This document shows, one piece after another, positions 1 through 64,000 of a stretch of 64,000 nucleotides of DNA. Location of the stretch: contig NADL03000528.1 in assembly GCA_002205965.3 (NCBI GenBank), positions 1 through 64,000 on the forward strand. Reading direction: 5' to 3'. This DNA comes from Kappaphycus alvarezii (Eukaryota > Rhodophyta > Florideophyceae > Gigartinales > Solieriaceae). The notes below the pieces were generated by a model, which was not told where the DNA came from, ran no database searches, and saw only the letters and a list, made by a program, of their open reading frames with translations. Positions within the stretch are counted from its first letter, which is position 1; every line of letters begins with the position of its first letter. Position numbers and translations under genes: made by a program.

Positions 1-625
1 TACCCTATCAATCTGCAAACGAAAATCGAATGGCACCTTAATTAACAGAATTGTATCATGCGATCACAAGGACACTTAGAAAGACAGCATTCCATTCGAC
101 GTCTCTTCGCTAATCGTGACTGCTTGAGACGAAGAGCAACGGAGAGCTTCTTGAGAGCCCAATGTTCCTCATTCTTAGACACGCAGCGCAAGCTGAACTT
201 TCTAATACGGAATGCTTCTCCGCCTGGCTTGACCGTTCGATGCAGTCACACAGTTACGGAGGCCCAGAACCGTTTCTATTTTCTCCTTCCCTTCTCTCAA
301 AAATCCGTTTCGATTCCCCCGATATTAGTGACATACGACGAAGTATACTACCCTATCATTCACCCCATTGACACAGATGAGTTCCTTTGCTGTTGAACAA
401 CTGTAGAATGTGAAGAAGATGGTTGTCAAAGCTGCGTACCTTTAGGAATGAGGATTCAACCGGACCATATACGCATGGCCTCCACGAGAGAGAAATGACC
501 CGTTAGGCTTGCATCTCTTGTTAGTGGCTGCTTTTGTTCTAACTAAATCAGGTCGACTTTAGTACTTCACCTCAAATGCCGCATTGACGAAGACTTTTGG
601 GGTCAAACAGTCACGTTACAAAAAT
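1..625. other. no gene; repeat-derived sequence
   Basis: No credible coding region is visible. Short open frames here have no recognisable motif. Positions 246-365 resemble 1540-1660 (separate entry), so at least part of this stretch is repeat-derived. Confidence 0.5.
246..365 (+). repeat. diverged direct repeat, copy 1
   Basis: This stretch matches 1540-1660 in the same orientation. Shared blocks include CGTTTCTATTTTCTCCTT and TACCCTATCATTC. The intervening bases differ by substitutions and small indels. It is probably a fragment of an unidentified interspersed repeat, since the TACCCTATCA block also opens the window at position 1. Confidence 0.6.
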
Positions 626-677
626 AGGATAGGTCGGAAATATCTTCCAACAGTAAAACACCCAAACGTTTTCCTCG
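626..677 (+). repeat. LINE-B 3' terminus fragment
   Basis: The stretch reads GGATAGGTCGGAAATATCTT, then TCCAACAGTAAAACACCCAA and a C-rich end. It matches the 3' ends of LINE-B pieces at about 19025-19076, 57535-57600 and 62315-62370. Only the terminus is kept here, as expected of a severely 5'-truncated LINE copy or a decayed remnant. Confidence 0.6.
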
Positions 678-1414
678 TTACAAAAAGTTTACAGGTTTCT
701 TTCCCAGGGGCTGCAAATTTCTCCATATAGATGTCCAATTTGAAGACTATGCACATATAGGGAGGCTTAAGATTGTGGTAGATTTGAAAGATTTCCCTCA
801 AAAAGAATTAATTTTGGCACACTTGAGTTTGACGAGCTCGAATTTATGGGCGCATGGCTAAAGAATTGTCCCTCCGTTTCAATTACTCTTTATGAGACGG
901 GCAAATTGTCCACAACGCAGCCGTGCATGAGTGTCACCATCAGAGGGAACAGGACAGCGACTGCAATCGGGCTCACGGAATATCAGTCCTTGATAGGAAA
1001 GCTTCCGTACATTGGAAGAGAAACTGGCCCATTTTTTCCCTTCATTTCATGAGATGCTGCCACTGAATCCGGGAATCATCAGCTCTATCACAACCGTGCG
1101 CTAGATGCGACAGTCAAATCAGCGAAAACCAAGATCGCGGTCACCAACTAAAAGACCAAAACTGGATCCTTTTCAGCTCGAGGTTATGTCCTAGTCGTCT
1201 ATGCAGCAAATCGCTAACAAATCGAACGTTCGAGAAAGTATCATCGTGTCCAGGAGCAGTAGCAAATCAGCTCACGCAATCAGCCGCGTATTGAGGCTAC
1301 CAAGAAGATAAGCTTGCAGAAAGAGTACTGCGGAGCTGTTAGCCGATGTAGAAGCTGTTGATAAAGTTACTGAGCTCAAGCACTTCTTGGAAAAAATCAT
1401 ACGCCCACATAAGC

Positions 1415-1462
1415 GGAAAGGTTTGGGTGTATTACCCTTCGAATATATATCCGATCTATAAA
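1415..1462 (-). repeat. LINE-B 3' terminus fragment, inverted
   Basis: The sequence GGAAAGGTTTGGGTGTATTA followed by ATATATCCGATCTATA is the reverse complement of the LINE-B terminus seen at 57535-57600. It lies about 245 bp upstream of a plus-orientation terminus at 1660-1730. Confidence 0.55.
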
Positions 1463-1539
1463 AAGACAACGCTCACTATCGATTCGAAAAGTGTGTTCTA
1501 TATGTGCCCCAATTTAAGGATAAAGTATTCACAGGGTCA

Positions 1540-1660
1540 CGGAAGCGCAGACACGTTTCTATTTTCTCCTTTCCTTCTCTATAAACTCCGTTGAATTCCT
1601 CCCGCCAGAAGTGCCAGGGGACGAAGAAATTACCCTATCATTCTCCCTTATTTAAGAGAG
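1540..1660 (+). repeat. diverged direct repeat, copy 2
   Basis: This is the second copy of the repeat at 246-365, in the same orientation and about 1.3 kb away. Both copies run from an ACAGGGTCACGGA / ACAGTTACGGA block to TACCCTATCATTC. Confidence 0.6.
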
Positions 1661-1730
1661 CGGTTGTCTAGAAAACTATGGGATAGATCTGATGTATTTT
1701 TCAAAAGTAAAAACCCAAACCTTTCCCCCC
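1660..1730 (+). repeat. LINE-B 3' terminus fragment
   Basis: It contains CGGTTGTCTAGAAAACTATG, then GGATAGATCTGATG and AAACCCAAACCTTTCCCCCC. It matches the LINE-B termini at 57515-57600 and 62294-62370 and ends in the family's C-rich tail. Confidence 0.65.
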
Positions 1731-1768
1731 ATTTAAGAGAGCTAGAGGAAGCCAAAAACAAGATTCTT

Positions 1769-2214
1769 CTAGTGTTTATTGGACCGTAGTCCTCATATGA
1801 GGACTACTTTTAGCACTTCTTTCTCAATACAATATTTTTACCTCAGCGCATTTCTTGTCCCTCCTCATTAGTTAATGAGTGTACATGGCCGATAAAGACA
1901 AAATTTTCAAGATTTTTGATCTCGGTTAAGGCTAGAGCAATTTTACCTCACCAAAGTCGGCTCTTCGCAAGAAGTTGTGAAAACAACTTCATTTTGGAAG
2001 GAAATATAGTTCGTATTATCGTGGGGGGTTTCAGAAACGAATGCTCATGTACATTAAGACTTTATGTACTGTACCTTAGTGTAAAAAAACATTTCTGTAG
2101 TAAAAATCTCGGGCTTCCAAAAACTTTACCTTTCCAAAATGTAACAGAAACAGTCCTCATCTGAGGAAAAAGTGTGCCTCATATGAGGACAGTGCTATGA
2201 CGGATAGACACTAG
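1769..2214 (+). mobile_element. MITE-like element with palindromic terminal repeats, copy 1
   Basis: This is a 446-bp non-coding element, repeated in inverted orientation at 7850-8297. Its ends read CTAGTGTTTATT and AATAGACACTAG-like (GGATAGACACTAG), forming terminal inverted repeats. Just inside each end lies a palindromic core based on GTCCTCATATGAGGAC; at 1786-1807 the perfect palindrome extends to 22 bp. CTAG flanks both ends and could be a 4-bp target duplication; a TA duplication inside CTAG is equally possible. No transposase is encoded, so it would depend on an element elsewhere. Confidence 0.75.
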
Positions 2215-2843
2215 CTAGTATCGGAAAAGCGTTCCATGTTGGGTCACCACACTGCATTCGCTGGACCCTGAAAAAACTCGCCTCGCTGATGCGCCGACGA
2301 ATAAAAAGGTTGAAGCGGTGCAAAATCTCGATCAAGTGCTTCATTGCGGGCGGGCAGACCCAGACCTCGAATCTATAGGGGCATTTGGTACAGAACCGGC
2401 CCTTAATTGACCTACCAACCAATCTATACCGCAACAAAATGACAGGGAACTCGAGCAATGTGGTCTACTTGGAACAAACGTGGAGGAGTAAGCGGACTAC
2501 GCTGCAGTAAATTTATGGAAATTGAGCTCGGGTATGATGTTCGCCACGCCGCGTGCCACATGAAATCAACTGCATAATTTTGCAGTAATTTTACTCGGTA
2601 GCTCGGTCCAGTTGGCCGGACGAGCAATTTAAAAATAATTGGGGGGTTTATTATGATTTCTTAAGAATTGTACTGGAGGGTATGTTGTACAGATGTGCCA
2701 TGTGGAGGCTAAATGCAAGTGCTGCAGGGATGAAGGAGAGCCTCAACAGTATCAAGTATGTAATTATGAATGTTGTTTAAGTGCAAAAATGGTAATGGTT
2801 GCTTAGCGAGGGGCACAGTGTATCTCTGAAATTGTCATAAATC
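2215..2843. other. no gene seen
   Basis: Short open frames on both strands have no recognisable motif. This lies between the first MITE and the 3' LTR of the copia-type relic. Confidence 0.5.
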
Positions 2844-3256
2844 TGACGCGAAAATTCAAGGGATAACAATAGCCGACTGACGGTGTTAGTGGTGAGCCTG
2901 ATAAAAATTGTAGACGTTTTTCTAAGGGTAGAAAAGTTGCGTAAGTTGAAATAAAATTGTCGATGTTGTTATTTACTTCAGTTCCCAAGGGGAAGAGGCC
3001 TTTTGTAGATATTAGATGCCATTGACTATCTCTAGCAAATTTATAAGCTACTAACTAAACTTCCTAGCGCAAAGTCCTGCGGACGGTCCTAGAGACCATT
3101 ACGTTACAACATTCCTAACATGCAACGCTCAGATCACAAAAGAATAGGGAAAATTAAGACTACGTGGGATATGAACTGTATTAAGGGCAAGAAAGCAACA
3201 CAAAAGGACTATAGCTAATAAATAAATAAATCTTATATATCCCTATAACCTCAACA
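2844..3256 (-). repeat. 3' LTR of copia-type relic
   Basis: This is 413 bp and homologous to 7628-8486 once the MITE in that copy is removed. On the minus strand it begins TGTTGAGGTTATAGGGATAT, followed by a TATATAAG box, and ends with the complement of TGACGCG. The uninterrupted sequence AACTTCCTAGCGCAAAGTCC at about 3059-3078 is the empty site corresponding to the MITE insertion in the other LTR. Confidence 0.7.
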
Positions 3257-3654
3257 ATTCCTCTTTCTGTCCTAAACTGTTGATCTATCAATCGTTACTC
3301 ACGAAATACCCATTTTTTAACAGATAGATCACACCTAGCTGTTGTGGGGATGCAAGTCATTGCATCAAACTCTGCGATCTTCGTGAAGTCATCCGCAGGG
3401 TTGTCCGCCGTCCTTACAAATCCAGCATTGGATACATCATCTTTTTAATATGCATCTCTTACAGAAGTTATAACAGCAATGAGGCGTTTTGCAAAGTTTA
3501 CGAACTATTGGTGATAAAATCAAGTAGACTTTTGGACTCTGTAAACATTGAGAGTAGAATTTGGATTGCAAGCAAGGAATCAAGCTCGTGCGCAAACATG
3601 TAGCCATTATCGAAGGCATCAGCAAAAGTGTAACCTTCGGCGCCTAGTACAGAT

Positions 3655-3933
3655 CTAGTCAGTCTCCCAATTTTCTTTACTAGAATAACTCAGAATATTC
3701 CAAGTTCTTGTCTTGCCAGTGAGCAAAAAAATGTATCCAAATTGTGAAGTACTTTCGTTGCTGTTTGAAAAGGAAGATTCAGTATGTATTTTCAATCTTA
3801 TATAGTTTTTGCCCAGACTGGTATCTTTAGGTGAGGAAATAGGGTTGTTCTGCATTTTAATTACGAATTTGTTCAACTTTTCTGCAGATTCCACTGAGAA
3901 TTTTGTTTCAGTCATTTTCGCCTCCACATTCAA
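3655..3933 (-). pseudogene. copia-type RNase H-region relic
   Basis: A 92-residue minus-strand frame contains a segment of the type HTESSFSNSNESTSQFGYIF followed by LL and, later, ILSYSSKE. This is the serine-rich, SQxGYxxxL signature found in the C-terminal RNase H region of Ty1/copia-type polyproteins. It lies next to the 3' LTR, where this domain belongs. The frame is short and bounded by stops, so it is a fossil. The family assignment rests on motif resemblance only. Confidence 0.55.
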
Positions 3934-5769
3934 GGCAAATATAATTTTAGGCCTCTTATTTGTTCACCAAGGCAATCTATGCCTTTAAGATCTGTATTAA
4001 AAAAAAGGCGTCCATCAGCAGAATGCGTAACTTCGTAACATAACGTTCCTGACTTAACTCAATTCCATAATCAGTCCTCTTTACTCTGACACATGTTAAT
4101 GTTGTGTTATGCACTTCCTCTCTCCCGATTCAAGCTTATCAGGAGTCTTTTGTGGCATCTTAAAAGAATTCATTGTTTCCACAAATTAGAGAATATTACG
4201 TATATTTGCCAAGTATTCCCTGTATTCTTCCGTTTGTATGCTTTAAGAGGAGTACGAGATGTCAATCGGTTGACAATATGTCGAGATCTTTCTTCAGGTG
4301 CGAACTCATAGTGCAATTCCAATTGTGTCCTGAATCGGATAATAATTAAAGAGGTGTCAGTAACTCGAGTAACTGTTTCTCAGGTAATCCAAAGTCTTTT
4401 GTTGGTGAAAGGTAGACTTAGCCAATCATTCTTTGCGCTAATTGTAAGTAAGCCTGTTTAACGTCTTGAGGCTGAATCCTGAAATCGATTATTACATCAA
4501 TTGCAATTAATAAGCGTGCGAAATGGCCGTGGTTTCATGTCATAGATAGTTCTTTCTTTGTCCATATGAAATTGTACTACATATCTTTGTATATCTCTTT
4601 CCCATTGTTATTATTTTTGATTGACATAACGAATCTTCCAGAGAGGATATTGGCATTCTTTAGTATATATTGCCAAGCAACATTTTTCCAGGTATTTATT
4701 TCAGGAAGTCCTTCTATTTCTCCCTGTTTCGCTTTCAGAAACTCAGTATAATTGGATCTGAGATCTCTTAGATGTAGAAACTAATTGCGTTCGACTTCAA
4801 TAACTTCAAGATTTTTATAGTGTACCGTTTTAATTGATGAGAAAAAACATTAAACCATTGTTTCAATTGATATATCGAAATAAGCCTTTAACTGAGAGCG
4901 AAATTGTCGCAATTTCTTGTCATATGTGTCATTAAAGACTTGTCTGTCATTATTTTCCTTGATTTTGTAAGGTCATGTCCCCGTAGGTTTGGAATTTTAA
5001 CGATAGAATAGAAATTTATTTCTAATTTTGAGTTAATAGTCAGCGTTTTTTTGAAAACTGTGAAATCAGAGCGGTTCTGAGTCTGTGTTCTGAAAGGATA
5101 GTTTCCATCTTAGCTTTTTCCTATTGGAGTACCCTAAATTGTCGCATTTGATTCGGAGGATCATTTTTCATGACCTGAAACCTCTACAAACCTCCAAAGA
5201 CGTGTAAAGAGGGAACCAGTACTTCTGGGTTCCTAATATCTTTCGTGGCATTAATAACGGGACTTAGAGCGATATATTCTTCTACTCCAGGCTTTGAATG
5301 GCGAATCTTGTAATGAATACGACGTAACGGATCATGGTAAGGTTCAACGAAACCAATATAGTTCTGATTTTCAACACCAGATAGGCTAGTATTTATTTAG
5401 TTAGATTTTGTCAAATCTTTCCATTCTTTAGGGACGAATTGACTTGCCATGGTCCACTTTCATTCTATTAAGAAATCTAGTGAAAATTGTGACCCAGTAC
5501 TCCAGAGAAAAGAGTTTCGAACATATTTTGTACTTTGAATGTGAAATAATATATTATTACCGAAATGGGTTTCTGTATCCTAGAAATAATGTAAAGTATT
5601 CTTTCAAGAACACATAATATGGCGAGCTAACTATAGATTTGATATGATTTCATTGCGAGTAATAAACTGAAACGACCTGGGTTTCAGTTCAAAGGTCTGA
5701 CATGCGTGGCATTTTTTGTGCATTTCCAAAGACAAAACCACGCGTCCCAGGCGTTGCTCCCTCTGGTCA
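3934..5769 (-). other. internal region of copia relic, unreadable
   Basis: By position this should hold the integrase core and reverse transcriptase of the copia-type element. No open frame longer than about 70 residues and no RT catalytic motif was found on the minus strand. It is AT-rich and looks saturated with mutations. Confidence 0.4.
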
Positions 5770-6290
5770 AGCTCAACCAATCAGTTGTATAGCTTCGAGG
5801 CAGACGGATTGAAAATTTTTAAATGGGCGCGCTCTAATTGGGACTCTGTTAGGAGGATTTCAGAAATATTTCCATAAGACGTAAAGATGAACGTATTTGA
5901 GTGTGATTGGCATTGTCCACCCACATCTTTTGAGACGAGTAGGTTTTCAACGTTGTCGGTAACAAGGTCAAATTTGTCTAAAGCTTCTAGACCAATCAAA
6001 AATGGAATATCGGCATCAACTACTTCAAAGTTTAGCGGCATAACAGCACCGTCATGTGTTGGCATACGAGGTGCCGTCTATATAATTCTTGGAAATATTC
6101 CATTACCAAACTTGGAAGCAGTTCCCTCGTGCTTACTGTTTATCTTTTTCCCAGCTAGGTTACAATATGCCTTCGGTTGTGATTTTACACGCACTTATTT
6201 TTGAGCACCAGTGTCGAGAAAAAATTTTTGGAATTTATCTGCATTGGAGTGCTTAGGTAATTCGCTGTTTTTGACAGTTAATATCTCATG
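5770..6290 (-). pseudogene. copia-type protease and pre-integrase relic
   Basis: Read on the minus strand, positions 6205-6225 encode FFLDTGAQ, with the aspartic-protease catalytic motif DTG. About 50 codons later comes VVDADIPFLIGLEALDKF, the second conserved part of this protease family. Further on, LTESQLERAHLKIFNPSASK followed by LYN resembles the pre-integrase zinc-binding region that usually reads LHxxFGHPSxxxLYN. At least two in-frame stops separate the motifs, so the gene is dead. The order protease then integrase region, upstream of the RNase H relic, fits Ty1/copia. Confidence 0.65.
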
Positions 6291-7627
6291 GACCTTTACG
6301 TGTTCATTCCTCATTTTTCTTTCCTTCCATGGAAGAGAGACGATTTTTACGTTACAAATGGGAGGCTTGTCGATTTAACTTATAGTTTACCTTTTATTTG
6401 CTGTCCTGCAAGGATCACGAGCACAGGAGAATCCAATAACGGCAGATTGAAAATTCTCAATCTTGTGCCTTTCTGAACGGCAATGAGGTGGTGCTTGAGG
6501 AGTGAGCATAGAGATTTACTCGTGGAATTTTTCTATAGAATCATTCACGGTATAAGTAGTAGAGATATTCTGGCTAACAAAAACGTTTCGAAAGTAAGCA
6601 ACAATCCCGTTTTGCCTTGAGACAGTTATATTCTCTTTCCAGCACCATTTGGCTTGAGAATGATGCTCATAAATACCTTTCACATTCGTTATGTAGAATA
6701 TTTTGGCACTATCTGCAATAAGATGGTGGAGACACTTGATTTTTTCTTCATTGAGCATGTAATCCTGACGAGTATAATTGTATTCAGCTATGATCTCGTT
6801 ACAAAATTCAGCTAAGCTACTATAAAATACTTATTTTCTTCCCTGAAGCACATGGAGATGTAAGGCGGGAACTTCTCTTCTGATGGTGCAGGAGGTTGAG
6901 TGGACACTGGAATGAAAAATATAGGGCTTGGCGAGTCTAAATGGTAATCCGTTTGGTGACTCAAGAGAGCTGAAATATGCACCAGTTTGGTTTAATTATT
7001 TGCTGAAGTCACCTTACTGAGAATAGGTTACGGAAACGTCTTTGAAAGGACAGCGGACTCATGGCGGACGGTTGGCGCATTGCTTTCACGAAAAAAATCC
7101 ACTTACAAATGATCGAGGGATTTCCCAGAATCTGTCCCGAAAAACCATGTTGAGGGGAATTTTCTGGAGCAACTAAGCACTTCAGTCATCATCAGAGAGG
7201 TAAATACCCTTAACGTAATCTTTTTTGCAGTCTACTAGAGACTGCTGCAGTTCTGTGGTATTTATGATACCTTCACCAAAAATCATATTATCTTCCCCTT
7301 TTCAATAGCAAATTGATGGAGATTTAAAGCTCAGAGAATCTCCCAGTGTAAACCGATTTTTTTGTGGATTCTCTATTATTTTTCGCTCATTGTTTTCTTT
7401 TGATCCCATTGAAAACCCCTTCCTTTTTTCAAACTTCCACGAGCGTATCGTTTTTCTCATTGGCCACTGGATGGGCTTAAAAAAAGTTTTACAAATTACG
7501 AATTGTTAGTATTGAGCAGCTTACACGTGGCCCTAAACAACGCAGAAATAGAACAAATACGTATTTTTTACTATCGAGTAGCACATACACTTACATCTTA
7601 AATTACCCCGAAAACCGAAAATCCGGA

Positions 7628-8486
7628 TGGTCGGGAAAATTCAAGGGGAGATAAAAGCAGACTGGCGGCTTAAGCGGGGAGCCTGAAAAAACTGCAGACG
7701 TTTTTGGTTAGGGTAGACAGGTTGCTTGGATGAAAGAGAACTGTTGATGTTGTCTTTTTTGCTTCAGTTCCCAAGGGGGCGAGGCCTTTTATAGGCAATA
7801 GATGCCGTCGAATATCCCAAGCAAATCTATTTGCTACTAACTAAACTCCCTAGTGTCTATCCGTCATAGCACTGTCCTCATATGAGGCACACTTTGTCCT
7901 CATATAAGGACAGTTTCCGTTACATTTTGGAAAAGTAAGTTTCTTGGAAGCCCGAAAGTTTTAATGCAAAAAAGGATTTTTATGCTAAGTTACTGTACAG
8001 TAATTCTTACTGTACAAGAGCATTCGTTTCTGAGACCCCCCACAATAATACGAACTATACTTTCTTCCAAAATGAAGTCGTTTTCGCAACTTCTTGCGAA
8101 GAGCGGAAGCTGTTGAGGGAAAATTCCTCTAGCCTTAACCAAGGTCAACAAACTTGAAAATTTTGTTTTGATCGGACATTTACACCCATGAACTAGTGCG
8201 GAGGGGCAAGAAATGCGCTGAGGTAAAAACATTTTGTATTGAAAAAGAAGTGCTAAAAGTAGTCCTCATATGAGGACAATGGTCGAATAGACACTGGCCG
8301 ATAGTCCTGCGGACGGTCGTAGTGACTCTTACACTACAACATTCTTAGCAGTCATTGCTAAAAATACAATAGGATAGACAAAATATAGATTACGTAGAAT
8401 ATAAATCGTAGTAAGGGCAAAATAGCTTCACTTCAAGACTGTAAATAATATATAAACAAAAAATATTTATCCCAGTAACTTTGTCA
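7628..8486 (-). repeat. 5' LTR of copia-type relic, split by a MITE
   Basis: It is homologous to 2844-3256. Its total of 859 bp equals the 413-bp LTR plus about 446 bp of inserted MITE at 7850-8297. The flanks TTGCTACTAACTAAACTCCC and AGTCCTGCGGACGGTCGTAG match contiguous sequence in the other LTR, which confirms the insertion. Confidence 0.7.
7850..8297 (-). mobile_element. MITE-like element, copy 2, inserted in an LTR
   Basis: This is an inverted copy of 1769-2214, with terminal inverted repeats TGTCTATCCGTCATAG and TGTCTATTCGACCATT. Palindromic cores lie at 7874-7889 and 8262-8277. It is flanked by CTAG on the left and CTGG on the right. The related LTR at 2844-3256 has one CTAG at the matching place, so this copy arrived after the two LTRs existed. 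It is non-coding. Confidence 0.8.
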
Positions 8487-10185
8487 GAATGGTTCTCACA
8501 CTGAATACTCTGCAAGATGCACGCATGGTGAAGAATCGCATAAGGGGTATAGAAGATGGTGAACTACTTCAGACACTCTGGGTTACACCAAATTTGCGCG
8601 AACGGAGGGATAGTACCTTAAATTCAATAAGAAGTCATTCGCCACACGCGGCAGCGAGAGAAGTTGTGGGGAAAAAGGAAAAGAAGAAAAAGAAAAACTT
8701 AATCTTTCTGCGCCTAACCAATAATTCCACGCTAAATCGCTGAGTGGGCCTCGGTTTATGAGCTGACAACAGATAATTATCAGCACTGACCTCATTAACC
8801 CCACTGTTACACAACTTAGAAGCTCGACTATCTTCATTAGCGGCGATGCCATGTTCGTTGACGTCCCCGCTCTTTTGGGTCTGATTGACACGTTCGAATA
8901 TTCATCGAAGCCCGCTGACATTTTTTCGTCACGATTACTCGGAATCACGCCCTTTAATAAGCTGTAGACAACTGAAATATCCTGCGGCACCTTTGAATTG
9001 ACCATATCTACGCAGATTTGTACTTTGTGAGCCCTGATATACTTCATTAGGATACATATACATAAGCTTTACCGACTGTTTTCACACCCAACTGCAAAAA
9101 AAAATTAGGGGTTGTTAAAATGAGCGCGACAATAAGACCTCACTCCAGGCACGTGTAATGCATCACAGGAAATATCTGCAATGCTTGGCCCATACCAACC
9201 CATTCAGAAAGGTCCAAGTGGGTTCCATGCTGAAATTCATGGAAAGGATTCGAGATTAACAGAAGTTTGTTTGCTCGATATCAATCATATTATTGGGGAA
9301 CCCTCTGCATATCTTTTGCGGGTTTATTCATTCCATTGCTGCTAGATTACTACGTGAATTGTTGACTGAGACTTGGGAAAGCATTACTAGTTGATTATCG
9401 ATTTTTTACAATACAGGTCCCAAGCGGATACGAACAGATCAACAATTGCAATTACAACACTCGTTTGTCACTTGCGGTGGTGTATCGGTAGTGAATTTCG
9501 CAAAACCTGGCAGGTAGTCACATAATGCTCTCGGGATCAGAGATCGGTATCAACACCCGCTTCGCAATACCTTCCTAAAGTTCGGCAGGGTACAGACTAG
9601 TACTATTAATGCTTTTTCAATGTCAATGAATCCTCTAAAATACACCACCGAACCAGATTGATTCATCTCTTTTGTTTTTTTCTCGAATCATATCCGGGTA
9701 CACCCATTTTGGATGAACCACTGGTGCCGAATGTCACTTACCTGGGGAAGTAGTATGCAGGTGTGTGACTTGCACAGGAATCAAGACGATAGGGGGCGTT
9801 GGAGTTGTGCGAACCACGTGTACGCCTCGTGCTGGACTCAAGTGGAACTAAGTGTGATAAAAAATATAATTCGATGAATATTTATAATTTTAATTTGATC
9901 TAAGGAAATAAAATATGTTTCATACCCTTAATGGACACGTTTTCGTGTAGAATCTCCCCAAATTTGTGGCAACTAGGAACTTGCCAGTACGACTCTTGGG
10001 ATAAGCGAAAAGGCGCAGGTTCACCTGCGCTATTAGAGGAAAAAGATAAGTATATGTGACTTTCTATGCCGCATAGAGGTTTCTAGTGTTATTTTATCTC
10101 TGTTAAACTTTAATGATAGTGTGATGATGTCAAGTATATCTAAGGACGAAAAAGTAAGGCTCTCGAGGAAGAAAAGTGTATACTT
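8487..10185. other. no supported gene
   Basis: A 154-residue minus-strand frame at 8583-9047 is the longest open frame. It has two hydrophobic stretches but no recognisable domain, and I do not support it as a gene. The rest is AT-rich and empty by eye. Confidence 0.4.
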
Positions 10186-10189
10186 AAGA

Positions 10190-10515
10190 TCTGAAGTCAC
10201 CTGTCGAACTCACTGTAGAGGCTTTTGCGATTATTGGGACCGAGTCCACACGCGAGGTCAAGCGAGAAATTTCACGCTTATGCGCTTTCCGTTCGGTACA
10301 GCACCGAGCTACCCGCACGGCTGATGAAACTTTTGAGGTAAGGGATCTGATTCTTTGGAGAGAGAAACAGAATTACGACGCATTGGAAAATGTACCGGAC
10401 CTTTTGGAATCAGGGCTACAAAAATTGACAAGCGTCTCGTGGAGGTCCGATATGGGAGCTCCAAGATCCCCACTAAATCTTTCGTAATCGCAAAATTGAA
10501 GCACCACAGGTCATC
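10190..10515 (+). pseudogene. retroelement integrase C-terminal relic
   Basis: Plus-strand frames read STREVKREISRLCAFRSVQ, then a segment like DETFEVRDLILWRE, then, after a frame change, IGKCTGPFGIRATKIDKRLV. This order (basic helix, GDxVLVWRE-like strand, GPFxV strand) is the C-terminal tail of LTR-retrotransposon integrases. It is in the opposite orientation to the copia relic next to it and so marks a second, separate old insertion. The rest of that element is not recognisable. Confidence 0.45.
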
Positions 10516-10619
10516 TATCAGAGGAAGTCTTCTTGGATCTTTGGAGGCCATGTTACCCACTTTGACGAGAGAGATGGCCACGGTGTCTTGCTCACAAAAT
10601 TTTGGAACTTAATAACCCC

Positions 10620-13600
10620 CATTACTCCTCGAAAACTACTGATACCATCCGTGCTGGGGTGAGTAGACTGTTGGAATGTGACACATCTAAAGTCATACTC
10701 CGAGAGAACATCTCCTTGGATGTATATTTTATTTTGAGGAAGTAAATTTCTGTATCGTGGAACTTTGGTTTTTACAGTCTAAATTTAGTAGTTTGTTGAG
10801 ATTATTCTACGTTGGGAGTGCTAAGGGCGTCTTAACAGCTTCCATTTCTCAAAATTTCACTGTAATGTGGAAATAGTTGCACGGCTCACGCCATATTTAC
10901 TCTAAGACGGAATAGCCGTCCTCATCCTGTATCATAATACGAGGAAAACACAAACCGTAAAGGGACTATTGATCCTGATGTTCATCTCCCTATAAATTTT
11001 ACCTTTTACTATATGCGCTTTGGGCTGGGACCGATTGTACCAGAGTGGTACGATACCTATTTCAGACGGGGACTGACACCATATTCCAACTGAACGTTTT
11101 GATCCATATACTTCACATAAGTTAAAATAGAAACTACCATTACATGGCCAATTATCTGTATAAATATCAGAAAACCAGTTCCGTAGGCCAAATCTAAGAG
11201 TCAAGACCGAATCCTTTACAAAACTTCAGTCTTTAACTACTACAGCATGTAATTCAGTGCAAATTCGCACATACAGGAATCAGAAAGAGTTGTTGGAATC
11301 TTTATCGTTTCTATGCAGTCCTCACGACGCAAAGTATTTCTAGAACGATAGAAAGCACACAAGCAGAGCTCTTCAGAATAGAGAAAGAAAAGATTAGTGA
11401 AGACAAGGAAGCTGAAGCAAATCGCGCAGTACCGGCCGTGGAAAGTCTAGTTTCCCGGCTTCATCGCAGAAGTCGTGGGTTCAATGGTCAAATTGGTCAG
11501 GTTATTGAAAACTGAAACAGTCGCAGAGGTTATGTGCAGTATAATGATCAATGAAAAGTGGCATTGAGGATATGAAGAAATTTTTTTTCAGTTAATATCA
11601 ACTGTTGGTTGTTTTTTGTGCTGTTCTGGATAGAACTTACTTGATTAACATATCTTTAATTATGAAAAACTATTTATATTGGGTCGAAAGCAGCAAAGTA
11701 TGTGGTTCGGGGCAGAACATGTTCTTTTCCTGCTTTGGATCTAATAAGGTTTCAATTTAAGTAGAGAGTTCGGATATTGTGTGGGGAACATGAGACCTCT
11801 CTGAATTTCGAGGTGTGCTGATTTTTAGATTGCTAAACTTGTTTCACGCACTAATTTCTTTGATTTGTAGTCGTCAAACAATATCATAAACGGGTTTACA
11901 GGATTAAACTTACACTATATTAAGTCTAGGACACCTCGTTAATGAATACAATCGTTTTTAGCATGAACTAATCATTTTGATATATGTGAAACACAAAACA
12001 TCAAATGTTTGATATCCCCAAGTCTTCCACCAATAGATCATAGGGTTCAGCATTCGTAGAGATTCACGAAGGAAATATATCCGCTAAGTATAAGAATAAT
12101 GAAATGCAACATGATTTCTCGTAAAAAGTTTGTCGATTCAGTATTCAGGTAGCGTCTCTGCGGGTAATCGAACATGTCTTTCAGTTCTGGTCTCCCTCAG
12201 AATTTGCCCTTCGCGTTACCTTTATCTAGCTCAAAATGAGATATTCACGGCTGCCATAAGCCATTTCAGTTCGCAGTGAGGCATATAACTTCTCATTTTC
12301 AGGTCAAATAGTATTGGAAAGAATCTGGAAAAGATACTAGATCATTTCTAGAAGAGGCAAAGTCTTTCGTGACCGCGGAAGAATTTTTTCGCTTGCAAAG
12401 AATCAGAAATCTATTATGTCACGAAACCTGAAGAGATTTATAAAGAAAGGAGTTTTTTTCAACATTTTAATTCTGTGCGCCATCTATAGAAAGAAAGAAT
12501 TTGTAAAGTTAGAAAGTCATCGAAATTGGGTATTCCTTATCAGTTACACATTAGACGAACCCAATTGACCTCTTTCAAAAAATTAAAAGAGATTGTAACA
12601 CTCATTATGACAGCAGATAAAGACGAGCTCCAAATTCTATAATATTTTAAGTGAAAGTTGGCTCTGATCTTCAGCCATACCAAGTGTTGTTTTCGGGTTC
12701 CTTCACTAGCATTATGAAAAGGGTTGATGTTTGAGTCCTGCACGTAGTTATCTATGTGCCGTGACCTGTAATGCCTTTAGTGAGTCAATTAAAAAGGCAA
12801 ATACTTATCATTTGGTCAGAAAGCGATCTGAGTAGTGAGTAAAGGCAGATATTTCACTTAAAGGTCAGTTAATATACATTTTACTGAAAATTGAAAAGGA
12901 GCTTCAGTTTTAGCATCATTATAAACTTAATTACATCTTAATGCTCAACGATGGATGGCTGTTGTAAATTGTGATCAATACCCCTAAAAAGCAATTCCTT
13001 GAGGAGAACGTCCTCCATGGCTTGGAAGATATGAAAAAGCATGCTGACTTCAAAGAATTTCAGTGGTAACTTACAAAGTCCACGGAAATATCTTCGAAAC
13101 AGTCAAAAATACATACACATTTATTTCGCGCTGCAGCAAATTATGTAAGCAAAAAATATGCTTATGGTTATGTCGAAGATTTATTGAATCAATTAAAATC
13201 TTGTTTCCCGGCTGAATCTCCCCAGACTGGCGGTATAATTTTCGTTTCAACATCATATATGATGTATGTTCTTTAAATTACTTTGATATTAGCAGTATGA
13301 GACTTTTGTGATGTCTTGGCACTGACAACGGCTTCTCTGTTGCCGAAATCATGCACCATAACTTGATGAAATATTATGTTCTAGGCTTTGATAACTGATG
13401 ACTACTACAGCTTTTTTGGCCTTTCTAGTTGCAAAAAGATACATTATTCTCTTTTGGATGTTTTTGGAAACATTTTGGCATCTGCGACATACAATTTCTA
13501 CTTCTCCGCTTGTAAAACTTGAGCACACAGTAACTAAAAGTTTGTATATGAAGCTTCAAGTCTCCATTTCGAATGATCTTGAATGGTTTATAGCGCTTTG

Positions 13601-16200
13601 TTCTGGAGATTTCTGAAGCAGTCAGTATGAAAATGATGACGTTTAATCGTTTGTACTGTTATATGCACTTTTTTTTAGCAAATTGAGCATTTTGAAATTG
13701 GTTTTTTCCATTACAATAGAGTTCAAATTTAGAGTATCAACTCTCAGATGGTGATAAGGTAAAGGGGAGCAATTGGGGTGTTGTATTTATTGAGAAATAG
13801 GTTAGCCTATGGGTATGTTTAAAGCATAGAAGTTCAAAAGTCCTGTCATAAAAGGTAATTGATCTACTGCTCAGATGTTTTGTCAACTAAAAGCGATAAA
13901 ATCACTATCACAATCCTTCGTAAGTGTTAAATATGGCTCGATAGCTGGAAAAGGTATTCTCTTCTCACTTCAAGGTGAGTCATTTCAAAAATATGTATAT
14001 TGTTCTATTGAGAGGTCAATCATGAAACCGAAAATGCAGATTGTTCAAATAATTTCTCTGCAAATACGGATGCATACATTTCCATTAATGCAATTCAGCA
14101 TCTGAAATTTACGAACTTTTCGGTCGCTGCTCTTCTTGAGTAAAAACTTCCTTCTTGTTTTAAAACTGTGGCGATGGCCATTTCTTATGAAAACAAACAG
14201 TTTCTGCGGTTTTTGCAAACAATGTGTTATATGACGCAGATCCTAGAGGAAAAGAATGATGAAAATATCGGGAGAGAGAAGAAAGTGGACGAGTTTGTAT
14301 CGTTCCGTAGATCGAATGGAACACTGTGGAGATATGAGGGCCTCTCTGTTTTCGTCCTTGCCTCGGACCAAATGTTTCGATCGTTAGTAGAGGATCAATA
14401 GAAGAAAACATAAAAGGACGAGTGAGGGGGCCTTGAACGATATCTTATTTACATATAAACCAGGAGGTTCTCTACGGAAGAAAATTCCCAATACCGTTTA
14501 TCAGATGTGCACCATCCCAGCTAAAAGGCGTTCTAGGATCCAGAAACTTTTTAATTACCAGCTCAGATTTTCCATTGTCTACAGTACATCTTTCTGATTC
14601 TACGCGCAAATGTTCGAAACTCGAAATAGAAAACGTACTCTTAACGTACTACACCGGCTTCTATACTGCACTCTTTAAATCGTAACCAATGTATCCCCAG
14701 TAGTTTCAGAGTCTTAAATTAAAATCAGGATACGTGTATAGGTCGAAAAAATCTAAACTACGCAATTGTTAGAACTATATCTTTTCATTTGCTATAGCCC
14801 AGAAGATTGGCGTGTGTCTTCTTAACTACTTGTAATACGAACTTTCTGCGACATGTAAATAATTTTTAAGAATTAAAAGAGATAATTGCAACCATAGCTG
14901 AAAGTTCGAGATTCAAAATTAGGTTTTAATTAATCTAAAATCTCTATAGATACTCCAAAAGATCCGCGAATTCGAGATTTAATCATTAATACGGACAATA
15001 TTTGGATCTCGGACTGTAGCACGAGTACGGTATCAGACGAAATCCTTACACTTCTGCTCGCCGTTTTTTGCCAACTCTTTACAAATAGCTCAATCATTTG
15101 AAACCACTTTCAATGCAATAACAGTAAAGCAGTCCTCCGGGATGCCACCGCTCCTGTTTTTCACTTCTGAACGCACCTCATTGCTATCTTTATAACCCTC
15201 TCTTGCTGCATGTTGGCTGAACCCAAGTTTATTTAGGTCAGAAAAGCTTTTTCACTCTGCCCAGCACTGTTAATAAGGGCGAAAACACAACGGCTCGAAG
15301 TAATCCGAAATTTATTCCAGTTACCATTACCATGCTAAAAGGTAAGCAAACTGTAGCAAATTACACGAGAAGAGGGGTATCCTGACTTCACCTGATGGTT
15401 GAAGGGTGATAAAAGATCCTTTCCAAATTCATCGTTAAGAACCTCGAAATTACTTAATATATAATATATTAAAGAACAATGAGTGCTTTCCTGTTCCAAT
15501 CCTTCATTCTTAAATTACATAGAAGAGACCTATTCACTGATATAGCTTCATGGATGGGTCAAAATCATGATGTATCGCATCGTGAAGGATTAAGTACAAA
15601 ATTTTTTCATATTATTCCCTGAAATTAAGAACTCGGATTCCGGATTATTTCCGGCATCGGTTTCTTTAATTTTGTCTTATCTCAGCAGTTTTGGGTGATT
15701 TGATTCAGTAAATTGCTTTTAGCCTGAGTCTGACAGAATATCTCATCAATATAAATACTCAAGAGATGCATTATATGAGCCTGGGCTCAATTTTCTCTAA
15801 ACAGGTGTGGCAGAACATTCCCTAAATCACTTTTTGCAATTACATTAGAGCATCACTACGAGGATAGTTTCCAAAATTACCATAAAAAACCGAAAATCTA
15901 TGAAAGGAATGGTTAAAAAAGTTTATTATACATGATTGCACTGCAGCAACGCATGCCATACTGACAATCATTAATATTGCGTTAAAGAAATTGTTATTTT
16001 CAAATCACGGAATACGCCTCCGTTACGTGCGTCAATCCTGTCTCGACCCCGACCCCGAGGGCCTCTAACGGCGAATTCACAATTGTCTTAAGACTGTCTA
16101 CCATACTGTACAGTACGTAGCAACATACTATTGTAATATTTATACACACTCCCCAAACCTTTGTCCTAGAACTTACCACCTCGTTCTTTGGGAGACCAGA
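10620..16200. other. long intergenic stretch, nothing recognised
   Basis: About 5.6 kb of AT-rich DNA with only short open frames. None carries a motif I recognise. Frames at 13398-13616 and 14168-14401 (plus) are the longest and are not supported. No tRNA, rRNA or tandem array was seen. Confidence 0.4.
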
Positions 16201-16223
16201 ATCCTCTTCAATGGCTAAAAACT

Positions 16224-16964
16224 TTACGAAACTCCATGAGAGTGATTGATTTTCGTCCTCCCCAATGTCATCCTCATTCTTCGAAGTAATCGTCGAGGAA
16301 GAAAATCTACCTCATGAACCTCTTTCTCCGATCCATCCCCCTCGGGGTACAGAATGGCACCATACATAAGGCAGTTTGTAGAGGAGTGCTGCTGTACATA
16401 AAGGACTGCTGCTAAACACCACATCTCTGGCTTTCCACGGATGTTTTCTATTGTCCGCAAAACCTCAATGACATCACTACGATCTGGCGAGAAGACATCC
16501 TCGAGACACACCTTACCCTGTGACCATTTTTGCCTGCCTTCTGAATATAACTCCTTTGCTTTTGTCAATATTGATATAGGAGAATGATGCCGCTCAGAAA
16601 TATGAGAGGAGAAAGGTACGCTAAGATCTGGTGGCTCCGATCCGTACGTATCAAGCGTATCACCATCATTAACAAAGTTGGAGTACGTTGGCGGTAAACA
16701 CGCGTACAAACCGAAACATTTCTGCGTGCGAATGTTTATGGTCTTCATGAGTCTTGAAAATCAATCTCTGTAGCAGCTACTAGAACTGTTACCTCCAATG
16801 GAATCGTTTAAACTGCTCACCAGCTCGGGTACTGCATATAAAGTCAAAGATTTAGCAGAAATTATTCGAAGTTGAGAACACTGTACCGCATTATCATTAT
16901 CATACTCCGACACCAACTTGAAAATTCGCTTTGATGGCCGTTTAAGAAGAAACTTTTTCTTCAA
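16224..16964 (-). CDS. hypothetical gene, possibly two exons
   Basis: Two minus-strand open frames lie close together: 16761-16964 (67 residues, starting MKKKFLLKRPSKRIFKL) and 16224-16748 (174 residues). They are in different frames, so they could be two exons or a frameshifted gene. The larger frame has a mixed-charge composition that looks protein-like and ends in an arginine-rich tail. I recognise no domain. Its start faces a plus-strand candidate gene at 17125, leaving a possible shared promoter of about 160 bp. It could be a host gene or cargo of the transposase-like sequence downstream. Confidence 0.35.
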
Positions 16965-17124
16965 AGTCTCGTGGACTGCCCAGGTATCTTGACAATAAGC
17001 ATTACTGAGAGTTACTATTCCCTATCCGGATGGATTTCAGAGGAGCAACTCAACTTTTATCTTCTCTGCTATCCCATTTCACAGCTCTATCCGTTTCTGT
17101 ATTCATTGAAATCAACATTTAGTT

Positions 17125-18760
17125 ATGGAAACTACTCGAACCAGGCGCAGACGTACTTCTGTAAAGAAGATGGCTGCATACAAACGTGAGCTCGAAAAGC
17201 AGAGAAATGAGAAAACCTCAACTCAGAAATCAATGTCTACGTCACCAAAATTTCCAAAGGAATGGTCAGCGATAGGTTCTCGGGTGGCGGAATCACCAGT
17301 TTATCATACTTAAATTTCTTCCCCCAAAACTACGAAGATTTGGGCGAGCAATTTTCGACTTGACGTCCTCGCAACTGCCACCATCGCCCACGATCAACAG
17401 AGTATTGCAATAGACCGGAAACGAGTATCCCCTGATGAAGACGATAGCTTTTATCAGAGTAAATCACAACCGCCTACACAAACACCGTTACGCACAACAT
17501 TCCTGAACCGAAGATAAACCAGCCAACTGCCTTTGAGAGATGAAGGTACGAATAAAAACAAAAACAATGGAAATAATGAAGACAGAAATGCTCCAAGTTC
17601 AGATGAGTCACTCAGTACTGGATTACGCTCTCCTTACCTTTCACCTCCGCCAAACGCAGACAATGCAAAGTTTGTTCCGTCAAAACACTTGTCTAGTCAC
17701 AACGTAATGTTTTCGCCGTTGCCGGAAGTTTCAGGCTCTGATGTTCGGATGTCGCCTAAGGTAATTCCTCCAATAATACGTACTTGATTCGTGTACGAGA
17801 GAAAAGAAGTCTCCGGCGCCAGCCCAATCCAAACTCATGAAGCAGGAAGATGTAAAAATCATTTGGCGAAGATCTTCTGAGGAAAATTACGAAAGGAGGT
17901 GGCAATGGTGAGAGATTCTGTCAGTACTGAGATTGTAAGTTTGTCTACCATTACCACAATTTTGGATTCACAAATGAGAACTGTGTTATCAGTATCGACT
18001 AACGGGTCAAGTCAGGCGAGGAAGGGACGGCCGAGGACGAAAAAGGGACACCTGTTGGACGAATATACTCCCCATGTGAGGCCCGTGTTTAACACGGGAA
18101 CATTCTCATTTCTAATCTTTTTCAAGGTTTACTTCTCGATCCAGGAGATGGTGACATCTAGAAGGAATATACGGTATCCTTTCTAATTATTACAATGATA
18201 TTTAGTTTGCCAACCGACAAGACCAAAGATGTGTACCATAATGGGGTAGGTTTAGATTACTGCGAATCCTGAAATGGAATTATTGCTCGAACTGTGTTAA
18301 ATGTTCAACATAACCAGTTCAACCATTTTATCGGGTACAAAATCCCTACCAGTTCCGCAACGGGTACCCTTACGGAGGCGACAAAGGAGTAGCAATACTT
18401 GGAGCGGCGGAAAACCACGAGTAAACGCTTCGATACGAGAAGCAAACGTCAAACTTGGTTTGAGAAAGGATATGTTGGTACCAACCATTTATCCGCATCT
18501 TGCAACATTGTTGAGACAAGAAGAGAAGGTGTAAGACTGGTAAAGATCGGAAATGAACCATCTCGGTATGGTATTTCTGTCCATGGTCCGAGAGTTATAT
18601 AAAAAGTATTCTGCGTCCACCTTCATCAATCTCATGAAAAGGTGAAAACATGTTTTTTCTGTTACGTAGTTTTTTTTGTTGACGTATTGGCACATGTTGA
18701 ATGTGACTGTACCGCTTCAAGAGAAACTCTTACGAATCAAGTTCAATGGTGAGTAATCAC
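17125..18760 (+). CDS. hypothetical multi-exon gene
   Basis: Consecutive open frames at 17125-17313, 17533-17787, 17899-18186 and 18301-18534 are broken by stops that candidate GT-AG introns could remove. Examples are 18076-18126 (GTGAG to TTCAAG, 51 nt) and 18174-18205 (GTATC to TTTAG, 32 nt); both contain TTCTAAT upstream of the acceptor. The first frame is highly basic (METTRTRRRRTSVKKMAAYK), and the next is rich in Ser, Pro and Asn. The last frame ends LVPTIYPHLATLLRQEEK before a GTGTAAG donor-like site. No domain is recognised. A LINE-B fragment and LINE-A follow, so the 3' part may be displaced or lost. Confidence 0.3.
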
Positions 18761-18789
18761 CACGCGTGTGTGCTGATAGCATGATAAAA

Positions 18790-19076
18790 GTTGCCTACCA
18801 TAGCCTTAGAGAGGCATGCGAGGGTAAAGGAGTTGGTGAGAACAAGAATTTGGATGTCAAGAGCAAGATTAATCGGGAAGACATTCGCACGCTGCAGCAG
18901 CCGTCATGTCCAATGCGGCCTGCTTGATGGCTGGCCTGAAGGTAGCATTTTAGGAAGCGTAGTTCTTTCCCCATTACGCTGTAGGTATACCCTTTTTGAG
19001 TCGATTGCGGTTGTCTGGAAAACCATGGGATAGGTCGGAAATATCTTCCAACAGTAAAACACCCAAACGTTTCCCC
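18790..19076 (+). repeat. LINE-B 3' fragment with the end of its ORF
   Basis: Positions around 18888-18955 encode HAAAAVMSNAACLMAGLKVA and a stop. This matches the C-terminus of the LINE-B copies at 53440-53945 and 58596-59016. It continues into GTCTGGAAAACCATGGGATA and the typical C-rich end AAACGTTTCCCCTTC. It carries the second type of 3' terminus (GGTTGTCTGG...), shared with 55063-55245 (inverted), 57481-57600 and 62288-62370. Confidence 0.75.
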
Positions 19077-19266
19077 TTCTCACGAAACACCATGACTTCA
19101 TCCTAATTGTTGAATACGATGTCATTGTGGAAACAAGTGATTCTAAAGCATGGAGACATGAGAAAGAGGAGACTCGTTGACTATGAACTTCGTCAATATA
19201 CTCAAGGTAGCTGATAATTACAGCCAATAATACTCCCAAGTTTCATCAATTGAGGTAATGCTTCGG

Positions 19267-19830
19267 TTACGCAAGAACTCCTTTCAATCCATTTACGCAC
19301 TTGCCGTTCTTTTTCGTTCTGTAGTGTATGACCCCAAGGGCACCGAACACATCAATACCAACAGGAAGAAGCCGTATATGGTTCGTGTGGCAGACTAGAC
19401 TGTAGTGCGTGTGTTTCGCACGTTCAGCCATTGAGGCAGCTGCGCCGCCAGATAGGGCACACTGGGAAACGCGAGAAGTGACCTGTGGATGGGCCACTGT
19501 GACATCCAAAGCGATATCCTTCGGGTCGAGGCCATATGCAGCAGGGATATAAAGATCTATGCCGAGGGTGGACGAGGGAGAGGACGAAGGGGGAAGGGGA
19601 GGTAGCATATGTTCAAGAGGGGCAGAAATTCCAAGCTCCTTACAGTAACGATGGAGAGCGTTACGCAAGACATTGTGGCGACGAGTCTGCCCATCGTTGT
19701 ACTTACAGGTGAGGGCATGTTTGCCCAGGGGATCGAGCAACGGGGCGATGTCGTTGGAACGGCGAGCACATACCGGACATCGATCATGACCAGAGAAAAT
19801 CGCGCGGCCGAGGCGTAGAGATACAGCGAC
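19267..19830 (-). pseudogene. LINE-A zinc motif and restriction-like endonuclease
   Basis: In one minus-strand frame a CPVC pair is followed by KHALTCK, giving a CX2C...HX4C zinc motif. Next come RRHNVLRNALHRYCKELG, then GIDLYIPAAYGLDPKDIALD and VTVAHP. The acidic residues in the last segment fit the catalytic core of the PD-(D/E)XK-like endonuclease found at the C-terminus of R2/CRE-type LINEs. The end reads LLPVGIDVFGALG, a block also present in the LINE-A and LINE-B copies near 53-59 kb. Exact catalytic residues cannot be assigned without an alignment. Confidence 0.7.
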
Positions 19831-20588
19831 TATCCAAGCTTGCGAGGACAGATAGGTGCCGCGGTGAGGGTGCGGTAAAGTTGAGAAAGCTGAACAAACG
19901 ACTCACGGACGGATAGGAGGCGAGATCTGTCGCGGTCAGAGGATGATCGGAAGATCCGATCAAACGTCGAACTGTGAAGCTCAGACGAGATAGCAGACTG
20001 GAGCCGTTCGCCGGGGACCGGCGTTTGACATCGCTGAAACAGGGAAGTGGGCGACAGGGAAGCCGAAAGATCTGGATAACGGGTAGATAATAAAGAAATC
20101 GCGGCCCGAGGCACTTCCTCCAGGTGTAGGTCTCCCGAGAAGGAGAGCAGATCTGAGAAACGGCGGAAAACATCAATCATCGAAGCCGCATAAGCGGACT
20201 CAGGGATTGAAGAAGCGAGAGGAATGCCGAGACCACCGTAGGAAATAGGAAGGCAGGCTTGCTCCCATTCGGAGTCGGTGCAAGGACCATGAATCTGTGC
20301 GAAAGCCTCCCGCTGCTTCCGGTCGAAGCTGACGGCCAAAGCCGTAGATTGGTGGGGGAGAGAGTCCGCAGCAGATAAATAACCTTACAGGCGCTCGCAC
20401 AGAAACGGTGCAAGTGGTAGGCCATCTGGGCGTCATCGAAGGACTGAAGACAGGAAAAGATGCGATCTACTGCAGCTTGACGGGTGTCGAATGCGGCGCT
20501 GACGAAGGAATCGGAACCAATGGGAGAGCCGAGAACGGTAAAGCCATCGGGCGTGGAGAAGGGGCAGGGAAGAGTGAGGGGAGAAGGA
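19830..20588 (-). pseudogene. LINE-A thumb/linker region
   Basis: Minus-strand frames here (for example 19830-20339, 169 residues) link the RT to the zinc/endonuclease region. They include a segment like LPISYGGLGIPLASSIPESA, typical of the post-RT region of LINE proteins with a C-terminal endonuclease (GGLGIRS-like motif). A frame change separates it from the RT frame. Confidence 0.6.
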
Positions 20589-21854
20589 TTATAGGAGAGG
20601 CCGTGACGTTTTGGTCATATTCAGTGCGAACCCGATGGCTTGTCCCTGACTCTGGAAGAATTGCAAAGCCTCGAGGGCCTGCGAGCGGGGAACGACCAAG
20701 TTCCCATCGTCTGCATACCAAGCGTTGAGCGGGGGCCGGAATGCTCCTGGAACTTGAGAACGAGAGGATGGAGAGCGAGAGCGAAAAGCAGAGCCCCCAA
20801 ACGGATCCCCCTGTTGAGTGCCATCGGCGCTTAGTATGGAGAATGAACCGAATGAGAGAAAAGAGGTATCCCCATAGCAGTAGTGAACCCATCGCGCGAT
20901 GCCAGGTGCAAAGTCCAGAACGGCATTATGAATGCGTTGTCGAGAAATGCTGTTGAATGAATTGTGGGCATCGACTTGGATCAATACGTGGTCCTGGAAC
21001 TTGGTGTTTTGCGGCAGGCGACGGACGGCATGAAAAATGGCCTCAGCCCCACTTTTAACGCCCACGCCGAGTTGATGAGGCAAGAGATAGGAAGCTGCAG
21101 TTCAGCAAGCCTTGTGAGCGAGGAGACGGACAATAAGTCGGCGGGGGAGTAGACCAACAGCTATAGGGCGAAGTCCACCGTTGGGCTTGTGGAGGGCTGT
21201 GAGCCGGCCCCCGCAGAAGTAGGCCCGGCACTAGTCCGGTAGTTCGCCGTTGGAACACATGTTAACAAACTTGGTCAGCACATAAAGACAGTCAAGGGCG
21301 GGATGCACTCCCCCCGCAGGTCGACGCAACATACGGAGAAAGACCAGGGAAATGCCATCAGATCCAGGGGCGGTGGACGAGTCGAGGTTATGGATGGCTC
21401 TACGAACATCCGAGACGGAAAACTTGACGGCAGGGGGAAGATGAGAGTTAGGAAGGGGCGGAACGGGGGACGCGGGCGTGGAGTGAAGGGATTTGAGTCT
21501 GCGGAGAATGTCTTCCGAGGGCACAACAGGTGGGGTATCGTGCAGTAAGGCTGCTGTGGCGCGGGAAGGACTGCCACGGTGCAGTAAGCGGCGGCTGCGC
21601 TGGTAGATGGGGAAGGAGAGGCGTCGGCATGGTAGCAGGGGGTGGGAGCCCCGAAAGGGAGAGGGCTTCAATGAAGAGGTCATCGAAGAGACCGGAAGAT
21701 GCGATACGAATGCGGGCAGCAAGTTTGGAGCAGTTTGCAGAGCGGCTCGAGCGATGGAAGCGAGGATGATTGCGTCGAAATACGAGTTTGGGGAGGGCGA
21801 CAAGTTCGAGAAGGGCACGATGACGATGTGCATCAGACGGAGCAGCGATGACAC
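20589..21854 (-). pseudogene. LINE-A reverse transcriptase, frameshifted
   Basis: Two overlapping minus-strand frames (21231-21854 and 20589-21083) carry the RT domain. Visible blocks in order are TAPGSDGISLVFLRML (fingers), PNGGLRPIAVG, then HQLGVGVKSGAEAIFHAVR, VLIQVDAHNSFNSI (motif A with its Asp), DGTQQGDPFG (motif B) and AWYADDGNLV (catalytic YADD at about 20703-20722). All catalytic aspartates are present, but the frame changes between fingers and palm and again after YADD. This is the copying enzyme of target-primed retrotransposition. Confidence 0.8.
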
Positions 21855-22396
21855 GGCTCAGGGAGGCAAAATAGAGGTCGTAGGCCGCTGCTTGAACTGG
21901 GCGAGGGATGTACGGAAGAACGGGTATCGAAGCCCTGAAAAGAGCAGGGAAAGTAAGGGCAGTAGGAGGGACAGAAGCAATCCTACTGGTCATTATCGGT
22001 CATTGATTCCGGAACTGGGACGTATTCGAGGACAGAGAACCGACCGTCAACCTGCGGGGAACGGAGCTAGGAGCAGAAGAGGTCGCGGGCCCAGGGCCGC
22101 GACGTGCAACCAGGGTAAAACCGTCCGTATCGGTCACTTCTGGACGGGCGCGACGGCGCTTAGAGTGGACAGCGAGAACCGAAGAGGGTGCGAGGGTAGG
22201 CATGTCCCTGGCAAAGCTGGGATCGGCAGAAAGAGTCTGGTGAGCTGCGGATTACATTTCGCGGAGGGATTGGGCAAAAGCAGGAGGCGGATACCACTGG
22301 CAGGACGGAAATTCCAGGCCTTCGATTTCCTGTCAAAGGCCAGGAAGGAAGCCGCGGAGCTAGGCAGGAGACAGGCCTGAAGAGATGTCCATGATT

Positions 22397-23123
22397 TCAG
22401 AAAACACGAGTTCGGGAGGGTCGTAGTTGTCCGATGTCAAGTTTCGGAAGGCGGTATAGGCGGGAGGCAAAGACGCCAAATCCGCTCGGCAGCACAAACC
22501 ATGAAGACATGAGGGGAAGAGGAGCGAGTGATGGAGCAGGAGCCGGGAAAACCACCTTGTGAGATGGCTCGGCGGAAAGCGGACGGATCGTGTACAGGAA
22601 AATCCGGGGGAGACTTGATGACGACAACTCGCTTGGTGTTGCCGCCAAAAAGCCCGCGAGTAGCTCGGCGGACGCGACCCGCAAACTTGGTGGAGATCCG
22701 AACAGCTGAAACGTCACCACGTTGGGTGAGGCCTTGGCGACCCAGGAAAGGGAGACGGCGGAGGGGTTTTGGAGCCGTTGGGGGCATGGTCGCCGCGCGT
22801 AGGTAGGATTGCGCAGGAGGCAGAGGAGCAAGATGGGGAGATTGGTCCGATTTAGTGGCAGGAGTAGTTAGCGGGGAAGGGGCCGCAAGAGAGGTCAAGG
22901 TCTGCAGAACGGAACGAAACTGAGGGTTGTTTTGCAGAGAAGGGGCCAGAGCGGTCGCCACGGGGGAGTTCTGAACGGCAGAACAGAATGCAGTTGTGGC
23001 TACAGGGTCGGAGAGGTCGACGACCCCATCAAAGATGGAGACGCATTTGACCAAAGAATCCATCGGCGCATGGGATAGGGAAACAGCGATGTCGGAATGC
23101 CCAGAAGAAGGTCGGGAAGGCAT
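22397..23123 (-). pseudogene. LINE-A N-terminal region
   Basis: A 228-residue minus-strand frame starts with MPSRPSSGHSDIAVSLSHAP. It is rich in Pro, Ser, Ala and Leu, then becomes basic (RRLPFLGRQGLTQRG...). A frame change near 22440 leads into a second frame ending at 22397. No zinc fingers or known ORF1 domain are visible. The methionine lies close to the tandem 5' repeat at 23130-23182 and is the best start candidate. It probably binds nucleic acid, judging only from composition and position. Confidence 0.5.
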
Positions 23124-23129
23124 GGTGGC

Positions 23130-23182
23130 AGAAACTGTGGGGTCGGGAGATCACGAGAAACTGTGGGGTCGGGAGATCACGG
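23130..23182 (-). repeat. tandem duplication in LINE-A 5' leader
   Basis: The 26-bp unit containing ACTGTGGGGTCGGGAGATCA occurs twice head to tail, differing by one base near its end. It lies just upstream of the first LINE-A methionine, in the element's 5' leader, where tandem promoter units are common in LINEs. Confidence 0.7.
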
Positions 23183-23476
23183 GAAAGGGAATAGCCAATA
23201 AAAATATCAAGATAGACAAAAACTCAAGAAGTAGCCAGTAAGATAGTGCTGTGGAAAAACGAATCTGGCGAAGATCGGGAGAAGCAAAGAAGAAAAAAGG
23301 AAAAAAACCTGGAGAATAGGGAAGATGAGGGCGAAATCACCGTCGTCGCGCGACAGAGCCCAACCGCAGGAGGACCGCGGGAGCGGGTGAGAACGTCGGA
23401 CGAGGGAGGGCGAGATGTAGGGGGAAGAGGGAGCTTAAGCGAAGAAATACAAACAAAGAAAAGTCAGCTAAATACG

Positions 23477-23507
23477 ATAACCGCTAAATTAAATTTAGCG
23501 GTTATCA
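23477..23507. repeat. 31-bp perfect palindrome
   Basis: The 15-bp arms GATAACCGCTAAATT and AATTTAGCGGTTATC flank a single central base. It lies at or just beyond the 5' edge of LINE-A, so it may mark the element boundary or belong to the target. Confidence 0.8.
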
Positions 23508-24540
23508 GAATAATGACATGTGTTACTAGCAATTTAGTAATATTTCGAGAGTTTTAAAACTAGCGTTACCACTAGGAGTCATGAAGGTGCCACCAACTGA
23601 CATTAATCGAACGGTTTTACTCTCGAGTTCTCGGAAAACAGACATCTTTTAAACCTAGTCTTTATCCGTGTGTCGTAGTGTAGAACTCTTGACCCCTCCG
23701 TACCAAGATGTCCCAAGATGTCATTGTCAATTTCCAAAACTAAGATTCAATTCAAGAGTTATCTGGTTGTAACTGCAATTTACATATGGTATGCCGAAAA
23801 GGAGAAAACGAGCCTTTGATTACATTATTTCTTGACGCCCTGCATCAAAGCAGACAGCCTAGAAATGCTCTCTTTAGATTGGTGCAAACATGTCTAACTT
23901 TTAGAGGAAGTACAGATTCAAGACCTGTCACATGATATGATCTACATGCAGAGGGAGGTAGTTAATTACAAGATGGTGATGCCATGAACCAGGGAGTTTT
24001 TTTTCGAGAATCAAAAGGATAACTCCCCATCTTCACCTTTCTCCGCATAGTACTCTACACCAGAATGTGAACCACATCGCACGGGGAAGAACGAGTACTC
24101 GTTAAAAATATGGATGATGTACATCCATTGACCCGAATGCCCTTCGTCTTCAACTTTGGAAACGAACATTAGTGTCCTCCGTAAACTGCTACGGTTTTGG
24201 TGTAGCGAAAAATCTTTGCTTGCAATTTCCGTGGTCTTAGAAAGCTTAAGGTTCACTGTCGATCATTAAAACTACATAAAGAAATCAGTGATCTTGATTT
24301 CATCGGCAAAATTGATGTACAGATTTCCTTCTCGGCGACTTCGGACAATGAAGATGATTGTAATTACAACCTTGCTCCGTATGATTTGTATATGGATTAA
24401 ACGGAAGGCACGAAAGTCTCGCGACTCTAGAGTTACCAACCAATAGCCAGGTTGAGGTCAAATGTAATCAAATACCGTCTACCGTACAGTTTGGTAGCGG
24501 AACTTCGTACGTAGCATAATATCGGCAAAAATTTGAAAGA
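23508..24540. other. no gene recognised
   Basis: No open frame with a recognisable motif. A short minus-strand frame at 24011-24256 is unsupported. This stretch separates LINE-A from the transposase-like region. Confidence 0.4.
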
Positions 24541-27450
24541 AGACATACGGGGAACCATTCCGCTAGATGATGATGGGCTCGAATCTGATAATGACAGCAG
24601 TGGTGACGTTAGTGATGATAGCAACGTGAATGCTAATGTCACAAGTGATGGACGTGTAATTATTGTCAAAACTCAGGAATTAGAGGCCAGGCCCGCATTG
24701 TATTTCTAAGTTCTTGGGCTAGGTATGATGTTGCAAATACTATCTTATTCGGACTCATGCATGGAACTGAACTCGTAAACTTATAGGAGAGAGATGACCC
24801 TTCGGATAGCGGTTCTCATTCATATCAAAATTTACCGGTACCAACGATTGAATCCAGCCCAATTATCACTGACAGACAACGCGTGTTGGAATCAACAACC
24901 TGTGTCCTCATTGAAAGGAATGGTTGTTGCGGATATGATCGGACCGGTACTGGTGTAGATTATATCAGCGATAACCCAAAAATGGAATTATCACGTTACT
25001 TCGCCGATGATACTGGTGGTTTTTTCGTGACCAAGGGCTGCATCGGCTGTAGCTGGATGGTTCGAACTTCTTCTGCAATTAACGTCCCTGACCTTCCAGG
25101 AAGACCATCAGCCTTAAATGATATGAAAAGTATGGATGATACTCTGATTCGGTACACTTGTGAGTCCGCAAAAGTACCTTACTCGCTGAAAATAGGAGAA
25201 AATATGAACTCGGATGGAATTACTCTATTCAGACTTGGTGACATATGCACAACGTCCATAACGTCACCAGTTCTTTTTCAGCGGGATTCAGTTGGTACCA
25301 ATACAACCACCGAATTTATAGGTACTTTAAGTCATATTTTCTGGAGATATGAACGTGGGTCACCGGCTCGACAGCTAACTTGGGTCAAGATGAAAGAGAT
25401 AAGGTGAGTGTTATATTTCAAGAAAATGTCGTGTCAATCCATTTTTCCCGACTTTCAAAAAACCCAATCGAGAAATTGTTGGTACTGACACGGAATCAGA
25501 CTTCAATAAATAGCGTAAGCAAGTAGGGAAATAAAATTACGGATTCTCGAAAGAGTTGGCGCCCTATGTAGTCTACTGTGTTATTCTGTATTGTGATTAC
25601 TTCAACCTATTCTCAACAATATACCTATAAGGTTCTGCGGGTGGTTTATACTTAATGCTAATCTGCCTTTGGCCAGAATTACAGCGGAAGAGTAGCTCCA
25701 TAAGTATATTATCACTTACAACTCCCGGAGCCTCAACTAATCAGATAAGTGCTTTCATTCTCGATGAATTGGTTAACGGTACGGTTAAGTGAGTCACTGA
25801 CGGTACGCCTTGCAAGATTTTCATTGAGGTGGTTGGTTTCACAGGTAATTGCCCTGAAGCTGCTCATACTATAGATGTTCTCGGCCACAATGCCAGCTCA
25901 CCATGTACTTTATGGACTTTCTGATGACTTCAGAAAAGCACGGCTACTGATCCAAGGTATGGGTATACAACATCCGTTTCCGCTAAGAACTCATCATTCC
26001 TTTGGAACGCTCCCAGACACGAAGTTCTTTTTGAAACTGGTATTAGGCCTCATAAATGTTACTATCTTGGTATGAAAAGCACAGAGGACGTGTAATTGTC
26101 TACATGCCCGATGGTAGACTTTACTCGCAGACTTGATTTTGCGTGGTCACATATATCTCTGAAGGATCTGGGTGTCCCAGTGGTTATTGGAATATTTGAT
26201 CCGTACAGATCGATTCTGGCTGCTCCAGATCACCTACTGGCTGTTTTATCGCAGAAAATTTCCTCTTGCACGTATGCAGTTCTCACTTCATTTATTTGAA
26301 ACGAAATGGCCTTATATATTAGGAGACTGTGTTCAATGACAAAAAGAGGACACTCAATATTATGACACTTTCTGGTATAGTCTCAGTCCTCAGTGTGGCT
26401 TTGCCTGTATTCAGAAGATTATAAACAGTTTTTGACGAGAATACTTTTTTCAGGAAATGCGTTTCAGTAATGTTAATTTTTCAATTACTTATTGGGTTCA
26501 CTTATTGGTGGCCGGACTCAGAGATAGGTGGGCAAGAGAGTACTGAATTTTTTGACTGGACAGTTTCGAGCTCAGTATCTCTTCGAACTGAGCAAAAAAG
26601 CAACTTTGTACATCGAAGCGGTTAATGAACTATGTAAGATTTCAGAAGTCGCCAGATGTTTACTCAATAAGCCGAAACTTCATTTTGTTATCGAATTATA
26701 CGATTCCTCAGCCCCCGCGTTTGGAAACTGTCGCGAATTCATGGGGACTAGTTATTGTAGCTTCACACCAGCCTTTTAAGCGCTTCACAGCAAGGATTAA
26801 CCATCATTCTGCGCATATTCTTGTTGTTGAACACTGTTTATGTCTGGACTTAGTTTGTATGCTCTCCTCACTACAGTCCGTGCGATGAAATATGCAATCT
26901 GAAAGATCTTTTTTTTCTTTGGTGAAAATGAAGCTTCTGCTTGGTACCAATGCAGATCTTCTGGACGCAACGGAACGTGCCGCATTTTCAAATGAAGCTT
27001 GTTCGACAATTTCTAGGCTGTTCAAAAGATCTCTTCTGAAGAAATGGTCTAACGGTATCCCTACGGGTTCTTACAAGTTTCCAAGCCCTGATCAATGGAT
27101 ACGGAAAATAAAGTTTAACTATTTTTATAAGGAAGGAGGATCATATGGTATGTGTGGAAGTTTGGATTTCAAAGATATGGTAATTTTCGGTTCGAACACG
27201 TACCAAGAAGTACTGCCGCTCATATCGAAAAATTCATTCTGCACTGTGTACCTTGAAACTAAGAGAGCCCTCCGTATGTCGGACGGTCAAGTTATTGGAA
27301 ACCCAAATGGATTCAAAACTTTGTCAAAGGATTGTGTGCTACAGGTTCTGCTCACAGAAAATGAGAGGTCTAGATTCATTGTTCGTAGGAGATCCGAGCA
27401 AGAAGCTTCTGCTCAGCCGACATATTTTGCCCCAGTGGCATTCCTATAAA
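24540..27450 (+). pseudogene. degraded DNA-transposase-like gene
   Basis: Several plus-strand frames look like pieces of one large protein. An acidic stretch (24560-24660) is followed by a possible intron, 24723-24786 (GTATG to TTATAG), and a frame open from 24787 to 25407. At about 25800-25915 a frame reads VVGFTGNCPEAAHTIDVLGH, then NASSPCTL. This resembles the zinc-containing insert (GDxPAxxxxxGHxxxxPCxxC) of large Tnp2/KDZ-type transposases, but two stops follow at once. At 26660-26745 comes NKPKLHFVIELYDSSAPAFG, then, after a frameshift, a segment like ASHQPFKRFTARINHHSAHI, recalling the C-terminal part of the same proteins. A further frame runs 26892-27449. The family name is from memory of motif patterns and is tentative. 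Confidence 0.4.
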
Positions 27451-28392
27451 GATGAAAGGAGCCTTTAATAGGTATATGTGTGCAGTACATAGCGTGCGGT
27501 ACCGATGAGGTGCAAATCCAGCAAGGTTTGGTCAGTACTGACCAAATCCAACTTGTAGATATGTCTGGAGGTATCAATCGTGTCGTGGTTTATCACTGCT
27601 GTGAGTTCGGTTACAATGTTACAAGTTATGCAGGCGATAAATTGTACTGTCGGGCTGTGTCTCGGTTTGCAATTTGACAGAAACGCTAATTGTTCGATGG
27701 TAGAGTAATGCATATTCAACGAGGACCGATTGGGTACCCACCGAGGATTGCCTAGCATTACGAGTGTTACATCTCGTCCAAGTTCTTGATATAATGCAAT
27801 GAAAATTCTTACTGTTGATGATCAATGTTACCAAGTTTCATTAAATTAACAGAAACGGCCGAAGAGCTAAACAAGTGAGTACTCGCCAGAAGGGTGATGT
27901 GACTATGCCATGCGTTGTTGATATCAGCGTAGAAATCAAAAAGAGAAATGTGCCAATGTCATATAGGCCCTCCTCTTCTAACAGTGTAGCCATTAAAATG
28001 GAGATTAGCACGGATGGATGTCTGAATGTGTGACTTTATCTTTCTTTATTTAAATTTTATAAAATTTGGTGTTTCGTTTGATTGGCAATAGACATTTATT
28101 GCTTGTAGATCTATTTTGGAATCAATCATCGTCAGTTCCATGTTCGTCAGACTCCAAAACTTACCACTTGGCACATTTTCATCGATCAGTACCGATGTAA
28201 TTCTGATTCCATGCCAATCGTTTGCCTACGTGGCTAGTGGAGACTTCAATCACACAACTAAAGTTGGTTTTATATGATATTTAATCGAAACTTTTGTTTC
28301 ACAAAAAGGACGGTTCCTTTTCAAGTTGAGAACAGCTCGAAACATCTCAGCTCATGACCGCTGTCCCTGATGAAACTTCTAGATATTATTTG
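27451..28392. other. no gene; perfect palindrome inside
   Basis: The frames downstream of the transposase-like relic are short. A perfect 20-bp palindrome, TTTGGTCAGTACTGACCAAA, lies at 27527-27546. Nothing else was recognised. Confidence 0.5.
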
Positions 28393-28480
28393 GCATGCTG
28401 CGCTGGAAGAGCTTGCATGCTGCGCTGGATGAGCTTGCATACTGCGCTGGATGAGCTTGCATGCTGCGCTGGCTGCGCTG
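28393..28480 (+). repeat. 22-bp minisatellite, four units
   Basis: Four consecutive 22-bp units start GCATGCTGCGCTGG. The third has GCATACTGC, and the last diverges in its second half (CTGGCTGCGCTG). There is no associated gene. Confidence 0.85.
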
Positions 28481-28579
28481 TCACTTTAATTACAATTTTA
28501 TTTTCAATTATTTTAGAGGGATGCCTTGCACCGTACTGTAGCGGTGCAGATACGTATGGAACATAGGTACTGTATAGGT

Positions 28580-28975
28580 GCTTCAAATTGTGAGAGTTGA
28601 AAACTTTATATAAGGGGATGTTTGCATGAAATGGTAGGAGTACTTGTGAGTCAGCATACCCGAGCGGGGCGCCCAAAAAATTAAGTCGCACTCAAAGCAT
28701 AAAGCAATTTGGCAGACAACTGCAGGTAAAGTCCCGAGCAGTAGGAAGTTGAGAGTCAACTTCAGACCCAAGAAACAATTTTCCTACGCTGGTCACAGAG
28801 CATCAGTGGAAGACTGCCCCTTTCATACTTGCTTGTAGCCATCTCAACTGTCTTCCTTATCCACTCCTTTTTATTCGTTCAACTATACCACGGTAGCACT
28901 TTTGTCGCTTGCAACACCTCCTTCTTGGGGTAGTTGGTTCTGAATATCTCTTCCCCCGACGATTTACCCCTATCA
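28580..28975 (+). repeat. Gypsy1-type LTR, 5'-truncated, inverted
   Basis: It is homologous to the U3-R-U5 end of the Gypsy1 LTRs but in the opposite orientation. It shows TATATAAG, GGCAGACAACTGCAGG, GTAGGAAGTTGAGAGTCAAC, the long CTTGCTTGTAG block and the end TACCCCTATCA. Positions after 28975 (GGTATGTCCTCTGGAG) resemble the Gypsy1 leader (GGTACTCTTGTGGAG), so this is a 5' LTR plus leader of a diverged relative. Confidence 0.75.
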
Positions 28976-29504
28976 AGGTATGTCCTCTGGAGCAGTTTAC
29001 AACCTCCCTGGCAACCTCCAACATCATAAATTCTCAGGTTAGCTACCAGCATATTTTCAAGTAACCATTTTTGTTCTCTCTCGTCCGTACGGGCTGGGGC
29101 AACATGCACCGCACTATCAACAGGACAGGAATTTGAATGCCAACGCGATTGTTCAAAGTCTTTTCTGTATTGCTCTTAAGCAGAAATTTCAATGAACGTG
29201 CGAAATCACATGCTGCGAGGGTGACAGCGCACGGAGTGAGAGCAAAAGGAGCTGCTACCTTTACTGTTTGTGGCTCGAGCAACACGATTTAGACATGATT
29301 CGATCGCACCTGAAGTTTATCTTGCGAAGTGATAAGCGTGGCTGAGTGTGCAGAGTGGGAAAACTGTGAGAACTGCTCCCAGTACTGATTGTGTTTCTAG
29401 CACTACGATGTTGAGATGATTCAGCCGGACCTGACCGAGATCATAGATGCCCAAGCTTAGATTTCTAGTTGAAGGAGTTATGCTACTAGTTCTGAGTGTG
29501 GAAC
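28976..29504 (+). other. leader-like sequence with imperfect duplication
   Basis: It follows a Gypsy1-type LTR and is probably the residual leader of that element. Around 29284-29330 and 29402-29440 the blocks ACGATTTAGACATGATTC and ACGATGTTGAGATGATTC, each followed by CGxACCTGA, form an imperfect repeat. No coding frame is recognised. Confidence 0.4.
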
Positions 29505-30162
29505 TGTAGTAATATGGCCCTTGAGGACCACGAACCAGGTGGTTAGTTTCGGAAGCTGGCGCTTCCGCGGGAGACCAGTCTAGGAGGCCTAGACAGGTAC
29601 GTGGTAGTAGCGGGGTAGAGCGACGTAGGTCGCGCTCGATAGGCGTAGGAGGATGCCCTACGGTCCTCCAGGGTCTTTCTCTGGGGAATGAAGGATGGGA
29701 AAACGGTGGGTAAAGGATAGGGTAGGCAGTCCTACTCCGGGACTGGCCAAGTAAAAGTATAGCCACGACTACTCCGGCCGCACACTAGAAGGATCTAGCT
29801 GTAGTGATCCTTGCAGCGCTAGGCTTGCAGCTCACAAACTAGGAGTCCTAGTTAAGGTTGAACTTCCGGACTACTCCGATCACGGAAATAAAAAGGTAAA
29901 TTGGGCTCGAGGGGATCTGTTTTTTGGTTTACTGTGGACGGCCTAGGGTGGTGACACCCTAAGTAGTGTAGGACGGCGCTATCTAGTGTGGCACTGTCAG
30001 CTAGACTATTCTTACAGTAATTACTAAAATAAAGGAATAATTGGGGAATTAAAAGTAATTGCAAAGCAACTACACGTGGCCCTACTGGCCCGGGACAGAA
30101 CAGCCTGTCCCTAGTTGTAGGTAGCTTATGCGCGCGCGAAAAATAACGGCCAGGTTCCCACA
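29505..30162 (-). repeat. solo LTR of Gypsy2
   Basis: This 658-bp LTR is homologous to 49508-50259. On the minus strand it begins TGTGGGAACCTGGCC and ends ATTACTACA. It is flanked by a perfect 5-bp duplication, GGAAC at 29500-29504 and 30163-30167. No internal sequence is present, which is the outcome of LTR-LTR recombination. Like the other copies it is rich in short hairpins, for example GGAAGCtggcGCTTCC at 29551-29566. Confidence 0.9.
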
Positions 30163-32150
30163 GGAACTTCCTATATTGCGGGTCAACAGGACTCTGTTTA
30201 ACTTTTTTCTTGTAATATCTAGCTAATTGTGTTATACCTGAGCCTGTGTCTGCATTTTCTGATGAAAACGAATTTCTTTTTTTGGGACTCAGTGGGAGTC
30301 GGTAGAGATTAAAAGTAATCTTGAGTGTATGCTGGACCAAGATGTATGTCACAGTCATAGTACCATGGCTGTCAAGTTTTTCAAAATAATATTTAAAAAA
30401 GAGACGACTTTATTGGTGGAAGTACATCTCGAGCTGATGGATTACAAAGACCTAGCGAATAAGGGCTGTTGAAAGTCTTGGTATCATTATTTTGGCACCT
30501 AGTACCGCACTTCAGTGACATTTACGTTTAAGGAACTCGAAGATTCGCTCACGTCTAGGGATGTGAGATAAAAACCTTCCAATGTGGGGTTTGAGAAGAC
30601 ATGTACATGTCTACCGGTAAGGACGAAGTGTACTTCTTGGAATTTCCAGCTCAACTTATAACAATAGAGGTCAAGATGACCTCTTTTGTTCTAGTGCTGC
30701 TTGTCTCGGTTAAGTCTATTTCTTTCCTTTAATAAAACCTATTAAAGGGTAGTGCTTAGTATAGTTTTCATATATACACATGTAGAAATAGTTCTTTGAT
30801 ATTGGTTGATGCCCTCAGCTAGCCTCTTTGCTGTCAAGCGTAATTTCGAGTACTCTGCGTAGATTAAGTTAGTGTTGTCTTGACATTCTACATATAATGT
30901 GTCGTGGTATCAAATGAGGCGGGGTCGTAAAATTTCGTTTAATGAAGGAGGTTACTGAATGAAACGATACAGTACTGTACAAAACGACATGTGGGGTTCA
31001 TGAATATAATGTGGATCGGGCATCTCAATCCAGTGGTTGTGGGCAGTACCCGCTAATGTGTACAGATACAAAGGTTTACAGAGCCCACTCATTTTTTCTT
31101 CTGGGGTGCGGCTCACTACAATAAAACATGTAATTGATATTGGAAATATCAGGCAGCCATTATGAATGATTCCTGTGTGTCCTACTAGTGATGCGCCCAT
31201 TACGTTATAGGAACATTTTTGGATGTGCATGATTCAGTATACAGGCAATAAAAGATGTTGTTGTATTTTCGATTTGGTAAATCGATAATTGTTCTTTTTT
31301 TGCACAAAAGAGGTTATTTCATCGTACATCTAGTTTACAGATCTCTGTAGATTTGGCTTTTTAGGAGAACTGAACCCGCTTATACACTTTTACCTTCTGA
31401 GGATGTCTCCGGGGTAGGACCTCAATCCAATCCTATGGGGCTCACAGACAAAAAGAGGGTGTCGTTGAGAAAAAGGTATTGGAAATAACATAACCTCACA
31501 TGGCAATCCTCATGATACAGTAGTGGTGCCAGAAATAACCCTAAGAATAATTGAGAGTCCTTGATCAAGTTTCAGAAGTTAATTCTCAAATGGGATCTAG
31601 GATACTTTCTAAATATCAACTCGTCTATTTCTAAGAATTATACGGAAATAGAATGCAAGACCAAGCAGTAATTGGTAATTTTTCTTCCTTTATAAATTTC
31701 CATGAAAACTATAGGATATCGGGAACATGAGAACTATTTAGTGGGCTTCAGTAAGCTTAGGTATAGAACGGTGAAACTCGCTCACCGATGTTTTAAACGA
31801 TTCGATTACGTCGTTTCTGATTCTTCTTTACTTCTACATATCCTTCGCGAGGATAATTTGACAAACCGTTTCAAGAGCAGTCCCTTCCGAAGATTCAAAG
31901 AGGACTGTAATATCTATTGAATGATAAATTCGTGGCTTTTCTGCCAACGTAAGAAATATTGCAGTCGTAGTTATATTCATGGCTCTCAGAATCTTATTTG
32001 ATTGAGTCCGGGAATATGTTACATAGTTATTTTCGACTGTGCCCGGAGGTCGCTATTGAACCGTCAGAAGCATAGTTTAATCTTTTCACTGAGGAGAATA
32101 TAGAATATATATTTTAATATTTATGTCGTATGAGAAGAAACCGACAAGAA
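30163..32150. other. no gene; two short palindromes
   Basis: Two kilobases with no supported gene. Perfect inverted repeats occur at 30597-30612 (AGACATGTACATGTCT) and 30666-30684 (AGAGGTCaagatGACCTCT). The left boundary of the outer Gypsy2 element is at 32151. Confidence 0.5.
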
Positions 32151-32309
32151 TGTAGTAAAGTGGACTTGTAAGGTCCACGCACCCGGTGGGGGTGTCAGAA
32201 GCGGAGCTTCTTCGGGAGACCAGTCTAGCTGGGCTAGACAGCTACAGGAGTAGCAGGGCAGAGCGACCGTAGGTCGCGCTGGAAAAGAATAGGAGGCCAG
32301 GTTCCCACA
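32151..32309 (-). repeat. Gypsy2 3' LTR with internal deletion
   Basis: Only 159 bp remain. The first about 145 bp match 49508-49645, then the sequence jumps to the terminal GGCCAGGTTCCCACA. About 590 bp are missing between short AGG-like matches. The hairpins AGAAGCggaGCTTCT at 32197 and GTCTAGCtggGCTAGAC are retained. Confidence 0.8.
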
Positions 32310-34457
32310 TGCCCCCATGCCGAGAGTTAAGCGTGTTCCACCGCGAGAAACGCGAGGAGAAAGGCCTGTGAACTGGTCTTGGTTATGGTTTCCGCTGCGC
32401 TTTTGAAGGAGTAGCAGTCATTTCTCACCATGGTCGGGAGTCCCGATCACGTTGGCAACCCGGTACTTTGGGTGCCGGACTAGCGTTGCTACTTAGCGTC
32501 AATACGCTGAAATCAATCCGGTCGAGGTTCTCCTCGACAAGCTCGTGTCGGTATGGGGAGTGGTTAACCCCATCCGAAAATTTTTGCCGTTTCAGGTCTT
32601 ACCTGAAAAGGGGGTTAGTATGACTGACTCACTTTTCCATGGTAGTAGCGTAGCTACTAGATGTTATACCCTTCGTGAGTCGTATTTTCTCGCGTACGGT
32701 ATTCCAAATTCCGTGCAGTTCTTCGGGGTGCAACTTGAGTCGGGCCAGGTTGACCTGGTGAATTATAATGTTTGGGGGCGGTCGGGTGAGCACGCCCCTT
32801 CGTTGGCATATAAAATGCCTTCACTGGGAGTTTCCGGTGGTAGTGTCATAAACCCTCTATGGTTGTGCCTAGCACGTGCGGCAAAACCCTGAAAAAACAA
32901 TAAAATTCCGAAATCGGGGTGTGGGTTTTGCCACGTTACAAAGGATTTCCTTGTGTGTCGGTGCACGCTTCTGCTGTGCAGTGAGGTATTTAACCAGGAG
33001 TCCTGGTGATTTCAGGTGCATACGTCACCTCTCCCAGCATCACGGTCCGATCAGATATCTCGTCGCCATTCGCTTGTCTTTCCTCACTCATCCATCCTCA
33101 TCTTCCTCCATTCACCTCTCCATCATAATCCATCATCAGCTTCCTTCTCTTCTTCTTCGCTAGCAGACAGCCTGTCTTGTCACGGCCGGCATTCTTGCTG
33201 ATGATAGATCAGCTGAGAGGGCAGGTCACCTGCCCAGTGCCGCTCCGGGTATCCCGAGGGCGATTGTTGACAGCAGAGACTGGCAGGTGCGCTTTGACAC
33301 TGCTGTTTGGGCCAAGACTGTCTTGGTCCACATCTCGAACAGGCTGAGGACTTCCTCAGTGTATGACACAATTGCGGTCGCCTTTTAGTCTTCACTAGGA
33401 TGCCTAGTCGAGGCGAGGAGTTCCTTCGAACTCGCGCTTAATTTCCAGAGTAGGGGAATCCCTATTTATCATCGTCATCCAACAATGTCAATCCCCTAGC
33501 AGGATGGTAGAGACTGTTTCAAGGGGACCTTTCTCTTATGTTTATGAAGTCTAGGGACTCCTGGAGACGTTGCAACTCAACGAAAGAGTTGTGATGTGAC
33601 CGGGTTCCCTGGTTACTGTTGAATTTCCGGCGGAATTTACAGAACAGCGCAATGGGATAACCCATTTGCGAAGTATCAGTTGATGATCTGATACTGGAGT
33701 GGGCAAGGATTGCTTGAAAGAATAGCGTACTGGAAATTCTCCGTCACGTAGGTTGTCAACGGAGGGTGTTTAGCCTCCCCGGCGTTCTGTATTGAATCAC
33801 GGTGCGGACTAGGGAACTTAGTCATTGTCACAAGGGAGATGAGCGGCTCTCATCCTATCTTGATTTTTGTCGAGGCTCGGCTCGACAGTACGGTTGGGGA
33901 TTTCCCCTTCATCCTTTGTGTGACAAGGTATCCGTTGTCGGTTAATATGTGACGCGTAGTTCGTCGCTTTTGGTGACAGGGCGTCATGTCCTGTCTTCTT
34001 TGTCGGTCGGAAGTGACGCGAAATTTCACAAAGCGGACCAACTCCGTTGGTCAGATGGGTGTGGGCTGTTCACGCACCCGTATAGTCAGGTCTTCCTGAT
34101 ATTGTAAGAGGCATGGGAGTGTCCCTTGTCTTCTTCATCTTGGAACAAAGTATTCCTTGTTGTACCCCTGTCCGACTCCTGTCGGAAGTGTCGCAACGGA
34201 AGAAAAGGGATTCAGGACGTCCTGACTGGATGGATGTGTGCAAGAGGTGACTCTGCGTAACTGAACTCGGGGAGCATGAGGATTGCGGTCGAGCGTAAAC
34301 TCGACTCTCGCTCGGTGGGCAAGGGAACGCTTGCCAATTTTGGCCATCACAGTTCGGAGAGTCAGCTCGAGGCTTCCAGAGGCAGGATATCCTGGCTTTG
34401 ACTGAAGAGCGGTCTCTAGTCGGAATTTTCGTTTGTGTCAACTCATGTTGGGGAATC
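32310..34457 (-). other. Gypsy2 3' noncoding tract, part 1, hairpin-rich
   Basis: There is no convincing gene here. A 115-residue plus-strand frame at 32545-32892 and a 123-residue minus frame at 34070-34441 are unsupported. The tract is dominated by short perfect inverted repeats, for example GTCGAGGttctCCTCGAC (32521-32538), GGGCAGGTcACCTGCCC (33219-33235), ACTAGGatgCCTAGT (33394-33408), GAGTTCcttcGAACTC (33418-33433), GACCAACtccGTTGGTC (34036-34052) and TCAGGACGTCCTGA (34212-34225). It continues beyond Gypsy1 at 41917. Confidence 0.75.
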
Positions 34458-35167
34458 TGATAGGGGTAAATCGTCGGGAGAAGAGATATTCAGAATCAAC
34501 CACCCCAAGAAGGAGGTGTTGCAAGCGACAAAAGTGCTACCGTGGTATAGTTGAACAAAAAAAGGAGTGTATAGGGAGAGAGTTGAAGGGCTACAAGCAA
34601 GTATAAGGGGCAGGGTCTACCACTGATGCTTGCGACTAGCTTAAAAAAAGTTCTTGGGTCTGAAGTTGACTCTCAACTTCCTACTACTCTGGACTTGGCT
34701 TGAAGTTGTCTGCCAACTTGCTTGACCTCTCAAGGAGGAAGCACTTTACTCAGCTTATATAGACTTTTCGGCTAATCCTAAAGTCTCAATCAAACATACT
34801 AAATACCATAAAACGCATTCACGGGAATCGTGTGAACCAGAGAGACCATTAGAAGATATTTCCTCAAGGTAAATATCTAGGTGCCATACCCATGCCAGCC
34901 ACCCATCGGCCAGGGGTGGGAATTGATGTGGCCATTATATAGACCTTTCAGAGTCACTCGTAGTATCACCCACAACCTAGAACTGTACTGACATCCACTA
35001 TGACAGCGTGTCCTAAAATAAAAAATCAACCGATGAATTTGCCACACTCACCCAAATTAAAAATATCTTGCAAATTCAAAAACTGTAAAAATATCTTCCC
35101 AGTTCCAATACTGTATACAATTATGGTCCTCATCTAAATTTTTTCGTGTGCGAATTTGCGCACATCA
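34458..35167 (-). repeat. Gypsy1 3' LTR
   Basis: 710 bp, homologous to 41202-41916. On the minus strand it runs from TGATGTGCGCAAATTCGCAC to GATTTACCCCTATCA. A TATATAAG promoter-like box lies at about 34755-34765. The purine-rich GAGCGGGAGGGCG directly precedes it on the minus strand and is the likely polypurine tract. Differences from the other LTR cluster in the R-U5 half. Confidence 0.9.
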
Positions 35168-35200
35168 CGCCCTCCCGCTCAAGACGAACGTCCCGGCTCG

Positions 35201-36259
35201 TCACTGCTCTTGTTGTTCTTGTGGGAGTTCTATCCATTCATCAGGGAGAGTATAGGGTTCACTATAAGGATATGGTAGTAGCTCATTTCCAATATGATGA
35301 GAGAGTGTGTACCGTGCGATGACCGGCTCATCTCCTTGGTCAAGAGTTTCGTAGATTCGGCGTATGGTTTCATAGTGTTCTCTAATGAGCTCCTCCCGTT
35401 TCACTTCTCCAAACCTTCCAAATGTGAGGTAGTAAACGTAGTATGCAAACTTTTCTGGCAACGGGTCCAGAAACGGGTATCTGAAGGAGAAAAAAACTCG
35501 CAACATAAGGACTGAGTCCTCACGAGTAAGGTGCGCCCCGTGAATGGTCTGGAAGCACATGCAAATACTAATGGCAAAAAAGGAAATTACTTCTGCTTCT
35601 CGGGTCCTCTGTCATTTCGCGAAGCCAACGTCTAATTGGTAGCCGTCCAATAATTAAGGATGCATAGTTTCCCCCTGGGAGACTAGGCGGTGTTTGAGGC
35701 GATCTTCTTGGCGATCTTCCTCGCTGCTCCCGACGCCTTGCCCTCTTCGATGATCCGCCCCGATCACTTGATGGTCCAGCTCGTATCATCATCACGGCCT
35801 CGGGAGGATCCTGGTCTTCGGCTGAGGTTGTGTTTCTGAGCGGAGCAACGTAAGGTTCCCATAGAGGATATGGGACCAGTCGATATTCCATATCAGGGGG
35901 CAAGCTGTAACCTCTCAGTCGCACATCTTGGTTGTTCTTGAGAAATACGTAAACTGGACGGATAATGTTCAGATATGTTTGCGACAAGTCTCCGATAGCT
36001 ACCATTCCATACCTCCTATAGAGTAATGATATATGACTTCCACAAACTCTGGACCTGCTTCCGTGAACCTTCCGTTTTGGAATGAGAATAGAACTCTGAT
36101 CAATAGTCGGAAATCTTCTTGAGGTAGCAATGGTCCGTTCAACGTACGAAAACATAGGCATATATTAATGTAGAAATGGATGATTACGTGGAGTTCGTAG
36201 TAGTCACGCGTAATCGAGATGATCCATTCCCAGGCCCTTTTTCCTCCCATAGGAATCAT
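35201..36259 (-). CDS. Gypsy1 accessory region: tandem copies of an unknown domain
   Basis: Between pol and the 3' LTR, minus-strand frames encode two related segments. The first (36259 to about 35840) reads INICLCFRTLNGPLLPQEDF ... LLIRVLFSF ... LVPYPLWEPYV. The second (about 35600 to 35201) reads AISICMCFQTIHGAHLTRED ... LMLRVFFSF ... LLPYPYSEPYT. A basic, Arg/Ser/Pro-rich linker (about 35650-35790) separates them. Each copy contains one frame change, so the region is either decayed or expressed through frameshifting or splicing. A stop and ATG overlap (ATGA at 36256-36259) links it to a short upstream frame at 36256-36480. I recognise no family. It occupies the env position but shows no signal peptide or clear membrane anchor. 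Confidence 0.6.
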
Positions 36260-36494
36260 TCTATAGTTAAAGATGAGTATGCCCGTGGTTGCGCATAGTC
36301 CTGTGTGAGAAGGAATTCTTCAGGCCTCTGATGGTAAGGGACCAGACGACGTGCATGGATTGCCCTCCTTGATCTCTTCCCTGAGCTTGAACAGAGCTTA
36401 TAATGCGGGTGTCTTTCCTCCGTGACGATGCAAGGGTTCGAGTACTTTGTTTGGAAAGCCGGCCACTTCACAGCCTGCATTGCTTTTCCGTGTG

Positions 36495-38900
36495 CTACAA
36501 GTACTTTAGAGCCGACTGGAAAGTTTGGACTGGAGGCTCTTCATCCTTATTTCTTGTCTGTGTTAGCGCGCGGTGTGATCTCCAGCTTTCGGTGGCCAGT
36601 AGTTCGACCTCTCTACTCTCTTCATCGATAACATTTGTTTCCATATCTCTCTGTAACATTCTAGGAGCTCTTCCGTACATTAGCTCAAACGGTGACCGTC
36701 CACTTCTTCCTCTTCTTCGACGATAGCCGTATAACACTTTTGGTAAGGCATCTTCCCACTGGATTTCATTCTCGGACATAGTTTTCGATATTGATCGTTT
36801 GATGGTTCCAACCATCCTCTCCGCTTTCCCGTTTGACATAGGAGCATATGCGAGAACTGTCTTTAGCTGAATACCTTTTTCTTCCAAGAAACGAAGCAGT
36901 GAAGTTGCAGTAAAACAAAGTGCGTTATCCGAGATGATCCTTTTTGGAAGACCAAACGGTTCAATTATTTCTTTTTCGATGAATCTCAGGACCACTTCAG
37001 CATTGGCCTCCTCAACTGCAACTGCTATTGGCCATCCAGTAAGATGTTCCACCCCTATAAGGAGATATTTGTTTCCGGAAGAGGTTTCCTTGAATGGGCC
37101 GGCAAAGTCAATTGAAAAGGTTTCAAAGAGACCGGAAACTGGAAAGCCTAGAGTTGTCTTATACTTTCGTATTGGCGTGAATTTTTGACAGTTGTCGCAG
37201 CTTTTCACGAAGTTATAGACGTCCTTATGGATACTGGGCCACCAGAATCTCTCAGTAACGAATTTCTTGGTTGTTTCGAGATCCCAATGCCCTAACTCAT
37301 CATGAAAAGTCCTCAAGATCTTCATTCTTTCTTTCAAAGGGGCCACTAGTCGAGGACCGGCTTTCGTGTGTCGGAAGAGTTTCCCATTCCATAGTGTAAA
37401 AGCCTTTTGATTCCTGCGTACCCAATTTCTGTGTTCAATATCAACCTTTCTCATTTCTAGTCCATCCAGGAATTTAATTAGTCCGTCAATATTAGCTTCG
37501 TACTCGTTATTGTTCGGCACTTGCACCTCGGCAACTCCGACGATGTTCTCGGAAGCTTTTTCATTTGGAATCAGTGGATCCCTCAAGCGGGATAGGTAGT
37601 CGGCAGGCTGATTATTGCGTCCGGGCCTATACACAATTTCAAACCGATATTCTGCGAAAATGTCGAGCCATCGGGCCAAGCGGTGATGTACATCTTTCTT
37701 TTGGAATGCTGTCTTAAGTGCCTGGTGATCAGTTATCAAGACAAATTTCTCGAGTGATAAAAGGTATACGCGAAACTTTTTCAGTGCGAAGACAACAGCG
37801 AGCGCTTCTTTTTCGCAGACTGAGTATCTCCTTTCCGCATCATTCAGAGTGCGACTTGCGAATTGAACCGGGTGTAGTCTTCCGTTTTCATCTTTTTGGG
37901 ACAAAACGGCACCCAAAGACCGTTCTGAGGCATCTGTCTCCACAACAAATGGTCTCTTGAAATCTGGATACATGAGCACTGGGGGGACACATAGCTTATC
38001 TTTAAGCTCTTCAAATGCGGTTTGCATTTCCTTGTTCCATAAAAATTTTCCGTTCTTTGTTGTGCTGGCATGTAACGGTGCTGCAGTCTTGGCGAAATCT
38101 TTGATAAATCTCCTGTAATATGAGGCCAGTCCTAAGAAGCTTCGAACCTCCGTCTTTGAAGCGGGCCTTGGTGCCAACTTGATTTTTTTCGTTTTCTCTG
38201 GATCCACTTTAATTCCCTCTTGATCGACGATATGACCGAGTAATTGGATAGACGTTTTCGCAAAGAAGCATTTGCTTAACTTAATTTTCAGGCTGTACGC
38301 AGCTATTTTCTCCACCACAGTCTTGACATGCGATATGTGCTGATCCAAGGTTTTTGAGAATATCACTACATCATCGATATAAACTCTTGCAAATGGAAGT
38401 CCTTTCAAAACCTCGTTCATCATTCTTTGGAATGTAGCTGGGGCATTCATGAGACCAAAAGGCATCACTTCGAACCTGAATGTACCGGCTTTGCTGGTAA
38501 AAGTTGTTTTTTCCTTGCATTTTTCATCCAATGGAATCTGCCAATAACCAGTGTAAAGATCAATTGAGGTGAAGTATCTCCCGTCCTTCAAGTCCTCGAG
38601 GATTTCCTCCATATTCGGAATCGGAAATCGATCGGGTATCATTCTCTGGTTCAGTTGTCGGTAATCGACGCAAAAACGCAGCTTTCCATCCTTCTTTGGT
38701 GCGACCACAACTGGAAATGACCATGGGGATGAAACTGGCCGAATAATATCATTTTCCAGCATACTTGTAACATTCTCTGAGATAAATTGGTCATATTTTG
38801 GCGGTTGACGTCTAGGCCTGTGGTAAATTGGTTGAGTATCGGTAAGTTCAAATGAGTGAGTGACCGGTACACTTGCTTGTCTTAAATCTGAACGCTCCAT
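36495..38900 (-). CDS. Gypsy1 pol: RT-RNase H-integrase
   Basis: An intact 801-codon frame. RT: VVVAPKKDGKLRFCVDYRQL at about 64-83, motif A Asp in TSIDLYTGYWQIP (about 114), and catalytic YIDD at 174-177. RNase H: acidic residue in VETDASERSLGAVLS (about 323), then LITDHQAL (about 391) and PADYLSR. Integrase: HHCC zinc motif (H533, H538, C568, C571), catalytic Asp in FSIDFAG (598), Asp in IISDNA (658) and Glu in NGKAERM (694), giving DD35E. There is no chromodomain. The Met at 38900 is the first in frame; in the element pol probably continues from the protease region by frameshift or readthrough. It copies the element RNA and inserts the cDNA. Confidence 0.93.
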   Translation of the reverse strand: MERSDLRQASVPVTHSFELTDTQPIYHRPRRQPPKYDQFISENVTSMLENDIIRPVSSPWSFPVVVAPKKDGKLRFCVDYRQLNQRMIPDRFPIPNMEEILEDLKDGRYFTSIDLYTGYWQIPLDEKCKEKTTFTSKAGTFRFEVMPFGLMNAPATFQRMMNEVLKGLPFARVYIDDVVIFSKTLDQHISHVKTVVEKIAAYSLKIKLSKCFFAKTSIQLLGHIVDQEGIKVDPEKTKKIKLAPRPASKTEVRSFLGLASYYRRFIKDFAKTAAPLHASTTKNGKFLWNKEMQTAFEELKDKLCVPPVLMYPDFKRPFVVETDASERSLGAVLSQKDENGRLHPVQFASRTLNDAERRYSVCEKEALAVVFALKKFRVYLLSLEKFVLITDHQALKTAFQKKDVHHRLARWLDIFAEYRFEIVYRPGRNNQPADYLSRLRDPLIPNEKASENIVGVAEVQVPNNNEYEANIDGLIKFLDGLEMRKVDIEHRNWVRRNQKAFTLWNGKLFRHTKAGPRLVAPLKERMKILRTFHDELGHWDLETTKKFVTERFWWPSIHKDVYNFVKSCDNCQKFTPIRKYKTTLGFPVSGLFETFSIDFAGPFKETSSGNKYLLIGVEHLTGWPIAVAVEEANAEVVLRFIEKEIIEPFGLPKRIISDNALCFTATSLLRFLEEKGIQLKTVLAYAPMSNGKAERMVGTIKRSISKTMSENEIQWEDALPKVLYGYRRRRGRSGRSPFELMYGRAPRMLQRDMETNVIDEESREVELLATESWRSHRALTQTRNKDEEPPVQTFQSALKYL

Positions 38901-39112
38901 GCAATTACTTCGGAAGATGTTAACATGTCGGATATTATCATTGAGGCGGGGGCTGGAAGGTGCTGTACTTTTTCTTGAATTTCTCCAATTTGGCGCTGGT
39001 CCTTTTCTTGATCCTCACCCTCCAAATTTTGAAGGACCTCTTCCGGCGTGCTCACATCTTCAGATATGGAATTCGATATATTCCTTGTTTTCCGTGCAAT
39101 TGTAATCTTCTT

Positions 39113-39826
39113 TCATGCCCGAATTCCGTCCTTTGATTCGATATTATCGCAAAAAGAAACACATTCAGGTGTCAAACCTACCCTAGAATTCCATTCTTCA
39201 TCTGTTTCAAACCCAGAATCATAATCGTCCCATGTCATGTTCATTGTCCCCCGAGCGTACCCTTTCTCACTTCCGAAAGTGTTAGTTGGTTCGGAATCTT
39301 CGCTGTCATAGCTAGAAGTGAAATCTTCACTGTCCGTCTCTCTTAGATCTTCCGGATGTGTGCTTTTGTCGAAATCCAGGGGCATCTTCACGTTTCTGCC
39401 GTCAACATTAACTGAAACGATTTGGTTGCCCAAGTCAATGCAGGTCCCTAGTCTTTCCATGGTAGGACAGCCAATGATTGCATCGAAAGGGAGCTCCGGC
39501 ATGACGAGAAAGTCTACATCAACTTTAGAGTCCCCAAAGAACACGGAAACCTTGTTAACAGTGCCCATGCATTTTGAACGGTTCCATCCGCCACAGTTAT
39601 TCTTCGAGTAGTTGGAATAATTTCGAGACCTAATCTGTCACCAAAGTTTCTGAATAAGGTTTGGAACAGCGCCCGAATCGAAAAGAGCTTGGGTTTGCAT
39701 TCCCAATACTTTGACTGGTACTAGTTTAAGACGTCTTGGTGCTGTCGAGGCCGATTGAAGAAACAGTTTCTTACCCTTAGCGGACTTATTAGACCTGATA
39801 ATTTTTTTGAGTTCTTTTTCTCGCAT
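39113..39826 (-). pseudogene. Gypsy1 aspartic protease region
   Basis: Two adjoining minus-strand frames form this region. The first (39638-39826) contains GMQTQALFDSGAVPNLIQ, with DSG in place of the usual DTG; DSG also occurs in active retropepsins. The second (39113-39568) continues with DFLVMPELPFDAIIGCPTME, the second conserved part of the fold, and then a long acidic tail (many Asp, Glu and Ser). A stop and frame change lie between them near 39600. It should process the Gag-Pol polyprotein. Confidence 0.7.
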
Positions 39827-40105
39827 CCTCTGCGTCGCCCCTCAAAAGTTGACCAAACGTTATCCCAGTTGGGGCCGATGCAAGCTCAGCCACCAAATTG
39901 TACTTCTTCACATATTCTAGTACGTCCTTGGGATACTCTTAAATTTCTTACTCTTTTCGTCTTCTTGGCCGAAGTGTTTCCCACCCTGGAACAACTTGAT
40001 CAAGCCTCTTGGTTCGAGGAGGTACAGGTGCTGGGATATGCTCCAGCATTCCATAATCTAGCCTAGGTTTTTTCGATAAAACGTTCCCTTCCCCATCCCT
40101 TTTTG

Positions 40106-41112
40106 TCACATTAACTTGACTGATTTCTTCAGCGATGGATACATTACCGGCATCCGCCAACTTTGATCCTTCTGTTTTGTAAGATTTTCATCTCTGGTCC
40201 TGACTCTCCTCGCGTCCGATAAATTTGCTCTTCTGTTGTCTTTAGACCAGCAGTTACTTTCATGATGCCCGTAACGACCGCACTTTCCACAACGAGTGTT
40301 TCTATGTGGATTATCAGGACACCTATTTGCAAAGTGTCCAGGCTTGTGACAGTAGGAACAGACTTCTGCGGCCTTGGGGGCCCCAGACTGGTTCTTCTTA
40401 ATGGTAAGAGTAAGGCTTTCCAACTGCGAGGTTATCATGTCAAGTCGATTATCGAATCGGGTTTCCAACCTTTCTTCCAAGTTTTTGACATCGCTCCTGA
40501 CTGATTCCAATGCTGCTGCGCTAGTAGCTGGCCTTTGATAATTCTTTTCAGGATCACGATCGGCATAGATGTACGGGTTTCCCTCGGTATTTCACTTAGT
40601 GACTGAAACGTCTCCGAATTTTTGACAAATTCTACTATGGTACCCTTCAGTTCATTAAAAGTGTGAGGGCCCTTGATGAGGAGGAAATCGGAGAGCCGCT
40701 TATCCCCCATCGCCGCCTTACGCAGCATTCCGTACTTGGCTTGGGCGTTGAACCCAGCCTTTTCATAGAGATCACACAAGTATACCAATGAGCTTAACAA
40801 ATCGTCGAAGTTGAGCCGGGCCTCTATGGCGGTACGAATCATCTCATCTGGTTCTACCTGCTTAGCATATTCTTTCACAAGCCACTCACATACCTCACCG
40901 AAGTTACGCCCATTCCCGTTAAGAGACCACCCGTTGATAAACTTGGCCTTATATTTGTGCTTTGCGTCACCATGAAGATAGGCGAAGATACTTTCGGCCT
41001 TCTCTTCATCGCTCTTCTCACGCATCACAACGTTGACATATGTATAGAGAAACTCCTCAACGTCTTCATTCTTGCCCCCTGTGAACGTTATACGAGCAGC
41101 GTTGAGATCCAT
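40106..41112 (-). pseudogene. Gypsy1 gag with two zinc knuckles
   Basis: The N-terminal frame (40435-41112) starts MDLNAARITFTGGKNEDVEE and includes a helical capsid-like segment (AESIFAYLHGDAKHKYKAKF). The reading frame then changes near 40560-40580. The second frame continues with a coiled segment and two CX2CX4HX4C knuckles, CSYCHKPGHFANRC and CGKCGRYGHHESNC. The knuckles bind genomic RNA and the capsid part packages it. A further short frame to 39948 resembles the end of the old gag at 50430-51640 (VTKRDGEGNVLSK versus ATKRDAEGISLSK), so coding probably continues. Whether the frame change is a mutation or programmed is unknown. Confidence 0.75.
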
Positions 41113-41183
41113 GATTACAGAAAAGAAATCCCCTCGAATGGTTCCCTAAGACTGCTCAACTCGAATACCTCGGGTGCAACCCC

Positions 41184-41201
41184 CTCCACAAGAGTACCAA
41201 A
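41184..41201 (-). promoter_or_regulatory. candidate Gypsy1 primer-binding site
   Basis: Directly inside the 5' LTR the minus strand reads TTTGGTACTCTTGTGGAGG. Its TGG is expected for pairing with a tRNA CCA end. I did not identify the tRNA. The inverted relative after 28975 keeps a similar GGTA...TGGAG pattern. Confidence 0.5.
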
Positions 41202-41916
41202 TGATAGGGGTAAATCGTCGGGAGAAGAGATACTTAGAACCAACTACCCCAAGACGGAGGTGTTGCGAGCGACAAAAGTGCTACCGTGGTATAGTTGAAC
41301 AAATAAAAAGGAGTGTATATGGGAGAGAGTTGAGAGGGCTACAAGCAAGTATAAAAGGGGCAGGGTCTACCACTGATGCTCTGCGACTTAGGAAAAAGTT
41401 TTCTAGGGTCTGAAGTTGACTCTCAACTTCCTACTACTCGGAGCTTGACCTGAAGTTGTCTGCCAACTTGCTTGACCTCTCAAGGAGGAAGCACTTTACT
41501 CAGCTTATATAGACTTTCGGCTAATCCTAAAGTCTCAATCAAACATACTAAATACCATAAAACGCATTCACGGGAATCGTGTGAACCAGAGAGACCATTA
41601 GAAGATATTTCCTCAAGGTAAATATCTAGGTGCCATACCCATGCCAGCTACCCATCGGCCAGGGGTGGGAATTGATGTGGCCATTATATAGACCTTTCAG
41701 AGTCACTGGTAGTATCACCCACAACCTAGAACTGTACTGACATCCACTATGACAGCGTGTCCTAAAATAAAAAATCAACCGATGAATTTGCCACACTCAT
41801 CCAAATTAAAAATATCTTGCAAATTCAAAAACTGTAAAAATATCTTCCCAGTTCCAATACTGTATACAATTATGGTCCTCACCTAAATTTTTTCGTGTGC
41901 GAATTTGCGCACATCA
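41202..41916 (-). repeat. Gypsy1 5' LTR
   Basis: 715 bp, paired with 34458-35167. It has the same TG...CA termini and a TATATAAG box at about 41505-41515. About 420 bp at the U3 side differ from the 3' LTR at only about five positions. The remaining 290 bp differ at about twenty or more positions and indels by my count. Confidence 0.9.
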
Positions 41917-42633
41917 GAATCTCGAGCACACTCTCGCGCTCGAGTATCCGATAATGGGAGGAGTTCCTCCCAAGTTTTCACTTGACTCATGGATTCCTGA
42001 GCAGCTGTCCTTGCTGGCGGTGTACAATTGTACAGGGGTACACTTGTACAGATGTCCAAGTGTACTTAGGACAAACTGCCCTGACTAGTATGCCTGATCA
42101 TTGCTGTCCAAGATTGAGCTTGGCACTTGACAATTTCAAAACCAACTCTGTTGGATGCTCAACTCTTAAGCACATACATCAGAGTTCATCAACTCAGAGG
42201 AGGTAGGCCTCCTTGGATACGATTACTACGACCATGTCGTATGTAGGTAGGTAACCTAACTTGTATAAAGTCAACACTGGATGACGGTATTCGACTATAA
42301 ACACAGAGGGGTGTCCCTGTTAGGGGTACAGTGCAGTGACACTGTAAAAAACAGAAGTTGAGGTGATCCTCCACATTGGAACGTAAGTCGCCATAGTTAT
42401 AAACCATTTTCAGGTAGTCCTGATAACAGGAGGTGTCTTCTTATAAAGTCACCCTTACCAGGTAGTCCTGGTTGTTTCACCATAGTAACTACTAATCACA
42501 GTGTGCACCGGCGAGAGTAGGCCCCTCCCCCACTCCCCGGGTGAAACACCAGGGTATCTGGTTAACCGTGACCCAATGGGGGTGTCCCCATGGATATTAG
42601 CCAAGGATCTCCTTGTTGTTTACCATCTGGTTG
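41917..42633 (-). other. Gypsy2 3' noncoding tract, part 2, hairpin-rich
   Basis: This continues the tract broken at 34457. It starts with the second copy of the Gypsy1 target duplication. Perfect hairpins include GGGAGGAgtTCCTCCC (41956-41971), TCAGGtagtCCTGA (42410-42423), ACCAGGtagtCCTGGT (42457-42472) and CAAGGatctCCTTG (42602-42615). Together the two parts give about 2.9 kb between the chromodomain stop and the 3' LTR. Confidence 0.75.
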
Positions 42634-43482
42634 TCACTCAGATGGGCGGTAGTACTGAGGTGGTCTCAGCCGCCAGCCTCGGTGGTAATGCGCCACCGCG
42701 TTGAAAGGAATTGAAGACCTGGGTTCCCAACTATCATAGTTCGTCCAGCGGATGCGGTACAATCCGCTGTCATGATCGTGATCGACTATCCGATCAAATG
42801 CATAGGGACCAAGGTCACCTGGAGCTTCAGTGAGGTCTTCCTCACTTTCGTTTGTAGTCGGGGTGCCCCATGCAGGTATGTCTTCATTAGTCCGATGTGT
42901 CCTAGTTAATCCTTGCCCTTGTGCAGCAAGGCGGGAGGAACGGCGAAGCGTTGCTTTTTGTGGACTTTCCTCCCTGTCGGGGGTGTTATCCCTCCGACCT
43001 AAGCGAAGAAGCGGTGCTTCTTGTTCTTGTTCGGCCGTGGGGTTTGGATCCTCAACTGGTATCGACTCAGGATTACCCTGAGAAGCTTCCGTCCCTTGCT
43101 GAGAAGGTGACGTGGTTGAGACCCCCGAGTCAGGAATGTCCTGACTTCCTGGAGTATCGGGTGGGCCCGATTGAGTTGCACTCGGCAGTGACCGAGTAGG
43201 TGCCTTCGATATGCGGTCTTGAGTTACCGTATTCTCAAGACCGTCTCGAAGGATGGTAACTGTATGTGAAAAAACCCTCAAAACTGGGTACGGACCCAAC
43301 GCCTTCGCTCGAAGCTTGTGCTCCGGTAGATTATCAACCGGCTCTTTGCTCAGCGCGTTTGTCTCGTCCCCTCTCGTTCTTTCGCGGCTGACGAAGACCG
43401 ATTCGCCCATTGGGATGTCCTCAGTGCTGGATCGTAAGCTTCGATCGTAATAAAGCTGGTATGCAAGTTGAGCTTTGCTCAA
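42634..43482 (-). CDS. Gypsy2 integrase tail with chromodomain
   Basis: A 282-residue minus-strand frame. It begins with the end of the integrase, includes a GPY-type module (LGPYPVLRVFSHTVTILRDG) and then a long Pro/Ser/Glu-rich linker. It ends in a chromodomain: FDRIVDHDHDSGLYRIRWTN, then YDSWEPRSSI. The pattern hydrophobic strand, IRWxxYDSWEP and final helix is diagnostic. Such domains steer chromovirus insertion to particular chromatin. The frame is joined to 43421-43717 by a frame change, so it is part of a broken pol. Several hairpins lie inside these codons. Confidence 0.85.
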   Translation of the reverse strand: MSKAQLAYQLYYDRSLRSSTEDIPMGESVFVSRERTRGDETNALSKEPVDNLPEHKLRAKALGPYPVLRVFSHTVTILRDGLENTVTQDRISKAPTRSLPSATQSGPPDTPGSQDIPDSGVSTTSPSQQGTEASQGNPESIPVEDPNPTAEQEQEAPLLRLGRRDNTPDREESPQKATLRRSSRLAAQGQGLTRTHRTNEDIPAWGTPTTNESEEDLTEAPGDLGPYAFDRIVDHDHDSGLYRIRWTNYDSWEPRSSIPFNAVAHYHRGWRLRPPQYYRPSE

Positions 43483-44672
43483 ATTCTTCTTCGAAGTTGC
43501 AAGAAAGGCCTACAAACGATCGTAGAAGCGTCGCTTCACTTGGCTCGGGTGTACATCTTCGAGCTCGGTTGACCTCACTCTCTTCAAGGCGAGTGGGGTT
43601 GGGAGCCCGGCCGAGCACCAGCTCAAATGGGGTGTGACCGGTTGCCCGTTGCACGTTATTATTGTGACTATAGGTTACGGCGGCGTGGAACTGATCCCAG
43701 TCCCCGTCCATGCTCACTACAAAAGTGACGCAATGCCGACAGGATGGTCCTGTTTAATCTCTCCGTCTGACCATTGGTCTGCGGATGATAGGCCGTCGTA
43801 AACAAGTTACGTGTGCCCAAGACGGAGCATACGCTCTCGAAGGACTACCTGCCAAACTGACCTCTGTTGTCAGTCAGCAAATATAGGGGACTCCCGTATA
43901 CGAACAACTATTCTCCACAGAATGCTTCAATGATCGTCACCGCGGTAACATTTCGCAATGAAAATGTTCGAACAAGCTTCGAAAATTGATCTGTGATTAC
44001 CAACAGGTATCGATAACCCAAGGAAGTCCTTGGTAAGGGACCGAGGATGTCGATCCCTACGAACTCTAGTGAACTCGGGGCTGGAAACAACTTCGCATGC
44101 TTTCTAAGATCAATTCGCTCTTTCTCGCAGCTCGTACATTGCCGCACGGTATTATAGGTGTCTAGCGCCATGCTAGGCCAGCAGAAAGTACGAAGAAGAG
44201 TCATGTACATTCTTGTACCTCCGGGATGCCCGGACATATTTGCGTAATGGGATATCATAAGCACGCGCGAGCGGAGCGACGATGGTAAGTGGATCTGTAC
44301 CGAGTCGTCTACCTTCGCTAAGCGCACGACCAGTCCACGCTGGTCGATCGTAAAGTCCCGAACCTTACGTTCTTCAGTGCTGAAGGAGTCCTTCACTTCC
44401 TTGCAGAAGTTATCATTCTCTTGTTCTCGGAGGATCTCCTCCGTTATGAGCGGTTGAAGCTCACTGGCTGGCTCGGTAACCGAAATCGCGTCCAACGAGG
44501 TTAGCTCGTGGTCTAGACTGTCTTTACAGTCGATATCATCGAGGTCCTGACACTCGATGGATCCGACGCAGGTTCCCTGCGTTTGGAACCAACACGTTGG
44601 AATATTCCGTGTTTCAGCAAGGGCGGCCTTGCTTCTTAAATGAGCTGGGATAACAAAAATCCGAAGGAACAT
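43421..44672 (-). pseudogene. Gypsy2 integrase
   Basis: Frame 43908-44672 holds the HHCC zinc module (HYANMSGHPGGTRMY ... CTSCEKE) and the first catalytic Asp in FVGIDILGPLP. After a stop and frame changes, 43740-43890 encodes LTDNRGQF (second Asp) and AYHPQTNGQTERLNR (Glu). Frame 43421-43717 continues with ATGHTPFELVLGRAPNP. All three catalytic residues are recognisable, but a TAG codon and frame changes interrupt the domain. Confidence 0.8.
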
Positions 44673-45259
44673 TCTTCACGGACTGCGGACTCTTCCTCAG
44701 CTTCAACTAGGAAGCAGGGTACTTCCCAATCTCCAGCGAAATCCGTTTCGCTCTCGGTGTATAACCGAGAAATAGCCTCTGCTATTTGGTTATTCACCCC
44801 CTTTTGATACCCAAGGGTGAGATGGAATTCCAGGAGGCGGGCCAACCGACCGGTACTGTCGGTGGATGTCATCAACCAGCGTAATACCTGGTGATCTGTG
44901 AAGAGTTGGAACTCTTCACCTTCGAGGTACGGGCGGAACAGTTGTACTGCCCATACAACAGCGAGGCATTAATTTTCGCTTGTGGAATAGTTCTTCTCGG
45001 CTTGACTGAGCGAGCGGCTCCAGTAGCCGATGGGATGACGAGTGCAATCCGGGTACTCTTGAAGTAGGGCACAACCTACTTGTTTGTCGCACGCGTCAGT
45101 GTTGAGCAAATAGGGTAGATTAGGTTGAGGTTCCCTCAACACTGGCGGCTCGATAGGTGCCTGCTTAAAGGAAGTAAACGCTTCCATCTGGTCAGAGTCG
45201 AGCTCTGAAAGTTGGAAGAAGGTTCCCTTCTTCAACAACTTGTTGAGTGGCGCGACCAA
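44636..45259 (-). pseudogene. Gypsy2 RNase H
   Basis: Frame 44969-45259 contains YLLNTDACDKQVGCALLQEY with the first acidic residue, ending SQAEKNYSTSEN and a TAA. Reading through the TAA, the same frame continues CLAVVWAVQLFRPYLEG, then FQLFTDHQVLRWLM and NQIAEAISRLYTES (the usual ADALSR site). It degrades RNA in the RNA-DNA hybrid. The single stop and a later frame change are the visible lesions. Confidence 0.8.
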
Positions 45260-45325
45260 TCTCGAAAAGTTCGGGACGAATCTCCGATATACATTGAACA
45301 GACCGAGGTAACTCCTCAGTTAAGT

Positions 45326-46306
45326 TTACGTCTGCGGCGGTTTGAAACCTTTCACCGCTTCGATGTTTTCGGAGGCAACCTCGAGTTTTCCCGGCCTGAT
45401 AACATGGCCGAGGTAGTTGACCGTAGATATGAACCACGTACATTTCTTCAGCTTTAGGGAAGCCCCTGCATCCCGAAGTACGTTGAGTACTCCGTCAACA
45501 TGATCGAGATGTTCCTCGATGGATTTGGAGAAGATGATGATATCACTCAAATACACCAAACAAGTCTTCCACTTGTATCGCGCCAGCAGGATTTCTACCG
45601 TCCGCTGGAACGTGGCTGGTGCGTTGCATAGCCCGAAATAAATTCGGCAAAACCGATAGCAGCCTTCGTTGCAGACAAATTCTGTCCTGTCCTTATCCGG
45701 GTCTCGGATAGGTATCTGCCAGTAACCGCAGTTACAGTCTAAGGCGGTGAATACTGTCGCCTCACCTAGAAAGTCCAGGCATTCGTCCATTTGAGTGAGC
45801 GGGTAGCTGTCCTTGACCATGGTGGCGTTGAGCTTGCGGTAGTCGATGCAAAACCTCTTGCTCCCATCCGGTTTGAGCACCAGCACCACAGGGCTGGCGA
45901 ATTCCGATTGAGCGGGCTCAATCCCCTTCGCGTCAAGCAATCGTCTGACCTCTTTCTCTTCCACTTCGCGGGCCTTTGGTCCTGTGCGATAGGGATGTGA
46001 TCTCACTGGGACTGACCCAGGAATCAACTCTATCCGATGTTCAGTCACCCGGATCTTACCAAGGTTGCCTGACCATATGGCTTCATGTTTGACGAGCATT
46101 GCCCGAACTTTCTTCTGCAGGTCGGGGGTGAGGTGTGACAAGTCGACGTCATCAACCCCCAACTTCTCATCGGCGGGGCCGAGTTGCGACGGCACAGCCG
46201 AGTCTTCCTGTCCCTTCTTGTTCTTCCCGTCGAGGTTAACCTCGAGTATGGTGTCGGGCATCAGCGATGGGTACCCTAATATCTGGCTTTTTGCCAGATA
46301 TCTCAT
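45326..46306 (-). pseudogene. Gypsy2 reverse transcriptase with mutated active site
   Basis: A 326-residue minus-strand frame covers most of the RT: VVLVLKPDGSKRFCIDYRKL, TALDCNCGYWQIP (motif A), YFGLCNAPATFQR (motif B), then LVYLSDIIIFSK. The usual YLDD is YLSD here, so the first aspartate of the catalytic pair is replaced by serine, which should abolish polymerisation. The frame ends early in the connection region (VKGFKPPQT), and coding resumes in another frame at 45259. Confidence 0.88.
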
Positions 46307-46485
46307 CTTGGTTGAGTAAAGTAGTTCGCGATCTTAACCAAGAATGGCTTGCTCAGTTGAATCGAGACTATGCCATTGCTCAGACTAACCTGAAACTTCC
46401 GGTATAACCTGGGGTATGTCTACAATAAGAGATCCCCTTGAAGGGAAGCTTGAACTTCCACAGCTTTCTCCGATTCGGGGGGCAG

Positions 46486-46923
46486 TTAAAATCGGCTGGT
46501 AGTCCGAACGAGCTTTTCTCGAGGTACTTCCTCGAGGAACGGTTCCGTTTCCAATGACACGCGACGGAACGGAACCACTGCGTGTCGTTTGTGGATCCTC
46601 ACTGTAGCTCCGCTACAGAGAACTACTTTTCGACGGCGGATGTGGATGAGTTCCATGTGCCGGTCGATGAAGGTAGTACCGATAGTCTCATCGGCGCCGA
46701 GTTCCTTGACGACTACAAAGAGTTGCTTGACTTTCAAGTCCCCAATGCTAAGCTCCAATGATACTAATCCCATTGCCTTCAGACGATTGTTTGAAGCACT
46801 AGATAGGTTAACAATTTCTTGTTCGCGGTTGGCGTTAGCAACAACCTCTTCTAGATGGCAAGCTGCCTTGAAAAAGTTTGGTCCTGCACCGGTGTCAAAC
46901 TCGGTGTTGTATGCTTGAAGCAT
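46486..46923 (-). pseudogene. Gypsy2 aspartic protease
   Basis: A 145-residue minus-strand frame has YNTEFDTGAGPNFF with the catalytic DTG. It continues with KQLFVVVKELGADETIGTTF, the expected second half ending in an IGxxF-type turn. It lies between gag and RT, as in other Ty3/gypsy elements. The frame is open from MLQAYNT to a stop at 46486, before the RT frame. Confidence 0.8.
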
Positions 46924-47137
46924 GTCTTAGGTAGCCCCAAGCTCTGGAAAAACCTTGAGTTGTATCGCGATAAGTAGCAGACTGGGTCTGCATGATACTC
47001 CTCCATGGTAACGTGTGAAGGTAGACCGTGAGGTCTAGATAGGATTCCTATCTTCGATGGTCCAGTATCGGTAACGCCCGACATTCCCCTTATGGGAGAG
47101 GGTTCTGCCGGGGGCTTCTGGTTGTGGCGGACCCCTC

Positions 47138-48370
47138 TCATTTTTCCGACTCCGTCGGAGCTTCGGTGTCCGAGAAGGAGACATGGCGTTCTTCCTTCGT
47201 AACAAAGATCGAGGATTCCCTCGATGGTAACTCAGATCTCACCGGGGGTGCCAGTGGATCACGAGCATAAGACCGGCCTTTCCTTTCCGCAGTCAGGAAG
47301 CGCGGTGCTCTTCCTACGGCTCGAAGGAAATCCTTCTGTTGTTTGGACAACTTCTCGTAGTTGTCCCGAACGACCCTCGCAAAATGCGGGTCTGTATCAG
47401 GTCTACCCTGATCTGGACAGTAGGTACAGCGATGTCCCAGCCGATAACATTCAAAGCAAATGTCTGAGGGTTGATCTTCAGTTGTAACCAAACCAAGCTT
47501 CTTTTTCTTGGTGGGTTGAGACCATGGCGGCCGCCGCGGGCTACTTGCCGGTATGACGCCCGATGTTGCGTCAGGTTCCTCCTGACGAACCTGGAAACGG
47601 GCTGACTCGAACTTCGTTGACGAGTCATACGGTCTTGAAGAAACAAAATACTCTTCCGGATGCAGGGCGAATACTCGATCGCCCTTGGGTCGAGCGGCCA
47701 TTCGATGGCGCTCTTGCGAGCCATTTACCTTGTCGATGGTATCTACGGAAAGAGCTTCTGCTCTCCGGGATGATCTTGTCAGGGGTGCCTGCTTCCGCAC
47801 AAGGGCGCGGTTTGCCTCCCCCAGTGCTGCGGCCTTCTCGACGAAGTCTAGAAAAGCCCTCGGGTTGCACCGAGTCTGAGCGAATTGTCGCTCAACTTGA
47901 AGCAACGGCTTAAGTTCAGGTAAAGGTCCCCTTATGAAGCGCGTGATGATGTCCTGCTCGGTGTAAAAAGCTCCACAGGACCTCGCAACCTTACGCAGGC
48001 GACCAGCAAATGATAACTCCGTTTCATCCGGCTTCTGCAGGAGGTTGTCGATCTTTTCGACCACCCTCTCGATCGTACGATCAGTGGCATACATGCGCAG
48101 CAAGAACTGCACGGCTCCAGGGTAGGAGGCGAATCCTCCACTACCTTCCTCGCCAAATTCGAAGTTGGCCTCGAAATGTTCTCGGGCCTCACCCGAGAGA
48201 AAGATGTGCAACAAGATGAGGGCGGCTCCCTCACTTACGCGATTGTTATCGCATACCTTCTCGTACGCAGACAAGAACGGGATGACTGAGATGGGATCTG
48301 TCCCATCAAACTTGCGCGCGCCAAGCAAATGCTTGAGGGGTTTGTAATGGTGGCCAGTATCGGCGAGCAC
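47138..48370 (-). CDS. Gypsy2 gag, capsid and zinc-knuckle part
   Basis: A 410-residue minus-strand frame. Residues about 10-170 form the capsid-like region (KFDGTDPISVIPFLSAYEKV ... LSFAGRLRKVARSCGAFYTE). Residues about 310-325 form one zinc knuckle, CFECYRLGHRCTYC (CX2CX4HX4C). The tail is Arg/Glu/Ser-rich. In the element the protein probably starts further upstream (48370-49422) and is cut off here by a frame change. It packages the element RNA. Confidence 0.8.
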   Translation of the reverse strand: MLADTGHHYKPLKHLLGARKFDGTDPISVIPFLSAYEKVCDNNRVSEGAALILLHIFLSGEAREHFEANFEFGEEGSGGFASYPGAVQFLLRMYATDRTIERVVEKIDNLLQKPDETELSFAGRLRKVARSCGAFYTEQDIITRFIRGPLPELKPLLQVERQFAQTRCNPRAFLDFVEKAAALGEANRALVRKQAPLTRSSRRAEALSVDTIDKVNGSQERHRMAARPKGDRVFALHPEEYFVSSRPYDSSTKFESARFQVRQEEPDATSGVIPASSPRRPPWSQPTKKKKLGLVTTEDQPSDICFECYRLGHRCTYCPDQGRPDTDPHFARVVRDNYEKLSKQQKDFLRAVGRAPRFLTAERKGRSYARDPLAPPVRSELPSRESSIFVTKEERHVSFSDTEAPTESEK

Positions 48371-49422
48371 GTCACGATCGATGTTCTAGTCGGTGTTGCG
48401 CAGGCGATACCTGCGATACGAGACGACGCGAGCAAAATTCGGCTCGGCCGGTTGGATTTCTCTGAGACACTCATATCTGGGACCCTACCCAGGATTTTCG
48501 TTGGGGAGTAAGTTCTCACCCCCCCCCGGTGTATCCATTCCGAGATGTCCTCGGCCTCGGCCTTGCGGGCCTTTTTTTCCAGATGATTCTGGAACCAGCG
48601 ATTGACTCGCTCGGCGGAGTCACTGCGGACACTTCTCGGCTTCCCACTGATGCCACAAGCAGGACAGTGGAGTCCGGGGCAACCCTGGCCATGGTCACGG
48701 ACAGGGCAAAGGAGCCTTCTGTCCATTGTATCTCTCGGTACTGGGCTCCAGCTAGATGATGGAGAACGATCTCTGTGGAGAATAAGCTCCGGTATTTGAT
48801 CACGCAAGTCCGAAACCTTGCGCTTCTCTTCTTCAAGCTCTTGCTTGAGGTCCTAGAGCTTCTGCTCGAGCAGTGAGTCAACCATGGCGGCTCCGACGAG
48901 CCGGCCAACCTGACTAGCATCTGCTACTGTTCGCTCTTCTCTACCGGGGCCGACCATCTCCTGACAGAGAGTCGTATGGAAGGAGTCTTCCTTCCCTTCG
49001 TCTTCTCTTCCAGCGCTGACTGGAAGGCGGTCAAACGATCTTCGAGCAATTGCTCGAAATGTGCCATCACCAAGCGAAGCTCGGGAGGTAGTGAAACTTT
49101 AGGAACATCCTCAATTCCAGATCCGGGCCAAGTTTTCGGCCTTTGTTGAAACTGGGGGAATCCCAGTCGACTCCTCCGGCATCGCCGGTGGTTGAGCAAC
49201 TAGAACGGGTTCGCACGTTATCTGTTCCACCAAATGGGATGTTCCCAGCTTGGGAAGAGGATCAGGAATTCCCTGATTACGCGGTCGCGACGCACGCAAT
49301 CCCTCTCCATTGTTGGAGTAATTGACACAAGGAACTCCTCGCAAAGCGCCATCCGAGGGTCTTCCCCGGCTGTTCGCATCCGAAGCAAAAGACATCTTGC
49401 TGATTTCAGTGGCATAAACCAC
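48371..49422 (-). pseudogene. Gypsy2 gag N-terminal part, frameshifted
   Basis: Several minus-strand frames overlap: 49111-49422 (start MVYATEISKMSFASDANSRG), 48924-49199 (with PELRLVMAHFEQLLEDRLTA, a helical segment) and 48235-48807. Just upstream of the last is a charged stretch like LKQELEEEKRKVSDLRDQ that suggests a coiled coil. They probably formed one N-terminal Gag extension broken by three or more frame changes. Confidence 0.5.
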
Positions 49423-49492
49423 GAAACGAAATAGAAGGTATTCCTTCTACAAAATTACACTCAGTGGTTCTTCAGAAAGGGAAACCTTTCTA

Positions 49493-49507
49493 GGTCGGGA
49501 GAGCACC
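49493..49507 (-). promoter_or_regulatory. candidate Gypsy2 primer-binding site
   Basis: Directly after the 5' LTR the minus strand reads GGTGCTCTCCCGACC. It is TGG-like except that the first T falls in the LTR end (TACA). The matching tRNA was not identified. Confidence 0.4.
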
Positions 49508-50259
49508 TGTAGTAGAATGGACTTGTAAGTTCCACGCACCAGGTGGGGGTTTTAGAAGCGGAGCTTCTTCGGGAGACCAGTCTAGCTGGGCTAGACAGGA
49601 ATATCAGGGCAGAGCGACCGTAGGTCGCGCTGGAAAGGACTAGGAGGACACCCTAGGATCTTCCAGATGAATCCGGAGTGGGAGATTGGTAGAAAGGAAA
49701 AGGGAAAGGAGGAAGAAAAGAAAGAAAAGAGGAGGAGGGAGGCTGTTAGTAAGTGTAAGCTATCCTACTCCGGGAAACACCCGAACGTGTTAGTAGGTGT
49801 GACTACTACGGTCACTGTGTCTACTACGGACACGAATAGCGCCGCCTACTCTGGACGCACGCCAGTTGGTCTAGCTGTAGCAATCCCGTGCAGCGCTATG
49901 CTTGACGGCACTCAACTAGGCCAAACCTAGACAAACTACACCGAACTACTCCGGTCTCGGTGGTGCTGGTCTGGGGATCGGTCTGATGGTTCCTTTTTCG
50001 TTTACTGGTAGGGCTCCTAAGGCCAAAGCCCTAAATAGTACCGGTTCCACCTACCGTGGCACTGTCAAGTAATTAGTTCTACAGTAATTACTAAAATAAA
50101 GGGATAATTAATGGAATAGATGTAATCGCCTTGGCCTTACACGTGGCCCTAAAACGTGGAAGTCACACGTGGCACTTCACGTGTGCCCTGGACAGGACAG
50201 ACTTTCCGTACTGTAGTAAGACAGTATGCGCGCGCAAAATAAAAGGCCAGGTTCCCACA
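49508..50259 (-). repeat. Gypsy2 5' LTR
   Basis: 752 bp, homologous to the solo LTR at 29505-30162. On the minus strand it begins TGTGGGAACCTGGCC and ends CTACTACA. It contains many hairpins, including AGAAGCggaGCTTCT (49554-49568), GTCTAGCtggGCTAGAC (49580-49596), GCGACCgtaGGTCGC (49614-49628) and two adjacent hairpins with the same loop TACTACG (49799-49833). Confidence 0.9.
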
Positions 50260-50429
50260 GAGAACAATCAGAGTATTCCACGGTGCTGCTTCTTCAAAAT
50301 AAAACATCCTTCTGAGTAAGAAAAAGATTTCTAATGTTTCGTGTTTAAGGATGGTCAACGCCTTTTCTTCCTTAGAATGGCGGTTTCGCTATGTCACTTT
50401 TTATAAAGGATGTGTCTTCTTGCTTGAAT

Positions 50430-51640
50430 TTATTATTATCATTTAAGCAATCTTTGAGAAGGGTCTTGCTCTGGCTTTGAACTTTTTGACAGCGAAATCC
50501 CTTCAGCGTCTCGCTTAGTAGCGTTATCTTCTTGGAATTCTTGAGAGACTGAAAACGTTTTCGCGTTGATGAAGCCCTTCCCTTGTGCAAATTTTAACCG
50601 CTTCAGCTCGGGTCCAGATTTTAGTCTTGCTTCCGCTATTCCCCCTTGGCGCCTACTATTCGACAAACAAATACTCTCATGATTCCCGTAACGGTCGCAT
50701 TTCCCACAAAGTGTGTTTTGGTGGGAATTCTGAAGAAACCAGATAGCGAAATGGCCTGTCTTGTGAAATTGGAAGAATAATTATCACAGCTTCGAGCTTG
50801 TTATTTGGTTTTTCCTAATTTTTTTGCTGAGTTTTGAGGAAACTTGCGAGCTTATCATGTCCTAGTTATCGTCGAAGCGGTTGTTCGTTTTCTCCTAGAG
50901 CCTCCTGAAATCACTCCGAGCAGAACTTAACGACGCTGCACTAGTGGCAGTCCTGGTTTAGCTCTACTCGGTTTCAAAGATAACTTTATTCTTTTAGATT
51001 TCTCCGTGCTGGGAACCCAGTTATTAGAAGGTCCCGGAGCTCTAGACTTATTTCTCGTTTGTGCCCTTAAAATATCCAAATGCGAGGGGTCTTTCGATAA
51101 GTAGGAAGTCCACCAGGCGCTTGCAAACTGCCGCGACTTTGCGAAGCATCCCGACTTTGATTTGTCTTTGAAACCTTATTTCTCGTAAAAACTGTACACA
51201 AGAATTAATGAATTCAAAAAATACTCGAAATCTAAGCAGGCTTCGATGGACCTACGAATCATCTCATTGGTCCCTACCTCCTGTACGTATTCCATGACAA
51301 ACCGCGTGCAAATTATGGTAAAGTCAAGGCCATTTTCATTCGAGGAACATCCAGCTAGAACATTTGCAGTGTATTTCGCCCTCATTTTACCAGAAAAATA
51401 AGCAAAAAACTTTCGATATTCCCTTCGTCGTTCTTACCCCTCATCCAAAAATTAATGTACTTTTAAAATATTTCTTTCATGTTTTCTTCCATACCACTCT
51501 TGAACTGCAAGTAAGCAGTGGCAGAAGCCATTATTCGAATGATATTATAGTTAATAAAAAATCCCCCATCCTTACAAAAGAACCGCCTAATATCTTGCTA
51601 CAGGTGCAACAACCCCTCAACAGAAGTTCCAATTGGTAGA
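50430..51640 (-). pseudogene. old Gypsy1-family gag
   Basis: Frame 51176-51385 reads EMIRRSIEACLDFEYFLNSL, matching DEMIRTAIEARLNFDDLLSS in the Gypsy1 gag. Downstream (about 50770-50660), HKTGHFAIW and LCGKCDRYGNHESIC match the Gypsy1 zinc knuckles, the first having lost its cysteines. At about 50500, NATKRDAEGISLSK matches VTKRDGEGNVLSK. Stops are frequent. Its 3' part is missing before the Gypsy2 LTR at 50259. Confidence 0.75.
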
Positions 51641-52229
51641 ATAAAAATAGCGTCGACGGAAAAAAGAAACCTTAACTACCCGATGTGAGAGTCTTTGCGA
51701 TCGACTAAAGTGCAATTGTGGATGTTAACGGAAAAAGGCGAGGAGTGGACGTGAACGATGAGCGACTGTTCCAGTAACCGTGAGGTAGAAGCACTGGAAT
51801 CAGTGTGAAGGACTCGGAGGAGGATAGTAGGGTAATGGAATGTTTCTAGGATTAGGTGGCCCCCGAACTAGTCTGCGGGATAGAAGAAGAAGAGAGAGGT
51901 GGCTAGTCAGGGAAAGAAACAGAGGAAGGCGAAGAAAAGTACAGCAAAGAGAGAAAACTGAGGAGTACGCGAATGAAGAGGAGAATTCTAAACCGGGTCA
52001 TATGGGAGAGGGAGTCATGCATCGGTTGGATAAGGCCATTCCGGCAATGTACCGGGGTGAAGGAACGCTAGGTGAGCTGTATTCGTAGCTGGATGAAGTA
52101 CGCAATCTCGGGGCATCTAAAAGTACGTGTAGGGAATACATGTGTATTTCTGATGTATCAAGAGAAGTGCCAGGCTCTGAAGTTTTCGTTGTTCCATGAT
52201 CGTAGATAAATTTTAGGCAGTATACGATG
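51641..52229. other. no gene seen
   Basis: A purine-rich plus-strand frame at 51840-52088 (Arg/Glu-rich) has no recognisable domain and is not supported. Confidence 0.4.
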
Positions 52230-52305
52230 GGTTTAAATGGCGTCAAAAGGTTACGCTCCCTAAAAAGCTACCTTCAGGCCAGCCGTCAAGCAGGCCGCAT
52301 TGGAC
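52230..52305 (-). repeat. LINE-B fragment, inverted
   Basis: CTCCCTAAAAAGCTACCTTC, then AGGCCAGCCGTCAAGCAGGC and CGCATTGGACATGAT, matches 55180-55235. It corresponds on the minus strand to the C-terminal LINE-B codons (VMSNAACL...AGL-type). Confidence 0.65.
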
Positions 52306-52569
52306 ATGATTCATAACCCTAAAGGGGTTCCAGCCAATCTGTACATCTCAATAAAGAAACCCTCCTTTTTCCCTATTTCCAATGGCCTCCGAAGATTTCC
52401 ACCGCTCGCACTAAAATATACTGCTTACCAGATTTTTCCAAGGAACCGGAAACGGGGGATCATTTACTGTAAAGAGATGTGCTCTTTGGTACCAATTCAA
52501 ATTGTACAGCAGCGCGGATGAACGTAAAATTTTTCAAATGTGCATTAGAAGGAAAGAATGATGTTCATT

Positions 52570-53152
52570 CGAGGCTGGACATTCAAGCAATGGGTACCAA
52601 CTGAGGAGCAAACTTCTTCGATCTCACATTCTTCAAACCCCTCGTGCCTTCTTATAGGAAAGTGCGCACTTTTTACCCACTCTCCTGCCTCATAACGCAT
52701 TAGCGGCGTGGATATAACCAACCACATCTTCCATCCATTAAATAACCCAAATATTTCCCCTACCTCGATGCAGCAATAACCGCCAAACTCGCAAAGTGTG
52801 AACCTCTGCTCGAGACTTCTGCAAGAGGAAGGCTCGTGCCTATCCCTATATCCACCCTCGGATGCTGGCATCCAGATGTGTATACGATGCTTACCGATGT
52901 CGCGCGGAACCTGGCCGTTTGAGCGATGGAGATTGACGGGAAGGTTCGAGCGGTGCTAACCAAAAGGCACGCTGCCGCGGCTGTCATGTCAAACGCGGCA
53001 TGAATGCTCTCTGCCATTCAGCAGGCCCCGTAAGGAAAGTAATTTATTGTTACCCAGTGACGACTTGTCCCGCGCGATGCACTTCCAGCGGCGTGGATAC
53101 AACCGCCCACATCTTCCATACATTAAAATAACCAAAAAAATTCCTCCATTGA
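52570..53152 (+). mobile_element. LINE-B copy 3, 5'-truncated and decayed
   Basis: It follows 53440-53945 from the endonuclease region to the 3' end. The plus strand reads FFDLTFFKPLVPSYRKVRTF where copy 2 has FFDVTIVNPVAPYKRRVRTF. The C-terminal part (ISTLGCWHPDVYTMLTDVAR-like) carries in-frame stops and a MSNAA block. The end is ACATCTTCCATACATTAAAA and a C-rich tail. A 72-bp piece of the same family's 3' end is inserted at 52691-52762. Confidence 0.75.
52691..52762 (+). repeat. LINE-B 3' end nested in LINE-B copy 3
   Basis: ATAACGCATTAGCGGCGTGG, then ATATAACCAACCACATCTTC and on to ATTTCCCC, interrupts copy 3 where other copies are continuous. CCTC occurs on both sides (TGCCTC / TACCTC) and may be a short target duplication. 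Confidence 0.6.
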
Positions 53153-53239
53153 GGCTGGTGAAAAGACAATTCGAATGTGTGTACTAGCTAGGGAGAAGGT
53201 CTCCATGTTTTTACCCTTGGAGGATATATATATTCGATC

Positions 53240-53405
53240 TATGTACTAGGGATGGATTGGAGTGTTTATTCTTGAAATGTATATTGGATTCTATCCCAAA
53301 GAACTCCCAACAACCGCAAGCGACTAGAAAGGGCATCCCGGCACAGGTACAGGGGAGGATATATATTTGTTCCATTTCAGGCTTCAGCCTTGAGCCCGCT
53401 TTGTA
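53240..53405 (-). repeat. LINE-B 3' fragment, inverted
   Basis: GGAGTGTTTATTCTTGAAAT ... CCCAACAACCGCAAGCGACT ... TCAGGCTTCAGCCTTGAGCC is a diverged match to 55070-55235. It therefore carries the reverse complement of the LINE-B terminus and C-terminal codons. Confidence 0.55.
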
Positions 53406-53439
53406 GGGGAAATTAAGAGGCACTCCTAGGTAAGGCACA

Positions 53440-53945
53440 AGGCCGGATATCCGGGCAATTGGTAGCAACGGAGGAACGGAATTTTTTGACGTCACGATCG
53501 TCAATCCTGTTGCGCCCTACAAAAGGAGAGTCCGTACTTTCAACCCACTCACCTCTCTCAACGCAGCCATCTTCGCCAAACGTAAGTTATGAACCACTGC
53601 TCGCGACGGCTACTAGAGGAAGGCTTGTGCCTATCCCAATATCCTCCCTTGGAGGCTGGCACCCAGACGCGTACGCGGTGCTAACCGATGTCGCGCGGAA
53701 CGTGGCCGTTCGAGCGATGGAGATTTATGGGATGGTTAGAGCGGTGCTTACCCAAAGGCACGCTGCTGCGGCCGTCATGTCCAACGCGGCATGCCTGCTC
53801 GCCGGCATTGAGCCGGCCCTGTAAGGAAGGTCATGTACTGTTGTGTTACCCATCAGCGACGACCTATCTCGCATAACGCATTAGCCGTGTGGATATAACC
53901 GACCACATCTTCCATACATTAAAATAACCCAAAAATTTCCCCCCC
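53440..53945 (+). mobile_element. LINE-B copy 2, 5'-truncated
   Basis: The plus-strand frame begins PDIRAIGSNGGTEFFDVTIV, then NPVAPYKRRVRTFNPLTSLN, typical of the restriction-like endonuclease core (PD...DVT). After a frame change the C-terminus reads YEPLLATATRGRLVPIPISS, LGGWHPDAYAVLTDVARN and ends AVMSNAACLLAGIEPAL. The LVPI-G-GW block corresponds to LLPVGIDVFGALG in LINE-A. The 3' UTR ends ACATCTTCCATACATTAAAA and CCCCCC. It is nearly identical to 58660-59016, so both are recent. Confidence 0.85.
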
Positions 53946-54052
53946 TGTAGAATATTCCGTGCCCATAACCGACTATATCCTTCAAATATTAGATCATCGC
54001 ATATTTCCACCAGTTTCAAACAGAGAACTTATACATAACTTGAATAAAGTGA

Positions 54053-54262
54053 AAATGGGGGGTTAATACTATGGAAGATATGTGGGTTGGTACATAACTG
54101 GGGAAATTTGGGGTGTTTTTAATGCATGAAAAATATGGTCAGCTGTTCCCTAAGGGATGTCGTGATGGTAAAGGCTTACAATATAAAGGGTTGGCGGGAA
54201 GTTGTCAAAACGCTAGAAAACTGACGGGAGGCCGGCCAACAGGCACGCTGCATTGGACATTA
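54053..54262 (-). repeat. LINE-B fragments, inverted
   Basis: Two adjacent reverse-complement termini are seen (GGGGGGTTAATACTATGGAAG and GGGGTGTTTTTAATGCATGA). They are followed by CCGGCCAACAGGCACGCTGC and ATTGGACATTACTGCTGC, which encode AAVMSNAACLLAGL on the minus strand. Confidence 0.6.
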
Positions 54263-55062
54263 CTGCTGCATAACTTGCATATCAATTCAGCCGTACCCTC
54301 GAAACTCTTCACATTCAAAAAGAGACTTCCGAAGCGGATAAGATTGTTGGAAAATGTGCTCATACTAGCAGGACTTTCTGCATATCGTCGGAACCAAAAA
54401 TATTTTACGACTTCGAAACCACGAAAGTGTGCGGAGGGTATTCGTACCGTTTCCACGGTGAAACCCTGTCAAAATTATAATAAAAACAACCCCGGATCTC
54501 GAGATCCACTAAGCATGTAGTCTATGACTGTTTTTTTGGATTTAGCATCAAGTCGACGCAGTGATTTGTGAGAACAAGTAGCTATGCTTGTGGGGGATAA
54601 ATCAGGGCAGAAGTCATATGGCACGGGTTTATTCTAGTTTCAAATGAAAAAGCTTGCCAAATACCATCGTTTTAGGCACTCATAATAATTGAAATGTCCC
54701 TGTGGGGGCCGATGACTAAGGGTCAACAGGGAGCTATAGTTTTCGCGGACACCAAAAATCTTGAGCTCAAAAAAACGGAACTCAGAGAATACAGGTAATT
54801 GCATATGGCTTCCCTCAACGCTTTGCCTACTCCTAATCGTTCCTAGTGCGTATATATGCCGTCTCTCTCCCCGCATACACTCTTACCTGCCGCTGATCAT
54901 TACATCACTCAAATTTTCGCCATTCATGCTTCTCACGAAAATTGCTCAGAGTTGTACAATTTCCACAGAACTATGGATGTTATTAAGTTTGAGCATGTAA
55001 GGGAACAGCATTTCCTTGCGCACTTCGCAATTTTGTAGCCTTTATGTCATTGGTCGTACAGG
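54263..55062. other. no gene recognised
   Basis: Short frames only (for example 54640-54876 minus). No motif was recognised. Confidence 0.4.
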
Positions 55063-55245
55063 GGAAAGGTTTGGGTGTTTACTCTTGGAAGATATATCCG
55101 GTCTATCCCATGGTTTTCCAGACAACCGCAATCAACTCAAAAAGGGTATACCGACACAGTAATGGGGAAGGAACTACGCTCCCTAAAATGCTACCTTCAG
55201 GCCAGCCATCAAGCAGGCCGCATTGGACATGACGGCTGCTGCGGC
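55063..55245 (-). repeat. LINE-B 3' fragment, inverted
   Basis: GGAAAGGTTTGGGTGTTTAC ... CCGGTCTATCCCATGGTTTT ... AGGCCAGCCATCAAGCAGGC ... ATTGGACATGACGGCTGC is the reverse complement of the fragment at 18880-19076, including the VMSNAACLMAGLKVAF codons. Confidence 0.75.
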
Positions 55246-56153
55246 GTGCCTTTGGTCATACATGCAGTAGAGGAATTGGAAAGGTCACCTTTACATCGCG
55301 ATCCGCAAACGTAAGATGGAATTTTCTTCTTTGTATTTCTCAATTTCAAGAATGGCTCGTTTGCATATCAGTTTCCCGTATTTGCCTTCTTATCCCTTCG
55401 CAATTATTTTAAGGGACAGAGCCCATGAGATGAAGTAAGCTGACTTGGGTAGCAAGAAAATGAATTAGTATCGGTTTAAGAAACATCCCCATCATTATAG
55501 AGGGCAAAGGAGAAAGAGAAGGCTCATTTACTGAAACGATATGCTGGCTGAAACTAATTCAACTTATTTGGCAATGTAGGCAAATGCGAGGTCCTCTAAA
55601 GCTATCAAGGGCCCGAAAAAACTTTGTTTGTCGGGTCTTCGTACATCGCTGATTTTTCCTAAATAACAAAGCCCTGTAATATGGGACTCATTGCTGCGAA
55701 TGTGTTACCCCATGCATCATGCCTAATGACTGGCCTTGACGCAAATTTACAGATAATATTGCAATGTTTTCAAGCAACAAAGCACCAGAAGTATCCTCCT
55801 CGATGTGAGCAGAAAGCCCTATATCTACCAAACATAAAAAGGAAGCCTTGTCCCTGCTCTCAAATACCTCACTTGGGCTAGGTGAAAGAGCGATAACAGG
55901 TTACTGCAATTGATGAACACCCGAAATTCAAACGCGACAGGATATCATGAGCTCATTGTCGTTTATTTACATTGATTCGCGCAAAGTAATGTTGCATAAA
56001 AAAATTGACTCGTCAATCGTCGTTTTCAGTGTCTTCTCTTTTACCTAAACTCTTCCTTCTATTTGAAGAGCCTCCTGAACCTCAAGGCCCTTTCCGCGTT
56101 CCCTTGACCAACTTAATTATCTACTCTACTCGCTCCCACATCGGAATAACACT
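55246..56153. other. upstream region of the DUF2235 gene
   Basis: No gene is recognised. A pyrimidine-rich stretch (about 56025-56060) lies roughly 100 bp upstream of the proposed start codon, as often seen in promoters of filamentous fungi. No clear TATA box was identified. Confidence 0.35.
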
Positions 56154-57284
56154 ATGGGAAAAACACGTAAGATATGTGTGTTTTGTGATTGCACTTGGAA
56201 TAAGTAAGTCATAGTTCATTTATAACCACCATCGGCTCTGCGTCTTGTAGAGTGCATTTTACAAAAAGAATAATCCTGACTCTTCCGATTGCTAAGCATG
56301 AAGCCTTCGGTACACACAAATGTTTTGGATCTTGCGCTGGCGATCAAGTATAGGACAATGGCATCTACACCGCAGCTTGTATATTATCACAGAGGCATTG
56401 GAATGTCTGATTTAATACTTGATTCTCTAAACGGAGCTCTCGAAAAGGGTTTGGATGATAACTTGCAGGACTTATACACTTTTCTTGCTTTGAATTACGA
56501 GGAAGGAGATGAAATCTTGTTATTTGGATTTTCACGCGGGGCATACATCGTGCGGTCCCTGACGGAGATGATGCATGATGTAGGTCTGGTGCGTCGTGAA
56601 AAGGTGAAGCATGTGCTACCAGCACTTGAGATTTATCGCGGAGGCAACGGTGCGGAGAGTGAGGAGGCCGTAAAATTCCGGGCTGAACATTCTCGAAGGG
56701 TGCCAATCAAGGTATTAGGATGCATGGACACAGTAGGTCCATTTAACATACCACGACCAATGAAAGGTACGTTGGATGTGGCCAAATATGATTTGCGGAC
56801 TGAAGTTATCGCTCCAGAAGTGGAACACGGTATTCATTTGATGAGTGTAGATGAGGATAGAGCAAGTTATTGGGGAACCTGTATGGTTCCGAACGATCAG
56901 CGAGGAACAGGGCAAGTGACAGAGTTGTACTTTCCGGGATATCATAATGGAATTGGGGGAGGAGGTGATGGCTCAGAGCGATTATTAGCGGAAAATGCGT
57001 TGAAGTTTTTGGTAGAGGAAATGGGAAGAAGAGGGGTAGGGCTGGAGGTAGAATGGGGAATGGTTCCAAGGGCCTATCATTTAGAAGTAGATCCGATTTG
57101 GCCTAAAGGCCCGCCTCTGCTCTCGGAATATAACCGATTAAAATTCATAAGCGGAGGGGAACGGAGAAGAAAGATTGGTAGTGTGAAGGAGCTACATTTC
57201 ACAGTAATTGAACGATATCAAAATGTTAACACGTGGAGACCGAAAGCATTGGAGCATTTGAAAGGCGAGATCTTGAGCATGTGA
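56154..57284 (+). CDS. DUF2235 family hydrolase-like protein, two exons
   Basis: Proposed exons are 56154-56203 and 56297-57284, giving about 345 residues. Exon 1 encodes MGKTRKICVFCDCTWN, the start motif of DUF2235 (normally CCDGTWN). Splicing at GTAAGT restores frame as WNNMKPSVHTNVLDLALAI, the expected TNV motif. Later motifs: GFSRGAYIVRSL with the GxSxG nucleophile (about residue 93), VLGCMDTVGPF (DTVG), and YFPGYHNGIGGGG with the likely catalytic His. This family is related to the Tle1-type phospholipase fold; the substrate is unknown. It is shorter than many relatives. The Gly-to-Cys change in the first motif is unusual. It is flanked by LINE-B fragments on both sides but has an intact frame. 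Confidence 0.85.
56204..56296 (+). other. intron of the DUF2235 gene
   Basis: 93 nt, from GTAAGT to TTGCTAAG. It is a phase-2 intron: AA from exon 1 plus C from exon 2 makes Asn. Without splicing, exon 1 runs into TAA at once and the N-terminal motif is in a different frame from the rest. Confidence 0.85.
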
Positions 57285-57480
57285 CTCTGAGAGATAGCGA
57301 TAGGTTGTCCGGGTCGGCTCGAAGTTCTCGTTTCGACCCCAGTTCTGAGTATCTAAGTGTTTTCGAAATTTTGATTTACGTGGTAAATGGTGCGAAAGAT
57401 ATGCAGGCTGAGTTCCCGAGCTGACTGGACTGTCTTCAGTAAGAAATCCGATGCAAAAGAAAACAGCCGTCATCTACCGC

Positions 57481-57600
57481 TGTTACTGTGTCGGTATACC
57501 CTTTTTGAGTTGATTGCGGTTGTCTGGAAAACCATGGGATAGACCGGATATATCTTCCAATAGTAAAACACCCAAACCTTTTCCCCTTCATTCTACCGCT
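57481..57600 (+). repeat. LINE-B 3' terminus fragment
   Basis: GTCGGTATACCCTTTTTGAG, then TTGATTGCGGTTGTCTGGAA, ACCATGGGATAGACCGGATA and a C-rich end match 18985-19076 and, inverted, 55070-55165. It begins within the 3' UTR, so it is strongly 5'-truncated. Confidence 0.75.
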
Positions 57601-57629
57601 GTTGCCTACCCATCCTGTACCTCTCCAGC

Positions 57630-57810
57630 ACGGTAAAGTATGGACCCTTCGGGGACTACCGGGTGGCTGTCCCCGTGCTCTTAGTGACCTCACCTGAGCG
57701 CCCGGTTGACGCTTGTCCATAGACGCCTTCGGGGTTGAATGTGATATGGGCAACTTCCATGGAAGATAGGCTCGTCACCACTCGGTGGCGAGTGAGATGG
57801 TTTCAGTGGA
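57630..57810 (+). repeat. unclassified direct repeat, copy 1
   Basis: It is homologous to 61885-62080. Shared blocks include GTGACCTCACC, GACGCTTGTCCATAGACGCC / GACGTCTGCCCATGGACGCC, GGAAGATAGG and CATCACCA-type sequence. On the minus strand both encode PSGDEP/PSGDEQ, so this may be a coding relic of an unknown element. Confidence 0.6.
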
Positions 57811-58415
57811 TCAGAAGAGCTAACCGCAGGCCTGTTGGTCTTATGAACTGAGAGGAATGTGAAGAACACGTTTAGCATACACCGGGGGATAGCCGAAGCG
57901 CAACTTTCAAATATTAAAGAACGAAATCGATCCTGTGAAGAACAAATAAAACAAAGGGGGAAAGCGCCAGAAATTTCGAACGAAAATACTTGGCAGAGCA
58001 GGGCAGCTACCGCTTGAAAAAAACATGGATATCCTGCTATTAAACTTGATTTAGATGGAAAAAAAGCGCAGAGTCCAAACTCCTCCAGACCCTTACTTCT
58101 GCAACTGCGTAAATTATCTATGGTATATGTAGACACAGGGAGGATGTCGTGATATAAACATACAGCTTGGGGGTTCAGTATCCATGTTTTTGGAGAGCGT
58201 GCTTGCGGAGTAATGGGGTTGTTTTAATGCGAGTAATGCGAAGGTTGGGATTCCTATAAGTTGGCAATCAAAGTAGGTTGCAGGATCCGCAGTACAATAA
58301 CTAAGCATTTCGACCTGCTGAAAAGAAAGCTGGTAACCGAGTCGACAATCGGGCGGTATCAGAAGGATGTACAGGAAATGTGGCAGCAGGAGCAGCTGGT
58401 ACTTCGCTGCCAATT

Positions 58416-59280
58416 ATCGTCGATATCACGTCCTCCGCAACGTTCTCGCCCGCTTCTGTAAGGAAGTTGTTATCGCTGCCCTCGTTGAACATCCGCTCCT
58501 TTACCAGGTTTCCAATTCGTCTGGGCATTTGGAGTCCCCCGCATTACGAATGGATATTTAAATTCCGGCTGCCTTCGGGCTTCACATTCCGATATGAGAG
58601 TGCGTACTTTCAACCCACTCACCTCCCTCAACGCAGCCATCTCCACCAAACGTAGAAGGTATGAACCACTGCTCGCGACGGCTACTAGAGGAAGGCTTGT
58701 GCCTATCCCAATATCCTCCCTTGGAGGCTGGCACCCAGACGCGTACGCGGTGCTAACCGATGTCGCGCGGAACGTGGCCGTTCGAGCGATGGAGATTTAT
58801 GGGATGGTTAGAGCGGTGCTTACCCAAAGGCACGCTGCTGCGGCCGTCATGTCCAACGCGGCATGCCTGCTCGCCGGCATTGAGCCGGCCCTGTAAGGAA
58901 GGTCATGTACTGTTGTGTTACCCATCAGCGACGACTTATCCCGCATAACGCATTAGCCGTGTGGATATAACCGACCACATCTTCAATGCATTAAAATGAC
59001 CCGAAAATTTTCCCCCATTCTATATCGCCGGCGATGTTACTATTGCCCACCCCTCCGCTCGCCGCCACATCTTGTCAAGTACGGTTACCACAGGCGCTGC
59101 CGCGACACTTGCAGAGCGCGAGAAACATCTCTCTTACGGCACTTACTGCGACCAAAACGATATCCCCCTATCCTCTGTCGGAATTGATATCTGTGGCGCC
59201 TTGGGCGACGATGGCCAGGGCTTCTTCCGCCGCCTTGCTTCCTTCGATGCTTCCCGTCGAGGTTCCTGTTAGGAGAGAAA
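58416..59280 (+). mobile_element. LINE-A copy 2, truncated and split by LINE-B
   Basis: Positions 58416-58505 encode RRYHVLRNVLARFCKEVVIA, matching RRHNVLRNALHRYCKELGIS in LINE-A. After a stop, IPAAFGLHIP matches IPAAYGLDPK. After the LINE-B insert, 59023-59215 encodes YIAGDVTIAHP, GAAATLAEREKHLSYGTYC and PLSSVGIDICGALG. The two halves join in frame as GLHIP-YIAGDVTIAHP. It ends FFRRLASFDASRRGSC and a stop. It is truncated before the RT. Confidence 0.85.
58596..59016 (+). mobile_element. LINE-B copy 1, inserted in LINE-A copy 2
   Basis: 421 bp. It opens with codons for RVRTFNPLTSLNAAIS and contains an open 100-residue frame (58594-58896) ending VMSNAACLLAGIEPAL. Its 3' UTR ends ATTAAAATGACCCGAAAATT and CCCCC. 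It is flanked by CATTCCGATAT on the left and CATTCTATAT on the right, an imperfect target duplication of about 11 bp. The restored host sequence reads through in LINE-A. Compared with copy 2 it is truncated further from the 5' side. Confidence 0.85.
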
Positions 59281-59657
59281 CTAGGGGTACTATCCTTACG
59301 CGCACAAAGGCACTCCCTCCTTCGTTTCCCTACTCATTCACTCTCCTTTTGTTTCTACCTTTATTTTCTTTTTCTTCTGCGTCAAAAATTGCACATTTCT
59401 TTATACTCTTTCCTTTTTCTCGCTCTTTTTATCAGCTATTAACTTCGCTTTGATGGTACTCCTTTTATTCTGCCCAGTTTACTTGATCTTCCTCGCCCCT
59501 AAACATCTTTTTCCGTAACCAGTCTTTCTACACAATATTTTCTCCATATATAACCCTTTTAAGGCAAATTGGTCTTGTAGTTGTTTTCACTAAATTCAAC
59601 TACAAGACCAATTTGCGCCTACTTTTTTGATTCAGCGAGCTTGTAAATCTGACCCAG
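59281..59657. other. pyrimidine-rich stretch with 20-bp hairpin
   Basis: T-rich sequence, probably the 3' region of LINE-A copy 2 and flank. A perfect hairpin has 20-bp arms starting GCAAATTGGTCTTGTAGTTG at 59564-59583 and 59597-59616, with a 13-nt loop. A TATATAA sequence lies just upstream. Confidence 0.7.
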
Positions 59658-60290
59658 TTGGCGCTATTTAAACACATCGAACGCTACCTAAAATGTATCT
59701 TGGTCCCTACAATAACAAAAGCTCGAAAATTCATACCTTCCTTAGCAGCTATGATGCATCGACTCCCTTTTTCTAGTCCCGTTGCCAAAACCTGTCACCC
59801 TCGTCCCATCACTGTCTCCCCTTTATTCCCTTCTGGCCCAGCCGACGTCGAGGAATATCTCCGTCGCCAAAACAGTAAATGCTTGACGGAGCTGGTTGGT
59901 CGTCACCTGGTGGAGATCGAAGCACAGCAATGGGGAGAAGGTGACTCTGGGGAGAAGGATGATAAGGAAGGGGAGTGCTACGAGGAGCAGATTGCCCCTG
60001 TGCTCTTCTACGAGATGGAACAAGGGGAGGAAGACGGCGAGTCCGAAGAGAAGGTCAGGGAGGAGGGAGAGGAATACAAGGAGCCCGCGGACGAAAAAAG
60101 GGGCCTCAAACTGGTTCATATGGGAGGGGTTGGAATGAACTGGTTGGAACTGGTGGTTCCAGCCATTGACCCGTTTGGCAAGATTCAGGTGAGCTATATC
60201 CTTCGCAGGAAGGGGCGGGCATTTATGGGCCATCCGTGGGTATATCTGGGGAATACATGGGCACTTATGATATCTAAAGGGAAGTACTAG
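59658..60290 (+). CDS. hypothetical acidic protein gene
   Basis: A 210-residue frame starts MALFKHIERYLKCILVPTIT. The N-terminal third is basic/hydrophobic, the middle (about 95-150) is very acidic and repetitive in Glu, Asp and Gly, and the end contains GMNWLELVVPAIDPFGKIQV. A CAGGTGAGC donor-like site at about 60186 suggests an intron, so the last about 30 codons may not be coding. No domain was recognised. A Gypsy1-type LTR follows 135 bp downstream. Confidence 0.4.
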   Translation: MALFKHIERYLKCILVPTITKARKFIPSLAAMMHRLPFSSPVAKTCHPRPITVSPLFPSGPADVEEYLRRQNSKCLTELVGRHLVEIEAQQWGEGDSGEKDDKEGECYEEQIAPVLFYEMEQGEEDGESEEKVREEGEEYKEPADEKRGLKLVHMGGVGMNWLELVVPAIDPFGKIQVSYILRRKGRAFMGHPWVYLGNTWALMISKGKY

Positions 60291-60424
60291 GTTCTAATCT
60301 AGAGGTTGAAGACTTTGAGGAGTACATTCATTTATTTCCTTTCAGGTATCTTTTGTCAAAATCTTTGTGTCCACATGAAGTCCTTTCCCACTTTTCGTGG
60401 TGTTTCTAGTAGTTTTATCGAGAT

Positions 60425-60790
60425 AACAGTTGGGGAAAAAATTCTATATAAGCTAAGTAAATTGTTTTCTCCATGGAACAGAAAGCAGGTTGGCAGACAA
60501 CTTGAGGTCCAGTCCCAAATAGTTAAGAATTTGAGAGTTAACCTTAGCCAAGAGAACTTTTTCCTTAGGTGAGTCATAGAGCATAGGTCGTAGAGCCTGC
60601 CCCTTTAGAATTGGCTACTAGAGCACTCACTCAGCTCTCTCACACACTCCTTCTTACCACTTGTTAATGTCTACGGTAGCACTTTAGTCGCTCGCAACGG
60701 CCCTCACCTCGAGTAGTTAGTGGTTTCCGTTTCAGTCGGAGCCATTTAACCCCATCAGTTCTTCCCCTCAACAGGAGCTCCGCGACTTAG
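60425..60790 (+). repeat. diverged Gypsy1-type LTR, inverted
   Basis: TATATAAGCTAAGT, GGTTGGCAGACAACTTGAGG, ACGGTAGCACTTTAGTCGCT and CGCAACGGCCCTCACC align in order with the minus-strand Gypsy1 LTR. It is more diverged than the copy at 28580-28975. No internal coding region was recognised. Confidence 0.65.
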
Positions 60791-61884
60791 TTACCCGTTT
60801 TTCGATTAGTGATAGAGTTTGAAGCTGAAAGGGAAGGTTGGATAAGGAAGGTGGGGGGAATGAAAGGAAGTTCGCCAGCTCCGGCCAGATTTTACTTGGA
60901 GGTGCTCAAATCGCAACTTATATAGAACTATTTCGCCACACTCGCACTCAACTCTTACTCTAACTAAACCCTAGCCATCTAAGCGGGACACTCAACACTA
61001 CCAATCATCACAAGACATGACATAGTAACACTGGCACAAATTCATGCCAGCTTACAACTAAAAGTGCACAACGGTGCACAACACTACATCACGTCATCAT
61101 TTGTATGCACTAACTAACCAACTGCACGTAACCACACTATCACTATACGTCCCCAAATTCACAACACAACTCTTACACATGCAACGACATGTATACACGC
61201 AAATACTGTAACCGCCACCACTGTACTTGACTCATCACCATAGTGCATCAGCACCCATCAAAATGTACTTTATGTCCACGTACATACCTTTCCACTCTGT
61301 ACTGCACAGCCGTACCGTACAGCATAGCCATATGTACTAGCTACACACGTGTACGCCAGAACAACCCACTAGAGCCACAACACTTGTACGCACCACGTTG
61401 CATATGAGCATTTGCGGTAGACAATCAGAAGCCCGTTTCACGTTGAGTTTGAGATGAGGCGCATATGCACTTTCCAAACGGCACCCTCCAAAACAGCCCA
61501 TGCTCCCCTGCACTTTTGGTTTTCAGTGGTAGCACAGGGTCCACAGCCAACATTTAGACTCCAAGTGCTGCAGTTGCGAAAGGTTTTCATCCGCCGCCCG
61601 CACCCGTAGTTAACTTTTGAATACCCTCAGCAAGTTGGAAATGCTTGGGTGGTTTACATTTGGAAGAAAGGTACGGCTCAATTCCGGAACTACGATAATG
61701 ATTACGTCGTGAACAGGAGTTAGCATGCGTAAAAGACCACCACACACCATCGCTACTTACTGAACCACCACCTCGGCGAGGTCCAGCTCCTCTGCTTGGT
61801 CAACGTCGTCATCGACACCGTCGCCGTCTTCAGAGTTAAATTCAGACTAATCCATCCATGTCAAAGGCATCCAGAGGTGCATAG
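60791..61884. other. no gene; A/C-rich stretch
   Basis: About 61000-61400 is A/C-rich with many CAC and GTAC steps. A short acidic minus-strand end of a frame (about 61760-61850, SEFNSEDGDGVDDDVDQAEE) is visible but cannot be tied to a gene. Confidence 0.4.
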
Positions 61885-62080
61885 TTCCATACTGCCCCCT
61901 TAGAGCCAGGCCGGTGGCCATCTCCGTACTCTTAATGACCTCACCCGCGAGCACAGCTGACGTCTGCCCATGGACGCCCTAGGGGGTATTCGTGATAGGG
62001 GCGGATTTTAGGGAAGATAGGGGCTGCTCATCACCAGATGGTAACGGGCGTGAGGGGTTCGGTAGAGACGAAGAGCGGAC
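61885..62080 (+). repeat. unclassified direct repeat, copy 2
   Basis: Pairs with 57630-57810 in the same orientation about 4.2 kb away. A minus-strand frame, 61979-62191, covers it and encodes RPLPSGDEQPLSSL. Confidence 0.6.
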
Positions 62081-62287
62081 GGGGGGCTTATCTATGTTGG
62101 GAGCCGACGGAGCAGAGTCCACATGCAAAAGATCCAAATTGGTCGCCAAATCCGAGATCTTACTAACCTTGCTCGCGCGCCCAGCTGACATCAGCCCATG
62201 GAATTCATCGGGTCATCCCTAGCACTCTTTTGTGATATATTCTACAACTCGTAAAGATTTGAGGCCACCAATTATTTCATACGCTTT

Positions 62288-62370
62288 GGAACGTGCGGTT
62301 GTCTGGAAAACCATGGGATAGATCGGATATATCTTCCAAGAGTAAAACACCCAAACCTTTCCCCCTTGGA
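62288..62370 (+). repeat. LINE-B 3' terminus fragment
   Basis: CGGTTGTCTGGAAAACCATG, GGATAGATCGGATATATCTT and AAACCTTTCCCCC match 57510-57600 closely. Confidence 0.75.
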
Positions 62371-62857
62371 ACATACCCTTGTTGATATATATACTTTGAG
62401 GTCCGCTCAGTTGTACAAGAGAGCCAGCGCATGTGGCTCAGTGGTTAACGTTTTCAACAAGCCTAACTTATTTTTCAATCATTAAATACCCCATTTTTTC
62501 TCTCCACCAGCGAGTGAGGACACACTTCAGGAGCAAGGTTTCTCGTTGTTGCTGTACTACTTCTGCAAAACGCCGTTTTCGCGCCTAACATTTCTTTCCC
62601 GAAGCCTGGGTACCCTGAGACATTATACATTCACGGGGACCATTTGCTGCACTGTCTTTACGGATGCCAGCGCAACAATCGCCACAACAATCAAGTTGCT
62701 TTGCTGGACAATGATTTCGGACGGACAGCTCGGCGCCCTTTCCTCGAACCACATGAGCATCATCAACACTGGAGAAGACCGAGCATCGGAGCCATGAGTA
62801 CCGCATGTGGAACTGACTATTTCGACATACCATTCCTCAATCCATTTCGTACCTCCC

Positions 62858-63325
62858 ATTCCAGAGTCCGAAATTTCAAGTCGATGACCAGTCTCAGTGC
62901 AGCGAGCGCGTAGTAACGGTAGAAGTACCGAAGCTTTCTTACAGAATTACCGGACACGAGCAGGCTGGTTCCTGTTTCAATCTCTGCTCTTGTCTGATTG
63001 CATCCAGAGGCGTTTTAAGTGGTCACAGAGCTTGCAACAACCGTCACCAGCCGCGCAATGGAACGTGTTTTGAAGTTTCGGGGCATTTTTATACAGCAAC
63101 ACTCGGCGGTGGTAGCAACTTCTAACGCTGCTTGTCTATCGACTGGCATCCCATCGACTTTCTGGTAGACTTTTGCTGGTGCTATCATTCGACAGCAATG
63201 ATTTGTACAATGCTTTGACTATCGGTACATGTATTTAATATGACATTCAGGTTTACAAATCAAAATAGGTTCCTGCCAATCCATACATCTCAAAAACAAA
63301 ACCCTATTTTTTCCCTCCATCAAGT
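62858..63325 (+). mobile_element. LINE-B copy 4, old
   Basis: The plus strand encodes RVRNFKSMTSLSAASA, where copy 1 has RVRTFNPLTSLNAAIS. It continues RLVPVSISALV, a stop, LHPEAF, then TELATTVTSRAMERVLKFRG and AVVATSNAACLSTGIPSTF. These align with copies 1 and 2 residue by residue apart from stops. It ends in a variant terminus, CCATACATCTCAAAAACAAA and TTTTTTCCCT, which is also seen at 52320-52380. Confidence 0.7.
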
Positions 63326-64000
63326 AGAGGACAGATCGGAAATCATCAAGCTTCATTAGACGTTACTGCAAATGGGGAGAGTCGGGGCATTGAAAGCGAC
63401 CATCAACGTGGCGTTTTTTATACTCATGACATTCTGCTCGGCGCTTCAGTTACAGTCTTGGTTCATAGCAAGCTCACAAGAGTATTACGCAATGATTTAT
63501 ACAATTTTAAACGGTCTATTTTCTTAACCCGGAAAGCATATTCATATTGTCCGTTAAATTTCACGCTGTCCTCCAACAATACGCCGATTTGATGGTCATT
63601 TTTCACTCCTTGCAGATATTCACGCCTTACTATGTCTAATTTCCAGAACCTCTATTAATACGACCTGCCCCCTCCGTTTTGGGAAAAAGACATCCTGAAT
63701 CTCTCTGGTCAGTAAAGCGCCCCAAAGCACCCCACATTTTCACCTCATCCTTACAATGGCGCCCTCTCCTGCTCTTTTCTAGTGCCTGGGGAGATACATT
63801 CCCCTTCTCTAGAAGCGGACGTCAGTGAAGCGGACGTCAGTGATTTTCAGTGAAATTATAGGGCATGATGATTCCTTTCCGCATTGGATCGCAAGTCTTC
63901 TCCGGTGCTGAGCTTTGGTCCTTCTATGAAAGTTCTCATCTCTAAATAAGAACGTAATGCAATAAAAAGATCCAAACAATATTTAATTCCAATTGAGATG
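63326..64000. other. no gene seen; short tandem duplication
   Basis: No supported gene. The 15-bp unit GAAGCGGACGTCAGT is duplicated in tandem at 63812-63841. Confidence 0.5.

What the first reader, a model, noticed from the sequence alone, without database searches (positions are those of the whole stretch)
32151..50259. A retrotransposon saturated with short perfect hairpins
Gypsy2 sequence, coding and noncoding, contains several dozen perfect inverted repeats found by eye, often one every 30-60 bp. Stems are 5-10 bp, loops mostly 1-6 nt. Examples: 32521-32538, 33219-33235, 34036-34052, 41956-41971, 42829-42846, 43128-43146, 44900-44917, 45124-45140, 45215-45233, 46279-46301 (9-bp stem). 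The nested Gypsy1 at 34458-41916 looks nearly free of them, so the pattern follows the element, not the locus. A comparable idea, palindromic hairpin elements, is known from fungal mitochondrial DNA, but I know of no such description for a nuclear chromovirus. Possible causes are selection for structured RNA, a fold-back copying bias of its RT, or spread of tiny palindromic inserts.
Basis: partly seen in the sequence, partly recalled or inferred. Interest (0 to 1): 0.92.

Follow-up and report, generated by a model that had tools for sequence, protein, structure and literature searches.

The report
Retrotransposon RNA built of hairpins
A jumping element in what is probably a red seaweed carries about ten perfect little hairpins per thousand letters, genes included, apparently because evolution keeps its RNA tightly folded, as in some RNA viruses; what the folding is for is not known.

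Summary
Gypsy2 holds 107 perfect hairpins (stem >=6, loop <=6) in 10.65 kb, where Markov-model shuffles give about 15-16; the nested Gypsy1 has 16, shuffles 11-13. The excess is confined to short loops, survives codon-preserving shuffles, and covers LTR, untranslated and coding parts alike. All 20 other copies fetched are enriched. After insertion stems decay neutrally, so the trait belongs to the mobile lineage. Between subfamilies stems change slowest (45/1182), loops fastest (39/354), the rest in between (297/4812). Hairpins stay fully paired across families in 202/459 comparisons, against 16/232 for long-loop controls, with excess compensatory changes. Tiny inserts are excluded in the RT; template switching is disfavoured. 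Related gypsy elements in the same genome range from 16 per kb to no excess at all. Best reading: selection for genome-wide ordered folding of the element's RNA, like GORS of RNA viruses. The folding excess, 26-28% in one element, compares with the highest virus values in a paper using another method. Purpose, shielding or Gag-driven packaging, is open. G-U pairs show no preference, the main result against an RNA reading.

The parts
32151..34457 (-). Gypsy2, 3' part (sense = minus strand): truncated 3' LTR 32151-32296 plus 3' region; 25 hairpins
41917..50259 (-). Gypsy2, main part with gag, RT, integrase and 5' LTR; 82 hairpins, about 12 expected
49505..50259 (-). 5' LTR (inner boundary inferred from copies such as L022 and L024); 6 hairpins
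47138..48385 (-). gag-like open frame (PF03732, E 8.7e-4, 19.9 bits, below the curated cut-off of 24.1)
47417..47458 (-). CCHC zinc-knuckle pattern (sense position 2802 of 41917-50259, converted to window coordinates by hand)
45326..46333 (-). reverse transcriptase frame (PF00078, E 2.4e-28)
43908..44675 (-). integrase zinc-binding domain frame (PF17921, E 1.1e-12)
34458..41916 (-). Gypsy1, nested later (LTRs 34458-35167 and 41202-41916, 95.8% alike; GAATC on both sides); no significant hairpin excess: internal control
46279..46301 (.). example hairpin, 9-bp stem, 5-nt loop, inside the RT frame
44898..44919 (.). example hairpin, 10-bp stem, 2-nt loop
43128..43146 (.). example hairpin, 8-bp stem, 3-nt loop
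45215..45233 (.). example hairpin, 8-bp stem, 3-nt loop
33219..33235 (.). example hairpin, 8-bp stem, 1-nt loop, 3' region
49041..49058 (.). example palindrome, 9-bp arms, no loop, between the gag-side frames and the LTR

Best explanation
Gypsy2 belongs to a group of Ty3/Gypsy-like elements whose whole transcript has been under selection to fold into a string of short, perfect stem-loops, with pairing in excess up to about 7 bp and loops mostly 3-5 nt. Shown: the excess, its independence of composition and codon use, its presence in coding and noncoding parts, neutral decay after insertion, slow stems with fast loops, compensatory change, and lineage specificity. Inferred: that the folded molecule is the sense RNA (composition-corrected folding excess higher in sense than antisense in each structured sequence tested), and that the benefit is a compact, shielded genomic RNA that resists host small-RNA or nuclease attack and/or is easier for Gag to condense and package. 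In the Gypsy2 clade the hairpins also share a directional preference (A-G-G on the 5' side of the loop, C-C-T on the 3' side, loops mostly A-rich), which suggests that something may read them.
For: Excess only at short loops. All 20 other copies enriched 3.5-9 fold. Codon-preserving shuffles in five copy segments and three open frames (L043, L048, L051). Private changes after insertion occur at like rates in stems and elsewhere. With hairpins defined in other families, between-subfamily differences are stem 45/1182, loop 39/354, rest 297/4812 (stem vs rest p 0.0013, loop vs rest p 0.0011); with hairpins defined inside the subfamilies 50/1577, 58/398, 409/5672 (L017) and 38/1097, 46/283, 505/6986 (L009). 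Fully paired in another family: 202/459 against 16/232 for long-loop inverted repeats; changes on both sides that keep pairing: 97/147 against 26/71; single pair L017 to L032: 23/45 against 1/20 (the 17 pooled comparisons share sequences). Mean folding z per 150 nt -1.8 to -2.7 sense and -1.5 to -2.4 antisense in six sequences of the clade; Gypsy1 0.05, right flank -0.19. Folding excess 26-28% in three pieces of L048's element, Gypsy1 -0.9%; sense above antisense in 11 of 11 sequences with excess >=10%, and in 15 of all 18.
Against: G-U pairs in the sense strand are not preferred: fixed single mismatches G.T 15 and 13 against A.C 15 and 18 (loosest setting; stricter settings lean to A.C); all copies pooled 41 against 80; in L048's element 21 against 42, part of which composition would give. 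RNA selection usually favours G-U. The raw folding energy is lower in antisense in all six sequences, as it is for their shuffles. The directional motif is not seen in the other hairpin-rich clades, and L054 of the Gypsy2 clade lacks A-rich loops. Lowered pairing at an eighth pair in the six sequences is not seen in L048's element (13/52). L061, with no excess at stems >=6, still has a folding excess of 10.4%. No transcript, probing or binding data exist here; nearly all sequences come from one assembly and are related.
Confidence: 0.68

Rival explanations
1. Dispersed packaging signals: each hairpin is a low-affinity binding site for the element's own Gag, so that dozens of sites along the RNA drive its condensation into the particle. 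A special case of the best explanation.
For: A rather discrete size class (16-18 nt) and, in the Gypsy2 clade, directional preference A-G-G / C-C-T (L017: pair 2 G 61 against C 7; pair 3 A 46 against T 8) with A-rich loops (0.34-0.38 against about 0.25 in four copies). Gag zinc-knuckle pattern in 9 of 21 Gypsy2 copies. Uniform spread over the RNA.
Against: Loops are the fastest-changing sites, whereas recognised loops are usually conserved. Motif not seen in hairpin-rich L063, L057, L051, L043 (18-30 hairpins each). No binding data.
Confidence: 0.25
2. Mutation, not selection: the element's reverse transcriptase or host polymerases copy fold-backs (template switching), which creates and maintains perfect hairpins.
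For: The mechanism is documented for RNA genes, including multiple compensatory changes and asymmetric pair frequencies (PMC8794818, abstract and passages). Lineage specificity could follow the RT.
Against: Differences do not cluster on one arm: 31 of 133 hairpins with two or more changes, about 34 expected (nine comparisons that share sequences). 0 of 130 changed loops inverted, 0.01 expected by chance; this excludes only switches that take in the loop. Stems are the slowest class. Post-insertion changes break stems as freely as other sites. A host process should also mark Gypsy1 and the relatives without excess. The paper's asymmetry is G-C over C-G and U-A over A-U; here A-T exceeds T-A at pair 3.
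Confidence: 0.1
3. A DNA-level function: hairpins act in single-stranded cDNA or as extruded cruciforms in the integrated copy.
For: No G-U preference; loops of 0-2 nt are also enriched, though these can be longer RNA loops whose inner bases happen to match.
Against: Neutral decay in the integrated copies. Composition-corrected folding excess higher in sense than antisense in 11 of 11 structured sequences and in 6 of 6. A-rich loops in the sense strand of most of the Gypsy2 clade.
Confidence: 0.1
4. Spread of tiny palindromic inserts.
For: Fairly uniform size, mostly 16-18 nt.
Against: 22 of 22 RT hairpins of L048 lie in a gap-free alignment with P0003 (66% identical over 480 residues, no gaps), 21 of 21 with P0011 and 19 of 22 with Gypsy1's pol. 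Gap-like absence of a hairpin in another family in 1 case, against 459 mapped. Stem sequences diverse.
Confidence: 0.01
5. Chance or an artefact of composition or codon use.
For: None found.
Against: Markov models of orders 1-4 and codon-preserving shuffles; excess confined to short loops.
Confidence: 0.01

Closest known systems
Genome-scale ordered RNA structure (GORS) of positive-strand RNA viruses
   Same: Many sequential short stem-loops along the whole RNA, coding parts included; folding energy well below shuffles; paired sites vary less than unpaired ones (PMC7642675, abstract and passages).
   Different: Here in a nuclear LTR retrotransposon; hairpin positions often stay homologous across families about 20% apart, whereas the paper says pairings are poorly conserved; stems are short and perfect. 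Folding excess 26-28% in three pieces of one element, about 6 kb (dinucleotide shuffles, 240-nt windows); the paper gives 15% for SARS-CoV-2 and 23.4% as the highest whole genome, but up to 35.8% for single regions, by another shuffle method.
Multiple dispersed RNA packaging signals (MS2, STNV, parechovirus, hepatitis B virus)
   Same: Many small stem-loops spread over one RNA, some with a shared motif (search listing with abstract openings only).
   Different: Not shown to bind Gag; loops are the least conserved part; motif only in one clade.
Template-switch-made hairpins (Monttinen and Loytynoja 2022, PMC8794818)
   Same: Perfect short stems with compensatory changes.
   Different: One-arm clustering and loop inversion not found; stems slow, not fast.
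Double-hairpin elements and palindromic GC clusters of fungal mitochondrial DNA (recalled, no call)
   Same: Genomes rich in short hairpins.
   Different: Those are, as I recall, mobile inserts; in the RT these are not inserted.

Membership tests
Ty3/Gypsy LTR retrotransposon | LTRs, gag, protease, RT-RNase H, then integrase | tested here: met
   RT and integrase domains in the window; LTR pieces; protease (weak, below cut-off), RT, RNase H, then integrase in order in L048's element
Chromovirus | chromodomain at the integrase C-terminus | tested here: inconclusive
   no PF00385 at E<=1 in the 518-aa open integrase frame of L052; a divergent domain could be missed, and the window copy is too broken to decide
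GORS | folding energy lower than shuffles across the whole RNA | tested here: met
   (computed folding, not measured)
GORS | sequential short stem-loops in coding and noncoding parts | tested here: met
   all eight sections 7.9-13.2 hairpins per kb
GORS | paired sites less variable than unpaired | tested here: met
GORS | positions and pairings poorly conserved between relatives | tested here: not met
   202/459 mapped hairpins fully paired in another family; a feature reported for GORS, not part of its definition
GORS | the RNA folds so in vivo | not testable with these tools
   needs chemical probing
Dispersed packaging signals | specific binding by Gag or coat protein | not testable with these tools
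   no binding data
Dispersed packaging signals | shared recognition motif | tested here: inconclusive
   present in the Gypsy2 clade, not seen in other hairpin-rich clades
Template-switch hairpins | multi-base changes on one arm copied from the other | tested here: not met
   31 one-arm cases of 133, about 34 expected
Template-switch hairpins | inverted loops (only in switches that take in the loop) | tested here: not met
   0 of 130; the paper itself found them rare

The most novel reading that the evidence does not exclude
A lineage of nuclear LTR retrotransposons carries a genome-wide code of discrete, protein-read RNA hairpins, whose size and motif differ between sister lineages in one genome and co-evolve with each lineage's Gag: a packaging or recognition code written across the whole RNA, on top of its protein-coding message.
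Probability: 0.22. Interest if true: 0.93.

Novelty: new variant of a known kind. Interest (0 to 1): 0.8.

Why it matters
Large-scale RNA folding is known from RNA viruses, and its purpose is debated. Here it appears in a chromosomal retrotransposon, at a computed strength comparable with the highest whole-genome values in the virus paper read, with related elements in the same genome ranging from saturated to no excess. That gives a natural comparison inside one host: which elements are silenced, packaged or transcribed more? It also shows a large RNA-level constraint on the coding sequence of a mobile element, which would mislead age and selection estimates that treat synonymous sites as neutral. 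My searches for prior reports listed 15 of 275, 15 of 56, 12 of 35 and 0 of 0 papers; no listed title describes a hairpin-saturated retrotransposon. They cover open-licence PMC papers only, and I read listings, not those papers.

Tried and rejected
Composition or codon artefact: rejected. Tiny inserts: rejected for the RT. Template switching: tested by arm clustering, loop inversion and rates, disfavoured. Active avoidance of stems over 7 bp: suggested by the six sequences, not confirmed in L048's element, so I claim only that pairing returns to chance after about pair 7. G-U test for strand: no preference, A.C if anything. Rfam: 0 matches at gathering scores in 32151-50259. Viral contigs: none of 7 and none of 41 pattern matches encode a relative. 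Genome contigs: 15 contaminant loci, of which L043 is clearly hairpin-rich (26 hairpins, Markov models 6.5 +- 2.6); L035 (38 against 19), L041 (22 against 12), L033 (20 against 12) and L036 (21 against 13) are 1.6-2 fold, not followed. Host naming: searches for a Kappaphycus genome paper gave nothing useful; that its genome is about 336 Mb is recalled. Codon register of hairpins in L048's open frame: 14 of 27 pair second with third positions, exploratory.
Full report
WHAT WAS CHECKED. The ten examples are perfect inverted repeats at the stated places. I counted stems >=6 with loops 0-6, each hairpin counted once at its innermost closing pair. Gypsy2 has 25 in its 2.3-kb piece and 82 in its 8.3-kb piece, 107 in all. 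Sequences generated by Markov models of order 1-4 (100 per order) give 11.7-12.7 for the large piece (maximum 24 over 400) and 3.1-3.8 for the small one. Gypsy1, nested inside it, has 16, models 11.4-12.5. The right flank has 21, models 21-22; the left flank 81, models 53-56. The excess depends on loop length: in the large piece stems >=6 number 6, 6, 9, 16, 19, 15, 11 for loops 0-6, against 1.5-1.8 per loop length at loops of 21-60. So this is not composition, which would raise distant inverted repeats equally.

WHERE IN THE ELEMENT. Sense is the minus strand. Density is 7.9-13.2 per kb in all eight sections counted: LTR, leader, gag, gag-pol region, RT-RNase H, integrase and two 3' sections. 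With synonymous codons shuffled within the frame, 500 times, observed against mean: 12 against 2.4, 7 against 1.35, 14 against 2.5, 10 against 1.4 and 14 against 2.9, above every shuffle in each of the five segments tested.

THE FAMILY. The genome (336 Mb, 884 contigs, unnamed) gave 41 matches to a 1-kb piece. I fetched 20 copies, and all are enriched 3.5-9 fold over their own long-loop background. I grouped them by identity into subfamily B (L017, L019-L028), which is tight and star-like, and the more scattered A (window, L009-L014, L016, L018); L015 was too short in the compared part and was left out of the counts below. In the RT-RNase H and integrase segments, differences shared by each subfamily outside hairpins fall mainly on third codon positions (17/600, 3/594, 91/595), with no majority stop codon; indels shared by three or more copies are one of 3 bases (14 copies) and a 1-base deletion (3 copies of B). 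So both lineages were coding while mobile. Changes private to one copy, which date from after insertion, occur at like rates in stems and elsewhere: old copies lose hairpins neutrally. The hairpins were thus a property of the moving element.

SELECTION. Defining hairpins in one copy biases rates, so besides that count (stem 50/1577, loop 58/398, rest 409/5672 with L017; 38/1097, 46/283, 505/6986 with L009) I defined them in seven loci of other families (L029-L032, L048, L052, L053) and counted A/B differences there: stem 45/1182, loop 39/354, rest 297/4812. Both contrasts with the rest have p about 0.001. A state counted as shared if at least 60% of at least five copies had it. That loops change faster even than the rest suggests that much of the rest is also paired. 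Between A and B, five pairs changed on both sides with each reference and kept pairing. Across families, 202 of 459 mapped hairpins are fully paired in the other sequence, against 16 of 232 long-loop inverted repeats found in the same way; 664 and 541 could not be mapped and were left out. Where both partners changed, pairing was kept in 97 of 147 cases against 26 of 71. These 17 comparisons share sequences; the single pair L017 to L032 gives 23/45 against 1/20 and 14/20 against 3/6.

AGAINST MUTATIONAL ORIGINS. Template switching predicts changes on one arm. Among 133 hairpins with two or more differences in nine comparisons, 31 had them on one arm, about 34 expected. No changed loop of 130 was an exact inversion; the paper on this mechanism says that switches within one strand need not touch the loop and that inversions are rare (PMC8794818, passages), so this is weak evidence. 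In the RT of L048, 22 of 22 hairpins lie in a gap-free alignment with a 66% identical protein, 21 of 21 with another, and 19 of 22 with Gypsy1's, so they are not inserts.

SHAPE OF THE HAIRPINS. In L017 exact stems with loops 3-6 are 48 of 6 bp (5.2 expected), 35 of 7 bp (1.8), 3 of 8 bp and 1 of 9 bp. In six sequences of the Gypsy2 clade the chance of a further pair is 0.37-0.63 for pairs 4-7 and 0.10-0.19 at pair 8; in L048's element pair 8 is at chance (13/52). The 5' side next to the loop prefers G, G, A going outwards, and loops are A-rich in sense in L017, L019, L009 and the window, also in L030-L032, weakly in L029 and L048's element, not in L054. L063, L057, L051 and L043 lack the stem preference.

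WHICH STRAND. Per 150 nt the mean folding z is -1.8 to -2.7 in sense and -1.5 to -2.4 in antisense, for six sequences of the clade; Gypsy1 and a 10-kb flank are near zero. Raw energies are lower in antisense in all six, as are those of the shuffles. Folding excess over dinucleotide shuffles in 240-nt windows is 26-28% (sense) and 21-24% (antisense) in three pieces of L048's element, and -0.9% in Gypsy1; sense exceeds antisense in 11 of 11 sequences with excess >=10%, three of which are one element, and in 4 of the other 7. Against an RNA reading, G-U pairs are not favoured: G.T 15 and 13, A.C 15 and 18 among fixed single mismatches, 41 against 80 over all copies and 21 against 42 in L048's element.

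LINEAGES. A protein search gave 80 RT matches in the genome. Of the 14 loci fetched from these, five are clearly rich at stems >=6 (L048 40 in 2.5 kb; L054 21, L055 19, L057 11 and L063 16 in about 1.5 kb each; 0.7-3.1 expected); L051 has 14 in 2 kb (3.1 expected); L056 (4, expected 1.1) and L062 (5, expected 2.1) are weak; L049, L050, L058, L059, L060 and L061 have no clear excess at stems >=6 (1, 2, 1, 1, 3, 2 against 3.9, 3.7, 2.5, 2.6, 1.9, 1.2). Shorter stems blur this: L050 and L056 have an excess of 5-bp stems (16 against 7.2 and 4.7), L060 of exactly 4-bp stems (41 against 20). L061, and weakly hairpinned L062, still have folding excesses of 10% and 15%. On an RT tree (FastTree, rows partly merged over frames) the rich Gypsy2 clade, a second clade (L063, L057 and L043) and a mixed one (L051, L062, L056, L060) stand apart from L049, L050, L058, L059, L061, of which the first three are near-identical in RT. 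L043 lies on a contig filed under a bacterial MAG (JALZUP010000409.1) and is probably a contaminant from some eukaryote: 26 hairpins, models 6.5 +- 2.6, loops 0-2 in 20 of 26.

HOST. Among the best 120 of 627 RT relatives, the eukaryotes named are the red algae Chondrus crispus and Agarophyton chilense; one more name is a bacterial MAG. The species is not established.

CONCLUSION. Selection on the folded RNA is the best reading. It works like GORS of RNA viruses, for which a paper gives 15% for SARS-CoV-2, 7-9% for HCV, 23.4% as the highest whole genome and up to 35.8% for single regions (PMC7642675, abstract and passages; another shuffle and window, so not strictly comparable), but differs in host, regularity and positional conservation. 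Whether it shields the RNA or serves Gag is undecided.

Noticed in passing
34458-41916: Gypsy1 is a nested LTR element with 95.8% alike LTRs, GAATC on both sides and an 839-aa open pol frame. The five bases on either side of Gypsy2 differ at one place.
   Followed up: partly
29501-30167: Pieces resembling the Gypsy2 LTR (75-88% alike), perhaps a solo LTR of a relative.
   Followed up: no
56280-57284: 334-aa open frame matching PF09994, the Tle1-like phospholipase domain family (E 2.5e-51); here probably an ordinary eukaryotic family member.
   Followed up: no
23476-23506: 31-base near-perfect palindrome with a 15-bp stem in the left flank.
   Followed up: no
52252-62367: Several dispersed repeats, e.g. 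53526-53944 against 58596-59016 (96.7%), and a shorter one shared with 18887-19077.
   Followed up: no
L043:2313-4100: Weak dUTPase-like match (PF00692, E 0.0038, below cut-off) before the RT; the corresponding part of L048 has a weaker herpes dUTPase match (E 0.029).
   Followed up: no
L043: Probable eukaryotic gypsy element on a contig of a Robiginitomaculum MAG, closest to L057 in the RT tree; its hairpins prefer loops of 1 and 3.
   Followed up: partly
L060: Excess of exactly 4-bp stems (41 against 20 expected) and hardly any longer: hairpin size may be lineage-specific.
   Followed up: partly
L035, L041, L033, L036: Other MAG contaminant contigs with gypsy RT show 1.6-2 fold hairpin counts.
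   Followed up: no
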